64,000 nucleotides of DNA. Source: Corynebacterium appendicis CIP 107643. GTDB lineage: Bacteria > Actinomycetota > Actinomycetes > Mycobacteriales > Mycobacteriaceae. The stretch is from NCBI RefSeq assembly GCF_030408415.1, contig NZ_CP046976.1, positions 2,220,441 to 2,284,440 on the forward strand, read 5' to 3'. Position 1 is the stretch's first letter; every line of letters begins with the position of its first letter. Below are positions 1 through 64,000 of this stretch, piece by piece. Made by a program: the position numbers and the translations under genes. The notes below the pieces were generated by a model. That model ran no database searches. It was not told the DNA's origin and saw nothing but the letters and a program-made list of their open reading frames with translations.

Positions 1-7
1 GTCTCTA

Positions 8-457
8 CTAGTCGTCCCGGTCAACATCGCGCACTAGTCCATCGGGGTCGACATCGATGTCGATGTCGCCGAACTCGATCTCCCAGTACCCGTCATCGTC
101 CCATTCGATCTCGACGCCGCCCTCATTGTTGTTGGCTGCAGCGAGGACGCGCTCGACTTCTTCTGCGGAAACCCCTTCATCAGCCATCTCGGCTTCCGCT
201 TTGCCGGTGTAGCCGGTCACTTCGGCTGGCAGGTCACCCTGTGCGCTGCCCGCGGCCTGCGACTGATCGTCTTGGTCATCAGCCTGGTCATCGTCACCGT
301 CATCTGCCGCAGGAGTGGTCTCCGTGACCTGTTCGGTCACGGTCTCAGGGGCGGCAGAAGTTTCGGACGGAGCATCGTCGGCAGTGTCGCTACATGCGGC
401 AAGAGAGACGGAAAGAGCAGGCACAGCGAAAATCGTCGTTAGTTTCTTCAGCCTCAT
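8..457 (-). CDS. PepSY-like secreted lipoprotein
   Basis: 149-residue predicted lipoprotein. The N-terminus MRLKKLTTIF is followed by a hydrophobic stretch and the lipobox LAAC near residue 22, so it should be exported, lipidated and anchored to the membrane. Residues ~25-75 are an acidic, Thr/Asp/Gln-rich linker. The last ~55 residues (from GVSAEEVERV to the end, with EIEWDDDGYWEIEF) look like one PepSY fold. PepSY domains are often found in secreted regulators or peptidase propeptides, but no partner is adjacent. The start at 457 is preferred to an upstream in-frame start because TACGGT lies exactly 7 nt before it, a leaderless arrangement, and because the signal peptide begins there. Function is unknown beyond surface location. 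Confidence 0.75.
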   Translation of the reverse strand: MRLKKLTTIFAVPALSVSLAACSDTADDAPSETSAAPETVTEQVTETTPAADDGDDDQADDQDDQSQAAGSAQGDLPAEVTGYTGKAEAEMADEGVSAEEVERVLAAANNNEGGVEIEWDDDGYWEIEFGDIDIDVDPDGLVRDVDRDD

Positions 458-554
458 GATTTCCACCGTACGTAGCCATGAAGATTCGTCAACGAAATCT
501 TTGTTCTCCCTGGGCACACCGTGAATATTGTCCGTAAGGCTCGCCCGTGGAAAC

Positions 555-755
555 TTACTGGCCCGCGTTCGGCGCGGCGACGAAGACGGCCAGGAAGACC
601 GGGACGAAGGTCATGAAGATGAATGCGGCGAGCCCGAGCCCGACGGACAACGCTGCGGGTTTGTTCTTCACGACTGTCCAGTAGCAGGCAGTGAAGAGAC
701 CGAATGCGACGAGGATGGAACAGATTCCGAGGATTGTGGTCGCGGTGAGACCCAT
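555..755 (-). CDS. Small two-TM membrane protein
   Basis: 66-residue hydrophobic protein with two clear membrane segments (TTILGICSILVAFGLFTACY and the Leu/Ala/Phe-rich stretch before VAAPNAGQ). The ATG at 755 has GGAGG about 10 nt upstream; an in-frame TTG lies 21 nt further up. It overlaps the 3' end of the GT87 glycosyltransferase gene by ~88 bp in another frame, which suggests translational coupling. No family was recognised. Position downstream of a cell-envelope glycosyltransferase hints at an envelope role, but that is only context. Confidence 0.6.
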   Translation of the reverse strand: MGLTATTILGICSILVAFGLFTACYWTVVKNKPAALSVGLGLAAFIFMTFVPVFLAVFVAAPNAGQ

Positions 756-2227
756 GTGCGTTTCGCCTCCTCCCAATCAGCCGGGCTGGTCATGAGCGGG
801 TCGCAGCCGAAGTGGGCGTCACGGACCTTGTCGCGGCGGCGGCCGCACATCTGTTGAACGACCAGCACCATAATCGCCACGATGAACGCGTCGCGGGCGA
901 TCACGATGATGTTGAGCGCCGCGCCAGGCAAGCCGAGGTTGTCGGTGCCCATCATGTGCCACATGAGGATCGGCCACACCATCATGTCCACGGTCATCCA
1001 CGTCAGCAGCAGACGCCAATAGGGGAGTGCGAGGACGGCGGGTACGACCAGCCACAGGGAGTACTGGGGGCTCCACACCTTGTTGAACAGCAGGAAGAAG
1101 CCGATGATGAGCACCACCAGCTCGGCGATGCGCGGTTCCTGCGGGGCTTTCAGCCCCGCAACCAGGACGAACAGGCACCCCAGAAGGAAGAGCACGAGAG
1201 TCACCGCGTTGAGGATGACGGGAGCGCCCTCGCCGGAGTCGAATCCGGTCCATCCGGTCATGCGCGATATCACCGCGTAGATCGTGGTCCACTCCCAGCC
1301 GCGCTCAGTGTTGAGGCGCTGGAATTCGTGCCAGGAATCGTAATTGTGCAGCATGAGCGGAACATTGACCGCCATCCACGTCGCGGCGGCACCGACGGTC
1401 AGCTTCACCCACGGCATCATGTCGCGGCGGCGCAGGAAGACAACGAGGTACGCACCGAGCAGGAAAATCGGCCACATTTTGAACGCCGCTCCCGCTCCGA
1501 TCAGCACGCCGGCCAGCCAGAACCGCTTGTTGCGCGCGGCCAGCATCGCGCCGACCGCGAATGCGATGGAGGGAATGTCCCAGTTGGTGAACGCGTGCAC
1601 GATCAGCAGGGGAGAGGCCACCACGAGGATCGTGTCCCAGATGCGGTTGCCGGCCAGTTCCGCGACCATGCGCGCAGTGGCCACCCAGATCACGGCCATC
1701 ACGAAGGCAGTCACGTACAAGTACCAGCCAGAGTCGGGCAAAAGCTTATCGACGACCGGATACGTCGTTCTGGCGATCCACCCCATCAAACCCTGGAACA
1801 GGCCGCCCAGGACCGGGTACTCCATGTACCGGGTGAGGTCGCCCTCCACCCACGAATAGTCGTAGACGAAACCGGGCTGGTCGAGCCCGCGCCCGCCGTA
1901 AAGCGGGACGATGTCGTTGTAGCAGAACGAGGTGTACTGGCGGTTTCCGTCCCAGTTGAGCTGCATCGCGCCGTCGACAAGCTTGCCGCGTGCGCAGTTC
2001 GATTTGGACAGCGCACCGAATGCGAGGAATGTCCACGCGACCGCGATGATCGCGCGCAGGGGAGTCCACCAGCGCCCGCGGCCGATCTGCGCGAACCGGC
2101 CCATCGGTCCGCCGAGTACGCGCACCACGCCCGCCGCCGCTGGCTCGGTGGAGGCCGGCTGGATACGGTCTGCCGGATCAGGCCAGCGCGCGCCGCTGTG
2201 CTGGGTGGCGTCCTGCTTCGTGGTCAC
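668..2227 (-). CDS. GT87 (DUF2029) polyprenol-dependent mannosyltransferase-like membrane protein
   Basis: 519-residue polytopic membrane protein. After a ~55-residue cytoplasmic N-terminus come about a dozen hydrophobic segments, with conserved-looking loops such as YSWVEGDLTRYMEYPVLGG. This is the pattern of GT-C fold glycosyltransferase family 87, which uses polyprenyl-phosphate sugars to build lipomannan, arabinan and related glycans at the outer face of the membrane. The homologue in Mycobacterium (Rv0051) also lies directly after a class A penicillin-binding protein gene. It starts at GTG 2227, one base past the stop of that gene, so the two form an operon. The exact sugar and acceptor cannot be read from sequence. 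Confidence 0.8.
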   Translation of the reverse strand: MTTKQDATQHSGARWPDPADRIQPASTEPAAAGVVRVLGGPMGRFAQIGRGRWWTPLRAIIAVAWTFLAFGALSKSNCARGKLVDGAMQLNWDGNRQYTSFCYNDIVPLYGGRGLDQPGFVYDYSWVEGDLTRYMEYPVLGGLFQGLMGWIARTTYPVVDKLLPDSGWYLYVTAFVMAVIWVATARMVAELAGNRIWDTILVVASPLLIVHAFTNWDIPSIAFAVGAMLAARNKRFWLAGVLIGAGAAFKMWPIFLLGAYLVVFLRRRDMMPWVKLTVGAAATWMAVNVPLMLHNYDSWHEFQRLNTERGWEWTTIYAVISRMTGWTGFDSGEGAPVILNAVTLVLFLLGCLFVLVAGLKAPQEPRIAELVVLIIGFFLLFNKVWSPQYSLWLVVPAVLALPYWRLLLTWMTVDMMVWPILMWHMMGTDNLGLPGAALNIIVIARDAFIVAIMVLVVQQMCGRRRDKVRDAHFGCDPLMTSPADWEEAKRTWVSPRPQSSESVPSSSHSVSSLPATGQS

Positions 2228-2228
2228 G

Positions 2229-4649
2229 TTATCCGACCAGTTCGTCGATCAGGCCGCCGATGTCCACCTCTGGCTGGCGTTGCGCCGGCGGTGCCGGAGC
2301 AGGCGCGGGTGCCGGAGCAGGCGCGGGTGCCGGAGCTGGTGCAGGCGCTTCCGGCGCCGGCGCCGGTTCAGCCAGAGCCTCCGGTGCGGGCGCCTCCGCC
2401 GCGCCCCCCTGGCCGGTGCCCGTGCCCCCCTGGCCGGTGCCCGTGACGGTACCGTAGTCGTAGCTCTGGTAGCTCGGGGCGGTGCCACCGCCGTACTTAC
2501 CGCCCGAGTACGGGTTGATACCCCAATTGATCGGCTTGGCCTCGGGGAACTGCTCGTACTCTTGGCCCTCGAGGACTCCGTCGAGAACGCCCTTCCAGAT
2601 CGCGCCCGGGGACATGGAGCCGTACATGTTGCCGCCCCACTGGTTGAAGATGGGGGAGGTGTTGTCGGCGGTGCCCACCCATACGGCGACGGAGAGCTGC
2701 GGGGTGCCGCCGATCATCCAGGCGTCCTTGTTGTTGCCCGAATCGCCCATCTGTGCGGTACCGGTCTTAGCGATCGACGGGCGGCCGCCCGCCAAGGCCT
2801 TATTCGACCAGCCGGCGATCGGCTGCATCGCCTCGATGACGTTGTCGGCGACGTGGGCGTTGACGCGGCGCTCCTTGTACTCCGGGTCGAATTCGTAGAG
2901 CACCTCGCCGTCTGCGGTGGTGACCCGCTGGACGAAGTGGGGCGGGTGCCAGACGCCGCGGTTGGTCAGGGTGGCCACGCCGGTGGCCAGATCGATCACG
3001 CGGGACTGGTACTGGCCCAGGATGATGCCGTCGTACGGGGTCTCGCCGTTCTCGGTCAGCGTGTGCGGAATATTCGGCAACTCGCGGGCGACACCGAGGG
3101 CGTGCGCCATGTCGGCTGTGTCCAACGGGCCGTTGTCCAAATCGGACTGCATGCGGATGAACGAGGTGTTGTAGGATTTCTTCAACGCCTCAGCCAAGGT
3201 GGTCACGCCGCCGTAGACACCGGAGTTGTTGTCGATGGTCCGGTCGCCCACGGTGACCGGTGACGAGTCGTAGTACGCCGAGAGCGGAATACCCTGCTGA
3301 AGGGCGGCTGCCAGACCGAAGATCTTGAAGGCGGAACCGGTCTGCAGGCCGGCGTTGGCGTAGTCCCAACCACTGGGGTCGTCGCCGCCGTAGTAGCCCT
3401 TGATCGCGCCGGTGGCCGGGTCCATGGCCACAACGCCGGCGCGCGCGTCCTCCTGCAAGAGGCTGAGCTGCTCCTCGGAGGTCTTGAGCACCTGGTCCTG
3501 GGTGCGCTGGTCGATGGTGGTGGTGATCTGCAGACCGCGGTTGGTCACGTCGGCCTCGGTGATGCCCACCTGCTCGAGCTCAGCCATGACCTGGTTCTTG
3601 ATTAGGCCGTTCGGGCCGGTCGCTTCGGTGTAGGCGGAGTAGCTTTGCGGGTCGCGGGTATCAGGGAATTTCGCGCCGGCGCGCTCCTCCGGGGTGATCG
3701 ATCCCATGCCCACCATGCCGTCGAGCACATAGTTCCAGCGGTTCATCGACTCCTGCTCGTTATTCCACGGGTCGAGTTGGCTGGGCAGCTGAATCAGACC
3801 GGCGAGCACGGCGCCTTCCTCGAAGGTCAGTTCGGAGGCGGGTTTATCGAAGTAGGCGTTCGCCGCCGCCTGGATGCCGTAGGCGTTGCGCCCGAAGTAA
3901 ATGGTGTTGAGGTAGCCGGCGAGGATTTCTTCCTTCGACCAATGGCGGGTCATCTTGATCGAGTAGACCAGCTCGTTGAACTTGCGCTGGTAGGAGCGCT
4001 CGTTGCCCACAATGGTGTTCTTCACGTACTGTTGCGTGATCGTGGAGCCGCCGCCGGCGGAATCATCGCCGGTCAACTGGCCGAGCACCGCGCGGCCGAA
4101 GCCGGTGAAAGAAAAGCCTGAGTTTTCCCAGAAGTCTCGGTCCTCTGCGGCCAAGACGGCGTCCTGGACATGCTCGGGCACCTCGTCGAGCGGGATCTGC
4201 TCGCGATTGCCCTCGGCGGGGACGATGCGTGCGAGCTGGGTTGCGCCGTCATTGGCGAAGATGGTGGACACCTGCGCTGTTTCCATCTCGCCCGGCTGCG
4301 GCAGGTCCGCTTGGGCGTACTTCACACCGAAGATGGTCAGCGGAACTGCCATGATCAGTACGAGCGCCAGGACGAAGGCCGCGAGCCACTGGCTCTTGCG
4401 GCTCTGCTCATTCTTCCCCGCGTTCTCCGCCGTGCGCTTGCCGGACGTGGCCTCCGTTTTAGCGGACGCTTTCGCAGTCGAACCAGCTCCAGCCTTGGAT
4501 CCCGCCTTGGAATTGGCCTTGCTTGCGGTGTGGTTCTGCTTGCCTGCACCGCTGCGGGTTGCGTCGGTCTTCTTCGCGGTCTCGCGGCGCGGCGCATCCG
4601 GTTTCTTGCCGGAGCCGTTGCCGGACTCTTTATCTCGGTCTCGTGCCAA
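2229..4649 (-). CDS. pbp1b: Class A penicillin-binding protein (bifunctional transglycosylase/transpeptidase)
   Basis: 806-residue peptidoglycan synthase. Residues 1-86 form a basic, Lys/Ala/Ser-rich cytoplasmic tail and 88-108 a single membrane anchor. The GT51 transglycosylase follows, with EDRDFW at 169-174 and QQYVKN near 206-211. The transpeptidase has SAFK at 439-442 (catalytic Ser439), SYN at 492-494 and KTG at 628-630. The C-terminal ~60 residues are Gly/Thr/Gln then Ala-Pro repeats, typical of wall-spanning tails. The start is a TTG at 4649 with AGGA upstream. Context (DUF5318, MarR and universal stress genes upstream, GT87 downstream) matches the second class A PBP locus of C. glutamicum (my recollection of that gene order). 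It polymerises glycan chains and cross-links them outside the membrane. Confidence 0.92.
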   Translation of the reverse strand: MARDRDKESGNGSGKKPDAPRRETAKKTDATRSGAGKQNHTASKANSKAGSKAGAGSTAKASAKTEATSGKRTAENAGKNEQSRKSQWLAAFVLALVLIMAVPLTIFGVKYAQADLPQPGEMETAQVSTIFANDGATQLARIVPAEGNREQIPLDEVPEHVQDAVLAAEDRDFWENSGFSFTGFGRAVLGQLTGDDSAGGGSTITQQYVKNTIVGNERSYQRKFNELVYSIKMTRHWSKEEILAGYLNTIYFGRNAYGIQAAANAYFDKPASELTFEEGAVLAGLIQLPSQLDPWNNEQESMNRWNYVLDGMVGMGSITPEERAGAKFPDTRDPQSYSAYTEATGPNGLIKNQVMAELEQVGITEADVTNRGLQITTTIDQRTQDQVLKTSEEQLSLLQEDARAGVVAMDPATGAIKGYYGGDDPSGWDYANAGLQTGSAFKIFGLAAALQQGIPLSAYYDSSPVTVGDRTIDNNSGVYGGVTTLAEALKKSYNTSFIRMQSDLDNGPLDTADMAHALGVARELPNIPHTLTENGETPYDGIILGQYQSRVIDLATGVATLTNRGVWHPPHFVQRVTTADGEVLYEFDPEYKERRVNAHVADNVIEAMQPIAGWSNKALAGGRPSIAKTGTAQMGDSGNNKDAWMIGGTPQLSVAVWVGTADNTSPIFNQWGGNMYGSMSPGAIWKGVLDGVLEGQEYEQFPEAKPINWGINPYSGGKYGGGTAPSYQSYDYGTVTGTGQGGTGTGQGGAAEAPAPEALAEPAPAPEAPAPAPAPAPAPAPAPAPAPPAQRQPEVDIGGLIDELVG
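2291..2444. repeat. Tandem repeats in the PBP tail
   Basis: Two short tandem DNA repeats lie in the 3' end of the penicillin-binding protein gene. An 18-bp unit starting GTGCCGGAGC at 2291 is repeated at 2309, with a diverged third copy at 2327; it encodes alternating Ala-Pro. A 21-bp unit at 2403 is repeated exactly at 2424 and encodes TGTGQGG twice. Such repeats can expand or contract by slippage without breaking the frame. Confidence 0.85.
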
Positions 4650-4677
4650 TTGAAGTGTTCCTGCCTACTCGATTCCT

Positions 4678-5070
4678 CTAGGACAGAGTACTTCCTTGAG
4701 CGCCGAATGACGGAACCGGAACAGCTTCAGCGGTGCTCAAAAGATAGTTCCAGCGGCAGTTGCCGCAAACCTCGACGGTGTGGACGGTGAACGGGCCGGT
4801 TTCGTCGATAAGCTCCGCGATCTCTTCTTCGTTGCGTGCGGACCCGCAACGGCGGCCCAAGTTGTCTCCGTAGACCCATAAGACATTCCGCATTGTGGAT
4901 TCACAGATGGGGCAGGGGCGGTCGGAGTCGACGCCGTGGTGTTCGCCCGCGGCGCGGAGGAGAAAGTCAGCGTCGCAGAGTTCGTCGCGGCTCTTCTTTC
5001 CTGCCCGAAATTCACGCACGGCAGTGCGCCTTTCCCATTCGTGGGAGACAATATGAACCAGTTTGAACAT
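4678..5070 (-). CDS. DUF5318 family protein
   Basis: 130-residue soluble protein with Cys pairs CPIC (~58-61) and CGNC (~102-105) plus a further RRCGSA Cys, suggesting a small zinc-binding module. The family (Rv0049-like) is conserved next to class A PBP genes in mycobacteria and corynebacteria; its function is not established. TACGCT lies 7 nt before the ATG on the minus strand and there is no Shine-Dalgarno, so the mRNA is probably leaderless. It is divergent from the MarR gene across 110 bp. Confidence 0.75.
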   Translation of the reverse strand: MFKLVHIVSHEWERRTAVREFRAGKKSRDELCDADFLLRAAGEHHGVDSDRPCPICESTMRNVLWVYGDNLGRRCGSARNEEEIAELIDETGPFTVHTVEVCGNCRWNYLLSTAEAVPVPSFGAQGSTLS

Positions 5071-5180
5071 CGCGACCAGCGTACTCTCTGCGCGCCGTCA
5101 ATGGGCACTTTCGATAATTCGGCGTAAAAGAATGCGCGCTAGCTTCTTTATTTCGTTGTTGAGCACCTACACTTGGTGGC

Positions 5181-5642
5181 ATGTCACAGAACTCCGCCAA
5201 GGACGCGTATACAGTCGCTAAAGAAGTCCGTCCCTTTCTCACCAAGCTTTACGTCGCCTACTTCCGCATCGCCGAGGCGTCGGATATTACTGGCCCGCAG
5301 CTCTCCATCATGGAGCGTCTAATCGAGACGGGTCCGATGCGCATTAGCCAGCTCGCGCAGGAGGAAGGCATTCGCATGCCCACTGCGTCCAATACTTTGC
5401 ACCAGCTTGAGCAGCGCGATCTCGTGCGTCGCGTCCGCGATGAAACCGACCGCCGCGGCGTCAAGGTCGAGATCACGAACAAGGGCATCAAGGAGCACAA
5501 CCGTGTCGCGGAGGAGCGCACGAAGTACGTCGCTGAAATGGTGTCTACCCTCGACTCGGACTCGCTCGAACAGCTCAAGGCCGCCACCCCGGCGCTCGCA
5601 GAGCTGGCGCGCACCTACAACACGGGGAACCGTCCGGGGTAA
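5181..5642 (+). CDS. malR: MarR-family transcriptional regulator (MalR-like)
   Basis: 153-residue MarR/SlyA-type dimeric winged-helix repressor. The DNA-binding core runs from about GPQLSIMERL to DETDRRGVKVEIT, with the recognition helix around MPTASNTLHQLEQRDLV and a basic wing (VRDETDRRG). The order PBP, DUF5318, MarR, universal stress protein matches the locus of MalR in C. glutamicum, a MarR regulator linked to envelope stress; the symbol rests on that synteny. TACACT at 5168-5173 lies 7 nt before the ATG, so the transcript should be leaderless. MarR proteins usually repress their own promoter, and the 110-bp divergent region to DUF5318 is the likely target. Confidence 0.75.
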   Translation: MSQNSAKDAYTVAKEVRPFLTKLYVAYFRIAEASDITGPQLSIMERLIETGPMRISQLAQEEGIRMPTASNTLHQLEQRDLVRRVRDETDRRGVKVEITNKGIKEHNRVAEERTKYVAEMVSTLDSDSLEQLKAATPALAELARTYNTGNRPG

Positions 5643-5690
5643 CTTGTGGCCCGTCCTAGAGGGGCGAATTGTCCGCACAGCGCGCTGACA

Positions 5691-5696
5691 TATAAA
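5691..5696 (+). promoter_or_regulatory. Candidate -10 box for the universal stress gene
   Basis: TATAAA lies inside an AT-rich patch between the MarR gene and the universal stress gene, about 40 nt before the ATG at 5736. It is the best -10 match in this gap. It suggests the stress gene has its own promoter in addition to any read-through from the MarR gene. Confidence 0.45.
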
Positions 5697-5735
5697 ATTA
5701 AAGCGTTGTTGGTCTTTCATTAACGCTTGCGCTAT

Positions 5736-6698
5736 ATGGACACATACCCCCTCACTCCGGAGCTCCTCCCGCATGTCGGCGAGGAGCGTCCTTTGCGCAT
5801 CCTTGTCGGCTGGGACCAGTCGGGGGAAGAAGCGGTCGAGTTCGCCGCTTGGCTCGCGCGCACCACGAGTTGCAGTATTCGCGTCATCAGCACTGCTCCG
5901 CGCCCGTGGTCGTCGCTGCGCGGCAAAAAGAGCAAGAAATACAAGAAGTGGTTCAAACAGACCGAGGACAAGCGCGCCAGCTCAATCCGCCACGCACTCA
6001 AGCACCAGGTAGCGCGCGACGCTTGGGACGGTGAGTGGGCGGTCTTCCGCGACGGGGCACCGCGCCGCGAGCTAATTTCGGCTGAAGCTCAGCGCTTCAA
6101 GGCAGATCTTATTCTGCTCGGCTCGAAGTCCAAAGCGAAAAAGGGCCGTTTTTTGGCCACGTCCACCGCCGACGCGATGCTGCATTCTTCGCCCATCTCG
6201 GTCGGGATTTCCCCGCGCGCGGTGAAACTGTCCAAGAAAGGCATCACACGCGTCAATTACGCGTTTCTCGAGGAACGCACCGACGCCGCCGTCCGCGGAA
6301 TCAAGGTCGCGGCGTCCGTCGCAATGCTCCTCGACGTCGACCTGCGCATCATGGCTTTCTCACCCAAGGAGACGTACAAGCACGAAGCGGAATTCAACGG
6401 CCAGTCGCAGCTTATCGACGAATGGAATGAATCCTCCCTCGCCCTGCTCGACCGAGCCCGCGACTGTGTCAGTGACACCGCCGCGCAGCTCGGAATCTCG
6501 GAGCCGAAGAACTTCGAGGTGGAGACCTGTGTCAGCGCCGGCGAGGGCTGGAAGTCCGTGGTCAATTCCCAGAAGTGGAAGAAGGGCGACATCCTCTTCC
6601 TCGATTCCCAGCCCACGGAGCGGGCGCGCGTACTGACCAACCCGCGAACTGAGGATTTCCTCACCCACGCACCGGTGCCCGTGGTCATTTTCCCGTAG
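5736..6698 (+). CDS. Universal stress protein, tandem UspA domains
   Basis: 320-residue cytoplasmic protein made of two UspA-type alpha/beta domains, about residues 20-155 and 165-320. The first has the strand LRILVGWDQSGEEAVEFA and a nucleotide-loop-like GSKSKAKKGRFLATS; the second ends HAPVPVVIFP, a typical Usp C-terminal strand. A TTG nine bases upstream (5727) is in frame, but the ATG is preferred. It follows the MarR gene by ~90 bp on the same strand, as in C. glutamicum. The usual role is stress survival with ATP or AMP binding; the first-domain loop deviates from the G-2x-G-9x-G(S/T) consensus, so nucleotide binding is uncertain. Confidence 0.8.
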   Translation: MDTYPLTPELLPHVGEERPLRILVGWDQSGEEAVEFAAWLARTTSCSIRVISTAPRPWSSLRGKKSKKYKKWFKQTEDKRASSIRHALKHQVARDAWDGEWAVFRDGAPRRELISAEAQRFKADLILLGSKSKAKKGRFLATSTADAMLHSSPISVGISPRAVKLSKKGITRVNYAFLEERTDAAVRGIKVAASVAMLLDVDLRIMAFSPKETYKHEAEFNGQSQLIDEWNESSLALLDRARDCVSDTAAQLGISEPKNFEVETCVSAGEGWKSVVNSQKWKKGDILFLDSQPTERARVLTNPRTEDFLTHAPVPVVIFP

Positions 6699-6723
6699 TT
6701 CACCCGGGACTACACTGGCGGGC

Positions 6724-7254
6724 ATGTCCTCCAGCACGCCGAACTCGAATTCCAATCCCCGCGCCGGGTTGCGCCGCGATGTGCCCGAGCACCCGGAGAA
6801 CGATCTGCACGGCGCCGCGGACTACTACAACAAGGTGCCCCCGGAGCCGCGCAATTTCGACGAGCTCGCCGACCAGCCCGATCCCGCGGAACTCGATGCC
6901 CGCAACCGCGCCTCCACACGCCAGGCGGTCATTTTCGCCGTCGCCGCCGTGCTGGGTACGCTCTTGTTCGGCGGCATTCTGGCAGCCGTTGCCCGCCTTG
7001 CAGGCGGCCCGCTGTGCGAGGCGGGGGAGGCGGTGTGGCTGTGTAGCCCCGGCTGGCGCACCGCCTGGGCGCTGCTCGCCTCGATTCCGCCGGTGGTGGC
7101 GCTGTTAGCCTGCGCGGTGATCATGGTGCGCAAGCTCAACCGTTACGAGCGTTGGGTTCCGTGGATGGGCGTGTTCTGGATCCCACTCGTACCGTTCACC
7201 ATGGCGTGGCTGATTCTCACCGTGGGCATTCTCGCCCGCGACGGCGTCTACTAG
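6724..7254 (+). CDS. Conserved membrane protein, three TM segments
   Basis: 176-residue protein with an ~70-residue polar, Pro/Asn/Asp-rich N-terminal region and three hydrophobic segments (AVIFAVAAVLGTLLFGGILA, WALLASIPPVVALLACAVIM, and the last before ARDGVY). Two Cys in the first extracellular loop (GPLCEAGEAVWLCSPGW) could form a disulfide. TACACT at 6711-6716 lies 7 nt before the ATG, so it is probably leaderless with its own promoter. No named family was recognised. Confidence 0.65.
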   Translation: MSSSTPNSNSNPRAGLRRDVPEHPENDLHGAADYYNKVPPEPRNFDELADQPDPAELDARNRASTRQAVIFAVAAVLGTLLFGGILAAVARLAGGPLCEAGEAVWLCSPGWRTAWALLASIPPVVALLACAVIMVRKLNRYERWVPWMGVFWIPLVPFTMAWLILTVGILARDGVY

Positions 7255-7270
7255 AGGCTTCTAGCGATCC

Positions 7271-8146
7271 CTAGCTGCACGCCGGGCAGTACGGGTTTTT
7301 CTCCCGGCACGCCTCGCAGCTGACGTACTGCTGGCGGCAGTGCGGCTCGTTGGCGCAGTTGTAATGCTGATTCGACGGTTCGCCGCAGTGCACGCAGTGG
7401 CCGACTTGGACGAAGTCCTCGTCGTTCTCCGGCCCGAATTCGGTGTGCATGCGCTTATCGAAGACGTACAGCGATCCCTCCCAGAGCCCCTGGTTCCCGA
7501 ATTTCTCGCCGTACTGGACGATTCCGCCGTCGATCTGGTAGACCTCCTCGAAACCGCGGTTAATCATCAGCGAAGACAGGATCTCGCAGCGGATGCCGCC
7601 GGTGCAGTAGGAGATGACCGGCTTGTCCTTCATCCAGTCGTATTTGCCGGATTCAAGCTCCGCGATGAAATCGTGGGTAGTGTTCACGTCCGGGACGACC
7701 GCATTCTTGAATTTGCCGATCTCGGCTTCGTACGCGTTGCGCCCGTCGAAGAAGACCACGTCATCGCGGGAAGCCGCCAACTCGTTGACCTGCTCCGGCG
7801 AAAGGTGGGTGCCGCCGTCGACGACACCGCGGTCGTCGACACGCAATTCTTCCGGCGTGCCGAAGGAGACGATCTCGTCGCGCACCTTCACGCTGAGCTT
7901 TGGGAAGTCCTCCGCTCCGCCCTCGGACCACTTGAATTCTATGCCACAGAAGTACTCTTTCGTCTTGCGGACGTACGCCTTGCAGGCATCCATGTCGCCG
8001 CCGACGGTGCCGTTGATGCCGTCGGGGGAGATGATGATGCGACCGTTCAGCCCCAGACCTTCGCACAGATCGCGCTGCCACAGCCGGATCGCTTCCGGGT
8101 CCGAGATCGGGCGGAACTGGTAGTAGAGCAGGATTTTACTGGGCAT
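7271..8146 (-). CDS. trhO: tRNA uridine-34 hydroxylase TrhO (rhodanese-like, UPF0176)
   Basis: 291-residue enzyme of the UPF0176/TrhO family, which uses oxygen to hydroxylate uridine 34 of tRNA as the first step to 5-(carboxy)methoxyuridine. The N-terminal ~90 residues are the acylphosphatase-like TrhO domain. A rhodanese domain follows, with YCTGGIRCE; Cys181 is the expected catalytic residue. The C-terminus is Cys-rich ([28 protein letters not shown]), a zinc ribbon as in other actinobacterial members. The start at 8146 is supported by TAAACT 7 nt upstream. That box begins with the TAA stop of the preceding DUF1846 gene. Confidence 0.88.
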
Positions 8147-8156
8147 GCACCCAAGT

Positions 8157-9650
8157 TTACCGCCGGTGGTACAGCGCCTTGCGCCAGTACTGGGGCTCCG
8201 TGGTGGCCTGCACGCCGAGGTTGCGGAAGATACCCTCGTCGACCGAGCCGAGAATCGTGGTGATGTGAGCATCGCAGCCGCGCAGCGACTGCAGTTGCTC
8301 CAGGGCGAGGCGCGCATTCTCGTCGGAATTAGCCGAGGCGGACAAAGCAATGAGCACCTCGTCGGTGTGGAGGCGCGGATTGCGCGAGCCGAGGTAGCGG
8401 GTCTTCAAGGTCTGGATCGGCTCAATCGAATCGGGGGAGAGTAGGTGCACGTCATCATCGATCCCCGCGAGCTTCTTCAGGGCGTTGAGCAACACCGCCG
8501 CCGACGGCCCGAGCAGGTCCGAGGTCTTGCCGGTGACGATCTCCCCGTCGGGCAGCTCGAGTGCCGCGCCCGGGTTGCCGGTGCGCTCCGCCACAGCGAG
8601 CGCCGGGCCGACGACCGGGCGGTGGTCCACCGTGATCCCCGCCTTGCGCATGACATTCGCCGCGCGGTCGGGAACAGCCGGGTCCACGTCGCCCCGGCGC
8701 GCATCCACCTGCGCGGCGAGGAAACGGCGGATGATCTCCTGGTTCGCGGCGTACCGGCAGGCCTTGTCGTCGGAAATGCAGTGGCCGGCCATATTCACGC
8801 CCATGTCGGTGGGGGACTGGTACGGCTCGGTTCCCGTCGCCTCGCGCAGCAGCGCTTTGAGCAGCGGGAAGACCTCGATATCTCGGTTGTAGGACGAGAC
8901 CTGTTCGCCGTAGGCCGCCAGGTGGTACTGGTCGATGACGTTGATGTCGTCTAAGTCGACCGTCGCCGCCTCGTACGCGAGATTCACCGGGTGGGACAGC
9001 GGCAGGTTCCAGATCGGGAACGTCTCGAATTTAGCGTAGCCCGCGGGAATTCCACGTTGATTGTCCAGGTACACCTGGCTAAGGCACGTCGCGAGCTTGC
9101 CGGACCCGGGGCCCGGCGCGGTCATCACCACGACATCGCGGGAGATCTCGACATAGTCGTTGCGCCCGAAGCCGTCCTCGGAGACAATGCGCGAAATATC
9201 GTTCGGGTAACCCGGGATGATGTGGTGGAGGCTCACGGTCACACCGAGGCGCTCCAGCTTGTCACGGAACGCATCCGCCTGCTCAGTGCCGTTCTCGTAC
9301 TGCGTGATCACCACATTGTCGACGAGGAAGCCACGTTCACGGAAGACGTCGATAAGCCTCAGGACCTCGTCTTCGTACGTGATGCCGAGGTCCGCGCGGA
9401 CCTTTTGCCGCACGAGGTCGCCCGCCGCGACGCACACGACGATCTCGATCTCGTCCTTGATGCGCTCGAGCATCGCGATTTTATTGTCGGGCGTGAAGCC
9501 GGGCAGCACGCGGGAGGCGTGGTGGTCGTCGAAAAGCTTGCCGCCCATCTCGAGGTAGAGCTTCCCGCCAATCGCTTTTCGACGCTCCGAGATGTGCTCC
9601 GACTGCATGTCGATGTATTTCTCGCGGTCGAAACCGATTGTGTACACCAT
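8157..9650 (-). CDS. DUF1846 (UPF0371) protein
   Basis: 497-residue cytoplasmic protein of the DUF1846/UPF0371 family. It starts [13 protein letters not shown], which is typical for the family, and contains the conserved stretches [16 protein letters not shown] and GVNMAGHCI. Structures of family members show a kinase-like P-loop-type fold, but the reaction has not been firmly assigned to my knowledge. AAGGAG lies about 12 nt before the ATG. Its stop codon is shared with the -10 box of trhO downstream. Confidence 0.85.
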
Positions 9651-9769
9651 AATCCCGGCTAACTCCTTCGCGTCGATCTCTTGCGAGAATACGCGCGCGG
9701 GTGGAAACAGGTGAAGCGCACCACGCCCGGCGGGCATGATGCGCTCCTGTTCTTCAGCGGTCGACGCTG

Positions 9770-11974
9770 CTATGCGATGCCGTTAGCTGCCTTGAACTCG
9801 CGGCGCTTCGCATGAAGGATCGGCTCGGTGTAGCCGGCCGGGGACTCGGTGCCCTTCAGGATCAGGTCCTTCGCCGCCTGGAAGCCGATGGATGCGTCGT
9901 AGTCCTTCGCCATCGGCAGGTAATTCGGGTCGCCGGCGTTCTGCTCGTCGACCTTCACCGCCATGCGCTGCAGCGAGTCAAGCACCTGCTCCTCGGTGAC
10001 CACACCGTGAACGAGCCAGTTAGCCAGAAGCTGGGAGGAGATGCGCAGCGTCGCGCGGTCCTCCATCAGATCGACGTCGTGGATATCCGGCACCTTGGAG
10101 CAGCCGACGCCCTGCTCGACCCAGCGGACCACGTAGCCCAGGATCGACTGGCAGTTGTTGTCCAGCTCCTCCGCCTTCTCCTCGTCGGACCAGGTGTCGC
10201 CCTCAGTGTTGACCGGAACGGTGAGCAGGTCCTTCAGGGAATCGCGGCGGCCAGCCGCACGCAGCTCGTCCTGCACCTCGTGGACATCCACCTGGTGGTA
10301 GTGGACCGCATGCAGGGTCGCACCGGTCGGGGACGGGACCCACGCTGTGTTGGCACCCTCGCGCGGCTGTCCGATCTTCTTCTCCATCATCTTCGCCATG
10401 TGCTCGGTTTCGGCCCACATGCCCTTGCCGATCTGGGCACGGCCCGGCAGGTCGTGCGCGAGACCCGCGTCGACGTTGTGGTTCTCGTAGGCTTGCTTCC
10501 ACGGCGCGGTCTGCATGTCCGCCTTGCGGACCATCGGGCCAGCGTGCATGGAGGTGTGAATTTCGTCGCCGGTGCGGTCCAGGAAGCCGGTGTTGATGAA
10601 CACGAGGCGCTCGGCTGCCTCCATGATGCAGGCGTCCAGGTTGACTGAGGTGCGGCGCTCCTCGTCCATGACGCCGACCTTGACCGTGTTCTTCGGCAGG
10701 CCGAGGATCTCCTCGACACGGTCGAAGATCTCGTTGGTGAACGCGACCTCTTCCGGGCCGTGCTGCTTCGGCTTCACGATGTACATGGAGCCGGTGCGGG
10801 AATTTCGGTGCGGGTTGTCCTCGCGCAGACCCGGGATCGCGGCGGCGGCAGTGATCAGGCCGTCGAGCAGGCCCTCCGGCACCTCCTCGCCGTCGAGCAA
10901 AATTGCCGGGTTGGTCATCAGGTGGCCGACGTTGCGGCACAGCATCATGGCGCGGCCGTGCAGGGTCTCCTCGGAGCCGCCCCTGGTGGTGTAGACGAGG
11001 TCGTCGGCCTGGGTGCGCTCGAAGGACTTATCGCCCTTCTTCACGGTCTCGGAGATATCTCCCTTGTTCAGGCCGAACCAGGTGGCATAGGAAGCAGCCT
11101 TATCCGTGCCGTCGACAGCCGCGGCGGAGTCCTCGAAGTCCATGATCGCGGACACGGCGGACTCGAGCAGGACATCGGCCACGCCTGCGCGGTCGGTCTT
11201 GCCCACCGGGTGCTCACGGTCGATCTGGATGATCAGGTGCAGGTTGTTGTTGCGCAGGACGATGCCCGACGGATCGTTCTTCTCGCCCTGGTAGCCGAGG
11301 TAGGCCTCCGGGTTTGTCAGCGCGACCTCGTTGCCGTCGGCGGTGATCTTCAGGTCGCCGTCCTCGGTGATCTCGAAAGAATCGACATCGGCGTGCGATG
11401 CGCCCTCCAGGGGCACTGCCTCGTCCAGGAAGGTGCGTGCCCACTCGATCACACGGTCGCCGCGGACCGGGTTGTAGCCCGTGCCCGGCTCAGCACCGCC
11501 GTCGGTCGGGATGACATCGGTGCCGTAGAGCGCGTCGTACAGCGATCCGTAGCGCGCATTCGCGGCGTTGATGGCGAAACGGGCGTTAGTAATGGGCACC
11601 ACCAGCTGCGGGCCGGCGACATCGGCGAATTCCGGATCGACATTCTCGGTGCTGATCGCCCCGTCAGTCGGCTGGTCCACCAGGTAACCGATGGAACGCA
11701 GATATTCCTCGTGCTCCGCCGGGTCCGGTTGGCCCGGATTCTCGCGGTAGTACTGGTCCAGCTGCTCCTGCAGCTCGTCGCGGCGTGCGAGCAGCGCTTT
11801 GTTCTTGGGGGTCAGGTCCGCAAAGTATTTCGCCGTGTCGGCCCAGAACTTCTCGGCGTCGAGATTGATCTCCGTCAGCAGCTGCTCCGTCACAAAGTCG
11901 TACAACGGGCGTGCGACCTGCAGGCCGGCAGCCTCCACGCGCTCGGTGCGGTCCTCGAATTGCGGCGTAGTCAT
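9770..11974 (-). CDS. aceB: Malate synthase G
   Basis: 734-residue malate synthase, glcB-type (isoform G, usual length ~720-740). It condenses glyoxylate and acetyl-CoA to malate, the second step of the glyoxylate bypass. Recognisable stretches include [58 protein letters not shown] and [25 protein letters not shown] lies 8 nt before the ATG. It is divergent from isocitrate lyase across 480 bp, the arrangement known in C. glutamicum, where both genes respond to acetate through RamA, RamB and GlxR. The cytoplasmic enzyme lets the cell grow on acetate or fatty acids. Confidence 0.95.
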
Positions 11975-12087
11975 CGAATGAGATCCTTTCAGCCAATTGA
12001 AATGTATGGCACCAGTCTAAAGGTGCCTTAATGCGCACGACACCACATTGACCCTGCGGTGTTAGGTGAGCGTTGTTGGCAAGATTA

Positions 12088-12103
12088 AGTGATTATGGTC
12101 ACC
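12088..12103. promoter_or_regulatory. GlxR (cAMP-receptor type) operator candidate
   Basis: AGTGA-TTATGG-TCACC keeps the full GTGA-N6-TCAC core of the CRP/GlxR consensus TGTGA-N6-TCACA. GlxR is known to bind upstream of aceA and aceB in C. glutamicum, and this site lies between the two divergent genes. Confidence 0.7.
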
Positions 12104-12338
12104 GGCGGTTAACTTTCTCTTTAGATAGCCTTATAACTACCCCCGAAATTGTGATTCTGCGGGCCGGTCCATGCCCGCTCTCCCAGACGCACCGTTCTCG
12201 GAGCAGGGGCCTGTTTTCCCATCATTAGACCGCTTTTATTCGTCCCCTTCGGGTTTCGGCAGGGGGATCTCTAGGACCAGAAAGGCTCATACCGGACAGT
12301 CAACTCACCCCCTCGAATGACGGCGAAAAGGGGTTCTG

Positions 12339-12368
12339 TTGACGTTTCAGGTGACGCTTGGGGATACT
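12339..12368 (+). promoter_or_regulatory. aceA promoter (-35 TTGACG, -10 GATACT)
   Basis: TTGACG (12339-12344) and GATACT (12363-12368) are separated by 18 bp. This predicts a start near 12375 and a leader of about 80 nt before the aceA ATG at 12455. Confidence 0.6.
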
Positions 12369-12454
12369 AAGCACCAACGCCAAGAGCGTGGCTCACTTCA
12401 CTTTATTGTCGTGAGAGTCTTCCATCGCACACCCAATGAAAGGGGACAAGCACT

Positions 12455-13747
12455 ATGACCACCACTGGACAGGCTCGTACTGCTCAGGAAATCCAGAAGG
12501 ACTGGGACGAGAACCCCCGCTGGAAGGGCGTGACCCGCGACTACACTGCAGAGCAGGTCGCTGCGCTGCAGGGCAACGTCGTCGAGGAGCAGACCCTCGC
12601 ACGCCGCGGTGCTGAGATCCTCTGGGACGGCATCACCAAGGGTGACGGCTCTTACATCCACGCTCTGGGCGCCCTGACCGGTAACCAGGCTGTGCAGCAG
12701 GTCCGCGCCGGCCTGCAGGCTGTTTACCTCTCCGGTTGGCAGGTCGCCGGCGACGCTAACCTTTCCGGCAACACTTACCCGGACCAGTCCCTGTACCCGG
12801 CTAACTCCGTGCCGAACGTTGTGCGCCGCATCAACAACGCTCTGAGCCGCGCCGACCAGATCTCCCGCGTCGAGGGCGATGACTCCGTCGACAACTGGCT
12901 CGTCCCGATCGTCGCTGACGGCGAGGCTGGCTTCGGTGGCGCTCTGAACGTCTACGAGCTGCAGCGCGCAATGATCCAGGCTGGTGCCGCCGGTACCCAC
13001 TGGGAGGACCAGCTCGCTTCCGAGAAGAAGTGCGGCCACCTGGGCGGCAAGGTCCTCATCCCGACCCAGCAGCACATCCGCACCCTGTCTTCCGCTCGTC
13101 TGGCAGCTGACGTCCTCAACGTCCCGACCGTTGTCATCGGCCGCACCGACGCTGAGGCCGCTACTCTGCTGACCTCCGATGTCGACGAGCGCGACGCGAA
13201 GTTCCTGACCGGTGAGCGTTCCGCTGAGGGCTACTACTACGTCAAGAACGGCGTTGAGGCCTGCATCGACCGTGCGAAGTCCTACGCTCCGTACGCCGAC
13301 CTGATCTGGATGGAGACCGGTACTCCGGACCTCGAGCTGGCGAAGCAGTTCGCCGACGGTGTCCACGAGGAGTTCCCGGACCAGCTTCTGGCCTACAACT
13401 GCTCCCCGTCCTTCAACTGGTCCTCCCACCTGGACGAGGAAGAGATCGCCAAGTTCCAGAAGGAGCTGGGCAAGATGGGCTTCGTGTTCCAGTTCATCAC
13501 CCTGGCTGGCTTCCACGCCCTCAACTACTCCATGTTCGACCTGGCCCACGGCTACGCTCGCGAGGGCATGCCGGCGTTCGTCGACCTGCAGAACCGCGAG
13601 TTCAAGGCTGCTTCCGAGCGCGGCTTCACCGCTGTGAAGCACCAGCGCGAGGTCGGCGCAGGATACTTCGACCTCGTCGCCACCACCGTCGACCCGAACT
13701 CCTCCACCACCGCCCTGAAGGGCTCCACCGAGGAGGGCCAGTTCTAA
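12455..13747 (+). CDS. aceA: Isocitrate lyase
   Basis: 430-residue enzyme that splits isocitrate into succinate and glyoxylate, the first step of the glyoxylate bypass. The catalytic loop KKCGHLGGK carries Cys193. Other family stretches are [24 protein letters not shown] and [14 protein letters not shown]. Length is normal for actinobacterial AceA. AAAGGGGA precedes the ATG by about 8 nt. Codon use is strongly biased to preferred codons, as in highly expressed genes. It is followed by a strong terminator. Confidence 0.97.
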
Positions 13748-13769
13748 GCACTAGCTTGAACTGATCAAA

Positions 13770-13800
13770 CCCGCACTGTCACCGCACAGTGCGGGTTTTT
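13770..13800 (+). terminator. Rho-independent terminator of aceA
   Basis: A perfect 10-bp stem (CCCGCACTGT at 13770-13779 with ACAGTGCGGG at 13786-13795), a 6-nt loop and five T form a textbook intrinsic terminator 22 nt after the aceA stop. Confidence 0.95.
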
Positions 13801-13809
13801 CGTCACCGC

Positions 13810-13944
13810 GCTCCCTCAATTCCTGACCTTTTGATCGCCGCGATCGCCGAGACTGCCGGACTCTCTGTCCTCGCCATGGACAAAGACTTCGATCTCATCG
13901 CCGCAGTGACAGGCCAGCCCGTCCATCAATTAGATGGCGCATTC
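13810..13944 (+). pseudogene. Remnant of a VapC-type PIN-domain toxin
   Basis: The stretch translates, in the same frame as rraA downstream, to [20 protein letters not shown], then [18 protein letters not shown]. This is the C-terminal signature of VapC PIN-domain ribonucleases: PDLLIAA with the conserved acid, then DxDF, then TGQP. The N-terminal half of the toxin, its own start and any vapB antitoxin are absent; the open frame begins inside the aceA terminator. It therefore looks like a decayed fragment, with the remaining frame open through to the rraA start. Confidence 0.75.
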
Positions 13945-14016
13945 CACCAACTCGCCCTAGTTCAAGTGCGTAAACTCGGACCACGTCCGCTACCGAAGAA
14001 CCGAAGGAGCACCGTC

Positions 14017-14514
14017 ATGGCCGACATTCAGTTCGTCCCCACCGCCGACATCGCCGATATCCACGACACGGATGTGCGCAGCTGCGATATCCAGTTCCGC
14101 AACTTCGGAGGCACGGTCGATTTCTGCGGCGAGATCCACACCATTTCCTGCTTCCAGGACAATGGCCTGGTGAAGAAGACGCTGAACTCGCCGGGTGAGG
14201 GCAAGGTCCTCGTCATCGACGGCCACGCCAGCATGCACACCGCGCTCATGGGCGACATGATCGCGGAAGCCGGCGTTAAGAACGGCTGGGCCGGCGTGAT
14301 CATCAACGGCCCGATCCGCGATTCCGCCGAGGTGGCGAAGATGAACTTCGGTTGCAAGGCGCTGGGCTCCAACCCGCGCAAGTCCGCGAAGGACGGCGTG
14401 GGCAAGGAGAATATCGTGCTGCGTCTTGGCGGCATCGACTTCGTTCCGGGCGAATACGTCTACGCCGATTCCGATGGCGTCGTCGTCTCCGAGAATCCGG
14501 TGGAGCCCAAGTAG
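14017..14514 (+). CDS. rraA: RraA family protein (ribonuclease E activity regulator / HMG aldolase fold)
   Basis: 165-residue protein of the RraA fold. Conserved elements are the glycine-rich [19 protein letters not shown] and the [11 protein letters not shown] loop, the latter carrying the substrate or metal-binding Arg-Asp pair. Members either bind and inhibit RNase E or act as 4-hydroxy-4-methyl-2-oxoglutarate/oxaloacetate aldolases; the sequence alone does not decide. The start at 14017 is chosen because AAGGAG lies 7 nt upstream. An open frame continues upstream into a toxin remnant but has no convincing start there. Confidence 0.88.
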
Positions 14515-14524
14515 ACTTGGCTGA

Positions 14525-15340
14525 ATGCCTGAAGGTCACGTTCTCCACCGCCTCGCCCGCACTCTCAACGCGGACTTCCGCTCGGGCCCGGTGGAGGTGA
14601 CCAGCCCGCAGGGGAGGTTCGAGGCAGAAGCAGAGCTTATCGACGGCACGTGGCTCACCGAAGCTACCGCCCACGGCAAGCACCTGTTCATCTCCTTCGG
14701 GCACGAACAGGGCGAGCCGGAGCACACGATCTATATCCACCTCGGCCTGATCGGCTCATTGCGTTTTGAGCCCGCCACCGACGAATGGGGCCAGATGCGG
14801 CTGCACATCTCCAACGGCGAGACAGCCGCCAACCTGCGTGGCCCGCAGAAATGCGAGCTGATGACGCCGGGGGAGGCGGCTGCGATCGTCGATAAGTCTG
14901 GCTTCGACCCCATCGTCGACCTGGACCCGCCTGCCGCACTGTGGGAGCGCGTCCACCGTTCGAAGCGCACCATCGGCTCCCTCCTGATGGACCAGAAGCT
15001 CTTCGCCGGCGTGGGCAATATCTACCGCGCCGAGGTGCTGTTCCGGCAGAGAATCGACCCCGCCCTGCCCGGCGACCAGCTCGACCGCGCCCAGTTCGAC
15101 GCGATCTGGGCTGATCTGACCGAACTGATGGCTTACGGCGTCGACCACGGCCGGATCGACACCGTCCGTCCTGAGCACACGCCGGAGGCGATGGGCCGCC
15201 CGCCCCGCAAGGACGACCACGGCGGCGAAGTCTACGTCTACCGCCGCTCGGCGGATCCCTGCTATGTCTGCAGCACCCCCATCGAGACCAAGGTCCTCGA
15301 GGGCCGCAAGCTGTACTGGTGCCCCGAGTGCCAGGCTTGA
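14525..15340 (+). CDS. nei: Endonuclease VIII / Fpg-Nei family DNA glycosylase
   Basis: 271-residue bifunctional DNA glycosylase/AP lyase of base-excision repair. It begins MPEGH, with the catalytic Pro2 and Glu3 exposed after Met removal. The helix-two-turn-helix region includes LLMDQKLFAGVGNIYRAEVLF, and the C-terminus is a zinc finger (CYVCS, then CPEC). It resembles mycobacterial Nei1, which removes oxidised pyrimidines. TAGACT at 14512-14517 lies 7 nt before the ATG and begins with the TAG stop of rraA, so it is probably leaderless with a promoter inside the rraA 3' end. Confidence 0.9.
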   Translation: MPEGHVLHRLARTLNADFRSGPVEVTSPQGRFEAEAELIDGTWLTEATAHGKHLFISFGHEQGEPEHTIYIHLGLIGSLRFEPATDEWGQMRLHISNGETAANLRGPQKCELMTPGEAAAIVDKSGFDPIVDLDPPAALWERVHRSKRTIGSLLMDQKLFAGVGNIYRAEVLFRQRIDPALPGDQLDRAQFDAIWADLTELMAYGVDHGRIDTVRPEHTPEAMGRPPRKDDHGGEVYVYRRSADPCYVCSTPIETKVLEGRKLYWCPECQA

Positions 15341-15372
15341 TACAGTTTCATATGTGAAACAGAGGGTGCCGA

Positions 15373-15431
15373 ACAAAAAGCATTCGTGCAGGCGACCTAC
15401 CCAATGGGGATGAAGGTCGACTGCACGAATG
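15373..15431 (-). terminator. Long-stem terminator of the ABC exporter operon
   Basis: An 18-bp inverted repeat (15381-15398 with 15414-15431, one mismatch) encloses a 15-nt loop. Read on the minus strand it is followed by CTTTTTG, so it can act as an intrinsic terminator about 65 nt after the ATPase gene stop. Confidence 0.65.
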
Positions 15432-15496
15432 TCGGCGAAGTGTTAGACGCGCTGGACCGCGAGGAATTTAGCGGATAACGTGCCCGAGCTACCCGA

Positions 15497-16210
15497 CTAG
15501 CCCTCCGTGACGTGGCCGTCGGAGACCTCGATGACGCGGTCGCCGTTTTCGATCAGCTCAGTCTCGTGGGTGACGATGAGGCAGGCCGGACCGAGTTCCT
15601 CGGTGACATTGCGCAGGAGCTTGATGATCTCCTGAGAGCGGTTGGTGTCTAGGGCGGTGGTGGGCTCGTCGGCAAGCACGAGGCTCGGCTCGCCCATGAG
15701 CGCGCGGGCGATGCCGACGCGCTGGCGCTGGCCGCCGGAGAGCTGCTGCATGCGGCGGTCGCCCAGGCCCTCCAGACCGACGAGCTCGAGCAAGTCATCC
15801 GCGTGGGACTTCTTGGCGCGCAGCTCCTTGCCGCGTACGCCCCGGATGTGCTCGGTGACCAGCAGCTGGTCGCGCACGGTCAGCGAGGCGATGAGGTTCG
15901 GCTGCTGGAAGACCATGCCGATGCGGTTGAGGCGGACCTTTTCGCTGATCGGCTCGCCGGCGACCTCGACGGTTCCGGAATCGGGGGTGAGCAGGCCCGC
16001 AGCGGCGGACAGCAGCGTGGATTTGCCGGAGCCGGATGCGCCGACGACGAAGGTGACGGTGCACGGATCAGCCGACAAGGTGGCATTGTCCAGAGCAGTG
16101 ATGCGTCCGTCGCCGTCCGGGAAGGTGACGGTGACATCCTTCATCGACAGTGCCGGGGCAGTACCGGTGGTGGACTGGGACGTGTGACGGATACCGGTAG
16201 CGGTAGTCAT
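15497..16210 (-). CDS. hrtA: ABC exporter ATPase (HrtA-like)
   Basis: 237-residue ATP-binding subunit of the MacB/LolD class. It has the Walker A GASGSGKST, signature LSGGQRQR and Walker B LVLADEPTTALD. Its ATG follows the stop codon of the permease gene directly, so the two are translated together. The divergent NarL-type two-component system matches the hrtBA/chrSA arrangement of C. glutamicum and C. diphtheriae, where the exporter removes toxic heme. That assignment is inferred from gene order and protein lengths. Other substrates remain possible. Confidence 0.7.
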   Translation of the reverse strand: MTTATGIRHTSQSTTGTAPALSMKDVTVTFPDGDGRITALDNATLSADPCTVTFVVGASGSGKSTLLSAAAGLLTPDSGTVEVAGEPISEKVRLNRIGMVFQQPNLIASLTVRDQLLVTEHIRGVRGKELRAKKSHADDLLELVGLEGLGDRRMQQLSGGQRQRVGIARALMGEPSLVLADEPTTALDTNRSQEIIKLLRNVTEELGPACLIVTHETELIENGDRVIEVSDGHVTEG

Positions 16211-17200
16211 TTAGGCTGCACCTCCAAGTGCGAGTTGCGGGTCAACGCGGGAGATCGAGCGGGTGGCTAGTGCGGCACCGCCCATGCCGAGGATCCAGAT
16301 GGCCAGGGCCGGAAGGATAACGCTGGCGGGGCTCAGGACAAACGGGGCGACCTGCGCAGCGGCGAGGCCCAGGCCTGCCGCGGCAGCGGTGCCGATCAGG
16401 GCGCCGATCGCGAGGATGAGCGCGGCCTGGCCGATGCTGTCCTTGAGCAAGTAGCGATTGGAAGCGCCGATGGCCTTAAGGATGGACAGGTCGCGTGTGC
16501 GCTGCGCCGTCCACACGCTCAGGAAGGCGACGGTGACCAGCGCGGAAATGAGGTAGAGGAAGCCCTGGATCATCTTCAGTGAGCCCTGCTCGGAAGAATA
16601 AGCCGGCAGTGCCTCGAAGGAGTCCTTCAGCGAGACGGAGCCCTCCGGGGCGGTGTCCTCATTGTCGGACAGCTCCACCGTGCCCACCGCCTCGGTGTGC
16701 ATGGCAGCCTGCCAGGTCTCAGTCGGGACCCACAGGACGGGGGAGTGGGCGAAGTACAGGTCTTCGGCCTGCTCACTCACCGTGACGGGGGCGCCGCCGA
16801 CGGTGATGGACTCGCCGTCGGCAAGCTCGAGCGACTCGGACGCGATCGCGTGGTCCTCGAGCACCTGTCCGGTCGGCAGTTCGGTGCCGGACGGTAGACC
16901 CAGGACGGCAACGGATTCTTCCGTGCCGTCATCACGGGTCATCAGCGTCTGGCCGGTTCCCAGAGGAGTCGTTCCATCATCGGCTTCTGCTATGCGGGAG
17001 GTGGTGTAGGACTGGTTGCCGGCGTCGTCGAACGTCACGGCGGCGGGGTCGAGGGCCTCGAGGGCAGAAGTGTTCTGCTTGCCCAGTCCGGCGGTGAGGC
17101 CGGTGAGCATGACAACGAGGAACGTCACGAGAGCGACCACGCCCGCGATGAGGCCGAAGCGCCCTTTGGCATTCAACAAATCTCTCAGTGCAACAAACAT
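16211..17200 (-). CDS. hrtB: ABC exporter permease, FtsX-like (HrtB-like)
   Basis: 330-residue permease with one N-terminal membrane segment (IAGVVALVTFLVVMLTGLTA), a ~180-residue extracellular domain and three C-terminal segments, the layout of FtsX/MacB-type exporters such as HrtB. The ATG at 17200 opens the sequence MFVALRDLLNAKGRFGLI, a normal N-terminus; in-frame codons further upstream are not needed. It probably pairs with the ATPase gene directly downstream to export heme, by analogy with the corynebacterial HrtBA system. The divergent sensor kinase is its likely regulator. Confidence 0.7.
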   Translation of the reverse strand: MFVALRDLLNAKGRFGLIAGVVALVTFLVVMLTGLTAGLGKQNTSALEALDPAAVTFDDAGNQSYTTSRIAEADDGTTPLGTGQTLMTRDDGTEESVAVLGLPSGTELPTGQVLEDHAIASESLELADGESITVGGAPVTVSEQAEDLYFAHSPVLWVPTETWQAAMHTEAVGTVELSDNEDTAPEGSVSLKDSFEALPAYSSEQGSLKMIQGFLYLISALVTVAFLSVWTAQRTRDLSILKAIGASNRYLLKDSIGQAALILAIGALIGTAAAAGLGLAAAQVAPFVLSPASVILPALAIWILGMGGAALATRSISRVDPQLALGGAA

Positions 17201-17256
17201 GACTCTATTTTGACGTCGTCGCAGGTCAGCCCACATCAGGTGAGCGGGTGATTTAC

Positions 17257-17278
17257 CAGTCAACCGATCGGTTGATTG
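17257..17278. promoter_or_regulatory. Palindromic operator between exporter and two-component genes
   Basis: TCAACCGATCGGTTGA (17260-17275) is a perfect 16-bp palindrome, and it extends to 22 bp with one mismatched pair. It overlaps a minus-strand TTGACT (17258-17263) that could be the -35 of the permease gene, and lies about 41-56 nt upstream of the predicted leaderless start of the kinase. It is the best candidate for the response-regulator binding site. Confidence 0.6.
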
Positions 17279-17315
17279 GCGGTGTGCCCCGAGTCGACGA
17301 GATACGGTGAGAGCC

Positions 17316-18470
17316 GTGAAGACCACAAGCAATATCCTCGCTTTTCTCCGCGTGAGCCTGCACGTGCTCGTCGCCGTGCTCCTCCTCGTGGGTCTGCTCG
17401 GCGTGCAGCACTCGCGGGTCCCGGCGCTGACCGTGTGCCTGGCGGCGCTGTTCTCCGGGCTCTACCTCGCGGGCACGGTCATGCACCACCGCGGGCGCGA
17501 TATCCGGCCGGGTACCGGTGCCGCGTGGCTGGGCATCGTCGCCGCGCTCTGGGTGGCGCTAGTGTGGACCTCCCCAGACTTCGCGTGGCTGGAATTCCCG
17601 CTGGTCATGCTCGCTTGTTACCTGCTACCGACGCCCCTAGGCATCGCGGCCTCGCTCGCGGCGGGGGCGTTCACCGTGGCAGTCATGGCGCCGGAGACAG
17701 GAATCGGGGGCATTATCGGCCCGACCATCGGCACGCTCGTCGCGGTGGTGGCCAGCTTCGCCTACCAAGCGCTGCGCGGGGAAGCCGAGCACTACAAGCT
17801 CATCGCCGCGCGCCTGGAGGCCACGCAGATGGAGCTCGCTGAGAGCCAGTACCAGGCTGGCGCCCTGCAGGAGCGCACGCGCCTGGCCCGCGAGGTCCAC
17901 GACACAATGGCGCAGGGATTGAGTAGCATCGTGCTCTTCGGCCGGGTCGCCGCCGGCCACCTCGAGTCCGGAAACCCGGCACGCAGGGAAAAAGCGCAGG
18001 AGATTCTCGGCACGATCGTCGACACTGCCAGCGAGAACTTGTCGGAGGCGCGGCGCTTCGTAGCGGCGAACTCGCCGGAAGCGGCCCCGTTGAGCGATCG
18101 GCTTGAGGCGTTGGCGGCGTCGGCACGCAGCAGGCAAAAGGCGATCGATTCCCCGCTCGATCTCACCCTCGTCGCGCCCGGCGCGGACCAGATCACGGGT
18201 GAGGCCGCGGATGTCGTCGAGCGCGTCGTGCGCGAGGGCGTGAGCAATATCGTGCGCCATTCGCACGCAGGCAAGGCGGTGGTCACTGTGGAGAAACTCG
18301 GTAATGTCGCCACCGTGGACGTGTTCGACGACGGCTCCGGAGTGAAGCGCCCGGCGGGCCACGGGCTGACCGGCCTCCGCGCCCGCGTCGCCGAAGTCGG
18401 GGGCACGCTCGAACTGGAAAGCTCGCCGCGCGGCACGGTCCTCGCGGCACGAATCCCCTTGGAGGATTAA
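17316..18470 (+). CDS. chrS: Sensor histidine kinase, HisKA_3 (ChrS-like)
   Basis: 384-residue membrane sensor kinase. About five or six hydrophobic segments fill residues 8-150 with only short loops, so sensing is probably within the membrane, as for heme-sensing ChrS. The dimerisation domain has RLAREVHDTMAQ with the phospho-accepting His195, and the ATPase domain has DDGSG and GHGLTGLRARV. TACGGT lies exactly 7 nt before GTG 17316, which favours this start over a GTG nine bases upstream. Its stop overlaps the regulator start by one base (TAATG). The divergent exporter suggests control of heme efflux. Confidence 0.72.
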   Translation: MKTTSNILAFLRVSLHVLVAVLLLVGLLGVQHSRVPALTVCLAALFSGLYLAGTVMHHRGRDIRPGTGAAWLGIVAALWVALVWTSPDFAWLEFPLVMLACYLLPTPLGIAASLAAGAFTVAVMAPETGIGGIIGPTIGTLVAVVASFAYQALRGEAEHYKLIAARLEATQMELAESQYQAGALQERTRLAREVHDTMAQGLSSIVLFGRVAAGHLESGNPARREKAQEILGTIVDTASENLSEARRFVAANSPEAAPLSDRLEALAASARSRQKAIDSPLDLTLVAPGADQITGEAADVVERVVREGVSNIVRHSHAGKAVVTVEKLGNVATVDVFDDGSGVKRPAGHGLTGLRARVAEVGGTLELESSPRGTVLAARIPLED

Positions 18471-19078
18471 TGGTCCGCATCATGCTTATCGACGACCACC
18501 CCGTCGTCCGCGCGGGGTTACGCGCCGTGCTGGAAAGCGACGGCAAGATCGAGGTCGTGGCGCAGGGCTCCGACGGCACCGCCGTCGACGATCTCCCCGC
18601 AGACGTCGACGTAGTGGTGACCGATATCCAGATGCCCACGACGAGCGGCATCGAGGTGGCACAGAAACTGCACGCCGCAGGCGGTCCGCCCGTGCTGATC
18701 CTGACCACCTACGACACGCAGGCCGATGTCGTCGGAGCGATGGAAGCCGGCGCGTTGGGGTATGTACTCAAAGACGCCCCGGAGGAAGACTTGCGTGCCG
18801 CAGTGCTCGCCGCCGCCAAGGGAGAGCGCACCCTATCGCCGCAGGTGGCGAATGTGTTGGCCGAACGCCTCACCCGCCCCGATGTGGCGTTGAGCGCCCG
18901 CGAGATCGAGATCCTCGAAGCTCTGGCCACTGGAGCATCCAACCGGGACATCGCCACGCAGCTGTTCATCTCCGCCGCGACCGTGAAGACACACCTGGTG
19001 CACATCTACAGCAAGCTCGGCGTGGACAACCGCACCGCTGCCATTGCCGCCGCGCGTCAGAAGCGCATCATCCAATAG
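18470..19078 (+). CDS. chrA: NarL/LuxR-family response regulator (ChrA-like)
   Basis: 202-residue two-domain regulator. The receiver (1-120) has the acidic pair DD at residues 8-9, the phosphorylation site Asp52 in VVTDIQMP, and Lys in VLKDAP. The LuxR-type HTH (~137-200) reads LSAREIEILEALATGASNRD. It is translationally coupled to the kinase gene. The expected target is the palindromic site upstream of the kinase and exporter genes. Confidence 0.75.
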   Translation: MVRIMLIDDHPVVRAGLRAVLESDGKIEVVAQGSDGTAVDDLPADVDVVVTDIQMPTTSGIEVAQKLHAAGGPPVLILTTYDTQADVVGAMEAGALGYVLKDAPEEDLRAAVLAAAKGERTLSPQVANVLAERLTRPDVALSAREIEILEALATGASNRDIATQLFISAATVKTHLVHIYSKLGVDNRTAAIAAARQKRIIQ

Positions 19079-19108
19079 CTCACAGGTTGTGTCGCTACCG
19101 TGGGACAC

Positions 19109-20695
19109 ATGGTTTACGCGTACACAGCCGAACAGATCCGCGCGGCGGAAAAGCCCTTGCTGGATGCGCAGGCCAGCACAGATGAGCTGATGAAGTCCGC
19201 GGCCCACGCCGTCTTCGAGGCCGCCGAGGCGATGCTCGCGTGGCCCGACGCCTTGGCAGACCTCCGGCACAACCGCAGGACGCTCCTGCTGGTGGGCAAG
19301 GGCGGCAACGGGGGCGACGCGCTCTATGCCGGTGCGGAGCTCGCCCTCGCCGGCCACGCCGTCGACGCCTGGCTGGCGTGGGGGAGCGCCCACGCTCCGG
19401 CGCTGAAAGCCTTCCGCAATGCCGGTGGCACGGTGCTCACGGATCTTCCGGAAGACATGCGCGAATACCGTTTTGCCATCGACGGGCTCACCGGTCTCGG
19501 CGGCGCCGGCAGCCTCGACGAGCAGACTGGACGCGTCATCCAGGGCCTCGCCGACTGGTACGCGCACGTGCTCGCCGTCGACGTGCCTTCCGGCATCGAC
19601 GCGGATACGGGCGAAAAAGGCGAATTTCACGTCACCGCCGACGCTACCGTCACCTTCGGCTGCTGGCGTCTCGCCCACGGCCTCGCCCCCGAATGCGGCA
19701 TCCAGCTGCTCGCCGACCCGCACCTTAGCGACGGCAGCACGATCAGCGGCAATCTCTCGCCGCTGACTGCTGCTGCCATGCTCCACCGCTCGGTCAACGA
19801 CGACCACGAGTGGCCCGAGAGTCTCGCGCGGATCACCGCGACCAATGTGCCGAGCATGGAGCCACGCTTCCACGACGATAAATACACCGGCGGTGTCGTG
19901 GGTGTCCGCGCTGGCAGCGGCACGTATCCCGGCGCGGCAATCCTGTGCGTCGCAGGCGCCGTGCACGCCACCCCGTCGATGGTCCGCTACGCCGGCCCCC
20001 AGGCACTCGAGGTGGTGCGGGCGCTTCCAGAGGTCGTCGTTACGCGCAAGCTCGAAGACGCCGGTCGCGTCCAAGCCTGGGTTTTCGGCCCCGGCACGGG
20101 CACCGACAGCATCGCGCGCAGCGAACTCGCGTACTTGCTCGGCCGCGAGGAGCCACTGCTTATCGACGCCGACGGCCTCACCCTTCTCTCCCTCGACCCC
20201 GAGCTGCGCGAGCTCCTCCGCTCCCGTTCCGCCCAGACGCTGCTGACCCCGCACGACGGCGAATTCTCCCGGCTGCGCGATGCAGAGGGGATCGCCGAGT
20301 CCGACCGGCTGGCTGAGACCCGCGCAGTGGCGGAATCCTTCAATTGCATGGTGCTGCGCAAGGGGCGCACCACCATCCTGTGCGACCCCCGCCACGAAGC
20401 CGCGGACTCTGTCATCGATGCCGGTAACTCGTGGGCGGCGACGCCCGGTTCCGGCGACGTGCTCTCCGGAATCACCGGCGCGCACCTCGCCCAAACAGCC
20501 GCACGCTGGGGCAATGACGCCTTCCTGAGTGATACTCAGCCCGTGGTCGTTCACGCCGTGGCGAGCGCCCTGGCTGCGCAGACGGAATTTGGCCCCGCGC
20601 CCGCCCGCGCCTTCGCTATCGCGGAAGCGGTGCCCGCCGCGACGGCGAAGCTGCACCGATTCAGCGGTCTGCCGGCAGCTTCCACACAGCGGTAA
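19109..20695 (+). CDS. nnr: Bifunctional NAD(P)HX epimerase / ADP-dependent dehydratase
   Basis: 528-residue fusion that repairs hydrated NADH and NADPH. The N-terminal ~220 residues are the YjeF epimerase domain (KGGNGGDALYAGAELA, VDVPSGIDADTGE). The C-terminal half is the YjeF_C dehydratase, with LLIDADGLTLL, LLTPHDGEFSRL, VLRKGRTTIL and AATPGSGDVLSGI. TACCGT at 19096-19101 lies 7 nt before the ATG, giving a leaderless start; an in-frame GTG nine bases upstream is less likely. The 3' end overlaps the convergent membrane-protein gene by 35 bp. Confidence 0.92.
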   Translation: MVYAYTAEQIRAAEKPLLDAQASTDELMKSAAHAVFEAAEAMLAWPDALADLRHNRRTLLLVGKGGNGGDALYAGAELALAGHAVDAWLAWGSAHAPALKAFRNAGGTVLTDLPEDMREYRFAIDGLTGLGGAGSLDEQTGRVIQGLADWYAHVLAVDVPSGIDADTGEKGEFHVTADATVTFGCWRLAHGLAPECGIQLLADPHLSDGSTISGNLSPLTAAAMLHRSVNDDHEWPESLARITATNVPSMEPRFHDDKYTGGVVGVRAGSGTYPGAAILCVAGAVHATPSMVRYAGPQALEVVRALPEVVVTRKLEDAGRVQAWVFGPGTGTDSIARSELAYLLGREEPLLIDADGLTLLSLDPELRELLRSRSAQTLLTPHDGEFSRLRDAEGIAESDRLAETRAVAESFNCMVLRKGRTTILCDPRHEAADSVIDAGNSWAATPGSGDVLSGITGAHLAQTAARWGNDAFLSDTQPVVVHAVASALAAQTEFGPAPARAFAIAEAVPAATAKLHRFSGLPAASTQR

Positions 20696-21395
20696 GCAGA
20701 GCGAAGACGCCGATCACGCCCGGGCCGACAATGGCGAGGTAACAGGGCCAGCGACCGAAGAGGTTCAGGGGCGACCAGCCACGCGGGTGACCTGCGACGA
20801 ACATGTAGTTGCCGCCGGTGAATTTGTTCATCGTCGCGGCGAATGCGCCCCAGGCGAGCGTCACGCCGGTGATCATGCGCCAGTCTTTCCAGCTCGGGCG
20901 GTACCCGAGACCGAAAGTGAGAACGACCGGCACGACGCTGGCCGCCATGTGGAAGTACCAGTAAGCGATCTCTTGCAGCACCTTATTGTCCTGCACGAAT
21001 GCCATGTCGGGGAAAAAGAGCGCCATCGGGTTGAGGAAGAGGCCCCAGTAATAGCTGATCGCCGTCGCAGTCGGGTTGCCCGTGCCCAGCGCCAGGGGAG
21101 TGATCACGCGCAGTGCATCGGTGATGTGGAACGGCGCAGTCTCATCCCACACCAGGCGCTTCGGATTGAGCACCCAAAGGAAGTACGCCACGGAGATGAT
21201 CCCCATGATCGCGCCCGCCACCTTGCGCGAGGCCTTCACCACCGAGCCCGACAACTTCTTCACCGCAACGACGAGAATCCCGCACAGCATGATGAAAAAG
21301 ACCATGAGCACCAAGTGCTTCTGGTCGTACTGCGTGATTGTCGGGTACGTCTTGCCCGTGTGCTTCGACGTCCACGGGGCGGGTTGGTAGGGCAT
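20661..21395 (-). CDS. TIGR02206 / YwaF-family membrane protein
   Basis: 244-residue integral membrane protein with about six hydrophobic segments. It has the family-like features of an N-terminal YPTITQYDQKH segment and NPKRLVWDETAPFHITDALRVITPLALGTGNP, with conserved polar residues inside the membrane region. Function is not known for this family. GGAG lies upstream of the ATG at 21395. It overlaps nnr tail to tail. Confidence 0.75.
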   Translation of the reverse strand: MPYQPAPWTSKHTGKTYPTITQYDQKHLVLMVFFIMLCGILVVAVKKLSGSVVKASRKVAGAIMGIISVAYFLWVLNPKRLVWDETAPFHITDALRVITPLALGTGNPTATAISYYWGLFLNPMALFFPDMAFVQDNKVLQEIAYWYFHMAASVVPVVLTFGLGYRPSWKDWRMITGVTLAWGAFAATMNKFTGGNYMFVAGHPRGWSPLNLFGRWPCYLAIVGPGVIGVFALLTAVWKLPADR

Positions 21396-21451
21396 TGTCT
21401 CTCCGTCTAACTGCGGATCTTTTAATGTTGTACCACCCGAGTAGGACATTA

Positions 21452-21499
21452 GAATGGGAAACCCTCTGAATGGGAAACCCTCTGAATGGGAAACCCTCC
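21452..21499. repeat. Three tandem 16-bp repeats
   Basis: GAATGGGAAACCCTCT occurs three times head to tail (21452, 21468, 21484; the last copy ends in C). Each unit holds a GGG-AAA-CCC mini-palindrome. The array sits about 44-91 nt upstream of the predicted leaderless start of the MFS gene and about 57 nt before the divergent membrane-protein gene. This fits three phased repressor or activator sites, though slippage of a neutral sequence is also possible. Confidence 0.9.
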
Positions 21500-21542
21500 C
21501 GCCTCATTCGCGTGACCCCGGATCACGGTTTAGCTTGGGGAT

Positions 21543-22721
21543 GTGTCTGTTTCCCAGAAGACTTCTTTCCCGTACCTGGCCTTGTCGGCCATGGGCTTCG
21601 CGGCCTTCGTATACGTGACATTCGAGATGTTCGCCGTCGGCCTGATCACTCCGATGTCCCGCGACCTCGGGGTCAGTGAAGGCCAGGTGGGCCTGCTCAT
21701 GACGGTGTATGCCTCGATCGTCGCCGTCGTCACCATCCCTTTGATGGAGGTCACCCGCCGGTTGGACCGCAAACCGGTCTTCATCGCCACGCTTGTCTTC
21801 CTCATCGCCGGCATCGCGCTTCAAGCCACCGCCGGTAGTTACTGGATGCTCGCCGTCGCGCGTATCTGTGCCGCGCTGACCCACGGCTTGTTCTGGTCCT
21901 TGGTCAACCCCATGGCTGCGCGCCTGGCACCTGCGGGCATGACGGGCAAGGCCGTCGGTGTCGTCTCGCTCGGTTCGACAATGGCGCTCGTGGTGGGCTC
22001 ACCCTTGACGACACTGCTCGGCGGCGCCTTCGGCTGGCGGATGGCCACATGGATCCTGGGCGGCTTCGTCGCACTCGCTTTCATCCTCCTGTTCTTCCTG
22101 CTGCCCTCGATGCCTGCGATTCCGCCTGCCGGCAAACAGGAAGGGGAGCAGAAGCGCTCGGCGTTGCCAGCCCTCGTGCTCTACCTCGCCCTCGTCATCA
22201 CCGCACTCTTCTGCACGTACACGTACCTCGGCCTCTTCGTGCACCGCACGGCCGGCCCGGAGTTCGTCGCTATCGGCCTCGCCGCTTACGGCATTTTCGG
22301 AATTGTCGGCGTGGTCGCCGCGGGCCAGCGCGCTGACCGCCGCATGATCCGGATGAATATCCTCGGCACCGCCCTGATCATTTTGGCCGGTCTCACCGGC
22401 GCACTCGCGTTGACGGTCAGCAGCGGTTCGTACGTGCTCGGCTTCATTCTCGCTGTGCTAGTCGTCGGATTCCTCGGTCTCGCGGGCGGTGGCCTGCCCA
22501 CGGTCGCTACGACAATCTTCCTTTTCGCAGGCAATGCGAACCAGAACCGTGCCTCGTCTATCTATGTGGTCACTTTCCAAGTCGGCATCGCCAGCGGTTC
22601 AGCGGTCGGCGCTGTGCCTGTAGATTCCGGCTTCTTCCCCGGCACCCTGCTCATCACCGCCGTGCTCGGCACTCTCGCCCTTATCGAGCTGAGTCTGCGC
22701 GCCCGCCCGCTCTTGCGTTAG
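21543..22721 (+). CDS. MFS transporter (DHA1/AraJ-type)
   Basis: 392-residue major facilitator with 12 predicted membrane segments. The first cytoplasmic loop carries EVTRRLDRKPVFIATLV, in the usual motif A position. A charged central loop (AGKQEGEQKRSA) separates the halves. Its class exports sugars, drugs or amino-acid-like compounds; the substrate is not evident. The start is GTG 21543, with TAGCTT at 21531-21536 six nt before it, indicating a leaderless transcript; an ATG two bases upstream is out of frame. Confidence 0.85.
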   Translation: MSVSQKTSFPYLALSAMGFAAFVYVTFEMFAVGLITPMSRDLGVSEGQVGLLMTVYASIVAVVTIPLMEVTRRLDRKPVFIATLVFLIAGIALQATAGSYWMLAVARICAALTHGLFWSLVNPMAARLAPAGMTGKAVGVVSLGSTMALVVGSPLTTLLGGAFGWRMATWILGGFVALAFILLFFLLPSMPAIPPAGKQEGEQKRSALPALVLYLALVITALFCTYTYLGLFVHRTAGPEFVAIGLAAYGIFGIVGVVAAGQRADRRMIRMNILGTALIILAGLTGALALTVSSGSYVLGFILAVLVVGFLGLAGGGLPTVATTIFLFAGNANQNRASSIYVVTFQVGIASGSAVGAVPVDSGFFPGTLLITAVLGTLALIELSLRARPLLR

Positions 22722-22740
22722 CTCATGTAGCCTTTGGCTC

Positions 22741-23340
22741 ATGACCACCCCGCAGGAACGCCGCCCAGGCGCGGCAGACGTGGATGTCCGCCCACTGCCC
22801 ATCGACCCGCACACCGGCCCGGGCGCCTGGCATTCCATCGGCACTCTTCCCGACGACAACGCCATTGCGGTCACATGGGAGTTCTCCGATGATGAAAATC
22901 CCGGCATCCTGCATGCCGGTGCGCAAAACACCGGGCGGCGCAGCCTCTTGCTCTGCCTGGATTCCCCCAATGGTGGAGTGCATCCAGATTTTGAACAGCA
23001 GCTTCCCGCGTCTTTCAGCTTGACCGGCTTCAACACCAACGAGGCAGGCGAGGCGCGCGTTTTCGCCGGTTCGATCTTCGGCCAGACTGGCCCAGTCGAT
23101 TTCGGGGCCGATATCCTCGCCGCCGAATTGCGGATCAAGCCGCACGAGGAATTCGTCTTCGTCATCGACCGGAAGTACGCTCACGCGCTCCTGAACGTCC
23201 ACGGCGACCTCTACCTCGAGGATATTTCGGTGCAGCCTGAGACCGTTGGCTTCACCAACCAAGGGGTAAAGACTCTCCACATCATTAATGCTGGCGACGA
23301 AACGGCGCTCGCGGTGTTGCTCGGCGGTAGTGTCGACTGA
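22741..23340 (+). CDS. Protein of unknown function, 199 residues
   Basis: Soluble protein with no signal peptide or membrane segment. Most of it appears to be beta-strand (for example ITVTWEFSDDENPG-like and RSLLLCLDSP stretches), with hydrophobic strands alternating with acidic turns. A resemblance to TerD-like folds was considered but no diagnostic motif is present. TAGCCT at 22728-22733 lies 7 nt before the ATG, so it has its own leaderless promoter. It lies 19 bp after the MFS gene and 62 bp before the pRiA4b-like gene. No function is assigned. Confidence 0.6.
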   Translation: MTTPQERRPGAADVDVRPLPIDPHTGPGAWHSIGTLPDDNAIAVTWEFSDDENPGILHAGAQNTGRRSLLLCLDSPNGGVHPDFEQQLPASFSLTGFNTNEAGEARVFAGSIFGQTGPVDFGADILAAELRIKPHEEFVFVIDRKYAHALLNVHGDLYLEDISVQPETVGFTNQGVKTLHIINAGDETALAVLLGGSVD

Positions 23341-23402
23341 AGTGGACATCATCCGCTGTTTTCGCCCCGCAATGAGGTGCAGCGGTCCGTAAGGTGGCAA
23401 CC

Positions 23403-24710
23403 ATGATCCTCACGTTGCTCATGTCCCTCGAAGGATCACGCCCGGAAATTTCGCGGCTGGTCAATGTCGAGGACGACGTCCATCTCGGCGAGTTCGCTCC
23501 CGTGATCGACGCCGCCTTCGGCTTCTCCGGCATGGCTACGCACCTGTACATGGGCACCGCCGACGGCGAGCCCGTCCTCTACTCCCCAAATCCGAGCGCG
23601 GGAGAGCGCGACGAGGCTGTCGTCACGCTGGGCGATGTCGACGCGCTGACGTACGTCTACGACACCTCCGCGAACTGGAATATCAAGCTCGAGATCCTAG
23701 GCGTCACAGACATCGACACCCCGTCGCCCATGCTTATCGACGTACAGGGCCCCGACATCATTGAGCCCTGCGGCGGCCCCGATCTGATGACCGCATTCCA
23801 CGCCGAGGCGCGCCGATTGGCCGCGGGCCTCAGCCCAGATATGAAGGTCTCCCCGCTACTGCTCAGCTTCATGCCGGTCATGAGTCCGGAACGCCTCATC
23901 CAGCGTCTTTCCCAGGCCGACCACACCACTGTGGCTGAGCGAATTGCCTTCACCGCGGAGGATCTCATGCTCGACACGGGCAGTGACGATTTCACCGACG
24001 CGTCGAACTCGCCTGAGCTATCTCACGAGTTCGATTCCTTCATGGAAACACGGCCCGACCTGCAGCAGATCCTGTCCCTCGATCCCAATCCCGAACGCAA
24101 CCCAACGCTCATTGCCGCGATATCAGAGTTCTTCTCCGACCATTCCCCGGAATTCGTGGAGGACACGCTCTATCCGTTCACGCGCATCGTCGGCAATATA
24201 CGCGCGTTCATCAACCATTGCTCGGAGCCCATCCGCCTTACGGCCCGCGGTAAGTTGCGCTCGCCAGACGTGCGCTCGCTTTCCGACGCTCTGAGCCTCA
24301 ACGTCAGCCCTGGTAAGCACCGCGAGGAAGCCGTTCCAGCCTTGGGCGCCCTCCGCACGTTTCTGCAGTTCGCCGACCTCCTCGAGACTGACGAGGGGAT
24401 GCTCGAAGCCAGTGAGGAAGCTCTCGAACTCATCACGAGTGCCGAGGCGGTGCTCTACATGTTCGAGGAGGAGTTCTTCCGCTTCTGCGCGATCAACCAC
24501 GACGACGATGGTGAACAGGTGCTCACATGGGCCGCGCACATGGCCGGTCTGGGCAGTCCCCCTGTCTTCTTTACCCCGCCGGCAGATCCCGTATTCACCG
24601 TGAACCTGCTCGTCGCCCTCGGGATTTACGAGCCAGCATCCACCGTGCAGGCCCCGATCCTCACCGAGCCCGGCAGGGGAGTGCTCAGCATTCTCCTCGA
24701 CTTGGAGTGA
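23403..24710 (+). CDS. pRiA4b ORF-3-like (IS1096 TnpR-type) protein
   Basis: 435-residue soluble protein. The N-terminal ~120 residues resemble the plasmid pRiA4b ORF-3 fold, with the hallmark TYVYDTSANWNIKLEIL (consensus YDFGDNWEH) after an SLEGSRPEISRLVNVEDD strand. The rest (~130-435) is a helical region with no recognised family. ORF-3 proteins travel with some transposons and plasmids, but no transposase or terminal repeats are seen here. TAAGGT at 23390-23395, 7 nt before ATG 23403, supports that start over a GTG nine bases upstream. Confidence 0.65.
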   Translation: MILTLLMSLEGSRPEISRLVNVEDDVHLGEFAPVIDAAFGFSGMATHLYMGTADGEPVLYSPNPSAGERDEAVVTLGDVDALTYVYDTSANWNIKLEILGVTDIDTPSPMLIDVQGPDIIEPCGGPDLMTAFHAEARRLAAGLSPDMKVSPLLLSFMPVMSPERLIQRLSQADHTTVAERIAFTAEDLMLDTGSDDFTDASNSPELSHEFDSFMETRPDLQQILSLDPNPERNPTLIAAISEFFSDHSPEFVEDTLYPFTRIVGNIRAFINHCSEPIRLTARGKLRSPDVRSLSDALSLNVSPGKHREEAVPALGALRTFLQFADLLETDEGMLEASEEALELITSAEAVLYMFEEEFFRFCAINHDDDGEQVLTWAAHMAGLGSPPVFFTPPADPVFTVNLLVALGIYEPASTVQAPILTEPGRGVLSILLDLE

Positions 24711-24721
24711 CCAGCTCTGGG

Positions 24722-25051
24722 CTAGCCGACTACCGCGAGATACAGTCCCAGCCCTCCCAGCACCGACATGCCTGCCGTGATGGCGAGGACACCGAATACA
24801 TTGGCGTCCACGCTTTCTTTCCTCAACCCTTGCGCCTCGTCCCGGTATCCTGCCCGGCTTCTCGCAATGATGGCCAGCGAGAGCACCGCGAGCAATCCGA
24901 TCGCCCCGAAAACGAGCGCCGAATAACTGTCTGACCAGCGAAGCAATGTGAGAGAACACACCATCATTGACAGGGCGGTGCGCGTCCACGACAGCGCTGT
25001 CCGTTCTGCTTGCAGTCCCGCATCCGCCACGGGAATCGTAATGCGTGCCAT
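24722..25051 (-). CDS. DUF202-family membrane protein
   Basis: 109-residue protein with three hydrophobic segments and the family motif LQAERTALSWTRTALS near the N-terminus, typical of DUF202. GGAG sits five nt before the ATG at 25051; a GTG six bases upstream would overlap that site. It follows another DUF202 gene by 21 bp, so the pair probably makes two related membrane proteins. Function unknown. Confidence 0.75.
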   Translation of the reverse strand: MARITIPVADAGLQAERTALSWTRTALSMMVCSLTLLRWSDSYSALVFGAIGLLAVLSLAIIARSRAGYRDEAQGLRKESVDANVFGVLAITAGMSVLGGLGLYLAVVG

Positions 25052-25072
25052 TCTCACTCCGGCGGCTAATTC

Positions 25073-25435
25073 CTAAAACAGCGCCGCCAGGACGATGACG
25101 CTGGCGATCCCGATTCCGAGGCCCAGCACTGGCACGATGGCGGGAGCCGGAAGCGGGTGATCGGCTCGGAGCGCACGCTCGATCCGGATCCACCGCACCG
25201 CCGATCCGACGGCAATGGCCATGCCGACGAGGATCAACGTGATTGCCGCGACCGCGCGCCAGCGTTCGTCGAAGTCGGGAAACGCGAAAGCTTCAAGCGC
25301 GATACCTCCGGCGAGAAATGCCAGCGCCGTGCGCGTCCAGGCAAGGAAAGTTCGCTCGTTGGCGAGCGTGAAGCGGGGATCCGGCTCCGTGCCGGTGGGG
25401 AACACGGTGCGGGTAAACCAACCACGATCGCTCAT
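25073..25435 (-). CDS. DUF202/YidH-family membrane protein
   Basis: 120-residue membrane protein with the motif FTLANERTFLAWTRTALAFLAGGIALE, shared with YidH and YidG, and three membrane segments. TAGACT lies 7 nt before the ATG on the minus strand, so the transcript should be leaderless and run into the second DUF202 gene. Function unknown. Confidence 0.8.
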   Translation of the reverse strand: MSDRGWFTRTVFPTGTEPDPRFTLANERTFLAWTRTALAFLAGGIALEAFAFPDFDERWRAVAAITLILVGMAIAVGSAVRWIRIERALRADHPLPAPAIVPVLGLGIGIASVIVLAALF

Positions 25436-25456
25436 AGGCCACAGTCTAGATCCGCG

Positions 25457-25990
25457 CTAGAGCTGCTTCACCCTGCTCGGGCCGCCAAGGCTGTCACCTG
25501 CGAGAACAAGCCCAATAAACACAGCCACCGCCGCAAACGTCAAACCGATCCACACCCGGTGCATCTTCGGCCCGCACCATCGCGCGAGGGTCGCTCCGAC
25601 GAATGCACCTACGGTGTTCATGATGAAGTCGTCGACATCCGTGTAACCCAGTTGCGCAAAGAATTGCGCCGCCTCGATCGCCAAGCTGAAACCTCCGCCG
25701 ACGATCGTCGCCCACTTCACCCGGCCGAATATGACATAGAGCAGCAGCCCGACGGGAACGAAGAACGCCAGGTTGCCGCCGTATCCGAAGAGCGTGCCGA
25801 ACCACGATGATGCCGTGAATATTTCGTGGAAGGGGATGAACGAGTACCCGACAAAGGGCTGTTTCGCCGGATCCCACAAGTACCCGATACGGAAGAATTG
25901 CTTCAGCATGGTCAGCGCGATGACCACGCCTGAGTAGGCGAGGAGCGCACCTATCGCCGCGCCCCGGGTCACGCGCTGCCGTGCCCGCAT
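25457..25990 (-). CDS. VanZ-family membrane protein
   Basis: 177-residue membrane protein with five hydrophobic segments and the VanZ-like pattern NLAFFVPVGLLLYVIFGRV, SLAIEAAQFFAQLGYTDVDDFIMNTVGAFVGA. VanZ relatives influence glycopeptide sensitivity in some Gram-positive bacteria, but most have no proven role. It starts 4 bp after the leuS stop, so it is transcribed with leuS. Confidence 0.85.
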   Translation of the reverse strand: MRARQRVTRGAAIGALLAYSGVVIALTMLKQFFRIGYLWDPAKQPFVGYSFIPFHEIFTASSWFGTLFGYGGNLAFFVPVGLLLYVIFGRVKWATIVGGGFSLAIEAAQFFAQLGYTDVDDFIMNTVGAFVGATLARWCGPKMHRVWIGLTFAAVAVFIGLVLAGDSLGGPSRVKQL

Positions 25991-25994
25991 CCTT

Positions 25995-28868
25995 TTACTT
26001 CACCACCAGGTTGACCATGCGGCCGGGGACCACGATGGTCTTGACCAGGTTCTTTCCCTCGATCAGCCCGGCCACTCGATCGTCGGCAAGCGCAATGCTC
26101 TCGATCTCGTCCTTGGACGCTTCCGCCGGAACGTCGACACGTGCGCGGACCTTGCCATTGATCTGGACGGGGACTTCCACGGTGTCGTCGACAAGCAAGC
26201 TCTCATCGAAGGTCGGAAACGCTTGGAAAGTGATGGTGCCCTCGTGTCCTAGTCGCGCCCACAGTTCCTCTGCTATGTGCGGCGCGACAGGGGAGACCAT
26301 TTGGACAAGCGGTTCGACTGTTTCACGTGAAACATCGCCGCCAGCCTTCTGTTCGCGCGCCTTGGTCAAGTAGTTGACGTACTCAATGAGTTTAGCTACC
26401 ACGGTGTTATCACGCAGGTGATCGTAGTCCTCCCGCACGCCTGCGATGGTGCGGTGGAGCTGCTTCGCGTCCTCCTCGCTCATCGGGTCGTCGGAAACGG
26501 TGACTTCGCCGGTCTCCTCGTCTACGACCAGGCGCCACAGACGCTGCAAGAAGCGGTGCGCACCGACGACGTCCTTTGTCGCCCACGGACGGGAAGTGTC
26601 CAACGGACCCATCGACATCTCGTAGACGCGCAGCGTGTCGGCGCCGAAGTCGCGCGCTATGTCGTCCGGGGCCACGGCATTCTTGAGGGACTTACCCATC
26701 TTGCCGTACTCCTGCTTGACCTCTTCGCCGTTGTAGAAGAACTTCCCGTCCTTCTCCTCGACCTCGGCCGCCGGGACATATACGCCACGCGAATCCGTGT
26801 AGGCGTACGCCTGAATATAGCCCTGGTTGTACAGACGGCGGTACGGCTCCTTCGAGCTAACATGCCCCAGATCGAAGAGCACCTTGTGCCAGAAGCGCGC
26901 GTACAGCAGGTGCAGCACTGCGTGCTCGACGCCGCCAACGTAAAGATCCACGCCGCCCGGGTCATTCGCGCCGTGCTTCTCCGGCTGCGGGCCCGTCCAG
27001 TAACGCTCGTTCTCGATGTCGCAGAACTTTTCCGTGTTCGTCGGATCGATGTAGCGCAGCTGGTACCAGGACGAACCTGCCCACTGGGGCATGACGTTGG
27101 TGTCGCGGGTGTACTGCTTCTCGCCGTCACCCAAGTCCAGCGTGACGTTCACCCAGTCGGTAGCCTTCGCCAGCGGGGGAGAAGGCTCCGAGTCGGCGTC
27201 GTCCGGGTCGAAAGAGACCGGGTTGTAGTCCTCCACATCCGGTAGCTCGACCGGCAGCATCGACTCCGGCAGCGCGTGCGCGACACCGTTGTCGTCGTAA
27301 ACGATCGGGAACGGCTCGCCCCAGTAACGCTGGCGGGCAAAGAGCCAGTCGCGCAACTTGTACTGAATGCGCTCTTCGCCGGCGCCTTCGCCGACCAACC
27401 ATTCTATGGCCTTCTCAATTGACTCGTCCTTGCCCAGACCATTCAGATCCAGGCCGCGGTCATTCGCGGAGTTGATGTGCGGGCCGTCCTCAGTGAACGC
27501 CTCCTCATCGATATTCCCGCCTTCGAGCACCGGCACGATCGGCAGACCGAAGACAGTAGCGAATTCGTAGTCACGTTCGTCGTGCGCCGGCACCGCCATG
27601 ATCGCGCCAGTGCCGTAACCAGTCAGAACATAATCCGCAATGAAGACGGGCACCTGCTCACCGTTGACCGGGTTCGTGGCATAGGTGCCCAGGAAAACGC
27701 CGGTCTTTTCCCTATTCTCCTGCCGTTCCACGTCAGACTTCGCCGCGATCGCGCGCTTGTACACGTCCACCGCAGCCTGCGGCGTAGCTTCGCCAAAGGT
27801 CCAACGCTTATCGACGTCCGCCTCGTACCCCTCGGCCACCAGCTTCTCTACGAGCTCGTGCTCCGGCGCGAGAACCATGTAGGTCGCGCCAAACAGGGTG
27901 TCCGGACGTGTGGTGAACACGTCGATGGGGTGCTCGTTGCCGTCGGTGCCCTGAGCCTGGAACGTCACCTCCGCGCCGCGGGAGCGGCCGATCCAATTCC
28001 GCTGCATCGTCTTGACCTTGTCCGGCCAATCCAGCAGGTCGAGGTCGTCGAGCAGGCGGTCCGAGTAGGCGGTGATGCGCATCATCCACTGGCGCAGGCG
28101 CTTACGGAAGACCGGGTAGTTCCCGCGCTCCGAACGGCCTTCGGCAGTGACCTCTTCGTTGGCCAGCACAGTGCCCAGTCCCGGGCACCAGTTGACCATG
28201 GAATCTGAAAGGTAGACGAGCCGGAACTCGTCGACAGCTTTCTGCTTCTCCGTTGCGTCAAGGTCCGCGTAGACGCGTCCGTCCTTGGTGGTGCGCTTTC
28301 CGGACTCGAGTTCGTCGATAAGCTCCGCGATCGGGCGCGCCTTTTGCTGCTCATCGTCGAACCATGAGTTGAAGATCTGCAGGAAGATCCACTGCGTCCA
28401 GCGGTAGAACTCCGGGTCCGTCGTCGCCACCGAGCGACGTCGGTCGTGGCCCAGACCCAGTGCGTCGAGCTGGCGGGTCATATTCTCAATATTCGCCATC
28501 GTTGTCGTGCGCGGGTGCGTGCCCGTCTGGATTGCGTATTGCTCCGCCGGCAGCCCGAAAGCGTCGTAACCGAGCGTATGCAGCACGTTCTTGCCCAGCA
28601 TGCGGTTGTAGCGTGCGAAGACATCCGTAGCGATGTATCCCAGCGGGTGGCCCACGTGCAGGCCTGCGCCGGAGGGGTAGGGGAACATGTCCTGGACATT
28701 GAGCTTGTCAGCAGGCAGGTTTTCCGCGCCCGATTGAGGAGCTAGAGGACCGACAGGGTTCGGTGCGTTGAACGTCCCGTTGTCGATCCAGTATTTCTGC
28801 CATTTCTGTTCAATCTCATTGGCAATGCCCGCCGAATAGCGGAACGCCGGTCCAGTAGCGCTAGTCAT
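25995..28868 (-). CDS. leuS: Leucyl-tRNA synthetase
   Basis: 957-residue class I synthetase that charges tRNA-Leu. HVGH at 71-74 is the HIGH motif and KMGKS near residue 722 is the KMSKS motif. Between them lies the CP1 editing domain ([19 protein letters not shown]), which removes mischarged amino acids. TACACT lies 8 nt before the ATG on the minus strand with no Shine-Dalgarno, so it is probably leaderless. A perfect parS site is embedded in the 3' part of the gene near residue 848, where it encodes VSRET. Confidence 0.97.
26319..26334. other. parS site within leuS
   Basis: TGTTTCACGTGAAACA matches the universal ParB-binding consensus at all 16 positions. It lies inside leuS, where it reads Val-Ser-Arg-Glu-Thr on the coding strand. 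Confidence 0.95.
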
Positions 28869-28925
28869 GGTTATCCAGTGTAGTAGGCGGCATCTTCAAG
28901 TACACCGCCTGGATCTGGCCACGAT

Positions 28926-28941
28926 TGTTTCACGTGAAACA
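28926..28941. other. parS site upstream of leuS
   Basis: A perfect TGTTTCACGTGAAACA lies in the 89-bp gap between leuS and the upstream flavodoxin-like gene. It is expected to be bound by ParB. Confidence 0.95.
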
Positions 28942-28957
28942 CGCAGAGGGAAGGGTT

Positions 28958-29482
28958 TCAACCCTCCACCCACTCGGCGATCGGGTCGAGGCGGCTGAGA
29001 TCGACACGGTCGACATCTGTGTCGTAGGTCTCCACCATCATCTCTTCGTTCTCGGACCGTTCGTCCTTGGCCTTCATCTTCTCGACGCGGGTCTCCATGA
29101 TGTCGTGGTGGTCGGGGGCGAGTTCGGAGTAGTTCAGGCGGCCGGGGAGGTACACGCGTTTCACGTGGTCGGCCATGTCGCCGAGCAGGACAGCGGCAGG
29201 ATCGGTCTCTTCGAGGACGTGGTCGAGGGCGATCCCGACCGGTGCGAGGCAGACTTTTCGCTTTTCGACGACCTCCGGCCCCAGCTCATTCAGGAACTTC
29301 GCTCCGCGGATGAACGAGCCGTGAATGGGGGAAAGGACGATGATGGGGTCGACGGAGGTAGCGTCGACAAGAGATGCGCTGTCCTTAGTGATCTCCTGGG
29401 CCTGGACGCCGAGACGCTCGGCGAGAGCGTCCGCGTATTGCTTGGTCGAGCCGTACAGGGTGGCGTAGAAGATGTCAGTCAT
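28958..29482 (-). CDS. Flavodoxin-domain protein (HemG-like fold), copy 1
   Basis: 174-residue cytoplasmic protein. The N-terminus MTDIFYATLYGSTKQYADALAERLG is a flavodoxin-type FMN-binding loop (consensus T/S-x-T-G-x-T, here YGSTKQY), and SPIHGSFIRGAKFL resembles the second flavin loop. Related proteins include flavodoxin_5/HemG-like oxidoreductases; the substrate is unknown. TAGCGT lies 6 nt before the ATG. The gene next upstream encodes a close paralogue with the same C-terminal pattern (VDRVDLS, then EWVEG). Confidence 0.75.
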   Translation of the reverse strand: MTDIFYATLYGSTKQYADALAERLGVQAQEITKDSASLVDATSVDPIIVLSPIHGSFIRGAKFLNELGPEVVEKRKVCLAPVGIALDHVLEETDPAAVLLGDMADHVKRVYLPGRLNYSELAPDHHDIMETRVEKMKAKDERSENEEMMVETYDTDVDRVDLSRLDPIAEWVEG

Positions 29483-29514
29483 GCTTCCACGCTAGCTGCG
29501 GTTCAGGGGTCGTT

Positions 29515-30045
29515 CTATGTGTTATTGCCCACCCATGCGGCGACGGGCTCGAGTTTGCTGAGGTCGACGCGGTCGACATCTTTGCGGTAGGTCTCGATCA
29601 TCATCCGCTCGTTCTCGCCGCCGCTGCGCATCATTTTCATCGCGGTCACGACGCCCTTCATGATGTTGCGGTGCTTGCGGTTCAGCTCGGAGTAGAAGAG
29701 GCGGCCGGACAGGTAGAAGCGGTGGATAAAGGAGGCGCGGTCGCCAAGGAGCCGTCCGGTCGGGTCCTGATCGTACGCAACGTGCTCGAGGGTCATCCCG
29801 ACGGTGGCGAGAACAATGGGGCGGCGCCGCACGACATCCTCCGGCAGCTCCGTGATCAGCTTCACGCCGGGGTGGGTCGGGCCGTGAATGGGGGCGACGA
29901 TGTCGACAGGGTCGGCAGTGGAGGCGTCGATAAGCGATGCGCTGCTGTCGCTGATCTCCTGCGGAACTACGCCGAAGTGTGCGGCGAGCGCGTCGGCGTA
30001 CTGCTTGGTGGAGCCGTAGAAGCTGGCGTAGAAGACGGAGACCAT
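29515..30045 (-). CDS. Flavodoxin-domain protein, copy 2
   Basis: 176-residue paralogue of the adjacent gene: MVSVFYASFYGSTKQYADAL compares with MTDIFYATLYGSTKQYADAL, and YRKDVDRVDLSKLEPVAAWV with YDTDVDRVDLSRLDPIAEWV. It is therefore the product of an old tandem duplication. The flavin-binding loops are kept in both. TAAAAT lies 6 nt before ATG 30045, favouring that start over a GTG three bases upstream. Both genes may be leaderless and separately promoted. Confidence 0.75.
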   Translation of the reverse strand: MVSVFYASFYGSTKQYADALAAHFGVVPQEISDSSASLIDASTADPVDIVAPIHGPTHPGVKLITELPEDVVRRRPIVLATVGMTLEHVAYDQDPTGRLLGDRASFIHRFYLSGRLFYSELNRKHRNIMKGVVTAMKMMRSGGENERMMIETYRKDVDRVDLSKLEPVAAWVGNNT

Positions 30046-30065
30046 CACTCGATTTTAGGCCGAAA

Positions 30066-31511
30066 CTAGAACGAAGAGGAGCTACCCGCGGCGGAGAAGC
30101 CGGACGAGGCGACACCTGCAGATGTTCCGCCGCTATCGGTATGCGCCTGGTGGGTCTCCACATTGCTCGTGTGCCAGTCGTTCATGACGACGAACGGAAC
30201 GTAACCGTAGTAGTTGTAGCCGCTGTCGTAGATGGCGGGCTGGCGCAGCGGCTCGTATTCCTTGACGTCGGAGAACTCGCGCATCTTCACTTGGTCGAGA
30301 AGCAGGCGGTAGTCGCCGAGAATGCGAACGAAGTCGTCGACGAAGGTGGGGGAGCTGGGATTCGCGTCCAGCTGGTCGATGCGGTGGCCGAGCTGCTCGA
30401 GGTCGGATTTCAGCTGGGAGTCTTTCACCTTGTGCTTGGCGACGATCACGTCTTCGCGAATATCGGTGAGCGCTGCCCGGCGGCTGGGGGCATCACCCTG
30501 CTCGATCTCGAAGAGCCTGTTGATGTTGTCCTCCGCGTTGGAGACGTGCTCGACGGATTCAGTTGCTGTGCGAAGCTTCTTGTGGTTGCGCAAGGCCGCC
30601 TTGTCGTCGTTGATGTCGATATCACCAATGCCGCCGGCGCCGCTGACGGTGTCGTGGTAGCCGAAGAAGGTGTCGCGCACCTCAGCCCACTGCTTGCGCA
30701 GCTCCGCGTCGGCGAAGGCGGACGAGACGGAGTTGGCACGGATGTCGATCTCGTCGAGACGGCCGGCAAGAGTCGAGTATTCCGTGGTGATCGCCTCATA
30801 GTCCTCCCGCGCCTGCGCGATCTTCTTCCGGCGGCTGTTGGTGATGCCGAAACCGGTGAGTGCGCCAGCGGTGCCCAGTCCTAGACCGGCACCGCCAAGG
30901 CCGAGCATTGCGCCGACACGGTCATCTTCGGCGCTGTCCACCGAATAGTTGGCGGCGGCTTCGGAATCCATCGCGGTCCGGGCGGCTGCAAATAGTCCGG
31001 CGGGAATATTGCCGTCGCGCACCCCTGTCTTCATGGCGTCCAGGACCTCGGAGTCGCGCTGTCCGTGGTCGACCTTCAGCTCCGCGGCCACATCGTCGCC
31101 GTAGTATGCGAAGGCCTGGCGTGGATCCAAGCCCACACCGATGATCACGGTGCCGTCAGCAAAACGGTCGTCGTCGTTATCCGCGTTGCCGATCAACGCC
31201 GGATGGGTATCGCGTAGGTACTCCTCGACAGTGTCGAGAACATTCTCGTGGTTGGTCGCGAAGACCATGTAGTGGATTTCCGTGACGACCGCTGGGATGT
31301 CGAGGCGTACGGTGTTGTCGGAAAGGCGCTCTATATCATCGTGAGAGAGCACATCGTCCGGATTGTCGATAGTCACCTGATGTGTTGGTCCCTTTTTGAC
31401 GGCCACCTCACTGGCCTCTGGGACATCCGTGCTGACGTACCCCGCAGTCGCCCCACCGGCCGCCAATGCCGCTGCAATGCCGATAGTCGCCAAGACCTGC
31501 TTACCGTTCAT
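30066..31511 (-). CDS. DUF5129 / TPM-domain membrane protein
   Basis: 481-residue protein. A short N-terminal hydrophobic segment (VLATIGIAAALAAGGATAG) is a signal or anchor. A TPM-like extracellular domain follows (~35-165) with DDRFADGTVIIGVGLDPRQAFAYYGDD. A second membrane segment (GAMLGLGGAGLGLGTAGALT) precedes a long helical, charged region (~215-420), probably coiled coil. The C-terminus is Ser/Gly-rich (SAAGSSSSF), as in TPM proteins of the YgcG type. The start at 31511 avoids running the frame through the parS site upstream. Function is unknown. Confidence 0.7.
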   Translation of the reverse strand: MNGKQVLATIGIAAALAAGGATAGYVSTDVPEASEVAVKKGPTHQVTIDNPDDVLSHDDIERLSDNTVRLDIPAVVTEIHYMVFATNHENVLDTVEEYLRDTHPALIGNADNDDDRFADGTVIIGVGLDPRQAFAYYGDDVAAELKVDHGQRDSEVLDAMKTGVRDGNIPAGLFAAARTAMDSEAAANYSVDSAEDDRVGAMLGLGGAGLGLGTAGALTGFGITNSRRKKIAQAREDYEAITTEYSTLAGRLDEIDIRANSVSSAFADAELRKQWAEVRDTFFGYHDTVSGAGGIGDIDINDDKAALRNHKKLRTATESVEHVSNAEDNINRLFEIEQGDAPSRRAALTDIREDVIVAKHKVKDSQLKSDLEQLGHRIDQLDANPSSPTFVDDFVRILGDYRLLLDQVKMREFSDVKEYEPLRQPAIYDSGYNYYGYVPFVVMNDWHTSNVETHQAHTDSGGTSAGVASSGFSAAGSSSSF

Positions 31512-31568
31512 GGGCACATGATAACGCCGTCGGAAGCGCTTATAGAGACAGGAGAATAGCAAAATGAT

Positions 31569-31600
31569 AGTGCCCATGTTTCACGTGAAACATGGGCACT
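31569..31600. other. parS site inside a 32-bp perfect palindrome
   Basis: The central 16 bp (31577-31592) are a perfect parS. The palindrome extends by eight more paired bases on each side, from AGTGCCCA to TGGGCACT, giving 32 bp without mismatch. On the minus strand it is followed by ATCATTTTG, so as RNA it could fold into a hairpin that ends symporter transcripts. It lies 19 bp after the symporter stop. Confidence 0.95.
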
Positions 31601-31619
31601 AAGCGCGGGGAGAAATTGA

Positions 31620-32846
31620 CTACGCGACGGTGGCGTCGTCACGCTCCTTGCTCTCGTCGTTCTTCTGGCCTTCGATCTTGCCTGACGCGAAGCGGTTGAG
31701 CACGAGCGCGATTGCGCCGTCGCCCGTGACATTGGCCGCGGTGCCGAAGGAGTCGACGACGATGTAGGCCGCGATCATGAGAGCGACCATCTCGTCGTTG
31801 AAGCCGAGCATGGAGGCGAGCAGGCCGGTCGCCGCCATGATCGCGCCACCAGGGACACCCGGAGCGGCGATCATCATGATGCCCAGTAGAAGAATGAAGC
31901 CGAGAGAGGGGCCCGGCGACACATCGAGTCCGCCCATGTAGATGACGGCGAAGGCGTACAGGCCGATCTTCATCATGGAGCCGGACAGGTGAATCGTCGC
32001 GCAGAGCGGAACGACGAAGCCCGCGACATTCTCGTCGACCTTGTTGTTCAGCGTAGAACGCAACGTCACCGGAATGGATGCGGCGGACGAAGACGTGCCC
32101 AATGCGGTGAAGTAAGCGGGAAGCATATTGCGCAGGGCTGTGAGCGGGTTGACTCCCGCGACGGCTCCGGCGATCAGGTACTGGATGACCAGCAGCACGA
32201 TCGTCATGATCACGGAAAGCAGAAGCACCTTGCCGAATGCCGCCATGGTGGCGCCCATGTTCTCGTTCATGCCGAGGTTGAGGAAGATACCGAAAATGAA
32301 CAGCGGCAGGAGGGGAATCACGAAGGAGGTGACCACCTTCATGATGGCACCTTCAAGGTCAGTGGCGACCTTGTACATGGTCTCGGACTTCACCGCGGTC
32401 ATGGCCAGGCCGAGGCAGAAAGCGAGCACGAGCGCCGTCATCACCTCGAACGGGGCAGGGATCTCCACCTCGAAGAAGGGGGAAAGGCCGCCAGCATCAA
32501 CGTCCTCGACATCAGTGACGAGAGCCTGGTCGCCGAGCAGCCACGGATACAGAGCCGTGGAGAGAGCCCAGGCGATGAGACCGGAGATGACGGTCGAGCC
32601 GTAGGCGATGCCCGCGGTGATGCCCAGCCACTTGCCCGCGCCGCGGCCGAGGCCGGCGATCGCGGGAGTGATCAGCGCGAAGATAAGGACCGGGACAAAG
32701 AAGCCCAGGAAATTAGAGAAGAGCCCGTTGAACGTGATGAAAATGCGGGCGAGCCACTCTGGGAAGAAGAAGCTGCAGCAGATGCCGAGCACGATGGCCA
32801 CGACGATCCAGAACAACAGCGACCTCGTGATCGTCTTGGTGTTCAT
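31620..32846 (-). CDS. DAACS-family dicarboxylate/amino acid:cation symporter
   Basis: 408-residue transporter with the DAACS architecture: about eight membrane segments and two re-entrant loops. The serine-rich loop is FTALGTSSSAASIPVTLRS, followed by VPLCATIHLSGSM, PGVPGGAIMAA, and DSFGTAANVTGDGAIAL (the NxxxD-type substrate and sodium motif). Relatives such as DctA and GltP import C4-dicarboxylates, glutamate or serine with Na+ or H+. AAGGGG lies 7 nt before the ATG. It is divergent from the SdpI-trp operon, as is also the case in C. glutamicum to my recollection. Confidence 0.88.
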   Translation of the reverse strand: MNTKTITRSLLFWIVVAIVLGICCSFFFPEWLARIFITFNGLFSNFLGFFVPVLIFALITPAIAGLGRGAGKWLGITAGIAYGSTVISGLIAWALSTALYPWLLGDQALVTDVEDVDAGGLSPFFEVEIPAPFEVMTALVLAFCLGLAMTAVKSETMYKVATDLEGAIMKVVTSFVIPLLPLFIFGIFLNLGMNENMGATMAAFGKVLLLSVIMTIVLLVIQYLIAGAVAGVNPLTALRNMLPAYFTALGTSSSAASIPVTLRSTLNNKVDENVAGFVVPLCATIHLSGSMMKIGLYAFAVIYMGGLDVSPGPSLGFILLLGIMMIAAPGVPGGAIMAATGLLASMLGFNDEMVALMIAAYIVVDSFGTAANVTGDGAIALVLNRFASGKIEGQKNDESKERDDATVA

Positions 32847-32905
32847 GTTTTACCCCTTGCTCGGAGTGCCTGATTCTGTCGGTCAAGCGCTTGTTACGGG
32901 AAATG

Positions 32906-32929
32906 AATAAGGTGGCACTGCACCTTATT
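32906..32929. promoter_or_regulatory. Inverted repeat between symporter and SdpI-trp operon
   Basis: AATAAGGTG and CACCTTATT form perfect 9-bp arms around GCACTG. The element lies about 60 nt before the symporter ATG and about 100 nt before the SdpI gene start. This is a plausible operator for the symporter, the SdpI-trp promoter or both. The regulator is not known. Confidence 0.6.
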
Positions 32930-33030
32930 AATTACTATTCTTCCCGACACCCCCTGCCAGATGGAAACCGCGTTTCCCCAGGACCCCCAATTACGTGCTG
33001 TAGACCACACGGAAAGTAGACTCGAGAATT

Positions 33031-33462
33031 ATGACTGGCGTGGTTATCGGTGTTGTCTTCATTGTCTTTGCGCTCGCGCTCTTGATCCCGGGATTGCTCG
33101 CTGCCCTTGGACGTTTGCCCGGCAACAACGTGGTAGGGCTGCACGTCCCGGAGGTGCGCAAGGACGAAGAGATCTGGGTCCAGGCTCACAAGGTCGCCGG
33201 GCCGTATTTAATTCTTGGCGGGCTGGCTCTCGCCTTCGGTTCCGCATTTGCATTCATCGCTGACGGCTGGCTGTGGATGGGCCCCGTGGTCCTCGGTGCC
33301 GTCGCGGTCGCTGCCGTCGCGGCGGCGGGTAACCAGGGTGCACGCGCGGCGCGACTCTTCGCGGAGGCGAAGGAGAACGAGGCTGACGCTGACGCCGCAC
33401 CAGCCCCGCAGGTCGATCTCGGGGCGCTCCGAAACGCAGCCCGGCGGGCAGACGACAGGTAG
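33031..33462 (+). CDS. SdpI-family membrane protein
   Basis: 143-residue membrane protein with an N-terminal segment (VVIGVVFIVFALALLIPGLL), the SdpI-type motif NNVVGLHVPEVRKDEEIWVQAHKVAGPYLI, and two more segments, then a charged tail. TAGACT at 33017-33022 lies 8 nt before the ATG, so it is leaderless. It ends 27 bp before trpE and appears to be the first gene of the trp operon. A small gene at this position in C. glutamicum was named trpP and tied to tryptophan uptake; whether this is the same protein is not certain. Confidence 0.75.
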   Translation: MTGVVIGVVFIVFALALLIPGLLAALGRLPGNNVVGLHVPEVRKDEEIWVQAHKVAGPYLILGGLALAFGSAFAFIADGWLWMGPVVLGAVAVAAVAAAGNQGARAARLFAEAKENEADADAAPAPQVDLGALRNAARRADDR

Positions 33463-35676
<2,214 letters not shown>

Positions 35677-35684
<8 letters not shown>

Positions 35685-36705
35685 CCCGTCCGCACTTGAC
35701 ACCCTACGGGTCTTCCTCGACAACAAGCAGCCGACTCTCGAGGAGGCGACCGAAGCATTCGTTCCCCTCACCGTGGGCGATTACGACGACGTCCATATCG
35801 CGGCATTGCTTGCCACAGTGCGCACACGTGGCGAGACCTTCGCCGATATCGCTGGCGCCGCGAAAGCCTTCTTGGCCGCCGGACGGCCATTTCCGATCAC
35901 CGGCGAGGGTCTCATGGACACCGCGGGCACCGGCGGTGACGGCAAAAACACGATCAACATCACCACCGCTGCCTCCCTTGTCGCCGCCGCCGGGGGAGTG
36001 AAGATGATCAAATGCGGCAACCGTTCCGTGTCCTCCAAGTCCGGCTCCGCTGATGTGCTCGAGGCACTCAATATCCCCCTCGACCTCGACCCCGACCGTG
36101 CGGTGCGACAGTTCGAGGCGTCTAATTTCACTTTTCTCTTCGCTCCGGCTTACAACCCCGCCATCGCGCATGTCCAGCCGGTCCGCAAGTCCTTGGGCGT
36201 ACCCACATTGTTCAATACCCTCGGCCCGCTGCTCTCCCCGGGCCGCCCGGAGTACCAGATCATGGGCATTGCCAATCCGGCCCTCGGACAGACCATCGCC
36301 GAGACGATGCGCGAACTCGGCCGCGGTCGCGCCATGATCGTGCACGGTGCCGGGACCGACGAGATCGCCGTCCACGGTGAGACCCTCGTCTGGGAGCTCG
36401 ACCGCGCGGGCGATATCTCCCGCTACACCATCACGCCAGAAGACATGGGTCTTCCCACCTATTCTCTTGGGGAACTCGAAGGCGGCGACGGAAAGGAGAA
36501 CGCCGCGGCGATCCGCGCCATTTTTGACGGCACCGCTCCCGATGCCCACCGCGATGCCGTCGCCGCTACTGCTGGCGCTATTTTCTACCTCTACGGCACC
36601 GATCCGACGATCGCCGCCGGAGTTGACCGCGCGCAGAAACTGCTTTCCGACGGCACCGTCGCCCAATGGCTCTCGACCCACGAGGGGGCCGATTACAGTG
36701 GCTAA
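35677..36705 (+). CDS. trpD: Anthranilate phosphoribosyltransferase
   Basis: 342-residue enzyme joining anthranilate and PRPP. The PRPP loop is MDTAGTGGDGKNTINITTAASL, followed by KCGNRSVSSKSGSADVLEAL and FLFAPAYNPAI. The ATG at 35677 has AAAGG 8 nt before it and overlaps the trpG stop by 8 bp; a GTG nine bases upstream is too close to that site to be the start. Confidence 0.95.
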
Positions 36706-38167
36706 TTCTCAGCCCTCTGACCAGCATGTATTGTCTACGGACAATTCTAACGGCTTGGCCACGGTCCTCGATAACATTGTCCACGCCCGAAAGCGTCACA
36801 TTGACGGTATTAAGTCCCGGATCGCGCATGTCGACCCGGCGAGCCTTCCGCGGTCCGAGCGGTCCCTCTATGATTCGCTCGCCCGTCCCGGTACACGATT
36901 CATTATGGAGTGCAAATCTTCCTCGCCGTCGCTCGGTATGATTCGAGAGCATTACGAGCCGGGGGAGATCGCTTCCATCTACTCTCGATATGCCGCTGGC
37001 ATTTCCGTTCTGTGCGAACCGGAGCGCTTCGGGGGAGACTACGACCATCTCGCCACCGTCTCCGCGACGACGCATCTTCCCGTGCTTTGCAAAGACTTCA
37101 TCATCGATCCGGTGCAAATTCACGCCGCGCGATATTTCGGTGCCGATGCGATCCTGCTCATGCTCAGTGTTCTCGACGACGAGGAGTACGCCTCACTTTC
37201 CGCCGAGGCCGAGCGCCTGGGCCTCGATGTCCTCACCGAGGTCATTGACGAAGAGGAAGCCGCTAGGGCAACGAAGCTCGGCGCGAAGATCTTCGGCATC
37301 AACCACCGTAACCTGCATGACCTGAGCATCGATCTCGAGCGTTCCGGCCGCCTCGCGCCGCTCGCCCCGAAAGGCGCCCTCACCGTCGCCGAGTCGGGAA
37401 TCCGCGATGTGCAGACAGTCCGCGAACTCGGCTGCCACTCCGACGGATTCCTCGTCGGATCGCACCTCACCGGGCACCCGGATATCGATTGGGCTGCGCG
37501 AATGCTGGTTTATGGCCCCAATAAAGTCTGCGGACTGACCTCCCGCACTGCTGCACAGGCCGCCCGTGCCGTCGGCGCAGTCTACGGCGGGCTCATCTTC
37601 GAAGAACCCAGCCCGCGCAATGTTTCACGTGAAACAGCGAAAGACATTATCGTCAACGAGCCCGGCCTCCGCTATGTCGCGGTCAGCCGCCGCACCGAGG
37701 GGTGGGACGAACTCGTCCTTCCGGGGATCCACGCAGTGCAAATCCACGCTCCGTACCAAGGTTCTCTCGACGCAGAGCGCGAACTCATCTCGAAGGTCCG
37801 AGCAACCGTCCGAGCCCTCGATCCGGAAATTGAGGTCTGGCGGGCCGTCTCCATGTCAGACCCCGACGGGCCGGCAGTGGCTCGGGGACTGGCAGGAGAC
37901 GTCGATAAGCTAGTGCTCGACGCGAAAGACGGCGGGTCGGGGACCGGCTTCGACTGGTCCACGATTCCCGATGCTGTCCGCCCCCATGCGCTTCTTGCCG
38001 GGGGGCTGGGCCCAGATAATGTGGAGGATGCGCTGCAGGTTGGATGCCTAGGTGTGGACCTCAATTCCGGCGTCGAATACCCGGCCGAGGCAGGCCGATG
38101 GTCCGGCACCAAAGACTCCGGTGCGTTACGCACCACCTTCGACCGGATCAGAAATTTCCATTACTGA
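36698..38167 (+). CDS. trpCF: Bifunctional indole-3-glycerol phosphate synthase / phosphoribosylanthranilate isomerase
   Basis: 489-residue fusion. Residues ~20-275 are TrpC (FIMECKSSSPSLG, ISVLCEPERFGGD, CKDFIIDPVQI, FGINHRNL) and the rest is TrpF (KVCGLTSRTAAQAARAVGA, AVQIHAP, LDAKDGGSGTGFDW, LAGGLGPDNV). Both are TIM barrels catalysing steps 3 and 4. The start is GTG 36698, overlapping the trpD stop, with GAGGGGG upstream. A perfect parS site (37621-37636) lies in the TrpF part, reading VSRET. Confidence 0.95.
   Translation: MANSQPSDQHVLSTDNSNGLATVLDNIVHARKRHIDGIKSRIAHVDPASLPRSERSLYDSLARPGTRFIMECKSSSPSLGMIREHYEPGEIASIYSRYAAGISVLCEPERFGGDYDHLATVSATTHLPVLCKDFIIDPVQIHAARYFGADAILLMLSVLDDEEYASLSAEAERLGLDVLTEVIDEEEAARATKLGAKIFGINHRNLHDLSIDLERSGRLAPLAPKGALTVAESGIRDVQTVRELGCHSDGFLVGSHLTGHPDIDWAARMLVYGPNKVCGLTSRTAAQAARAVGAVYGGLIFEEPSPRNVSRETAKDIIVNEPGLRYVAVSRRTEGWDELVLPGIHAVQIHAPYQGSLDAERELISKVRATVRALDPEIEVWRAVSMSDPDGPAVARGLAGDVDKLVLDAKDGGSGTGFDWSTIPDAVRPHALLAGGLGPDNVEDALQVGCLGVDLNSGVEYPAEAGRWSGTKDSGALRTTFDRIRNFHY
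37621..37636. other. parS site within trpCF
   Basis: Perfect TGTTTCACGTGAAACA, read in frame as Val-Ser-Arg-Glu-Thr near the start of the isomerase half. Confidence 0.95.
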
Positions 38168-38194
38168 ACAACGCTCAATATTCAAGGACTCTTC

Positions 38195-39451
38195 ATGACT
38201 GACTCCACAGACTCGCGCAACGGCGGACGCACAATCCTGCCGGCATACTTCGGTGAATTTGGCGGACAGTTCGTCGCTGAATCGCTTCTGCCGGCCCTCG
38301 ACCAGCTTGAGCAGGCTTTCGTCGACGCGTGGAACGACGAGCAGTTCATGACCGAATACCGCGGTCTGCTCCGCGACTACCTTGGCCGCCCGACGCCACT
38401 GACTGAGGCGAGAAACCTCACCAAGGGCAACGATTACGCGCGGATCTTTCTCAAACGGGAAGATCTTGTTCACGGCGGCGCTCACAAGACCAACCAGGTG
38501 ATCGGCCAAGCCTTGCTGGCTACGAAGATGGGGAAGAAGCGCATCATCGCAGAGACTGGCGCCGGCCAGCACGGCACTGCGACCGCCCTCGCGTGCGCAC
38601 TCATGGATCTCGATTGCGTGATCTACATGGGCGCCAAGGACATGGAGCGCCAAGCACCGAATGTCTACCGCATGCGCCTCATGGGGGCGGAAGTCATCGG
38701 CGTTGACTCGGGATCCGGCACGCTCAAGGACGCCGTCAACGAGGCGCTGCGCGATTGGACCGCGACCTTCCACGAGTCTCATTACCTGCTCGGCACTGCC
38801 GCCGGCCCGCACCCGTTCCCGACGCTGGTGCGCGAGTTCCACAAGGTCATTTCAGAAGAGGCAAAGGCCCAGCTCGAGGAACGGACGGGTGCGCTTCCCG
38901 ACGTCGTCGTCGCCTGCGTCGGCGGCGGCTCCAACGCCATCGGCATGTTCGCGGACTTCATCGACGACGAATCCGTGGAACTCGTCGGTACCGAACCGGG
39001 CGGCGAGGGCATGGACAGCGGCATGCACGGTGCCGCCATCGCCGCAGGTACCGTTGGCATTCTGCACGGCACGAAGTCCTACCTGATGCGCAACACAGAC
39101 GGCCAGATCGAGGAATCCTACTCCATCTCCGCCGGCCTCGACTACCCGGCCGTCGGCCCGCAGCACGCGCACCTCGCCAAGTCCGGCCGCGCCACGTACG
39201 TCCCCGTCACCGACGGAGACGCTCTCCGCGCATTCCAGCTCTTGTCGCGCCACGAAGGCATCATTCCCGCCCTCGAATCCTCCCACGCCCTTGCGTACGC
39301 CCTGCGCCGCGCCGAGGAGGCCAAGGAGACACAGTCGCCGACCACCATTCTCGTCTCCCTGTCCGGGCGCGGCGACAAGGACATCGCCCACGTCCAGCAG
39401 ACCCTCGAAGAGCACCCGGAGTACGTCCTGAATATCTCGGAGGAGAAATAA
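38195..39451 (+). CDS. trpB: Tryptophan synthase beta chain
   Basis: 418-residue PLP enzyme that condenses indole and serine. The PLP lysine is in [23 protein letters not shown] binds the substrate and [12 protein letters not shown] holds the phosphate. AAGGA lies about 8 nt before the ATG. Its TAA stop overlaps the trpA ATG by one base. Confidence 0.97.
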
Positions 39452-40293
39452 TGTCCCGCTTTGACACCCTTTTCGCGGACCTCGACACCAAGAACGAAGG
39501 TGCATTCGTGCCTTTCGTCATGCTCGGAGACCCCTCCGCCGAAGATGCCGTCGACATCATCAGCACACTTATCGACGCCGGCGCCGACGCCCTCGAGCTA
39601 GGCATTCCCTTCTCCGATCCCGCAGCAGACGGCCCGACCATCCAGAAATCGCATTTGCGTGCGCTGGACGGGGGCGCGACCGTCGATAAGTGCTTGGACC
39701 AGATAAGCGAGATCCGCCGCCGCTACCCTGAGGTGCCGATCGGCATGCTGGTATATGCGAATGTCCCGTACGTCCGAGGACTGGAACAATTCTACGCTGA
39801 CCTGCACACATCTGGCGCAGATGCCGTCCTGATTCCCGACGTGCCCGTTCGGGAAGGTGCCCCCTTCATCGAGGCCGCGACCGCCGCCGGCATCGACCCC
39901 GTCTACATCGCCCCCGCGCAGGCCCGCCCCGAGGTTCTCGAAGGTGTCGCCGCGAACTCCCGCGGCTACATCTACGCCGTCTCCCGCGACGGAGTCACCG
40001 GTGCCGAGCGCGAATCCCAGACGAAGGGGCTTGCCGACGTCGTCTCTAACATCTCCACCTACGGCGGCGCCCCGGTACTCCTCGGTTTCGGTATCTCCAC
40101 CCCGCAGCACGTTGCCGACGCTGTCGCCGCTGGGGCCGCCGGTGCGATCACCGGCTCCGCCATCGCGAAGATCATCGACGCCCACGTCGAGTACTCTCAC
40201 CCGAACCCGGGCACCATCCGCGATAAGGACGCCCTGACAGCGGAGCTTCGCGAGTACGTCGCCACCATGAAGCAGGCTACGATCAAGCCATGA
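39451..40293 (+). CDS. trpA: Tryptophan synthase alpha chain
   Basis: 280-residue TIM-barrel subunit that releases indole from indole-3-glycerol phosphate. Catalytic Glu lies in DALELGIPFSDPAADGP, with Asp in VLIPDVPVRE; GFGISTPQHV is the phosphate-binding region. The start overlaps the trpB stop and the stop overlaps the ATG of the Rieske gene, so the operon continues downstream. Confidence 0.97.
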   Translation: MSRFDTLFADLDTKNEGAFVPFVMLGDPSAEDAVDIISTLIDAGADALELGIPFSDPAADGPTIQKSHLRALDGGATVDKCLDQISEIRRRYPEVPIGMLVYANVPYVRGLEQFYADLHTSGADAVLIPDVPVREGAPFIEAATAAGIDPVYIAPAQARPEVLEGVAANSRGYIYAVSRDGVTGAERESQTKGLADVVSNISTYGGAPVLLGFGISTPQHVADAVAAGAAGAITGSAIAKIIDAHVEYSHPNPGTIRDKDALTAELREYVATMKQATIKP

Positions 40294-40688
40294 CTGAGTT
40301 CTCCCGCCCCGCGCCCGGCCCCTCCTGCTCCCGCCGCACGTTCCTGCTCGGCACAGCGACGACTTTCGCCGGTGTTTTTCTCGCCGCCTGCGGCAAGGCC
40401 CCGTCCGCTGACGTCGCCGCGACGGAGGTTCCCGTGGGTAGCGCGGTGATCGTGGACAACATCATCATCGCCCAGCCCAGCGAGGGGCAGTTCGTCGCCT
40501 ACTCCACCACGTGCCCCCACCAAGGCAGCCCTATCACGGAGGTCGACGGCGACACTGTCCGTTGCCCATCCCACGGCTCGACGTTCGATATCGCGACGGG
40601 CGAGCCCGTCTCCGGCCCGGCAACGAGCGGCATGACTACCGTCCCTGTCCGCGAGGAGGGCGGCACCATCGTCGCCGGCGATCAGTAA
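40290..40688 (+). CDS. Tat-exported Rieske [2Fe-2S] lipoprotein
   Basis: 132-residue small Rieske protein. The N-terminus has a twin-arginine motif (CSRRTFLLG) and a lipobox (LAAC near residue 33), so it should be folded in the cytoplasm, exported by Tat and anchored as a lipoprotein. The cluster ligands are in CPHQG and CPSHGSTFD. Partner oxidoreductases are unknown. The four-base overlap with trpA (ATGA) shows it is translated as part of the trp operon. Confidence 0.85.
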   Translation: MTEFSRPAPGPSCSRRTFLLGTATTFAGVFLAACGKAPSADVAATEVPVGSAVIVDNIIIAQPSEGQFVAYSTTCPHQGSPITEVDGDTVRCPSHGSTFDIATGEPVSGPATSGMTTVPVREEGGTIVAGDQ

Positions 40689-40714
40689 GACAAGGAAGGC
40701 AGGGAGAATCTCCG

Positions 40715-41038
40715 ATGACACTCTTCGTAAAGACGATCTTCACCGCCCCCGACGGATCCGGCCTCGTCAACGTTGCTGAACTCGCCGAGCTCGACAACAC
40801 CCGCACCAATTGCCGCATGGTCCGGATGATCGAGCTCACACCGGACCACTCCATCGTCGGCGCATTCACCGACGGGAAGGTCCACGGCAGCGCGAACACC
40901 CCCCTCGATGTCGTGCCCCACCCCGACAGGCTGGGCCAATTCGACGACATTGAACACCACATGCTCGAGCAAGGCGAGTTCGACGGTCTCTGGGCCGAAG
41001 CGCAGACTCTCTTCCCCGATCTTCCTGACCGAAAGTAA
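40715..41038 (+). CDS. Small protein of unknown function, 107 residues
   Basis: Soluble 107-residue protein, MTLFVKTIFTAPDG at the start, with no recognised motif. GGGAG precedes the ATG by about 8 nt. It lies 26 bp after the Rieske gene and 6 bp before a lipoprotein gene, so it is probably cotranscribed with the trp operon tail. Confidence 0.65.
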   Translation: MTLFVKTIFTAPDGSGLVNVAELAELDNTRTNCRMVRMIELTPDHSIVGAFTDGKVHGSANTPLDVVPHPDRLGQFDDIEHHMLEQGEFDGLWAEAQTLFPDLPDRK

Positions 41039-41044
41039 AAGCAC

Positions 41045-41575
41045 ATGGCGCAGTCGCTGGCCCACCGTTCCACGAAGATTCTGGCCGGTATTTTCCTCGC
41101 GTCCACAGCGCTTGCGGGTTGCGGTGAGTCTTCGGACAATCTCGACGAGCCCTCGCTGACCGCAAGCACAACTTCGAGCGAATCTTCTACTAGCGAACAG
41201 CCCAGCAGCTCGTCCCCCCGCGAGGCAGAGGCTTCGGGGTCTGAGAAAGATTCTGCCCCAGAATCCGAACCGGCTTCCGAGCGGAAATCTGAGCCGACAT
41301 TCGTGGAGTGCTACGAAGCGAACGCTGCACTGCTTTCCGACGGCAGCGTCGTCACCGACACCATCAACTGCGGCGTCGAGGAAGAACCAGAACAACCATC
41401 CGAACCTGCCGCTCCTGCCGAACCGGAATGCTCCGGTGGTGCAGCTGAATGCGGTTACGGCTACGACGAAAAGGGAAATCCGAACCCGTCCTCGGGTGAG
41501 CTCCAGACCCAGTGGGGTTGCGAGCAGGGCTACATCACCGACCCCGAATTGTGCGCTACGGTGAGCGAACTCTAG
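41045..41575 (+). CDS. Ser/Glu-rich secreted lipoprotein
   Basis: 176-residue predicted lipoprotein. The signal segment ends in the lipobox LAGC (Cys near residue 26). Residues ~30-85 are a Ser/Glu/Pro linker. The C-terminal part has five Cys (VECYEANAALL, INCGVEE, PECSGGAAECGYG, WGCEQGY), so disulfides are likely. It is the last gene of the trp-linked series and its stop overlaps the convergent HNH gene by 4 bp. Confidence 0.7.
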   Translation: MAQSLAHRSTKILAGIFLASTALAGCGESSDNLDEPSLTASTTSSESSTSEQPSSSSPREAEASGSEKDSAPESEPASERKSEPTFVECYEANAALLSDGSVVTDTINCGVEEEPEQPSEPAAPAEPECSGGAAECGYGYDEKGNPNPSSGELQTQWGCEQGYITDPELCATVSEL

Positions 41576-43266
41576 AACGGCGGTTCCTCCGGGAGTCGAC
41601 GGTGGGCCTGGGTTCCGGGTCTATCGTCCGGCTCCTTTTCTGCTCCATTTTGCGGACTATTTTCTGGCCCATTTTTCGCCGATTCTTCTTCTTCCTGGTC
41701 CTCGGGTGGCTGGGGTCGGAAGGGGAACTCGAGATTGAATTCCTTCTCCAATTCGGCGATGGCTTCGAGGGTCTCTTCGTACGTGATGGGCGGGGGCTCT
41801 GCCGATTCGGAACCAGATTCTGGGCCAGAATCAGCTTTGTCGTTGGTGGGGCGGGGGAGGTGGGCCTCGTAGGCGTCGATCAGCGTGTGCCCTTTTGCGA
41901 GAAAATTGGCCTTTTTGCGCTTCCGGTGCTCGATGTCGGACGTGGATGCGCGCCAGCGCGGTGCGGTCGGGGAGACCTGGGTGCCAATGAAACCGGAAGG
42001 TTCGGTGCGGGCGTACGTTCCGTCGTCGAAAAGCCAGATGATTTCGCCGGTGACTGGGTCCGGGACGTAGAACGCGCGGCGATCGGTCTTGATGTTGTGG
42101 TGGTGCGCGCAGAGGCAGTAGAGGTTCGCGGCGGTGGTCTGGCCACCGTCGTCGTACGGGATGCGGTGATCGAGCTGGCAGCTCCACGCGGAGCGCGTGC
42201 AACCGGGAAAGACGCAGGTACCGTCGCGTCCGCGGACGTAGGCTTTGATCTTGTCGGGCGCGACATAACCGGCGACTGCGTGGTCCTTGTATTCCTCGAG
42301 GTCGATAATAGTGTCAGCCAGCTCGTGGAAGGCCTCGGTGCCTGCGCCAGTGGTCCAGCCGAAGCCCGGCAGGAACGCGGCCCTGGACGGGTCGGGCAAG
42401 CCATTCTTCATCGGCGCGTAGCCGTAAATGGTGGCCGAGGTGGGCTGAACCTGGCCGAGAATGAGGAGGCGCAGTGCTTCCCACTGGTCGACGCTGTGCT
42501 CGCGAGCGATCGAGTTGAGCTGTGCGCGCATCGCGGCGACTTCCACCTTGTCGCCACCGACGTTCATGTACGCATTGCCCGGTTCCCCGGATCCTGACGG
42601 TGGCATGGAGAACGAAACCTCGCCTTCACCGGGGCCGAAAGGCTGCTTCTTCTCTTCGCGGTCCTTGCGCTTCTTCTCGTCGTACGCGGCCGTGGAATCG
42701 AAGTCCGCGATCATGGAATTGATCCGGTGAGTGATCGCCTTCTTGGTGGGCAGCTGCTGGTTCATCTTTTCCGGCGTGAACAGGGCCGTGAGCACGTCGT
42801 CGAACTCGGCGAAGACCTCGTCCGTCACGTTAGGGCCCAAGTCGGCGAGGCCATTGGCGACGGCGTTGATGCGCTCGAGGTCGAGACGGTAATGCGCGAG
42901 CTGAAGAGCGCGGAGCTTGGGCAGATTTCGCAGGCACATATACGCGGTGATTGCGTTGTCCACCTGTGGTTTCGTCATGCCAGTCTGAGTGCAAACCTGG
43001 ACGACTTCGCGGTCGTGGTCCGTGGAGCAGAACCCTTCACCGGGCTCAGAATAGCGGGCGAATATCTCCGTCTGCGCCTGGCGAATGGCCAGAGCCGAGC
43101 GGCAGTCCGCGTTGTCGAAATTCTCGGTGGCGAAGCATGCCTGCTTCTCAGAGCGGGCTCCTTTCTTATCGGTGTTCGTGCTGGTCGTGTTGTTGTCGGA
43201 ATCAGCGGGATAATTCTTCGGGTGGCTGTCGGGCTTTCTATCTTCGGGTGGTCTCGCTGCAGTCAT
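41572..43266 (-). CDS. DUF222 / HNH endonuclease-domain protein
   Basis: 564-residue protein of the DUF222-HNH (13E12 repeat-like) family common in actinobacteria. Residues ~60-330 form the helical DUF222 domain. The HNH nuclease motif is CVFPGCTRSAWSCQLDHRIP, then LYCLCAHHHNIK, with the Cys pairs, His-Asp-His and trailing His residues intact. The C-terminus is acidic and Pro-rich. Members often sit near mobile elements, but no such signs are seen here. The promoter has a TATACA -10 (43299-43304) and AAGG precedes the ATG. Confidence 0.85.
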   Translation of the reverse strand: MTAARPPEDRKPDSHPKNYPADSDNNTTSTNTDKKGARSEKQACFATENFDNADCRSALAIRQAQTEIFARYSEPGEGFCSTDHDREVVQVCTQTGMTKPQVDNAITAYMCLRNLPKLRALQLAHYRLDLERINAVANGLADLGPNVTDEVFAEFDDVLTALFTPEKMNQQLPTKKAITHRINSMIADFDSTAAYDEKKRKDREEKKQPFGPGEGEVSFSMPPSGSGEPGNAYMNVGGDKVEVAAMRAQLNSIAREHSVDQWEALRLLILGQVQPTSATIYGYAPMKNGLPDPSRAAFLPGFGWTTGAGTEAFHELADTIIDLEEYKDHAVAGYVAPDKIKAYVRGRDGTCVFPGCTRSAWSCQLDHRIPYDDGGQTTAANLYCLCAHHHNIKTDRRAFYVPDPVTGEIIWLFDDGTYARTEPSGFIGTQVSPTAPRWRASTSDIEHRKRKKANFLAKGHTLIDAYEAHLPRPTNDKADSGPESGSESAEPPPITYEETLEAIAELEKEFNLEFPFRPQPPEDQEEEESAKNGPENSPQNGAEKEPDDRPGTQAHRRLPEEPPF

Positions 43267-43298
43267 TGTGTTGGCCTTCAGTGAGTATTCTGTTTGGT

Positions 43299-43304
43299 TG
43301 TATA
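43299..43304 (-). promoter_or_regulatory. -10 box of the HNH gene
   Basis: TATACA on the minus strand, about 33 nt before the HNH ATG, within an AT-rich gap. The -35 is weak. Confidence 0.4.
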
Positions 43305-43399
43305 GAACACTCTTTCACATGGAGTGAACCATAGACCTGGACAACAACTGTGTATTCGCTTTTATGTTCGCTTTTGCTGAAGAATCCCCAGCTCAGCCC

Positions 43400-43408
43400 T
43401 GTGGATAA
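43400..43408 (-). promoter_or_regulatory. Isolated perfect DnaA box
   Basis: TTATCCACA on the minus strand (TGTGGATAA on +) lies alone in the 237-bp gap between the HNH gene and the secreted-protein gene, about 20 kb from the oriC cluster. The rest of the gap holds the HNH promoter and no gene. Confidence 0.7.
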
Positions 43409-43503
43409 CTTTTGCTATTCGAATGACCACGGACGCAAGACCGCCCGAAAGAAGACAGCCCGCGAAGCACCAAACCGGCCCGCGAAACTACGGCAAGTAC
43501 GCG

Positions 43504-44058
43504 TCAAGCTGCGCGCGCATCCTCCTGCACACGCGCGACATTCGCCTGAGCATCGCTCTGCAGGCGCGCGACATCAGCAGCAGTAGGCAGCGCGATCAGA
43601 CCAGCCTGATCAGCCGCAACAACGCCTCCGAGCAGTCCCGCCAGGACACCGGCGGCAATCCACCAGTTCAGCGCCGTGCCCAGCTGCTGGCCGCGCGCCA
43701 TGTCCCACTTCAGGGAGCTACCGAGCACCGGATTCGCGGAACCATTGTTGTCGTACCGCGCGACATTCCCGTCCTCCGCGGCCATGCGCTCTTCGTAACC
43801 ATCCGGAATGTCTAGGCCGTAAATCGACTCGATGATCGGGGAGAAAAAGCCCTTCCGCGCAGCCTCGGCCCACTCCTCGCGAAGCTTCTCATTCGTCGCC
43901 ATGCTTGAGTGCTCGGAGCTATGTGCAGGGGAGCTGAGCTCGAACAACGGCTTGATCGAACTACGGTCATCAACGGGCCGCTCCACGCCAGCATGCGCAG
44001 GCACAGCACCCGCAACGAGTGCGACGGACAGGGCAGCAGCGACGACGCGACGCTTCAT
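43504..44058 (-). CDS. Secreted protein with C-terminal membrane anchor
   Basis: 184-residue protein with a Sec signal peptide (MKRRVVAAALSVALVAGAVPAHAG, cleavage after AHA). Its middle is hydrophilic (KLREEWAEAARKGFFSPIIESIYGLDIPDGYEE) and a second hydrophobic segment (WWIAAGVLAGLLGGVVAA) precedes a helical Ala/Asp/Arg tail. The start at 44058 has AAGGAG 6 nt upstream. No family was recognised. Confidence 0.65.
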   Translation of the reverse strand: MKRRVVAAALSVALVAGAVPAHAGVERPVDDRSSIKPLFELSSPAHSSEHSSMATNEKLREEWAEAARKGFFSPIIESIYGLDIPDGYEERMAAEDGNVARYDNNGSANPVLGSSLKWDMARGQQLGTALNWWIAAGVLAGLLGGVVAADQAGLIALPTAADVARLQSDAQANVARVQEDARAA

Positions 44059-44300
44059 CAAAACTCCTTGCTCAGCAGAATTGCAGCACCGCAAACATAA
44101 GACCTCCACGCGGCCCCAGCAGCGCGTTCACAAGAAGTTCACCGGCAGAGAAACAAGCATTCGCTTATCGACGCCCACCCCTCCCGCACCAAACCCCCGA
44201 CCGACAGAATGGGAGAGCCTGGGCGGCGGGTGAATCGATTTGGGTCCTTGTGCTCCTGGATCGAAATCCTCTTCAGAAGCCCGAAGAAGGGGGGTCGCAC

Positions 44301-44648
44301 CTAGAGGACCAGATTGATGAGCAGCATGTAAATGGCGGTGCCGGTGAGGATCGATAGGCCCGCGCGGCGTTTCCAAGCATGGAGGGCGAGGGTGATCCCG
44401 GCAGCGATGAGGGCGGCGGCAAGGCCGTGGGGAATGTCAGGGTCGCGGGAAATAGAAGACATTGTGTAGACAACGAGGACAGTCATCACGCCGACGGGCA
44501 TGGTCGCGCCGAGGAACTGGACGACAGGGCTGTCCTTGAGCAGGCGCAGGAAAGAAAAGGGGAGGGCACGCAGGAGAACGGTCACGATGCCGACCGGAAT
44601 GAGGACGGCGGCGACCATCGAGAGGGTAACGCCTTCGGGAAGACCCAT
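44301..44648 (-). CDS. azlD: AzlD-type branched-chain amino acid exporter subunit
   Basis: 115-residue membrane protein with four hydrophobic segments, the small subunit of AzlCD/BrnFE-type exporters. LRALPFSFLRLL near residue 26 is the family's conserved motif. It begins 2 bp after the azlC stop, so it is translationally coupled. The pair exports branched-chain amino acids or methionine in relatives. No lrp gene is adjacent, unlike brnFE. Confidence 0.85.
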   Translation of the reverse strand: MGLPEGVTLSMVAAVLIPVGIVTVLLRALPFSFLRLLKDSPVVQFLGATMPVGVMTVLVVYTMSSISRDPDIPHGLAAALIAAGITLALHAWKRRAGLSILTGTAIYMLLINLVL

Positions 44649-44650
44649 GA

Positions 44651-45382
44651 TTAACGACCCTCCTCGCGGGCGGGGCGGAGCTCGAGGGCGCGGTCGACGT
44701 TGGGGAGCGCGTAGCGGAGCAGAAGGACGAGGAAATAGGTGGTCAGGGCGGCCATGAGGAGCCAGGACGGGGCGATCACGGCGAAAAGAACGGCGATCGC
44801 GGTGGCGGCCAGCGGCAGGGAGAAGTCGCGGTTGGAGGTGAAGGACTCGTAGGCGAGCACCACAAAAAGGGCGGTCAGGGCGAAATCCATGCCTTTGACC
44901 TCCGCCGGGATGACCACACCGAGAAGAGCACCGAGGATGCCGGGGATGACCCAGAGCAACTGGCAGACAATCTCGACGGTGAGGATGCGGGTGCCGGAGA
45001 GGGTCGAGCGGGTGGTCAGGGGAAGGGAGGAGATGACGGCGTAGGTTTCGTCGGTAAGCGCGTAGGTGGAGTACGCGCGGCCGAGGGACGACGAAATGCG
45101 GTGGCGGGGAAAGGTGAGGCCGTAGAAAATGTGGCGGAAATTCACCATGAAACCGGTGACTGCGGCGGACAGCGGGCCCACGCCGGCGCTGACGAGTTGG
45201 ACGGCGAGGAACTCCATCGAGCCGGCGTAGATGACAATGGAGAAGATCGGGGTCCACCACCACGCAAAGCCTGCTTGTGTCATGACCAGGCCGAAAGCGA
45301 GACCGAGCGGAATCAGCCCAAGGCCGACAACCCACAGGTCTTTGAGGGCGGCGCGGATCTCGTTACGGGTCTCGTTCCTCAT
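44651..45382 (-). CDS. azlC: AzlC-type branched-chain amino acid exporter subunit
   Basis: 243-residue membrane protein with the AzlC features GLIPLGLAFGLVMTQAGF, YAGSMEFLAVQLV and NFRHIFYGLTF. Together with AzlD it forms the exporter. TAGCCT lies 6 nt before the ATG; that -10 box starts with the TAG stop of the yqgE gene upstream, so the pair probably has its own promoter there. Confidence 0.88.
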   Translation of the reverse strand: MRNETRNEIRAALKDLWVVGLGLIPLGLAFGLVMTQAGFAWWWTPIFSIVIYAGSMEFLAVQLVSAGVGPLSAAVTGFMVNFRHIFYGLTFPRHRISSSLGRAYSTYALTDETYAVISSLPLTTRSTLSGTRILTVEIVCQLLWVIPGILGALLGVVIPAEVKGMDFALTALFVVLAYESFTSNRDFSLPLAATAIAVLFAVIAPSWLLMAALTTYFLVLLLRYALPNVDRALELRPAREEGR

Positions 45383-45391
45383 GGGCGGAGG

Positions 45392-46000
45392 CTAGTTGTC
45401 TTCGAGGTCGGCGGGGAACGTCGAGAAGAGGGGCAGGGGCATCGGCTGGCGGCGCAGCACATCGCTGTACAGGTCGGCCGCAGCGGGGGCGATGACGTCG
45501 GTGGGCAGGGCGGGAGCGACGTACCAGTCGCCGCGCTCGATCTCCTCGTCGAGCTGGCCCGGAGCCCACTCGGCGTACCCGGAGAAGACGCGCATGCCCT
45601 CGAGAAGACCCTCGACGGACTCGGGCTCGGCCTGCAGGTTCACGTGGACGAGGCGGTTGGCCAGGCGGGTGAGTTCGGGGTGGTCCTCAATGAAAGTACC
45701 GGAGGACGTCATGCCGACGGCAATGGCGGCCTGCGGGCGCAGCGGTCCGCCGACGTAGAGCGCCTGCGGCTTCGCCACGTGAGGCAGCCATTCGGGCATA
45801 ACCGAGTGGACGGCCAGCTCAGAGCGGCGGTTGAGGACGACGCCGAACGTGGCTTCGGGGGTGACGTCGATAAGCAAAATGACGGTGCGCGCGAAATCAT
45901 CGGCGAGCATGCCCGGCGCGGAAACAAGCAGCATGCCTGGAGCTGGCGTTTCGCGCTCGAGCGCGGTGAATAAGCGGTCCGCGTAAAAGAACTCAGCCAT
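45392..46000 (-). CDS. YqgE/AlgH (UPF0301) family protein
   Basis: 202-residue protein of the YqgE/AlgH fold with GMLLVSAPGMLADDFARTVILL, FGVVLNRRSEL, LYVGGPL and VFSGYAEWAPGQLDEEI. Its role is unclear; it is widely conserved. The start at 46000 overlaps the pcnA stop by 8 bp, and an upstream in-frame codon inside pcnA is less likely. Confidence 0.85.
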   Translation of the reverse strand: MAEFFYADRLFTALERETPAPGMLLVSAPGMLADDFARTVILLIDVTPEATFGVVLNRRSELAVHSVMPEWLPHVAKPQALYVGGPLRPQAAIAVGMTSSGTFIEDHPELTRLANRLVHVNLQAEPESVEGLLEGMRVFSGYAEWAPGQLDEEIERGDWYVAPALPTDVIAPAAADLYSDVLRRQPMPLPLFSTFPADLEDN

Positions 46001-47510
46001 TTTCCTTCTCCCACCAAGCCTTGAGCTCCGCGACGGCCTCGTCGTGGTCGAGCTCGCCACGCTCGAGGCGCAGATCCTTCATATACTTCCAGGCTTTGCC
46101 GACCTCGGGGCCCGGTTTGAGGTCGAGGATCCGCATGATCTCGTTGCCGTCAAGGTCGGGGCGCACGCGAGCGAGATCCTCCTTGGCGGAGATGTCCGCG
46201 ATGCGCTGCTCCAGCTCATCGTAGGTGCGGCGCAGACGCGCGGCCTTCTTTGGATTGCGCGTGGTGCAGTCGGCGCGCACGAGCTTGTGCAGGCGCGGGA
46301 GGAGATCGCCGGCGTCCGTGACGTAGCGGCGCACCGCGGAATCAGTCCACTGGCCCTCGCCGAAACCGTGGAAGCGCATGTGCAGGTACACGAGCTGGCC
46401 GACGTCCTCGATGACGTGCTTCGGGTACTTCAGCTTGCGCATGCGCTTGCGGGTGAGCTTGGCGCCCACGACCTCGTGGTGGTGGAAGGAAACGCCGCCG
46501 CCGGGCTTGATATCGCGGGTGTCCGGTTTGCCGATGTCGTGCAAGAGCGCCGCCCACCGCAACTTGAGATCCGGGCCCTCGTCCTCGAGCTCGGTGGCCT
46601 GGCGCAGCACGGTGAGCGAGTGGGCGTAGACGTCCTTGTGCTGCATGTGCTCATCGCGCTCGAGCTGCAGCGCGGGGATCTCCGGGAGGATGTGCCCGGC
46701 CAAGCCCGTCTCCACAAGCAAGTCAATGCCTTCCCACGGCTGGATGCCGAGCATGAGTTTGTCGAGCTCAGCCTGGACGCGCTCAACGGTGATGCGGCCG
46801 ATCTCGGCAGCCATGTCCGTCATCGCCTGCTTCACCCGCGGGCTGACGGTGAAACCCAGCTGGGAAACGAACCGGGCGGCGCGCAGCATGCGCAACGGGT
46901 CGTCGCGGAAGCTCACCTCGGGTGCCTGCGGTGTGTCGAGGGTGAGGTTTAACAGGTCCTTGAGCCCGTCGACGGGGTCGTGGAAGTCGAGCGACAACGT
47001 GCCGCCGTCGGCGGGCAGCAGCTCGATCGCCATGGCATTCGCGCGGAAATCGCGGCGGACGAGATCACCCTCGATAGTGTCGCCGAAGGTGACCTCGGGG
47101 TTGCGGGTCACACCGTCATAGAGATCGGCGCGGAACGTGGTCACCTCCACCTGCTGACCGTGCTTCACGGTGGACACGGTGCCGAATTCAATTCCCGTGT
47201 CCCACACGGCCTCGCCCCACTCGGTCAGAATCGCCTTGATCGTCTCCGGGCGGGCCGAGGTGGTGAAGTCGAGGTCATGGCCGAGGCGTCCCAACATCGC
47301 GTCGCGCACCGGACCGCCGACGAGAAACAGCGACTCGCCCTCGGCCGCGAACGCGGAGGCGAGCGGCCCAAGCAGGTCAGCGAGCTCTCCCACGGCGCTT
47401 TCCGCCCGCGCGAGCAAGGCGATGAACGCCGTTGGATCGCCCTTCTCCGGCAGGTCGAACAGCTCCGCCGGGTCGGTGGACGGGGTCGCGCTGCTGTTCT
47501 GGGTGGTCAC
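45993..47510 (-). CDS. pcnA: CCA tRNA nucleotidyltransferase / poly(A) polymerase family
   Basis: 505-residue nucleotidyltransferase that adds CCA to tRNA 3' ends. The catalytic part has [22 protein letters not shown] with the two metal-binding acids, and [13 protein letters not shown]. The HD domain has [11 protein letters not shown] and [10 protein letters not shown]. It starts at GTG 47510 with TAAGGT 7 nt upstream, so it is leaderless. It is divergent from the NUDIX gene, as in Mycobacterium (Rv3907c/Rv3908). Confidence 0.92.
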
Positions 47511-47605
47511 CCGCCCAACCTTACAGCCCCACGCAAACCAGCCGAAGCAGTCATAAGCTCAACTCAAGTACCACATGGTCACCACGGACCGATACGATTC
47601 AAGAG

Positions 47606-48415
47606 ATGGCTCACGAAACCCCGCAGAACAACACGCGCAGGCGCAAACGCCGCCGGCGCGCGTCGAGCCACGCCCAGGGCAGCCAGGGGAACCGCGAAAA
47701 CCAGGAGAATAAGGAAGACAAGGCCCAAGGAAAACAGGGCAATACTCGGGGCCAGAATCAAGATCAAAAGAACAACAGCCGTCGCCGCCGCCGTGGAGGC
47801 AGCAAGAACCAACGCAGCAATCAGCGAGGCAACCGCGGTAATCAGCGGAATAACCGCGGAAACAAGCACCGGAAGCCGTCGCACAGGAACGCCCCGTACG
47901 CGTCGCAGAATATGGAGACGCGGGACGAGACGAGCGCGGGCGGCCTCGTCGTTTCAGGCATGGCAGAGGCTGTCGCGCCTGACGGTTCCGTGGACATGTC
48001 GCAGATCTACGTCGCGCTCATCGGGCGCCTTGACAGGCGCGGACGTTTGCTGTGGTCCATGCCGAAGGGGCACGTCGAGCCGAACGAGCACCAGTGGGAC
48101 ACCGCGCGCCGCGAGGTGTGGGAGGAAACAGGCATCGAGGGGGAGCCGTTCGCTGAGCTCGGCGTGATCGATTACTGGTTCGTCTCGGACGGTGTGCGCA
48201 TCCACAAGACGGTCCACCACAACCTGTTGCGCTATGTCGACGGCGTGCTCAACGACGAGGACCCGGAAGTCACCGAGGTGGCATGGGTGCCGGTCAGCGA
48301 GCTGATCGAGCACCTGGCGTACGCGGACGAGCGCAAACTGGCGCGCATCGCCTTCGACAAGATGCCGGAACTGGCGCGCGCGGAGAAGAAAGCGGGAAGG
48401 ACCACACCGCGGTGA
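47606..48415 (+). CDS. NUDIX hydrolase with basic low-complexity N-terminus (MutT4-like)
   Basis: 269-residue protein. The C-terminal ~165 residues are a NUDIX domain with the box [20 protein letters not shown] followed by TGIEGE. The N-terminal ~100 residues are extremely rich in Arg, Asn, Gln and Lys ([22 protein letters not shown]), a probable disordered nucleic-acid-binding tail. The same position is held by mutT4 (Rv3908) in M. tuberculosis. TACGAT at 47593-47598 lies 7 nt before the ATG, so it is leaderless. Substrate unknown. Confidence 0.85.
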
Positions 48416-50874
48416 CGGGCCGGCGCACGCGTAGGGCAGCCGCGGTGCTCGCCGCGGCGGTGCTCTCATGCGCGGCCCAGCCCGTCCCCGTCACCCCGAA
48501 CGATCCCGCAGTCGCGCACGAATGGGTCAACGCGCAGATCCGTCCCGACGACGGGCAGCAGGGGATCACGCTTTCGCTTATCGACGCCCCGGCCACTGTC
48601 CCTTCCGGCAACCCCCTGTCCGTCACCGTGCGTGTCAGGAATGAATCCGACGCGGACGTCGCCGGGCTGACTATCGCGCCGCTGCGCGGACCGGCGTCAG
48701 GGTCGGTGGCGGATGCCCGGGCGGCGAGTGTGGCATCGGTCTCCGAGTACCACTCTGCGGGCGACGAAGTAGACATCCCGGAACTGGCGCAGGGGGAGGA
48801 GACCGAGGTCAAGGTCGCGATCCCCACGCAGAAGCAGCCGTTCACCAGCAGCTTTCCGATGATGCTGGTGCTGGGGCAGGACGGCGTGGCGCTGGACACG
48901 GAACGCTGGCACATGGCAGTCATGGGGGATACGCCTGAGAATGAACCGGAGGCGGAATCAACAGAGCCAGCCGGAATGAGCGTGCTATTCCCGATCTCTG
49001 CGCCGGTGGACATCGTGCCGGGGGAGACGGGGGAGGCGCCGAACCGTCCGCCGCTGATCTTGCAATCGGAGGACTTGACCGGACAGCTCGCCCCGGGCGG
49101 GCGCCTCGACGAGCTCGTGGACACGTACGCGGAAGCCACCGAGAACGACGGGGTGCGCGATTCGACATGCCTGGCCGTCGACCCGGCGCTCCTCGACGCC
49201 GTTGAGCGGATGACGCAGGGCTACACCGTGGACAACGACAGGCCCTCACCGGGACTGGACCGGAAACGCCTGCGCGATTCGTGGGGCAGCGACGACTCGG
49301 GCGAAGGCGCCGAGGAAGGCACGGGAGCCGAGGATGCCGCCGCATGGCTGGGCAAGTTGCGTGGCGCCGCGAAGGACAATTGCGCTGTCGCGCTGCCCTG
49401 GGCGAATACCGACCTGAACGCGGTTGCGCGCACCGGCGACACCTGGCTCATGCGCGAGGCACTGGAGCGCGGACCGTTCACCGCCGAGCGGATCCTGGAT
49501 ACCCCAGTGGTGCGCAACGTGGTGGTGCCCGGCGCGGGCTACCTCACTCCGGAATCCGCGCCGGGCATGGGCTGGGCGGATCTCAGCACATCAGATCTTC
49601 CCACCACGGGCATGCACAGCCAGTGGGAGATCGAGCAGAATGCGCAGTCCAAGGAGGCGGAGACCCCCGGCGGGCGCGTCGAAGGGGAGCAGCGCTCCAA
49701 CCTGGACAACCCGGCGCTGCCCAATGCCGCGGACGCAGCCGCGCCGGCGCCGCAGGAGGACGTGCGGGTGCTGGTGGCGGACAATACCGTGAATACGACG
49801 GATCCCAACCAGCGGTTCGCCGATCTCACGCCGGGCATCACGGCGGTGACCTTCGACAGCGGGCTGGCGGCCACATTGGCGGCGACGGGTCCACTGCCGG
49901 AGACCCCGGGATACTCGGACGAGCTCCTGCGCTACGATTTCACACTCGACTCGGTGGCCGCGCGCGACCTGACGGCGGCGACGGCAGTGCGCACTGCTGC
50001 TCAAAATGCTGAAGATCTCGACCCCACCCTGGTGAACCCGCCAGCAATGTGGGAGGCCACCACGGCCACGGCAGTGATGTCGACGGTGGAGGCGCTGTTC
50101 GGAGAGAAGACTGCGACACCCATGCCCCTGGAGGATTATGCGGGAAAGCAGGGGGATGTGGGGCAGGGAGACGTCGATACGCTGGGCGTTCCTGCAAGCG
50201 ACCCGGGCGAGCTCACGGACACCGAGCTGCTGAATTCCGGGCAGCAAGCGCGCTTCATCAACGACCTGACCGCGCTTCTGGCCAACGACGAGGCCATCGC
50301 GCTGACGCGGTACGGGTACACGCTGCCGCTGCGCACGGACCTGCTCACGGCGCTGACGGTGAACGGGCGGCGGGCGTACGCGGGCTACACGGACGCGGAG
50401 AAGCGCACGCGCGAACGGCTCAACAGCGACCGGGACACGCTCGCGGCGCTGCGGTCGTCGATCGCGCTCATCCCGCCGGGGAATGTGTACACGCGCACGT
50501 CCGCGTCGTCTCCGCTGTTCATCGTGGCGCAGAACGGTCTACCGCTGCCGGTGGACGCGACAATCCTCTACAACGGGCCGGACGGCGCGAAGCTGAACAC
50601 TCCGACCAAATTCCGCATCCCGGCGCGGGGCTCGCTCACGCTGCAGATGACGGCGGACCTGCCGTCGGACTCGGAGCGCACCGACCTGCAGCTGTTCCTG
50701 GCCACCCCGCACAACCAGGCGATTTCGCAGCCGGTGGAGATCGGGGTGCAGACGGCGGGGGCGTCGATAAGCAGCTGGGTGCTCATCTCGCTGCTGGCGG
50801 CACTGTTCGTGCTCGCTGTTCTCGCGCAGTTCGGGAAACGCCGACGAGATAGAGATTCGCGGCGGGCGGACTAA
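48412..50874 (+). CDS. DUF6049 secreted/anchored protein
   Basis: 820-residue protein with a signal segment ([19 protein letters not shown]), a large extracellular part and a C-terminal membrane anchor ([19 protein letters not shown]) followed by a basic tail. Its position between the NUDIX and murJ genes matches Rv3909, suggesting a link to peptidoglycan-precursor flipping, not proven. GTG 48412 overlaps the NUDIX stop (GTGA), indicating coupling. A Cys after the signal could be a lipobox (LSCA), but the fit is weak. Confidence 0.82.
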
Positions 50875-50928
50875 CATACCCTTGACCCAGAATTCTCGAA
50901 CTCGGGATTCTCAAGACTTGGAGTGTGT

Positions 50929-53900
50929 ATGGCGGAACCGACGACGGAGGAGAAGACGGGGGAGCAGAAGACGACGAGCGATAAATCCGTCGTCCGCTCC
51001 ACCGGCTCCATGGCGGTGGCGACGCTGATGTCGCGCATCACCGGCTTCATCCGCACGGTGATGATCACCTCCGCACTCGGCGGCGCAGTGGCGTCGGCGT
51101 TCAACACGGCGAACACGCTGCCGAACATGATCACGGAGATCGTGCTCGGCTCGGTGCTCACCGCACTCGTGGTGCCGGTGCTCGTGCGCGCGGAGAAGGA
51201 AGATCCAGACCGCGGCGCGGCCTTCATCCGGCGCCTGTTCACCCTGACAGTCACGCTGCTGACCGCGGTCACTCTGATCACGGTGGTCGGTGCACCGCTG
51301 CTCACCGAACTGATGCTGGACCAAGACGGGCACGTCAACCTGGTGCAGGCGACGTCGTTCGCCTACCTGCTTCTGCCGCAGATCATGTTCTACGGCCTGT
51401 TCTCTCTGTTCATGGCCATATTGAACACGAAGGAGGTGTTCCGGCCGGGAGCGTGGGCGCCGGTGGCGAACAACCTCGTCTCCATCGGCGTGATGGCCCT
51501 GTACATGATCCTGCCGGGCCAGCTCGACCCGAAGGAGCACACCGGCGTCACCGACCCGCACATCCTGCTGCTGGGTCTGGGCACCACGCTCGGGGTGGCG
51601 GTGCAGTGCCTGATCATGCTGCCGGCGCTTCGACGGTTGAAGATCGACCTGCGGCCCCTGTGGGGCATCGACGAGCGCCTGAAGCAGTTCGGCGGGATGG
51701 CGCTGGCGATCGTCACGTATGTGGCGATCTCGCAGGCGGGCTACATCATCAATAACCGCATCGCGTCAGGCGTCGACGGTTCGGCGCCGGTGATCTACAT
51801 GCAGCACTGGCAACTCCTCCAGGTGCCCTACGGCATCGTGGGCGTGACCCTGCTGACGGCGATCATGCCGCGGCTGTCGCGCAACGCGGCCGACGGCGAC
51901 GATGAGGCCGTGGTCCGCGACCTGACGCTGGGCACGAAGCTGACCTTCATCGCGCTTATCCCGATCATCATCTTCATGACGGCGCTGGGCCCCGACATCG
52001 GCAACGCGCTGTTCGGCTACGGCAACTTCACCAACCAAGAGGCCCGCACACTCGGCCTCACATTGAGTTTCTCCGCGTTCACGCTCATCCCGTACGCGTT
52101 GGTGATGCTGCACCTGCGCGTGTTCTACGCCCGCGAGGAAGCGTGGACGCCGACTTTCATCATCGCGGGCATCACGCTGACCAAGGTCGTGCTGGCCGTG
52201 CTCGCACCGACGGTGGCGTCGCGCCCCGACCAGGTCGTGGTGCTGCTCGGCGCGGCCAACGGTTTCGGCTTTATCGCCGGCGCGGTGATCGGCGCGTTCC
52301 TGCTGCACCGCAAGCTGGGCTCGCTGCGCTTCGGCTCAGTCCTGCACACCTCCGTGTCGGCGGCCGCCGCCGGCGTCGTCGGCTTGGCCGCGGCGATGCT
52401 CGCGCGCTTCTTGCTGCGCCTCATCCCGGGCGGCATGCCTGCTCTGGCCGCGGCCATGGGCCGCCGCGACTCCTTCGGCTTGCTGCTGGAGATCCTCATT
52501 CTCGGCGTCGTCTTCGTGATCGCCACGGGCGTCGCCCTGTCGTTCTCCAAACTCCCCGAAGTGAAGAGCCTCGGCGCGGTGCTGGCGCGCGTGCCGGGCC
52601 TGCGCCGCGTCGTGCGCACTAGCCCGTCCGACGACATCGCAGGAGGCACCGGCGTGGATCCGCAGTTCCTCGGTTCCGACACCTTCAACACTTCGCCCGT
52701 CCCGCCGCCGATGTCCGCCGGCGTTGTGCGCGGCCCGCGCCTCGTGCCCGGCGCGGCTGTCTCCGACGGACGGTTCCGACTCCTGCGCGACTACGGCGCG
52801 TCCAGCTCCGCCCGCTTCTGGCAGGCGCGCGAGCAAGCCACCGGCCGCATGGTGGCTCTTACATTCGTGGACACCTGCGGCCCCGCGCCCATGGCACCGG
52901 TCACCCCGCGCCAGGCGGCGATCGACGCCGCCGGCATCTGCCATCGCACGAACCAGCTGAGCGCCCTCAACCTGCCCGCGGTCGCGCCGGTGCTGGAGAC
53001 GATCCGCTACCGCACCGGCTGCGTCGTTGTCGCCGACTGGGTGCCGGGCTCGGACCTGAAGACGGTCGCCGATTCAGGGGCAACGCTTCTCGACGAGGCC
53101 GTCGCCGCCTCCATGATCCCCCTGACCACCGCCATGGCGCAGGCGCGCGACAACGGGGTGCTGCTCGGTCTGGACAACCGCAACCGCATGCGCGTCAGCG
53201 ACGACGGCACCGTGGTGCTGGCCTTCACGGCCGTCCTGCCCGACGCCGACGCTGAGGCCGACACGTCCGCCTACGCATTCGCACTCGAGCTGCTGGCCGG
53301 CTCCGCTGAGACCGACGCACTCGCACCTCTGACCGCCGCCGCCCGCGAGGAGGAGCCCGACTACCGCACCATTGAGCAGTCGTTAGCTCAGATCGCGAAC
53401 ACGGACTCCGCGCCCGCGCCGCTCGTGCAGCGGCGAGAGCAGGACGAGCAGCACATCGCCGAGGACACCGTGAAGAGGGGCGGTTTCGGTGAGCGCGGCA
53501 TCGGCACGCTGGGCACCGCCGGGCTCGTCGCCGTGGCGATCACAGCGGTCGTGCTCGTCGCTGCGCTGACCGTCTACCTCGTGGGCATATTCAGCGACCG
53601 CGCCGATTCCCCGATCACCAACGAATCCGCGCGCGACGGCGCCGAGCAGGTCTCCGAAGGCATCGAGAACGCTCCCAGCGGCACGCTCCCGGTCATCATC
53701 GCCCCGCTCAGCGCCAGCTCGTGGGGCGATAACGCCAGCGAAGACAGGACCACGGACTTCGCCGCGCTCGTCGACGGCGAGGACACCACCACCGCCTCCG
53801 CCAAGGCGGGGGAGAAGATCCTGTTCACGCCCGACAACGGCGTGCCCTTCGTGCCGGAAGAGATCAACATCGACTCCACCACCGCCGCGGGGCTGGACTA

Positions 53901-54114
53901 CACCGTCTACGCGGTCGACGAGGCGACCGCCGACGCCACCAACGTCAACCACCTGCGCATTCTCACCGACGGCAGCCTGAAGGACGGCCGCACCAGCATC
54001 GAGATCGCCGACGGCACCGCCGCCGCGACCGGGCTCGTCGTCGCGTTCAGCGGGGGAGAGGACAACGCCGCTGTCATCCGCAGCGTCTCCGCCGTGGGCA
54101 CGCGCGTGCGGTAA
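50929..54114 (+). CDS. murJ: Lipid II flippase MurJ (MviN) with C-terminal pseudokinase domain
   Basis: 1061-residue protein. Residues ~20-560 form the MurJ/MOP flippase with 14 predicted membrane segments (MSRITGFIRTVMI near the start, FNTANTLPNMITEIVLGSVL). Residues ~600-800 are a Ser/Thr-kinase-like pseudokinase (LLRDYGASSSARFWQAREQA, VVVADWVPGSDL) with no catalytic HRD or DFG motif visible. A single segment (~865-890) leads to an extracellular domain. This is the layout of mycobacterial MviN, whose pseudokinase binds FhaA when phosphorylated. TTGGAG lies 6 nt before ATG 50929. Confidence 0.93.
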   Translation: MAEPTTEEKTGEQKTTSDKSVVRSTGSMAVATLMSRITGFIRTVMITSALGGAVASAFNTANTLPNMITEIVLGSVLTALVVPVLVRAEKEDPDRGAAFIRRLFTLTVTLLTAVTLITVVGAPLLTELMLDQDGHVNLVQATSFAYLLLPQIMFYGLFSLFMAILNTKEVFRPGAWAPVANNLVSIGVMALYMILPGQLDPKEHTGVTDPHILLLGLGTTLGVAVQCLIMLPALRRLKIDLRPLWGIDERLKQFGGMALAIVTYVAISQAGYIINNRIASGVDGSAPVIYMQHWQLLQVPYGIVGVTLLTAIMPRLSRNAADGDDEAVVRDLTLGTKLTFIALIPIIIFMTALGPDIGNALFGYGNFTNQEARTLGLTLSFSAFTLIPYALVMLHLRVFYAREEAWTPTFIIAGITLTKVVLAVLAPTVASRPDQVVVLLGAANGFGFIAGAVIGAFLLHRKLGSLRFGSVLHTSVSAAAAGVVGLAAAMLARFLLRLIPGGMPALAAAMGRRDSFGLLLEILILGVVFVIATGVALSFSKLPEVKSLGAVLARVPGLRRVVRTSPSDDIAGGTGVDPQFLGSDTFNTSPVPPPMSAGVVRGPRLVPGAAVSDGRFRLLRDYGASSSARFWQAREQATGRMVALTFVDTCGPAPMAPVTPRQAAIDAAGICHRTNQLSALNLPAVAPVLETIRYRTGCVVVADWVPGSDLKTVADSGATLLDEAVAASMIPLTTAMAQARDNGVLLGLDNRNRMRVSDDGTVVLAFTAVLPDADAEADTSAYAFALELLAGSAETDALAPLTAAAREEEPDYRTIEQSLAQIANTDSAPAPLVQRREQDEQHIAEDTVKRGGFGERGIGTLGTAGLVAVAITAVVLVAALTVYLVGIFSDRADSPITNESARDGAEQVSEGIENAPSGTLPVIIAPLSASSWGDNASEDRTTDFAALVDGEDTTTASAKAGEKILFTPDNGVPFVPEEINIDSTTAAGLDYTVYAVDEATADATNVNHLRILTDGSLKDGRTSIEIADGTAAATGLVVAFSGGEDNAAVIRSVSAVGTRVR

Positions 54115-54134
54115 AACTCCGATCCCCGGAGAAA

Positions 54135-54154
54135 TTGCGCACTACAGTGCGCAA
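54135..54154. promoter_or_regulatory. Palindrome upstream of sigM
   Basis: TTGCGCACT-AC-AGTGCGCAA has perfect 9-bp arms and a 2-nt centre, too tight for a stable hairpin loop. It is therefore more likely a protein-binding site. It lies 21 bp after the murJ stop and 117 bp before the sigM start. Confidence 0.55.
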
Positions 54155-54270
54155 CGAAGCCGAGCGCCCGCGTGCGCGGCAGGGCACAATGGGTTGCGCA
54201 GCACACATTGGGCTGGATATTTCGAGCCAGATATCGGGGATTCATTCAGGAACTTGTTCGGGGGGACAAG

Positions 54271-54912
54271 GTGAATACGCAAACGCAGGGGATTCAACAC
54301 AGCCACGGCCGCTTGGCGCGCACATACCGCCTGAAGGCGGAGCGGAAGCAGCAGAAGCAGCAACAGCAGACCATGCCGGACAATGCGCTGGTCACAGAGT
54401 TCGTCGCTGGGGACCACAAGGCATTCGCCGTCATCGTGGAAAGGCACAGGCAAAGGATGATGGCCGTCGCAAAGCGGTATGCGCGCAACGAGCACGACGC
54501 GCAAGATATCGTCCAGGACGCGCTCTTCAAAGCCTCGCGCAACATGCACACATTCCGGGCGGAGTCCGCGCTGACGACGTGGCTCCACCGGCTCGTGCAG
54601 AATGCGGGGTACGACCACGCGAAACGCGCGGAGAATAAGCGGCAGCACGCCAGCCTCGACGATTCGGAGAAGCTCAACCAGGACTCGAACCGCTACCTCG
54701 CGATCGATCCGCTGGGCAATCTCGACCGCCTGCTCGCGCTCCGCCAGGCGCTCATGAAGCTTCCGGCCGCGCAGCAACGGGCACTCATGCTTATCGACGT
54801 CGCCGGGTACTCCATCGACTCCGCCGCCTCCCAGTTGGGCGTGCGCCCCGGCACCGTGAAATCGCGCCGGAACCGCGCTCGCCAGGCATTATCGGACTGC
54901 TTGGGCAGTTAA
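54271..54912 (+). CDS. sigM: ECF sigma factor SigM
   Basis: 213-residue ECF sigma factor. Region 2 includes [30 protein letters not shown] and region 4 includes [23 protein letters not shown] with the [20 protein letters not shown]. Between the GTG 54271 start (GGGGGACAAG just upstream) and ATG 54373 lies a 34-residue Gln/Lys/Arg-rich stretch (KQQKQQQQ) of unclear role, so the shorter start is possible. In C. glutamicum SigM drives thioredoxin and disulfide-stress genes, and trxB and trxA follow here. No anti-sigma gene (rsmA) lies between sigM and trxB. Confidence 0.88.
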
Positions 54913-54926
54913 CTACACTGGCATCC

Positions 54927-56000
54927 ATGACTGACACGAACGGCTCCACTGGGTCCAACAACATCCCTTCCTTCCCCACCTCCAACGCCCTGGGCGGGTT
55001 CAAGGCCGCCCCGGAGACCGCCCCCACCGAGCAGATGAAGGAGTCCGCCGAACGCAGCGGGGCGGACGCCGACAGCGACACCATTTACGACGTGATCGTG
55101 ATCGGCTCCGGCCCGGCCGGTTACACCGCCGCGTTATACACCGCGCGCGCCGACCTGAAGCCGCTCGTCTTCGAGGGGTACGAGTACGGCGGCGAGCTGA
55201 TGAACACCACCGAGGTGGAGAATTTCCCCGGTTTTGAAAACGGCATCCAGGGCCCGGATCTCATGATGGAGATGCGTGCCCAGGCCGAGCGTTTCGGTGC
55301 CGACCTGCGCGCCGAGCTCGTCGACAGCGTCGAGCTGGACGGCGATATTAAGAAGGTGCACGTCGGCGACGACGTCTTCCACGCCCGCGCCATCATCCTG
55401 GCCACCGGCGCCGCCCCGCGCCACCTGGGCATCCCGGGCGAGCAGGAGCTCACCGGCCGCGGCGTGTCCACCTGCGCGACCTGCGACGGCTTCTTCTTCA
55501 AGGACCACCACATCGCCGTCGTCGGCGGCGGCGACTCCGCGATGGAGGAGGCCACCTTCCTCACCCGCTTCGGCTCCAAGGTGACCATCATTCACCGCCG
55601 CGAGGAATTCCGCGCCTCCCAGATCATGCTGGACCGCGCCAAGGAGAACGAGAAGATCGAGTTCCTCACCAACGCGGTCGTCGATGAGGTGCTCGAGGAC
55701 GGCGGCAGCGTCGCCGGCCTGCGCATCAAGGACACCCAGACCGGCCAGGAATCCACCCTGGACGCCACCGCGCTGTTCGTTGCCATCGGCCACGACCCGC
55801 GCTCCGGCTTCCTCGGCGGCCAGGTCGCCACCGACTCCGAGGGCTATGTCACCGTCGAGCACCCGAGCACGAAGACTTCTGTGCCGGGCGTCTTCGCCGC
55901 CGGAGACCTGGTGGACAACTACTACCGCCAGGCCATCACAGCCGCCGGTTCCGGCTGCCGAGCCGCCATCGACGCCGAGCACTACCTGGAAGCGCTGTAG
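54927..56000 (+). CDS. trxB: Thioredoxin reductase
   Basis: 357-residue FAD/NADPH enzyme that reduces thioredoxin. An unusual ~52-residue polar N-terminal extension precedes the FAD motif [19 protein letters not shown]. The redox pair is Cys183/Cys186 in CATCDG, and [10 protein letters not shown] is the NADPH motif. The C-terminus has [28 protein letters not shown] at 54914-54919 lies 7 nt before the ATG, so it is leaderless and separately promoted from sigM. Confidence 0.95.
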
Positions 56001-56046
56001 GGGAAACTCAGCAAATGCCCAGGGGCATCTCGCGCCCCCAGAGAAC

Positions 56047-56066
56047 ATTTTGGCCCAAAATATTCT
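56047..56066 (+). promoter_or_regulatory. trxA promoter with overlapping palindrome
   Basis: ATTTTGG-C-CCAAAAT (56047-56061) is a perfect palindrome whose last base is the first base of a TATTCT -10 box (56061-56066). It predicts a start near 56073 and a ~73-nt leader. A protein bound here would block or tune the promoter. Confidence 0.5.
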
Positions 56067-56145
56067 GAACTAGCCAATTGCGCACGGCGCGCTAGCTAGA
56101 AAACCGGCTAGAAAAGCAGGGAAACAGAACAGGAGCACAGCGACC

Positions 56146-56469
56146 ATGAGCACACCCATCGACATCACCCAGGACACCTTCAAGTCAGAGGTCGTCGATT
56201 CGGACATCCCCGTCATCGTCGACTTCTGGGCGGACTGGTGCGGCCCGTGCAAGAAGCTCTCGCCGATCCTCGACGAGATCGCGGCGGACCTGGACGGCAA
56301 AGTGAAGGTGGCGAAAATCGACGTGGACAAGGAGCGAACCCTCGGCGCGCTGTTCCAGGTCATGAGCATCCCGACCGTGATGATCTACAAAGACGGCCAG
56401 AAGGTCGACGAGTTCACGAGTGTGCGCCCGAAGGCGGAGATTCTCTCCCGTCTGGAGCGCCACCTCTAA
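56146..56469 (+). CDS. trxA: Thioredoxin
   Basis: 107-residue thioredoxin with WCGPC (Cys32, Cys35) and the cis-proline loop MSIPTVMIYKDGQ. It is the electron carrier reduced by TrxB. AGGAG precedes the ATG. It lies 145 bp after trxB with its own probable promoter. Confidence 0.97.
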   Translation: MSTPIDITQDTFKSEVVDSDIPVIVDFWADWCGPCKKLSPILDEIAADLDGKVKVAKIDVDKERTLGALFQVMSIPTVMIYKDGQKVDEFTSVRPKAEILSRLERHL

Positions 56470-56575
56470 CCATCGTCCAACCATCGGGCCCCGCACGCAT
56501 GGCATTCGACTTATGCTGCGGCGGGGACAGTAAGATGAAACCGATCCTCAAGGCTCGGTGTGAAGAAGGTGACTT

Positions 56576-57754
56576 GTGTTAGGTCCGTTTCGAGTGGGCG
56601 ACTCCAGCGCGCGCGTCGCTGAAGTCCGCTCGACCCTTGCACGTCTGGGGTTGCTGGACGACTTCGAGGGAGATGTGGGGGAGTGGAACCGCCGCCGGTT
56701 CTCCCAGTCGGAGATGTACTTCGACGAAGAGCTGAGCACCACGCTCAAGGCATTCCAGCAGTCCCGCGGCATTTTGCCGTCGGGCGAGATCGACAACATC
56801 ACCTTGCGGGAGCTGCGCCACGCCTCCTACACACTGGGGGCGCGTGCGCTGTCCTACCAGCCGAACCAGATCCTGGTCGGCGACGATGTGAGCCAGCTGC
56901 AAAAGCAGCTCCAGGAGCTCGGCTTCTACTCCGGGCGCATTGACGGCCACTTCGGTCCCGACACTCACGCGGCTCTGACGAATTACCAGCTGAATTACGG
57001 CATCCAAGACGACGGCGTGTGCGGCCCGGAGACTCTGCATGCGCTGAGCCTGCTCGGCCGCCGCATCACCGGCGGTTCCACCCAGGCGATCCGCGAGCGC
57101 GAAGTGGTCCGCATGGCAGGCCCGCGCCTGACCGGCAAGCGGGTGGTCATCGATCCGAATATCGACGTCGAGAATATGACCCGGATTCACGGCCCGTACG
57201 GCGAGATCACCGAGGAAGAAATCCTCTGGGACCTAGCCTCCCGCGTCGAGGCACGCATGATCGCCGCCGGCATGGAGACCATCATGTCGCGTCCGCGCGG
57301 GGACAACCCGTCCGCGAAGGCGCGCGCCGACCTAGCGAACAGCTTCGAGGCGGATCTGATGGTCTCTCTCCAACTGGACCGCTACCAGAACGAGAAGGCC
57401 AACGGCGTAGCTACGTTCTACTTCGGCTCCGAGCAGGGCGCGTCCTCCATGACGGGCGAGATGCTCTCCGGCTTCATCCAGCGCGAGATCGTCGCCCGCA
57501 CGCAGCTGGGCAACTGCTACAACCACGGCCGCACGTGGGAGCTGCTGCGCATGACGCAAATGCCGTCAGTCGAAATCGTGCTGGGGTACGTGACCAATCC
57601 GCACGATATGTCCATCATCACCGACCCGACACAGCGCGACGCGATCGCCGAGGCGATCGTCGTGGCCGTCAAGCGCCTCTACCTGCTCGAACAGGACAAC
57701 AAGCCCACCGGCACCTACTCGTTCACCGAGCTGCTGCGCCAAGAGCGGGCCTAA
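56576..57754 (+). CDS. cwlM: CwlM, inactive amidase-like regulator of peptidoglycan synthesis
   Basis: 392-residue protein with two peptidoglycan-binding-like domains (~1-80 and ~100-160) and an Amidase_3 domain (~185-370). Two zinc ligands of active amidases are missing: the DPGHGG loop is DPNIDV at 193-198, and SLHAN is SLQLDR at 264-269 with Gln266. Glu333 in VEIVLGYVTN is kept. No signal peptide is present. This fits CwlM of mycobacteria, a cytoplasmic PknB substrate that activates MurA rather than cutting wall. The start is GTG 56576 with AGAAGGTGA upstream. Confidence 0.92.
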   Translation: MLGPFRVGDSSARVAEVRSTLARLGLLDDFEGDVGEWNRRRFSQSEMYFDEELSTTLKAFQQSRGILPSGEIDNITLRELRHASYTLGARALSYQPNQILVGDDVSQLQKQLQELGFYSGRIDGHFGPDTHAALTNYQLNYGIQDDGVCGPETLHALSLLGRRITGGSTQAIREREVVRMAGPRLTGKRVVIDPNIDVENMTRIHGPYGEITEEEILWDLASRVEARMIAAGMETIMSRPRGDNPSAKARADLANSFEADLMVSLQLDRYQNEKANGVATFYFGSEQGASSMTGEMLSGFIQREIVARTQLGNCYNHGRTWELLRMTQMPSVEIVLGYVTNPHDMSIITDPTQRDAIAEAIVVAVKRLYLLEQDNKPTGTYSFTELLRQERA

Positions 57755-58359
57755 ATCACCGCCGCCAGCAAATCCGCGACCTCCCGTTCGGTCAGCAAAC
57801 CGTGCGCCGGCGGGAGCTCCAGGCGCAGGCGCGGAATTTCCGGGTGATCCGCCACCACTTCAAAGCCCGCTGATTCCAGCACCTCCACCGGCATAAGTCC
57901 AATGACGGGATTATCGGCTGGCTCAGTCCGAAACCCGAATGCTTCGACCGCGGGGAGGGAGCGGGAGGAAAGGGCGGCGACGGCGGCGTCGATAAGCACT
58001 GCTTCCCAGCCGATGCCCGCGACGGCGGTATCGATGTGCAGGCTGGTCAGACAGTATGCGTCGGCTGAAAATGGCGCGGTGGGCATGCGGGCAGCCCCGG
58101 GCGCGGCGGACGGCGGGCACATAAGCAACGTCGCCCGTGCGCCGGTGCTGGTGGCCGGGTCGGCGATGGAGAAGCCCACGGTGGGCTGCTCGTAGGCGAG
58201 GGCGAGGAGCCATGCCGCCCTATCGACGTCCGAGTCGGTGCCGCCGAACGCGTCACCGAGCGGGTCCAACTCCCAGAACACGCTGCGCGCTGTGGTGCGG
58301 TGGATATACGCGAGATTGGCCGCTTGCAGCGGGATCAGACGCCCTCGTCGCAGCGGCAT
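57751..58359 (-). CDS. Acetyltransferase-like protein (Rv3916c position)
   Basis: 202-residue soluble protein between cwlM and parB, the position of Rv3916c. It has a GNAT-like layout (LTSLHIDTAVAGIGWEAVLI then a C-terminal strand with GFEVVADHPEIPRLRLEL) but no clear acetyl-CoA motif. TAGGCT lies 8 nt before the ATG and starts with the TAG stop of parB. Its 3' end overlaps cwlM by 4 bp. Confidence 0.65.
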   Translation of the reverse strand: MPLRRGRLIPLQAANLAYIHRTTARSVFWELDPLGDAFGGTDSDVDRAAWLLALAYEQPTVGFSIADPATSTGARATLLMCPPSAAPGAARMPTAPFSADAYCLTSLHIDTAVAGIGWEAVLIDAAVAALSSRSLPAVEAFGFRTEPADNPVIGLMPVEVLESAGFEVVADHPEIPRLRLELPPAHGLLTEREVADLLAAVI

Positions 58360-58370
58360 GGTGTGGCAGC

Positions 58371-59444
58371 CTAGTCCGTGCCCTCGATGAGCGACATGAT
58401 GCGCTCGAAATCGTCGCGGTCGCCGAATTCGACGACGATCTTGCCCTTGCGCTTGCCCATGGTGACCGACACCTTGGTGTCCCATTCGTCGGCGAGGCGG
58501 TCGGCGGCCTGGGTGAGGAATTCGGGCTGCGGCGTCGGCTCGCGCTTCGGCTTGTCCGGCAGCGCACCCTGGCGGTTGAGCAGGGTGACGGCTTCCTCCG
58601 TCGCGCGGACGGACAGGCCCTCGGCGACGATGCGGTCGGCGAGCTGCTCCTGGGCTTCCGGGCCCACTTTCACGCCGAGCAGTGCGCGGGCGTGGCCGGC
58701 GCTGAGCACACCGGCGGCGACGCGGCGCTGGACGGCGACGGGCAGGTTGAGCAAACGGATCGAATTGGTGATCACCGGGCGGGAGCGGCCGAGGCGGTCG
58801 GCGAGCTGCTCCTGGGTGACACCGAATTCCTCGAGAAGCTGCTGGTACGCGGCTGCCTCTTCGAGCGGATTGAGCTGCACGCGGTGGATATTCTCCAGCA
58901 GGGCGTCGCGCAGCATGTCCTCGTCGGAGGTCTCGCGCACGATCGCCGGGATGCGCTTCAGGCCCGCCTTGGAGGCAGCGCGCCAACGGCGCTCACCCAT
59001 GATGAGCTCGTAGCCGTCGTTCGCCGGGCGGACCACGATCGGCTGGAGCAGACCGAATTCCTTGACGGAGTGGATGAGCTCATTAAGCTCGTCCTCGTCG
59101 AATTGGGTGCGAGGCTGCTTCGCGTTCGGGAAGATCTTCCCGATGGGGATCTCTTGGTAGGACGCGCCGAAGGAATCGTTCGGCTTCGCCGCCGTCACCA
59201 TCGCGGCCGGGACAGAGGAGGAACGGCCGACAGAAGGTGCGCCCGGGATCGTCGGGGCGCCCTTGACCTTCTTCTTGGGCTTGTCGCCCTCAGCTGCCTC
59301 GGTATCCCTGGCACCCTTGGTTCCGCCAATGATGACGTCGGCGGCGCCGTCGCCCAGCGGGCCCGTCTTCTGGTGGTGGTCCGGATTCGACGGGATCAGC
59401 GCCGCCAACCCACGGCCTAGGCCGCCCTTGCGTTGCTCTGCCAT
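58371..59444 (-). CDS. parB: Chromosome-partitioning protein ParB
   Basis: 357-residue CTPase that loads at parS and slides along DNA. It has [13 protein letters not shown], a CTP-binding motif, then an HTH region with [19 protein letters not shown], and a C-terminal dimerisation domain. Residues 1-105 are a basic/polar N-terminal tail with the ParA-contacting peptide [17 protein letters not shown]. The four parS sites in this window are its expected targets. Confidence 0.97.
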
Positions 59445-59451
59445 AGCTCTC

Positions 59452-60396
59452 TTAGTCCTCCTCGCCCAGCTGGGCGAAAATCTCGGGGCTCACACCGATC
59501 GGCCCTGTCGTCTCGTGCGGCTGGTAATCGCCGCGGGTAGCCAATTCTCGCGCGGCATCGAAGTACGCCAGCGCACCGCGGGAACCCGGGTCGTACTCGA
59601 TCACGGTCTGGCCGTAGCCGGGCGCCTCCGACACCTTCACCGAGCGCGGGATCATGTTGCGCATGACCACATCGCCGAACTGGCCGCGGACCTCTTCGGC
59701 GACCTGCTCGGAGAGCTTCGTGCGTGCGTCGTACATCGTCAGCAGCACAGCCGAGATGTGCAGGTTCGGGTTCAGGGCGCCGCGGATCATAGTGATGTTG
59801 TTCAGCAGCTGGCCCACACCCTCCAGGGCGTAGTACTCGCACTGGATCGGGATGAGCACCTCGTCGACCGCATTCATCGCGTTGATGGTGAGCAAGCCCA
59901 GCGACGGCGGACAGTCTACGAAGACGTAGTCGAAGCCTTGCTCCTCCAGGAACTCGCCGCGCAGAGCGTCGGCCAAGCGGTACTCGCGGCGCACCAAGCT
60001 GACCAGCTCAATCTCCGCGCCAGCCAGGTCAATGGTGGCGGGAATGCACCACAGGTTCTCGTTGTCGCCGGAGCGCTGGAGCGCTTCCTCCGCAGCGGCG
60101 GCGCCGATGAGGAGCTCGTAACTGGAGGTCTCCCCGTCGCGGTGGCCCGCACCAAGCGCCGTCGACGCATTGCCCTGCGGATCGAGGTCCACCACGAGCA
60201 CCTTGCGACCCAGCTTGGCCAGCGATGCGGCCAGGTTCACCGAGGTGGTGGTTTTGCCCACACCACCTTTCTGATTCGCGACAGTGATCAAGCGCGGCTG
60301 CTCCGGCTTCGGCACCGTCGAGCGCCCGTTATTCATCTGCGCCGCCCGGCGAGCCGCCGCGGCAATCGGGGTGTCATCCCACTGCTCGTCGTCCAC
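59452..60396 (-). CDS. parA: Chromosome-partitioning ATPase ParA
   Basis: 314-residue deviant Walker ATPase with [21 protein letters not shown] and [10 protein letters not shown]. It binds DNA non-specifically when ATP-bound and drives segregation of ParB-parS complexes. GTG 60396 has GGGAGG 5 nt upstream; an in-frame start nine codons earlier lacks that site. parB follows after 7 bp. Confidence 0.97.
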
Positions 60397-60482
60397 GTGG
60401 CCTCCCGTCACGGTCAATAACAATCACTGTCAGATTAGTAGAGCGCCCTGACATCCGTTACCCAGGACCGCCCGTTAGCGCG

Positions 60483-61124
60483 CTAAGCAGCGCGGACGAT
60501 GCGAATGAGGGTGGTGGGCTGCTCCAGCAGACCCTCGCCGACGGTGAGGATCTCCGCGTCGGTACCGCCGGCCTTAGTGATCATGGCGGCGTCGCGCTCG
60601 AGTTCTTCTGCTACGCTCGCGCCCTTCATCGCGGTCATCGAACCGCCCGGCCGCACGAGGGGAAGGGACCAGCCGGCGAGCTTTCCTAAGGGGGCGACTG
60701 CGCGGGAGGTGGTGACGTCGAAAAGCGTCTTTTTCTGCTCTTCCGCGCGGCCGCGCACGACCGTGACGTTATCGAGGCCGAGTTTTTCAGTGATCTCGCT
60801 GAGGTAAGTCGAGCGCTTCAGCAGCGGCTCGATGAGAGTGATGCTGAGATCAGGTCGGGCAATGGCTAGGGGGATGCCCGGCAGGCCCGCGCCGGAGCCG
60901 ATGTCCGCGACGCTCACACCCTCGTCGAAGGCGTCGGCGATGACCGCGCAGTTGAGCACGTGGCGGCTCCACAGGCGGGAGACTTCCTTCGGGCCGATGA
61001 AACCGCGCTCAGCGGCGGTGGTGGCAAGGGAATCGTGGTAGGCCTGCGCGAGCGGCAGACGATTACCGAAGATCTCGGCTGCCGCTGCTGGCGCTACCTC
61101 CCACTCGGGCATGTGCTCAGGCAT
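60483..61124 (-). CDS. rsmG: 16S rRNA (guanine-527-N7) methyltransferase
   Basis: 213-residue SAM-dependent methyltransferase (GidB). The SAM loop is [18 protein letters not shown], followed by [16 protein letters not shown] and VVRGRAEE. It lies 5 bp after yidC. The 12-bp palindrome TTAGCGCGCTAA overlaps its stop. Loss of RsmG gives low-level streptomycin resistance in other bacteria. Confidence 0.95.
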
Positions 61125-61129
61125 GTGCC

Positions 61130-62344
61130 TTAATTCCCTTTCTTCTTGCCCTGGTTGTTGTTCTTGTTTTTGCCCTTTTTCTTCTTGCCCTTCTTCGGGT
61201 TATCGGGCTTGGCGCCGGGCTTCGGCTTCAGGCCGACATTGGAGTCGGTGTCCGCCTTGTCTTCCGCTTGGTCCTTCGGCTGGGCCTCTGGTTGCTCCGC
61301 CGGCTCGTTCTCCGGGTGGTTATTGTTGGCGCGCTGCTTCGCGGCGTCGCGCTCGCGCTGCTTCTTGGAGCGGTTGTCAACAGTGCGGGCGCCGGCTACA
61401 GGAGCGGAAGCGCGCTTCGCCTCGCGCTTGGCTGCTTCCTCCTCTTCCTCTTCCTTGTCCATCTTGGCGTAGACGATCTTGGTCTGGAAGAAGGTCCAGA
61501 TGTTGTTGGACAGCATGTAGGTCAGCAGGCCGATGTGCCACAGGAAGCCGGTGAACAGCAGGGTTGCCGGGAGGAACCACAGCATCATGCCGTTCATGGT
61601 CTTCATCTGCATTTCCATCATTTCCGGCGAATTCATGCCGTTTTCCGGCTGCTTCTTGCCGGCAGCAGCCTGCTCCGCCTTGCGCTTGGCCATGCGCTCG
61701 CGCTGGCGGCTCATGGACATGCGCGCGTTGAAGTGGGTCAGCAGCACACAGGCGATGACTAGCGGCAGCGCCACCATGATGATGTCGGTGCGGGAGAAGT
61801 CCGACGGCGCGAACGCCGCGAACTGCTCTTCCGGCATGGACATGTAGGACGACAGCGGAACACCGAAGACGCGTGCATCCAGGAAAGACTGCACATCCTC
61901 AGGGGAGAAGATGTAGTTCGCGGTGTTGCGGTTCTCCTCGACGGACATGCCGAGGCCGCCAGCGCCAGTACCGGTGCGGTTGAAGGAGCGCAGCACGTGG
62001 AACAGACCGATGAACACCGGCATCTGCACCAGCGGGACGATGCAGCTGGCCAACGGGTTCATGTTGGCTTCCTTGTACAGGCGCTGCATCTCCATCGCCT
62101 GCTTCTGCTGGTCCTTCGCGTATTTAGCGCGAATCTCCTGCATTTTCGGCTGGAGTTCCTGCATCTTGCGGCCGGAGCGCAGCTGGTTCACCATCGGCTT
62201 GACCAGGAAGACACGGATGGTGAAGGTGAGGAACACGATCGCCAGCAGCCACGAGGCACCGGAATCCGGCGAGAAAATATAGCCGAAAATCTTGTGCCAG
62301 AACCACAGGACGGCTGAGATGGGCCAGTAGATGAAATTCAGCAC
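61130..62344 (-). CDS. yidC: Membrane protein insertase YidC
   Basis: 404-residue Oxa1/YidC insertase with five membrane segments. It begins [21 protein letters not shown], and has the conserved hydrophilic-groove Arg in [16 protein letters not shown]. The C-terminal ~120 residues are highly charged, ending in a Lys/Gly/Asn tail ([17 protein letters not shown]) that probably contacts ribosomes. No jag gene separates it from rsmG, unlike mycobacteria. Confidence 0.95.
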
Positions 62345-62351
62345 TGGTTGT

Positions 62352-62645
62352 CTAACTCCTGTTCATAGGTACGGGGTCGTAGCCGCCGGGATGCCAGGGC
62401 CCGCACTTGGCTAAACGCGCAAGAGCGAGAAGGCCACCGCGGGCCGCTCCATGCCGGGACACCGCTTCGAGCGCATACGCGCTGCACGTCGGCTCAAAGC
62501 GGCACGTCGATCCCATCTTAAGGGGTGAGAAAAGTTTTTGGTAAAGCCGCACGCACCGCACCATCAAACGGCCGACGGGCCCACTGGGTGCGGGAATGCG
62601 CTCGCCGTCGGTGTTGAAATACCGGGCGTGCTCGTGACCGGTCAT
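62352..62645 (-). CDS. yidD: Membrane protein insertion efficiency factor YidD
   Basis: 97-residue YidD family protein with [29 protein letters not shown] and the HPGGYDPVP motif, both typical. It assists YidC. Its start overlaps the rnpA stop by 4 bp. Confidence 0.93.
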
Positions 62646-63004
62646 GAACGCGCGGCCGCTTTCTTGCGGGCACGCTCAATTCCCGATTCCATGTCCTTGA
62701 GCAGCTGAGCGCTTGTCGCGTCAGCACTTGCCGGAAGGGCACGGACGACGATGTCCACCTCCCGGTCGAGGTGCTCGGCGACCTCCATGCACACATGCCG
62801 CAACTGGCGCGACAGACGGTGGCGGGCGACGGCGTTGCCCACCTGCTTAGACACAATTAACCCGAACCGGGGACCGCCGGAAATCACGGTCTCGGTTCGG
62901 GTGTAATAGTGCACCACGAGGGTGCGGGTGCCTGCGCGCCCGCCTTGAGAGATCACCCTGCGGAATTCCGCGGACGAGGTGAGCTTATGGGCGCGGGGCA
63001 GCAC
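62642..63004 (-). CDS. rnpA: Ribonuclease P protein component
   Basis: 120-residue basic protein, [17 protein letters not shown] at the start (GTG 63004), with [20 protein letters not shown], the RNR-like basic helix that binds RNase P RNA. It lies between yidD and rpmH as usual. Confidence 0.95.
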
Positions 63005-63028
63005 AGCGCTCAGATGAGCCTAGAAAAG

Positions 63029-63166
63029 CTAGGCAGTGAGCTTGGAACGGCCCTTGCGGCGACGCGCGGAAACGATGGCGCGGCCGGCACGGGTGTTCAT
63101 GCGGGTACGGAAGCCGTGCTTGCGGGCACGACGACGGTTATTCGGCTGGAAAGTCCGCTTAGACAT
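63029..63166 (-). CDS. rpmH: Ribosomal protein L34
   Basis: 45-residue basic protein, [20 protein letters not shown] onward, ending SKLTA. This is the classic L34 sequence. It is the last gene before oriC and lies 24 bp before rnpA in transcription order. A weak TACATA -10 on the minus strand lies near 63263-63268. Confidence 0.97.
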
Positions 63167-64000
63167 GGCGGGGTACTCCTTGCAATCTATGCGGCGGCCA
63201 GCGGCGCACGCCGAACCTTGCGGCGCGTGCGCCTTCCCGGGAAGAGGCAGCCATGTTCAAAATATGTAAGTGAGATGCTCTTACAGCGAATCCGCTGGTG
63301 GCATGCATTATCTGCGCTGACTCGCCAGTATCGGCGGCCCGGTGCTCGGCGCTGATGATGCTCTCACGCACAACCAGGTCCCTGCGGATTCTCGCGAATC
63401 ACAATGGTCACTAGAGTGCGACAGACCATGCCAGGATACGTGATCAGCGTCGCACCGGCCAAATCGACGCGCGGGGGTAGTTGACCCGAAATTCGTTCAC
63501 CCCCGAAATTACAACAGTGTGTTTTTCCGCAGGTCAGACCCGACACGCCGACGTAGCCTGCACGGGACCGGTGGGGGTATCGAACGTGCTTTCCCGCACA
63601 CCGCTAACACCGCCCCAGCGGCGGGACCGTCTTCTAGACAGTCGGCGGCGCGGCAGGGTAAGAAAGCTTTATCACCACAACTTCACAGGAAAACTCTCAC
63701 CACCGCTGTGGATAAGCCTCAATTAAACGTTGAGGCTTATCCGGTTAGAGCGGTAAAAGACGAGGTCAAAGCAGGTAATTTGGCCACTGAGGGTTATCCA
63801 CAGCACAATGATTGTCTTGTGGATAAACTTCACGTCGACACAGCAACGCCCTGTGGATAACTTTGTGAATTCACAAGTTCAGGGCGATGTTCAGACTCCT
63901 GTGAGTTGTGAATGGCCCGCGGCGCGCACGACCCGGAACCGAGGATGGTGTGCGCCGCGGGTTGAACGTTGGGATTCGGAGATAGGGAAAGCGGGCTTTC
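63167..64000. other. rpmH-dnaA intergenic region, left part of oriC
   Basis: 834 bp without a convincing gene. It contains four perfect DnaA boxes: 63707-63715 (-), 63794-63802 (+), 63818-63826 (-) and 63852-63860 (-). A 14-bp palindrome TTGTGAATTCACAA lies at 63863-63876. A GC-rich inverted repeat has arms CCCGCGGCGC (63916-63925) and GCGCCGCGGG (63952-63961) with a 26-nt spacer. AT-rich stretches near 63661-63700 and 63716-63780 could unwind. dnaA should start beyond the window; the rpmH promoter lies at the left side. Confidence 0.85.

Follow-up and report, generated by a model that had tools for sequence, protein, structure and literature searches.

Uptake sequences in bacterial transformation

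Preferential uptake of short self words has been described for Pasteurellaceae and Neisseriaceae (PMC1939737). The DNA uptake sequence (DUS) of the Neisseriaceae is 10-12 bp long, occurs hundreds to thousands of times in each genome and comes in species-specific dialects built on a common core (PMC3630211), and differences in DUS content have been used to detect integrated mobile elements (PMC7371117). Transformation of the actinobacterium Micrococcus luteus makes use of ComEA, ComEC and Tad/Flp pili (PMC6370729) and depends on the Flp pilus (PMC4322843). According to PMC10526031, no uptake sequence has been reported for mycobacteria. The descriptions of self-DNA uptake words that were found all concern unrelated Gram-negative bacteria, and a literature search returned no earlier report of the Corynebacterium word that is the subject of this analysis.

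The word was noticed in a window of Corynebacterium appendicis CIP 107643, which is the whole stretch of 64,000 nucleotides that was analysed. Like the Neisseriaceae DUS, the receptor of which is ComP, it has a comparable length, a copy number of the same order and species dialects with a shared core, but it is unrelated in sequence, has fewer copies per dialect word, is not concentrated between genes, and is probably served by a Tad/Flp machine and not by a type IVa pilus. Corynebacterium is a Gram-positive, mycolate-walled lineage. The USS of the Pasteurellaceae has a short non-palindromic core, lies mostly in coding DNA, is evenly spaced and has a T-rich flank. The first three traits recur in the Corynebacterium word and a USS-like T-rich flank adjoins the word of two genomes (G048 and G230), whereas sequence, phylum and pilus differ.

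Abundance, orientation and spacing

The window contains 23 copies of a decamer, 12 on the + and 11 on the - strand, exactly as the original prediction had it, and its coordinates hold with the exception of 1745, which is the start of the decamer, the 11-mer beginning at 1744 (Table 1). 100 dinucleotide shuffles of the window averaged 0.10 copies of the decamer and never had more than 1. It is preceded by G in 20 and by A in 3 of the 23 copies. The overabundance is larger genome-wide than had been described: the 2.28-Mb genome has 613 decamers (317 on +, 296 on -) and 3 copies of the word in reversed order, and in 464 kb sampled from the genome there are 144 decamers versus 1.6 expected from an order-3 Markov model. 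In this sample, G stands directly before 137 of the 144, and the motif is sharp, as 25 of its 30 single-substitution variants number at most 8 each. The decamer belongs, as one dialect among several, to a broader element, the true unit of which is the bipartite, non-palindromic 11-mer GCTT-NN-CGAYG, with GCTTATCGACG as its form in C. appendicis and 1387 family copies in this genome. An excess of a short word throughout the genome and on both strands is characteristic of uptake sequences.

Both orientations are used equally, as claimed, and this extends to the sum of 180 motif-rich genomes (103605 versus 103736 copies). Replication polarity is absent, with 74 leading and 70 lagging copies in the 464 kb. 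KOPS, the FtsK-orienting sequences, have a strong strand polarity towards the terminus, and were rejected on these counts. The spacing that had been called roughly regular is so in the statistical sense: the coefficient of variation of 123 gaps is 0.754 versus a mean of 0.968 when copies are placed at random in the same stretches, and none of 500 such simulations was as even. Terminator-like pairing of copies was not seen, with 7 gaps below 200 bp versus 9 expected.

The word could be Chi-like, in that it stops or alters the nuclease that resects double-strand breaks and is hence abundant on the chromosome and missing from plasmids. Chi, too, is a frequent short chromosomal word that is rare on plasmids, with about one copy per 5 kb in E. 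coli, which is a similar density, and the mostly coding location, the depletion on plasmids and the differences between lineages would all suit it. However, known Chi sites have 5-8 bp and usually are oriented with replication, whereas the Corynebacterium word is a non-polar, bipartite 11-mer, and Chi is not known to us to combine even spacing with strong conservation of individual sites. A Chi-like function is therefore unlikely.

Copies within the window

Genes were placed with a crude gene finder, which assigned 21 of the 23 copies to genes. It overlooked a small ORF around 4803 that is present in the ORF list, and a single intergenic copy, as originally predicted, is therefore plausible, namely the one at 44163.

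Table 1. Copies of the 11-mer in the window, their location and their state at the homologous place in aligned relatives ((-), gene on the - strand)
Word	Position	Strand	Location	Aligned relatives
GCTTATCGACG	1744..1754	+	within GT87-like ORF 668-2227(-)	
GCTTATCGACG	4803..4813	-	within small ORF 4678-5070(-)	
GCTTATCGACG	6410..6420	+	within Usp-family gene 5736-6698	
GCTTATCGACG	9347..9357	-	NF010184 gene 8157-9650(-)	exact in G183, sole relative
GCTTATCGACG	14635..14645	+	Fpg/Nei-like gene 14525-15340	exact in G183, sole relative
ACTTATCGACG (A variant)	14887..14897	-	Fpg/Nei-like gene 14525-15340	
GCTTATCGACG	18484..18494	+	close to start of response regulator gene 18470-19078	exact in G183, sole relative
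GCTTATCGACG	20158..20168	+	NAD(P)H-hydrate epimerase/dehydratase-like gene 19109-20695	exact in G183, sole relative
GCTTATCGACG	23732..23742	+	PRiA4_ORF3-like gene 23403-24710	exact in G183, sole relative
GCTTATCGACG	27806..27816	+	leuS 25995-28868(-)	exact in 12/28
GCTTATCGACG	28313..28323	-	leuS 25995-28868(-)	exact in 5/26
GCTTATCGACG	29925..29935	-	flavodoxin-like gene 29515-30045(-)	exact in 2/5 (G171, G229)
GCTTATCGACG	34080..34090	-	trpE 33490-35031	exact in 2/2 (G171, G183)
GCTTATCGACG	34110..34120	+	trpE, orientation opposite to 34080 copy	exact in G171, 1 mismatch in G183
GCTTATCGACG	37900..37910	-	trpCF 36938-38167	exact in 2/2
ACTTATCGACG (A variant)	39567..39577	+	trpA 39451-40293	
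ACTTATCGACG (A variant)	39681..39691	-	trpA 39451-40293	
GCTTATCGACG	44163..44173	+	intergenic, predicted genes end 43902 / start 44301	exact in 2/2 (G171, G183)
GCTTATCGACG	45865..45875	-	AlgH-like gene 45392-46000(-)	exact in G183, sole relative
GCTTATCGACG	48576..48586	+	DUF6049 gene 48445-50874	not exact in G183, variant GCTTGTCGACG
GCTTATCGACG	50762..50772	-	DUF6049 gene 48445-50874	0 aligned
GCTTATCGACG	54789..54799	+	sigma-70-type factor gene 54271-54912	
GCTTATCGACG	57987..57997	-	gene 57751-58359(-) without a Pfam match at 1e-6	

Selection on the DNA and conservation of sites

In the 464-kb sample 124 of the 144 copies are coding, which matches the coding fraction of the DNA (87%). 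They are read as Leu-Ile-Asp in 76, as Val-Asp-Lys in 34 and in other ways in 14 cases. The predominance of the Leu-Ile-Asp frame would agree with a by-product of codon-pair or peptide bias, but synonymous shuffles gave a mean of only 8.2 copies (60 runs, maximum 13), far below the 124. The rare Leu codon CTT is not only used but also kept, in 7 of 9 cases within the motif versus 23 of 95 outside in one relative, and copies in other frames and the intergenic copy are kept as well. Such a by-product has thus practically no chance of being the explanation and was discarded. The original prediction of selection on the DNA itself rather than on one peptide is supported, both by the count against synonymous shuffles and by the retention of copies in close relatives, synonymous positions included.

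Conservation was determined for the copies of the G form (GCTTATCGACG). Sites were retained in 7 of 7 cases in G171 (1.1 expected), in 10 of 14 in G183 (2.3 expected) and in 6 of 12 in G058 (1.3 expected). Pooled over 30 relatives, 42 of 110 sites are exact versus 11.8 expected, with two leuS sites supplying 54 of the 110. Conservation fades in more distant relatives: G009 retains 1 of 11 sites (0.7 expected), and in the class with 79-82% LeuS identity 6 of 9 genomes retain none of their aligned sites. Sites under selection as DNA that are maintained across related species are typical of uptake sequences.

Distribution in Corynebacterium and dialects

Of 242 Corynebacterium genomes, 180 have the motif at 5-fold or more over control and 45 at no more than 2-fold, and it does not exceed 2.7-fold in 140 genomes from 30 other genera; within the family it is limited to the genus. 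Binding of a nucleoid protein, or of one that organises the chromosome, at evenly distributed sites would explain the even spacing, the scarcity off the chromosome and the conserved sites, the intergenic one at 44163 among them. Yet known site-specific organisers such as MatP and SlmA have far fewer sites than the 1387 non-palindromic family copies, and a motif that is at most twice control in 45 species of the same genus is hard to fit to a basic chromosome function. A rewriting of hundreds of sites species by species is, to our knowledge, known for uptake sequences and not for such organising proteins. This explanation is improbable.

The dialects of the form GCTT-NN-CGAC/TG share a core, as is usual for uptake sequences. 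The dialect GCTTNNCGATG is found in 14 genomes, and WTGACGYCGCG has 913 copies in one genome; in the latter and in GCTTGCCGATG the inner TCGA is lost. A restriction-modification or defence system could use the word as a self-mark, or the word could be a HIP1-type element with a link to methylation, as also had been suggested; either would account for a short word that is over-represented in a subset of species and rare on plasmids. However, HIP1 is a palindromic octamer and ordinary methyltransferase sites are shorter, whereas this motif is non-palindromic, with 9-10 specified bases and a free inner pair. As the inner bases vary between species, with two dialects lacking TCGA, this suggestion fits poorly and is very improbable.

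Seventeen motif-poor genomes were sampled for a replacement word (18-72 kb each). G011 has a clear one, G048 and G230 have modest ones and G007 and G241 gave hints, while the other 12 had nothing convincing in these samples; the kinship of the G011 and G048/G230 words with the main motif was judged by eye. The word TCGACGCCACC is modestly enriched in G048 (215 copies), G213 (130) and G230 (124), yet 105 copies are found in motif-rich G075. The de novo search in motif-poor genomes returned mostly GC-rich codon-periodic words or tandem repeats (G017, G080). Refinement of the position weight matrix drifted for four genomes (G001, G055, G053, G023), and for these its result is not used.

Scarcity on mobile DNA

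The extra contigs (309 kb), which are mostly plasmids where identified, have 15 copies versus 133.5 expected, a depletion of about 9-fold, and the eight of them that carry a TrwC relaxase have 4 versus 68.7 expected. Scarcity on mobile elements is a property of uptake sequences, but it would be expected of a Chi-like site, too. The 42-kb phage BFK20, the host of which may have another dialect, has 1 family copy and 2 decamers.

Transformation machinery

C. appendicis has its own tad and com loci. ComEC is present in 241 of 242 Corynebacterium genomes, and TadA and ComEA in all 80 genomes tested for each, motif-poor ones included (77 of the ComEA matches above the curated cut-off). The host thus has the machinery that an uptake sequence needs, but as motif-poor genomes are equally equipped, its presence does not predict the motif, and motif loss through missing ComEC, TadA or ComEA was rejected. 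The TadA match score is at least 165 bits in all 35 genomes picked as motif-rich; of the 40 picked as motif-poor, 12 reach at least 161 bits and 28 are below 160 bits. In a tree of 20 genomes and two outgroups, five low scorers form one divergent group, so that shared ancestry can explain the difference in score; the helicase that lies beside the tad locus was found in four of these five.

Corynebacterium resembles M. luteus in having ComEA, ComEC and Tad/Flp genes. We know of no uptake sequence in M. luteus. In the tad locus, small TadE-like proteins are encoded adjacent to flp and are candidate receptors.

A probable DNA uptake sequence of Corynebacterium

Considering its abundance and specificity, the selection at the DNA level, the conserved sites, the dialects, the spread over the genus, the depletion on plasmids and the presence of candidate machinery, the motif is, with a probability of about three in four, a DNA uptake sequence, i.e. 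a short self-recognition word preferred by the transformation machinery. Among the functions originally suggested, this fits best, and the shuffle counts and the conservation in relatives support it. We infer from this the binding, the preferential uptake, a receptor, the drive mechanism and a barrier to exchange. A surface receptor would bind GCTT-NN-CGAYG on free double-stranded DNA; by analogy to ComP of Neisseria it perhaps is located on the Tad/Flp pilus, with minor pilins as first candidates. The pilus would pull the fragment inward, and ComEA and ComEC would then pass a single strand to the cytoplasm, where it could recombine with the chromosome. Fragments that bear the word would be taken up more often, and the word would therefore spread, and biased gene conversion would restore it in either orientation wherever the protein code tolerates it. 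Drift of the receptor between species would generate dialects, which would partly restrict the exchange of genes.

A literature search found no paper on natural transformation of any Corynebacterium. It is rather likely that there is a Corynebacterium-wide, sequence-coded self-recognition for transformation that originated independently of Neisseria and Haemophilus, in another phylum and via a Tad/Flp pilus, and that its dialects, which change at hundreds of chromosomal sites when species diverge, form a mating barrier at the DNA level inside a single large genus. If true, such a code would have arisen a third time, independently and with many dialects in a single well-sampled genus, and sequence-coded gene exchange would be a repeated evolutionary outcome. 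Many Corynebacterium species would then be predicted to be naturally transformable, which would offer a handle for the genetics of hard-to-transform laboratory strains, and the some 180 motif-rich genomes would be material for studying the co-evolution of an uptake code and its receptor.

The motif and its copies

The original prediction had read 23 copies of the decamer in the window, 12 on the forward and 11 on the reverse strand, and these counts stand (0.10 copies in dinucleotide shuffles), only that position 1745 is the start of the decamer, one base off the 11-mer. The genome is a single contig of 2,284,440 bp, of which the window is the final 64 kb, and it contains the decamer 613 times (317 and 296 on the two strands) and the word read backwards three times. 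A sample of 464 kb from this genome, made up of 20 spaced stretches and the window, has 144 decamers with 1.6 expected. As 137 of the 144 are preceded by G, and as 25 of the decamer's 30 single substitutions were seen at most 8 times, the unit is the 11-mer GCTTATCGACG. Substitution is tolerated at the first position of the inner pair, where C, G and T were counted 30, 39 and 30 times with 7.8, 5.4 and 2.3 expected, and samples of other genomes show GCTTATCGACG to be one spelling of a bipartite motif, GCTT-NN-CGAYG. This motif occurs 41 times in the window, as 20 copies of GCTTATCGACG and 21 variants, and three copies of ACTTATCGACG are additional to these.

TTGCGCA/TGCGCAA is likewise over-represented in the window (25 copies, 7.5 expected, both strands counted). 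The window also contains four perfect parS sites (TGTTTCACGTGAAACA) within about 11 kb, presumably where ParB is loaded close to the origin.

Coordinates of features in the window and elsewhere in the C. appendicis genome
Feature	Position	Reference
GCTT-NN-CGAYG variants 1-7 of 21	1972, 9527, 9574, 10771, 15667, 16816, 24278	window
GCTT-NN-CGAYG variants 8-14 of 21	26081, 26186, 29260, 30434, 36642, 38893, 40029	window
GCTT-NN-CGAYG variants 15-21 of 21	41332, 42024, 45049, 48851, 53085, 54465, 60716	window
TGTTTCACGTGAAACA (parS)	26319, 28926, 31577, 37621	window
Ssd-TadA-TadB-TadC-Flp(DUF4244)-TadE-like locus	~156-160 kb	genome
comEA-comEC	~1.76 Mb	genome

Geometry and selection

Both strands are used equally (103605 versus 103736 copies in 180 motif-rich genomes), and orientation has no relation to replication (74 versus 70), if replication is taken to begin near the start of the record and to end halfway along it; the GC skew flips sign near mid-genome, albeit noisily. 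Chi and KOPS are disfavoured because the motif has no such polarity. Spacing is more even than random (coefficient of variation of the gaps 0.754 versus 0.968, with none of 500 simulations as low), and the gap analysis found no enrichment of close pairs. Even spacing and the use of both strands are also features of the DNA uptake sequences of Neisseriaceae (DUS) and Pasteurellaceae (USS). That the motif is a site for a chromosome-organising protein appears improbable.

In the 464-kb sample, of which genes make up 87%, predicted genes contain 124 of the 144 decamers, while 16 are intergenic and four straddle a gene edge. Those in genes mostly encode Leu-Ile-Asp (76) or Val-Asp-Lys (34), and synonymous-codon shuffles of 425 genes retained a mean of 8.2 copies (maximum 13 in 60 runs) versus the 124 observed. 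Exact sites are kept in related genomes at 7 of 7 (1.1 expected; G171) and 10 of 14 (2.3; G183) at 82-83% nucleotide identity, at 6 of 12 (1.3) at 78% (G058), and at only 1 of 11 (0.7) at 75% (G009), the expectation being taken from all aligned 11-mers. Pooled over 30 relatives, 42 of 110 sites are exact with 11.8 expected, 54 of these 110 site-by-relative cells being the two leuS sites. Among leucines conserved between C. appendicis and G183, the rare codon CTT is kept in 7 of 9 cases inside the motif versus 23 of 95 outside. Two relatives cover the intergenic copy at 44163, and both match it exactly.

Distribution and dialects

Within the family tested, the element is confined to Corynebacterium. 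GCTTNNCGAYG exceeds its backward control at least fivefold in 180 of 242 Corynebacterium genomes (median 1135.5 copies, range 242-2032), is at most twofold in 45 and lies between in 17, while the ratio is at most 2.7 in 140 genomes from 30 other genera of the family. The decamer itself ranges from 0 to 863 copies per Corynebacterium genome and reaches at most 25 in 57 genomes of other genera of the family.

The word drifts between species. GCTTNNCGATG is the predominant form in 14 of the 242 genomes (490-1337 copies; the next genome has 223), and the commonest inner pair in samples is AT in C. appendicis, GC in G001 and G096 and GT in G062 and G075, and no one pair clearly predominates in G005, G055 and G070. 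HIP1 and methylation are disfavoured because the motif is asymmetric and drifting. In G011, GCTTNNCGAYG is absent and a dispersed WTGACGYCGCG occurs 913 times (control 14), with at most 55 copies in each of the other 79 of 80 genomes tested; no other observation indicates as strongly that a motif-poor genome can carry another code. TCGACGCCACC is modestly over-represented in G048 (215), G213 (130) and G230 (124), and also in the motif-rich G075 (105), with a T-rich flank in samples of G048 and G230. Alignment by judgement suggests that the main, G011 and TCGACGCCACC forms share a TT-NN-YGAYG core. Other highly repeated words are ACTGAGCCGA (44 copies; L113 and L114 of G219) and AGCGGGGATG (14 copies in 40 kb; L101 and L102 of G005), the latter perhaps a CRISPR array.

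Mobile DNA

On 19 extra contigs of 13 motif-rich assemblies (309 kb), the motif occurs 15 times, where the overall assembly density would give 133.5, and the backward control occurs 4 times versus 7.7. These contigs measure 1.5-145 kb, longer ones being represented by their first 20 kb; one (L228) consists entirely of N and contributes 0.8 expected copies, and a twentieth stretch (L238) was excluded as chromosomal. One long ORF was inspected on each of 13 contigs, with a TrwC relaxase in eight, a phage tape-measure domain in one and neither in four; the eight relaxase contigs contain 4 motifs versus 68.7 expected. A long ORF on the second contig of G037 (L225) has a Type ISP restriction-modification specificity domain.

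A candidate uptake sequence and its putative machinery

Taken together, a dense, non-polar and even distribution on both strands, dialects that share a core, upkeep at silent sites and scarcity on plasmids are, by analogy, the pattern of DUS and USS; for DUS, frequent copies and dialects with a shared core are described by Frye et al. 2013 (PMC3630211). Among the open-access papers listed, none reports, by its title and abstract opening, the motif or an actinobacterial uptake sequence. Two C. glutamicum papers containing the words concern metabolic engineering (PMC8042324, PMC12272175), passages of a study of spaced motifs mention CRISPR repeats alone for Corynebacterium (PMC5217627), and for mycobacteria no uptake sequence has been reported according to PMC10526031.

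In Micrococcus luteus, transformation is served by Flp pili with ComEA/ComEC (PMC6370729). ComEC is present in 241 of the 242 Corynebacterium genomes, and in a set of 80 (35 picked as motif-rich, 40 as motif-poor, five weak or between) all have the Tad ATPase and ComEA, the latter above the curated cut-off in 77. A divergent TadA type was observed in the tad loci L138-L142 (G007, G080, G216, G241 and G120), all five from motif-poor genomes; in a TadA gene tree it splits from the other Corynebacterium sequences and from a Nocardia/Rhodococcus pair, and 28 of the 40 motif-poor genomes score like it. In the tree of 20 genomes, which is a gene tree and not a species tree, motif-poor genomes are interspersed with motif-rich ones, requiring five changes, at least three of them forced by well-supported branches, and this points to repeated loss or change of the motif. 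As ComEC, TadA and ComEA are present in motif-rich and motif-poor genomes alike, motif loss may mean that specificity was lost or that the receptor changed.
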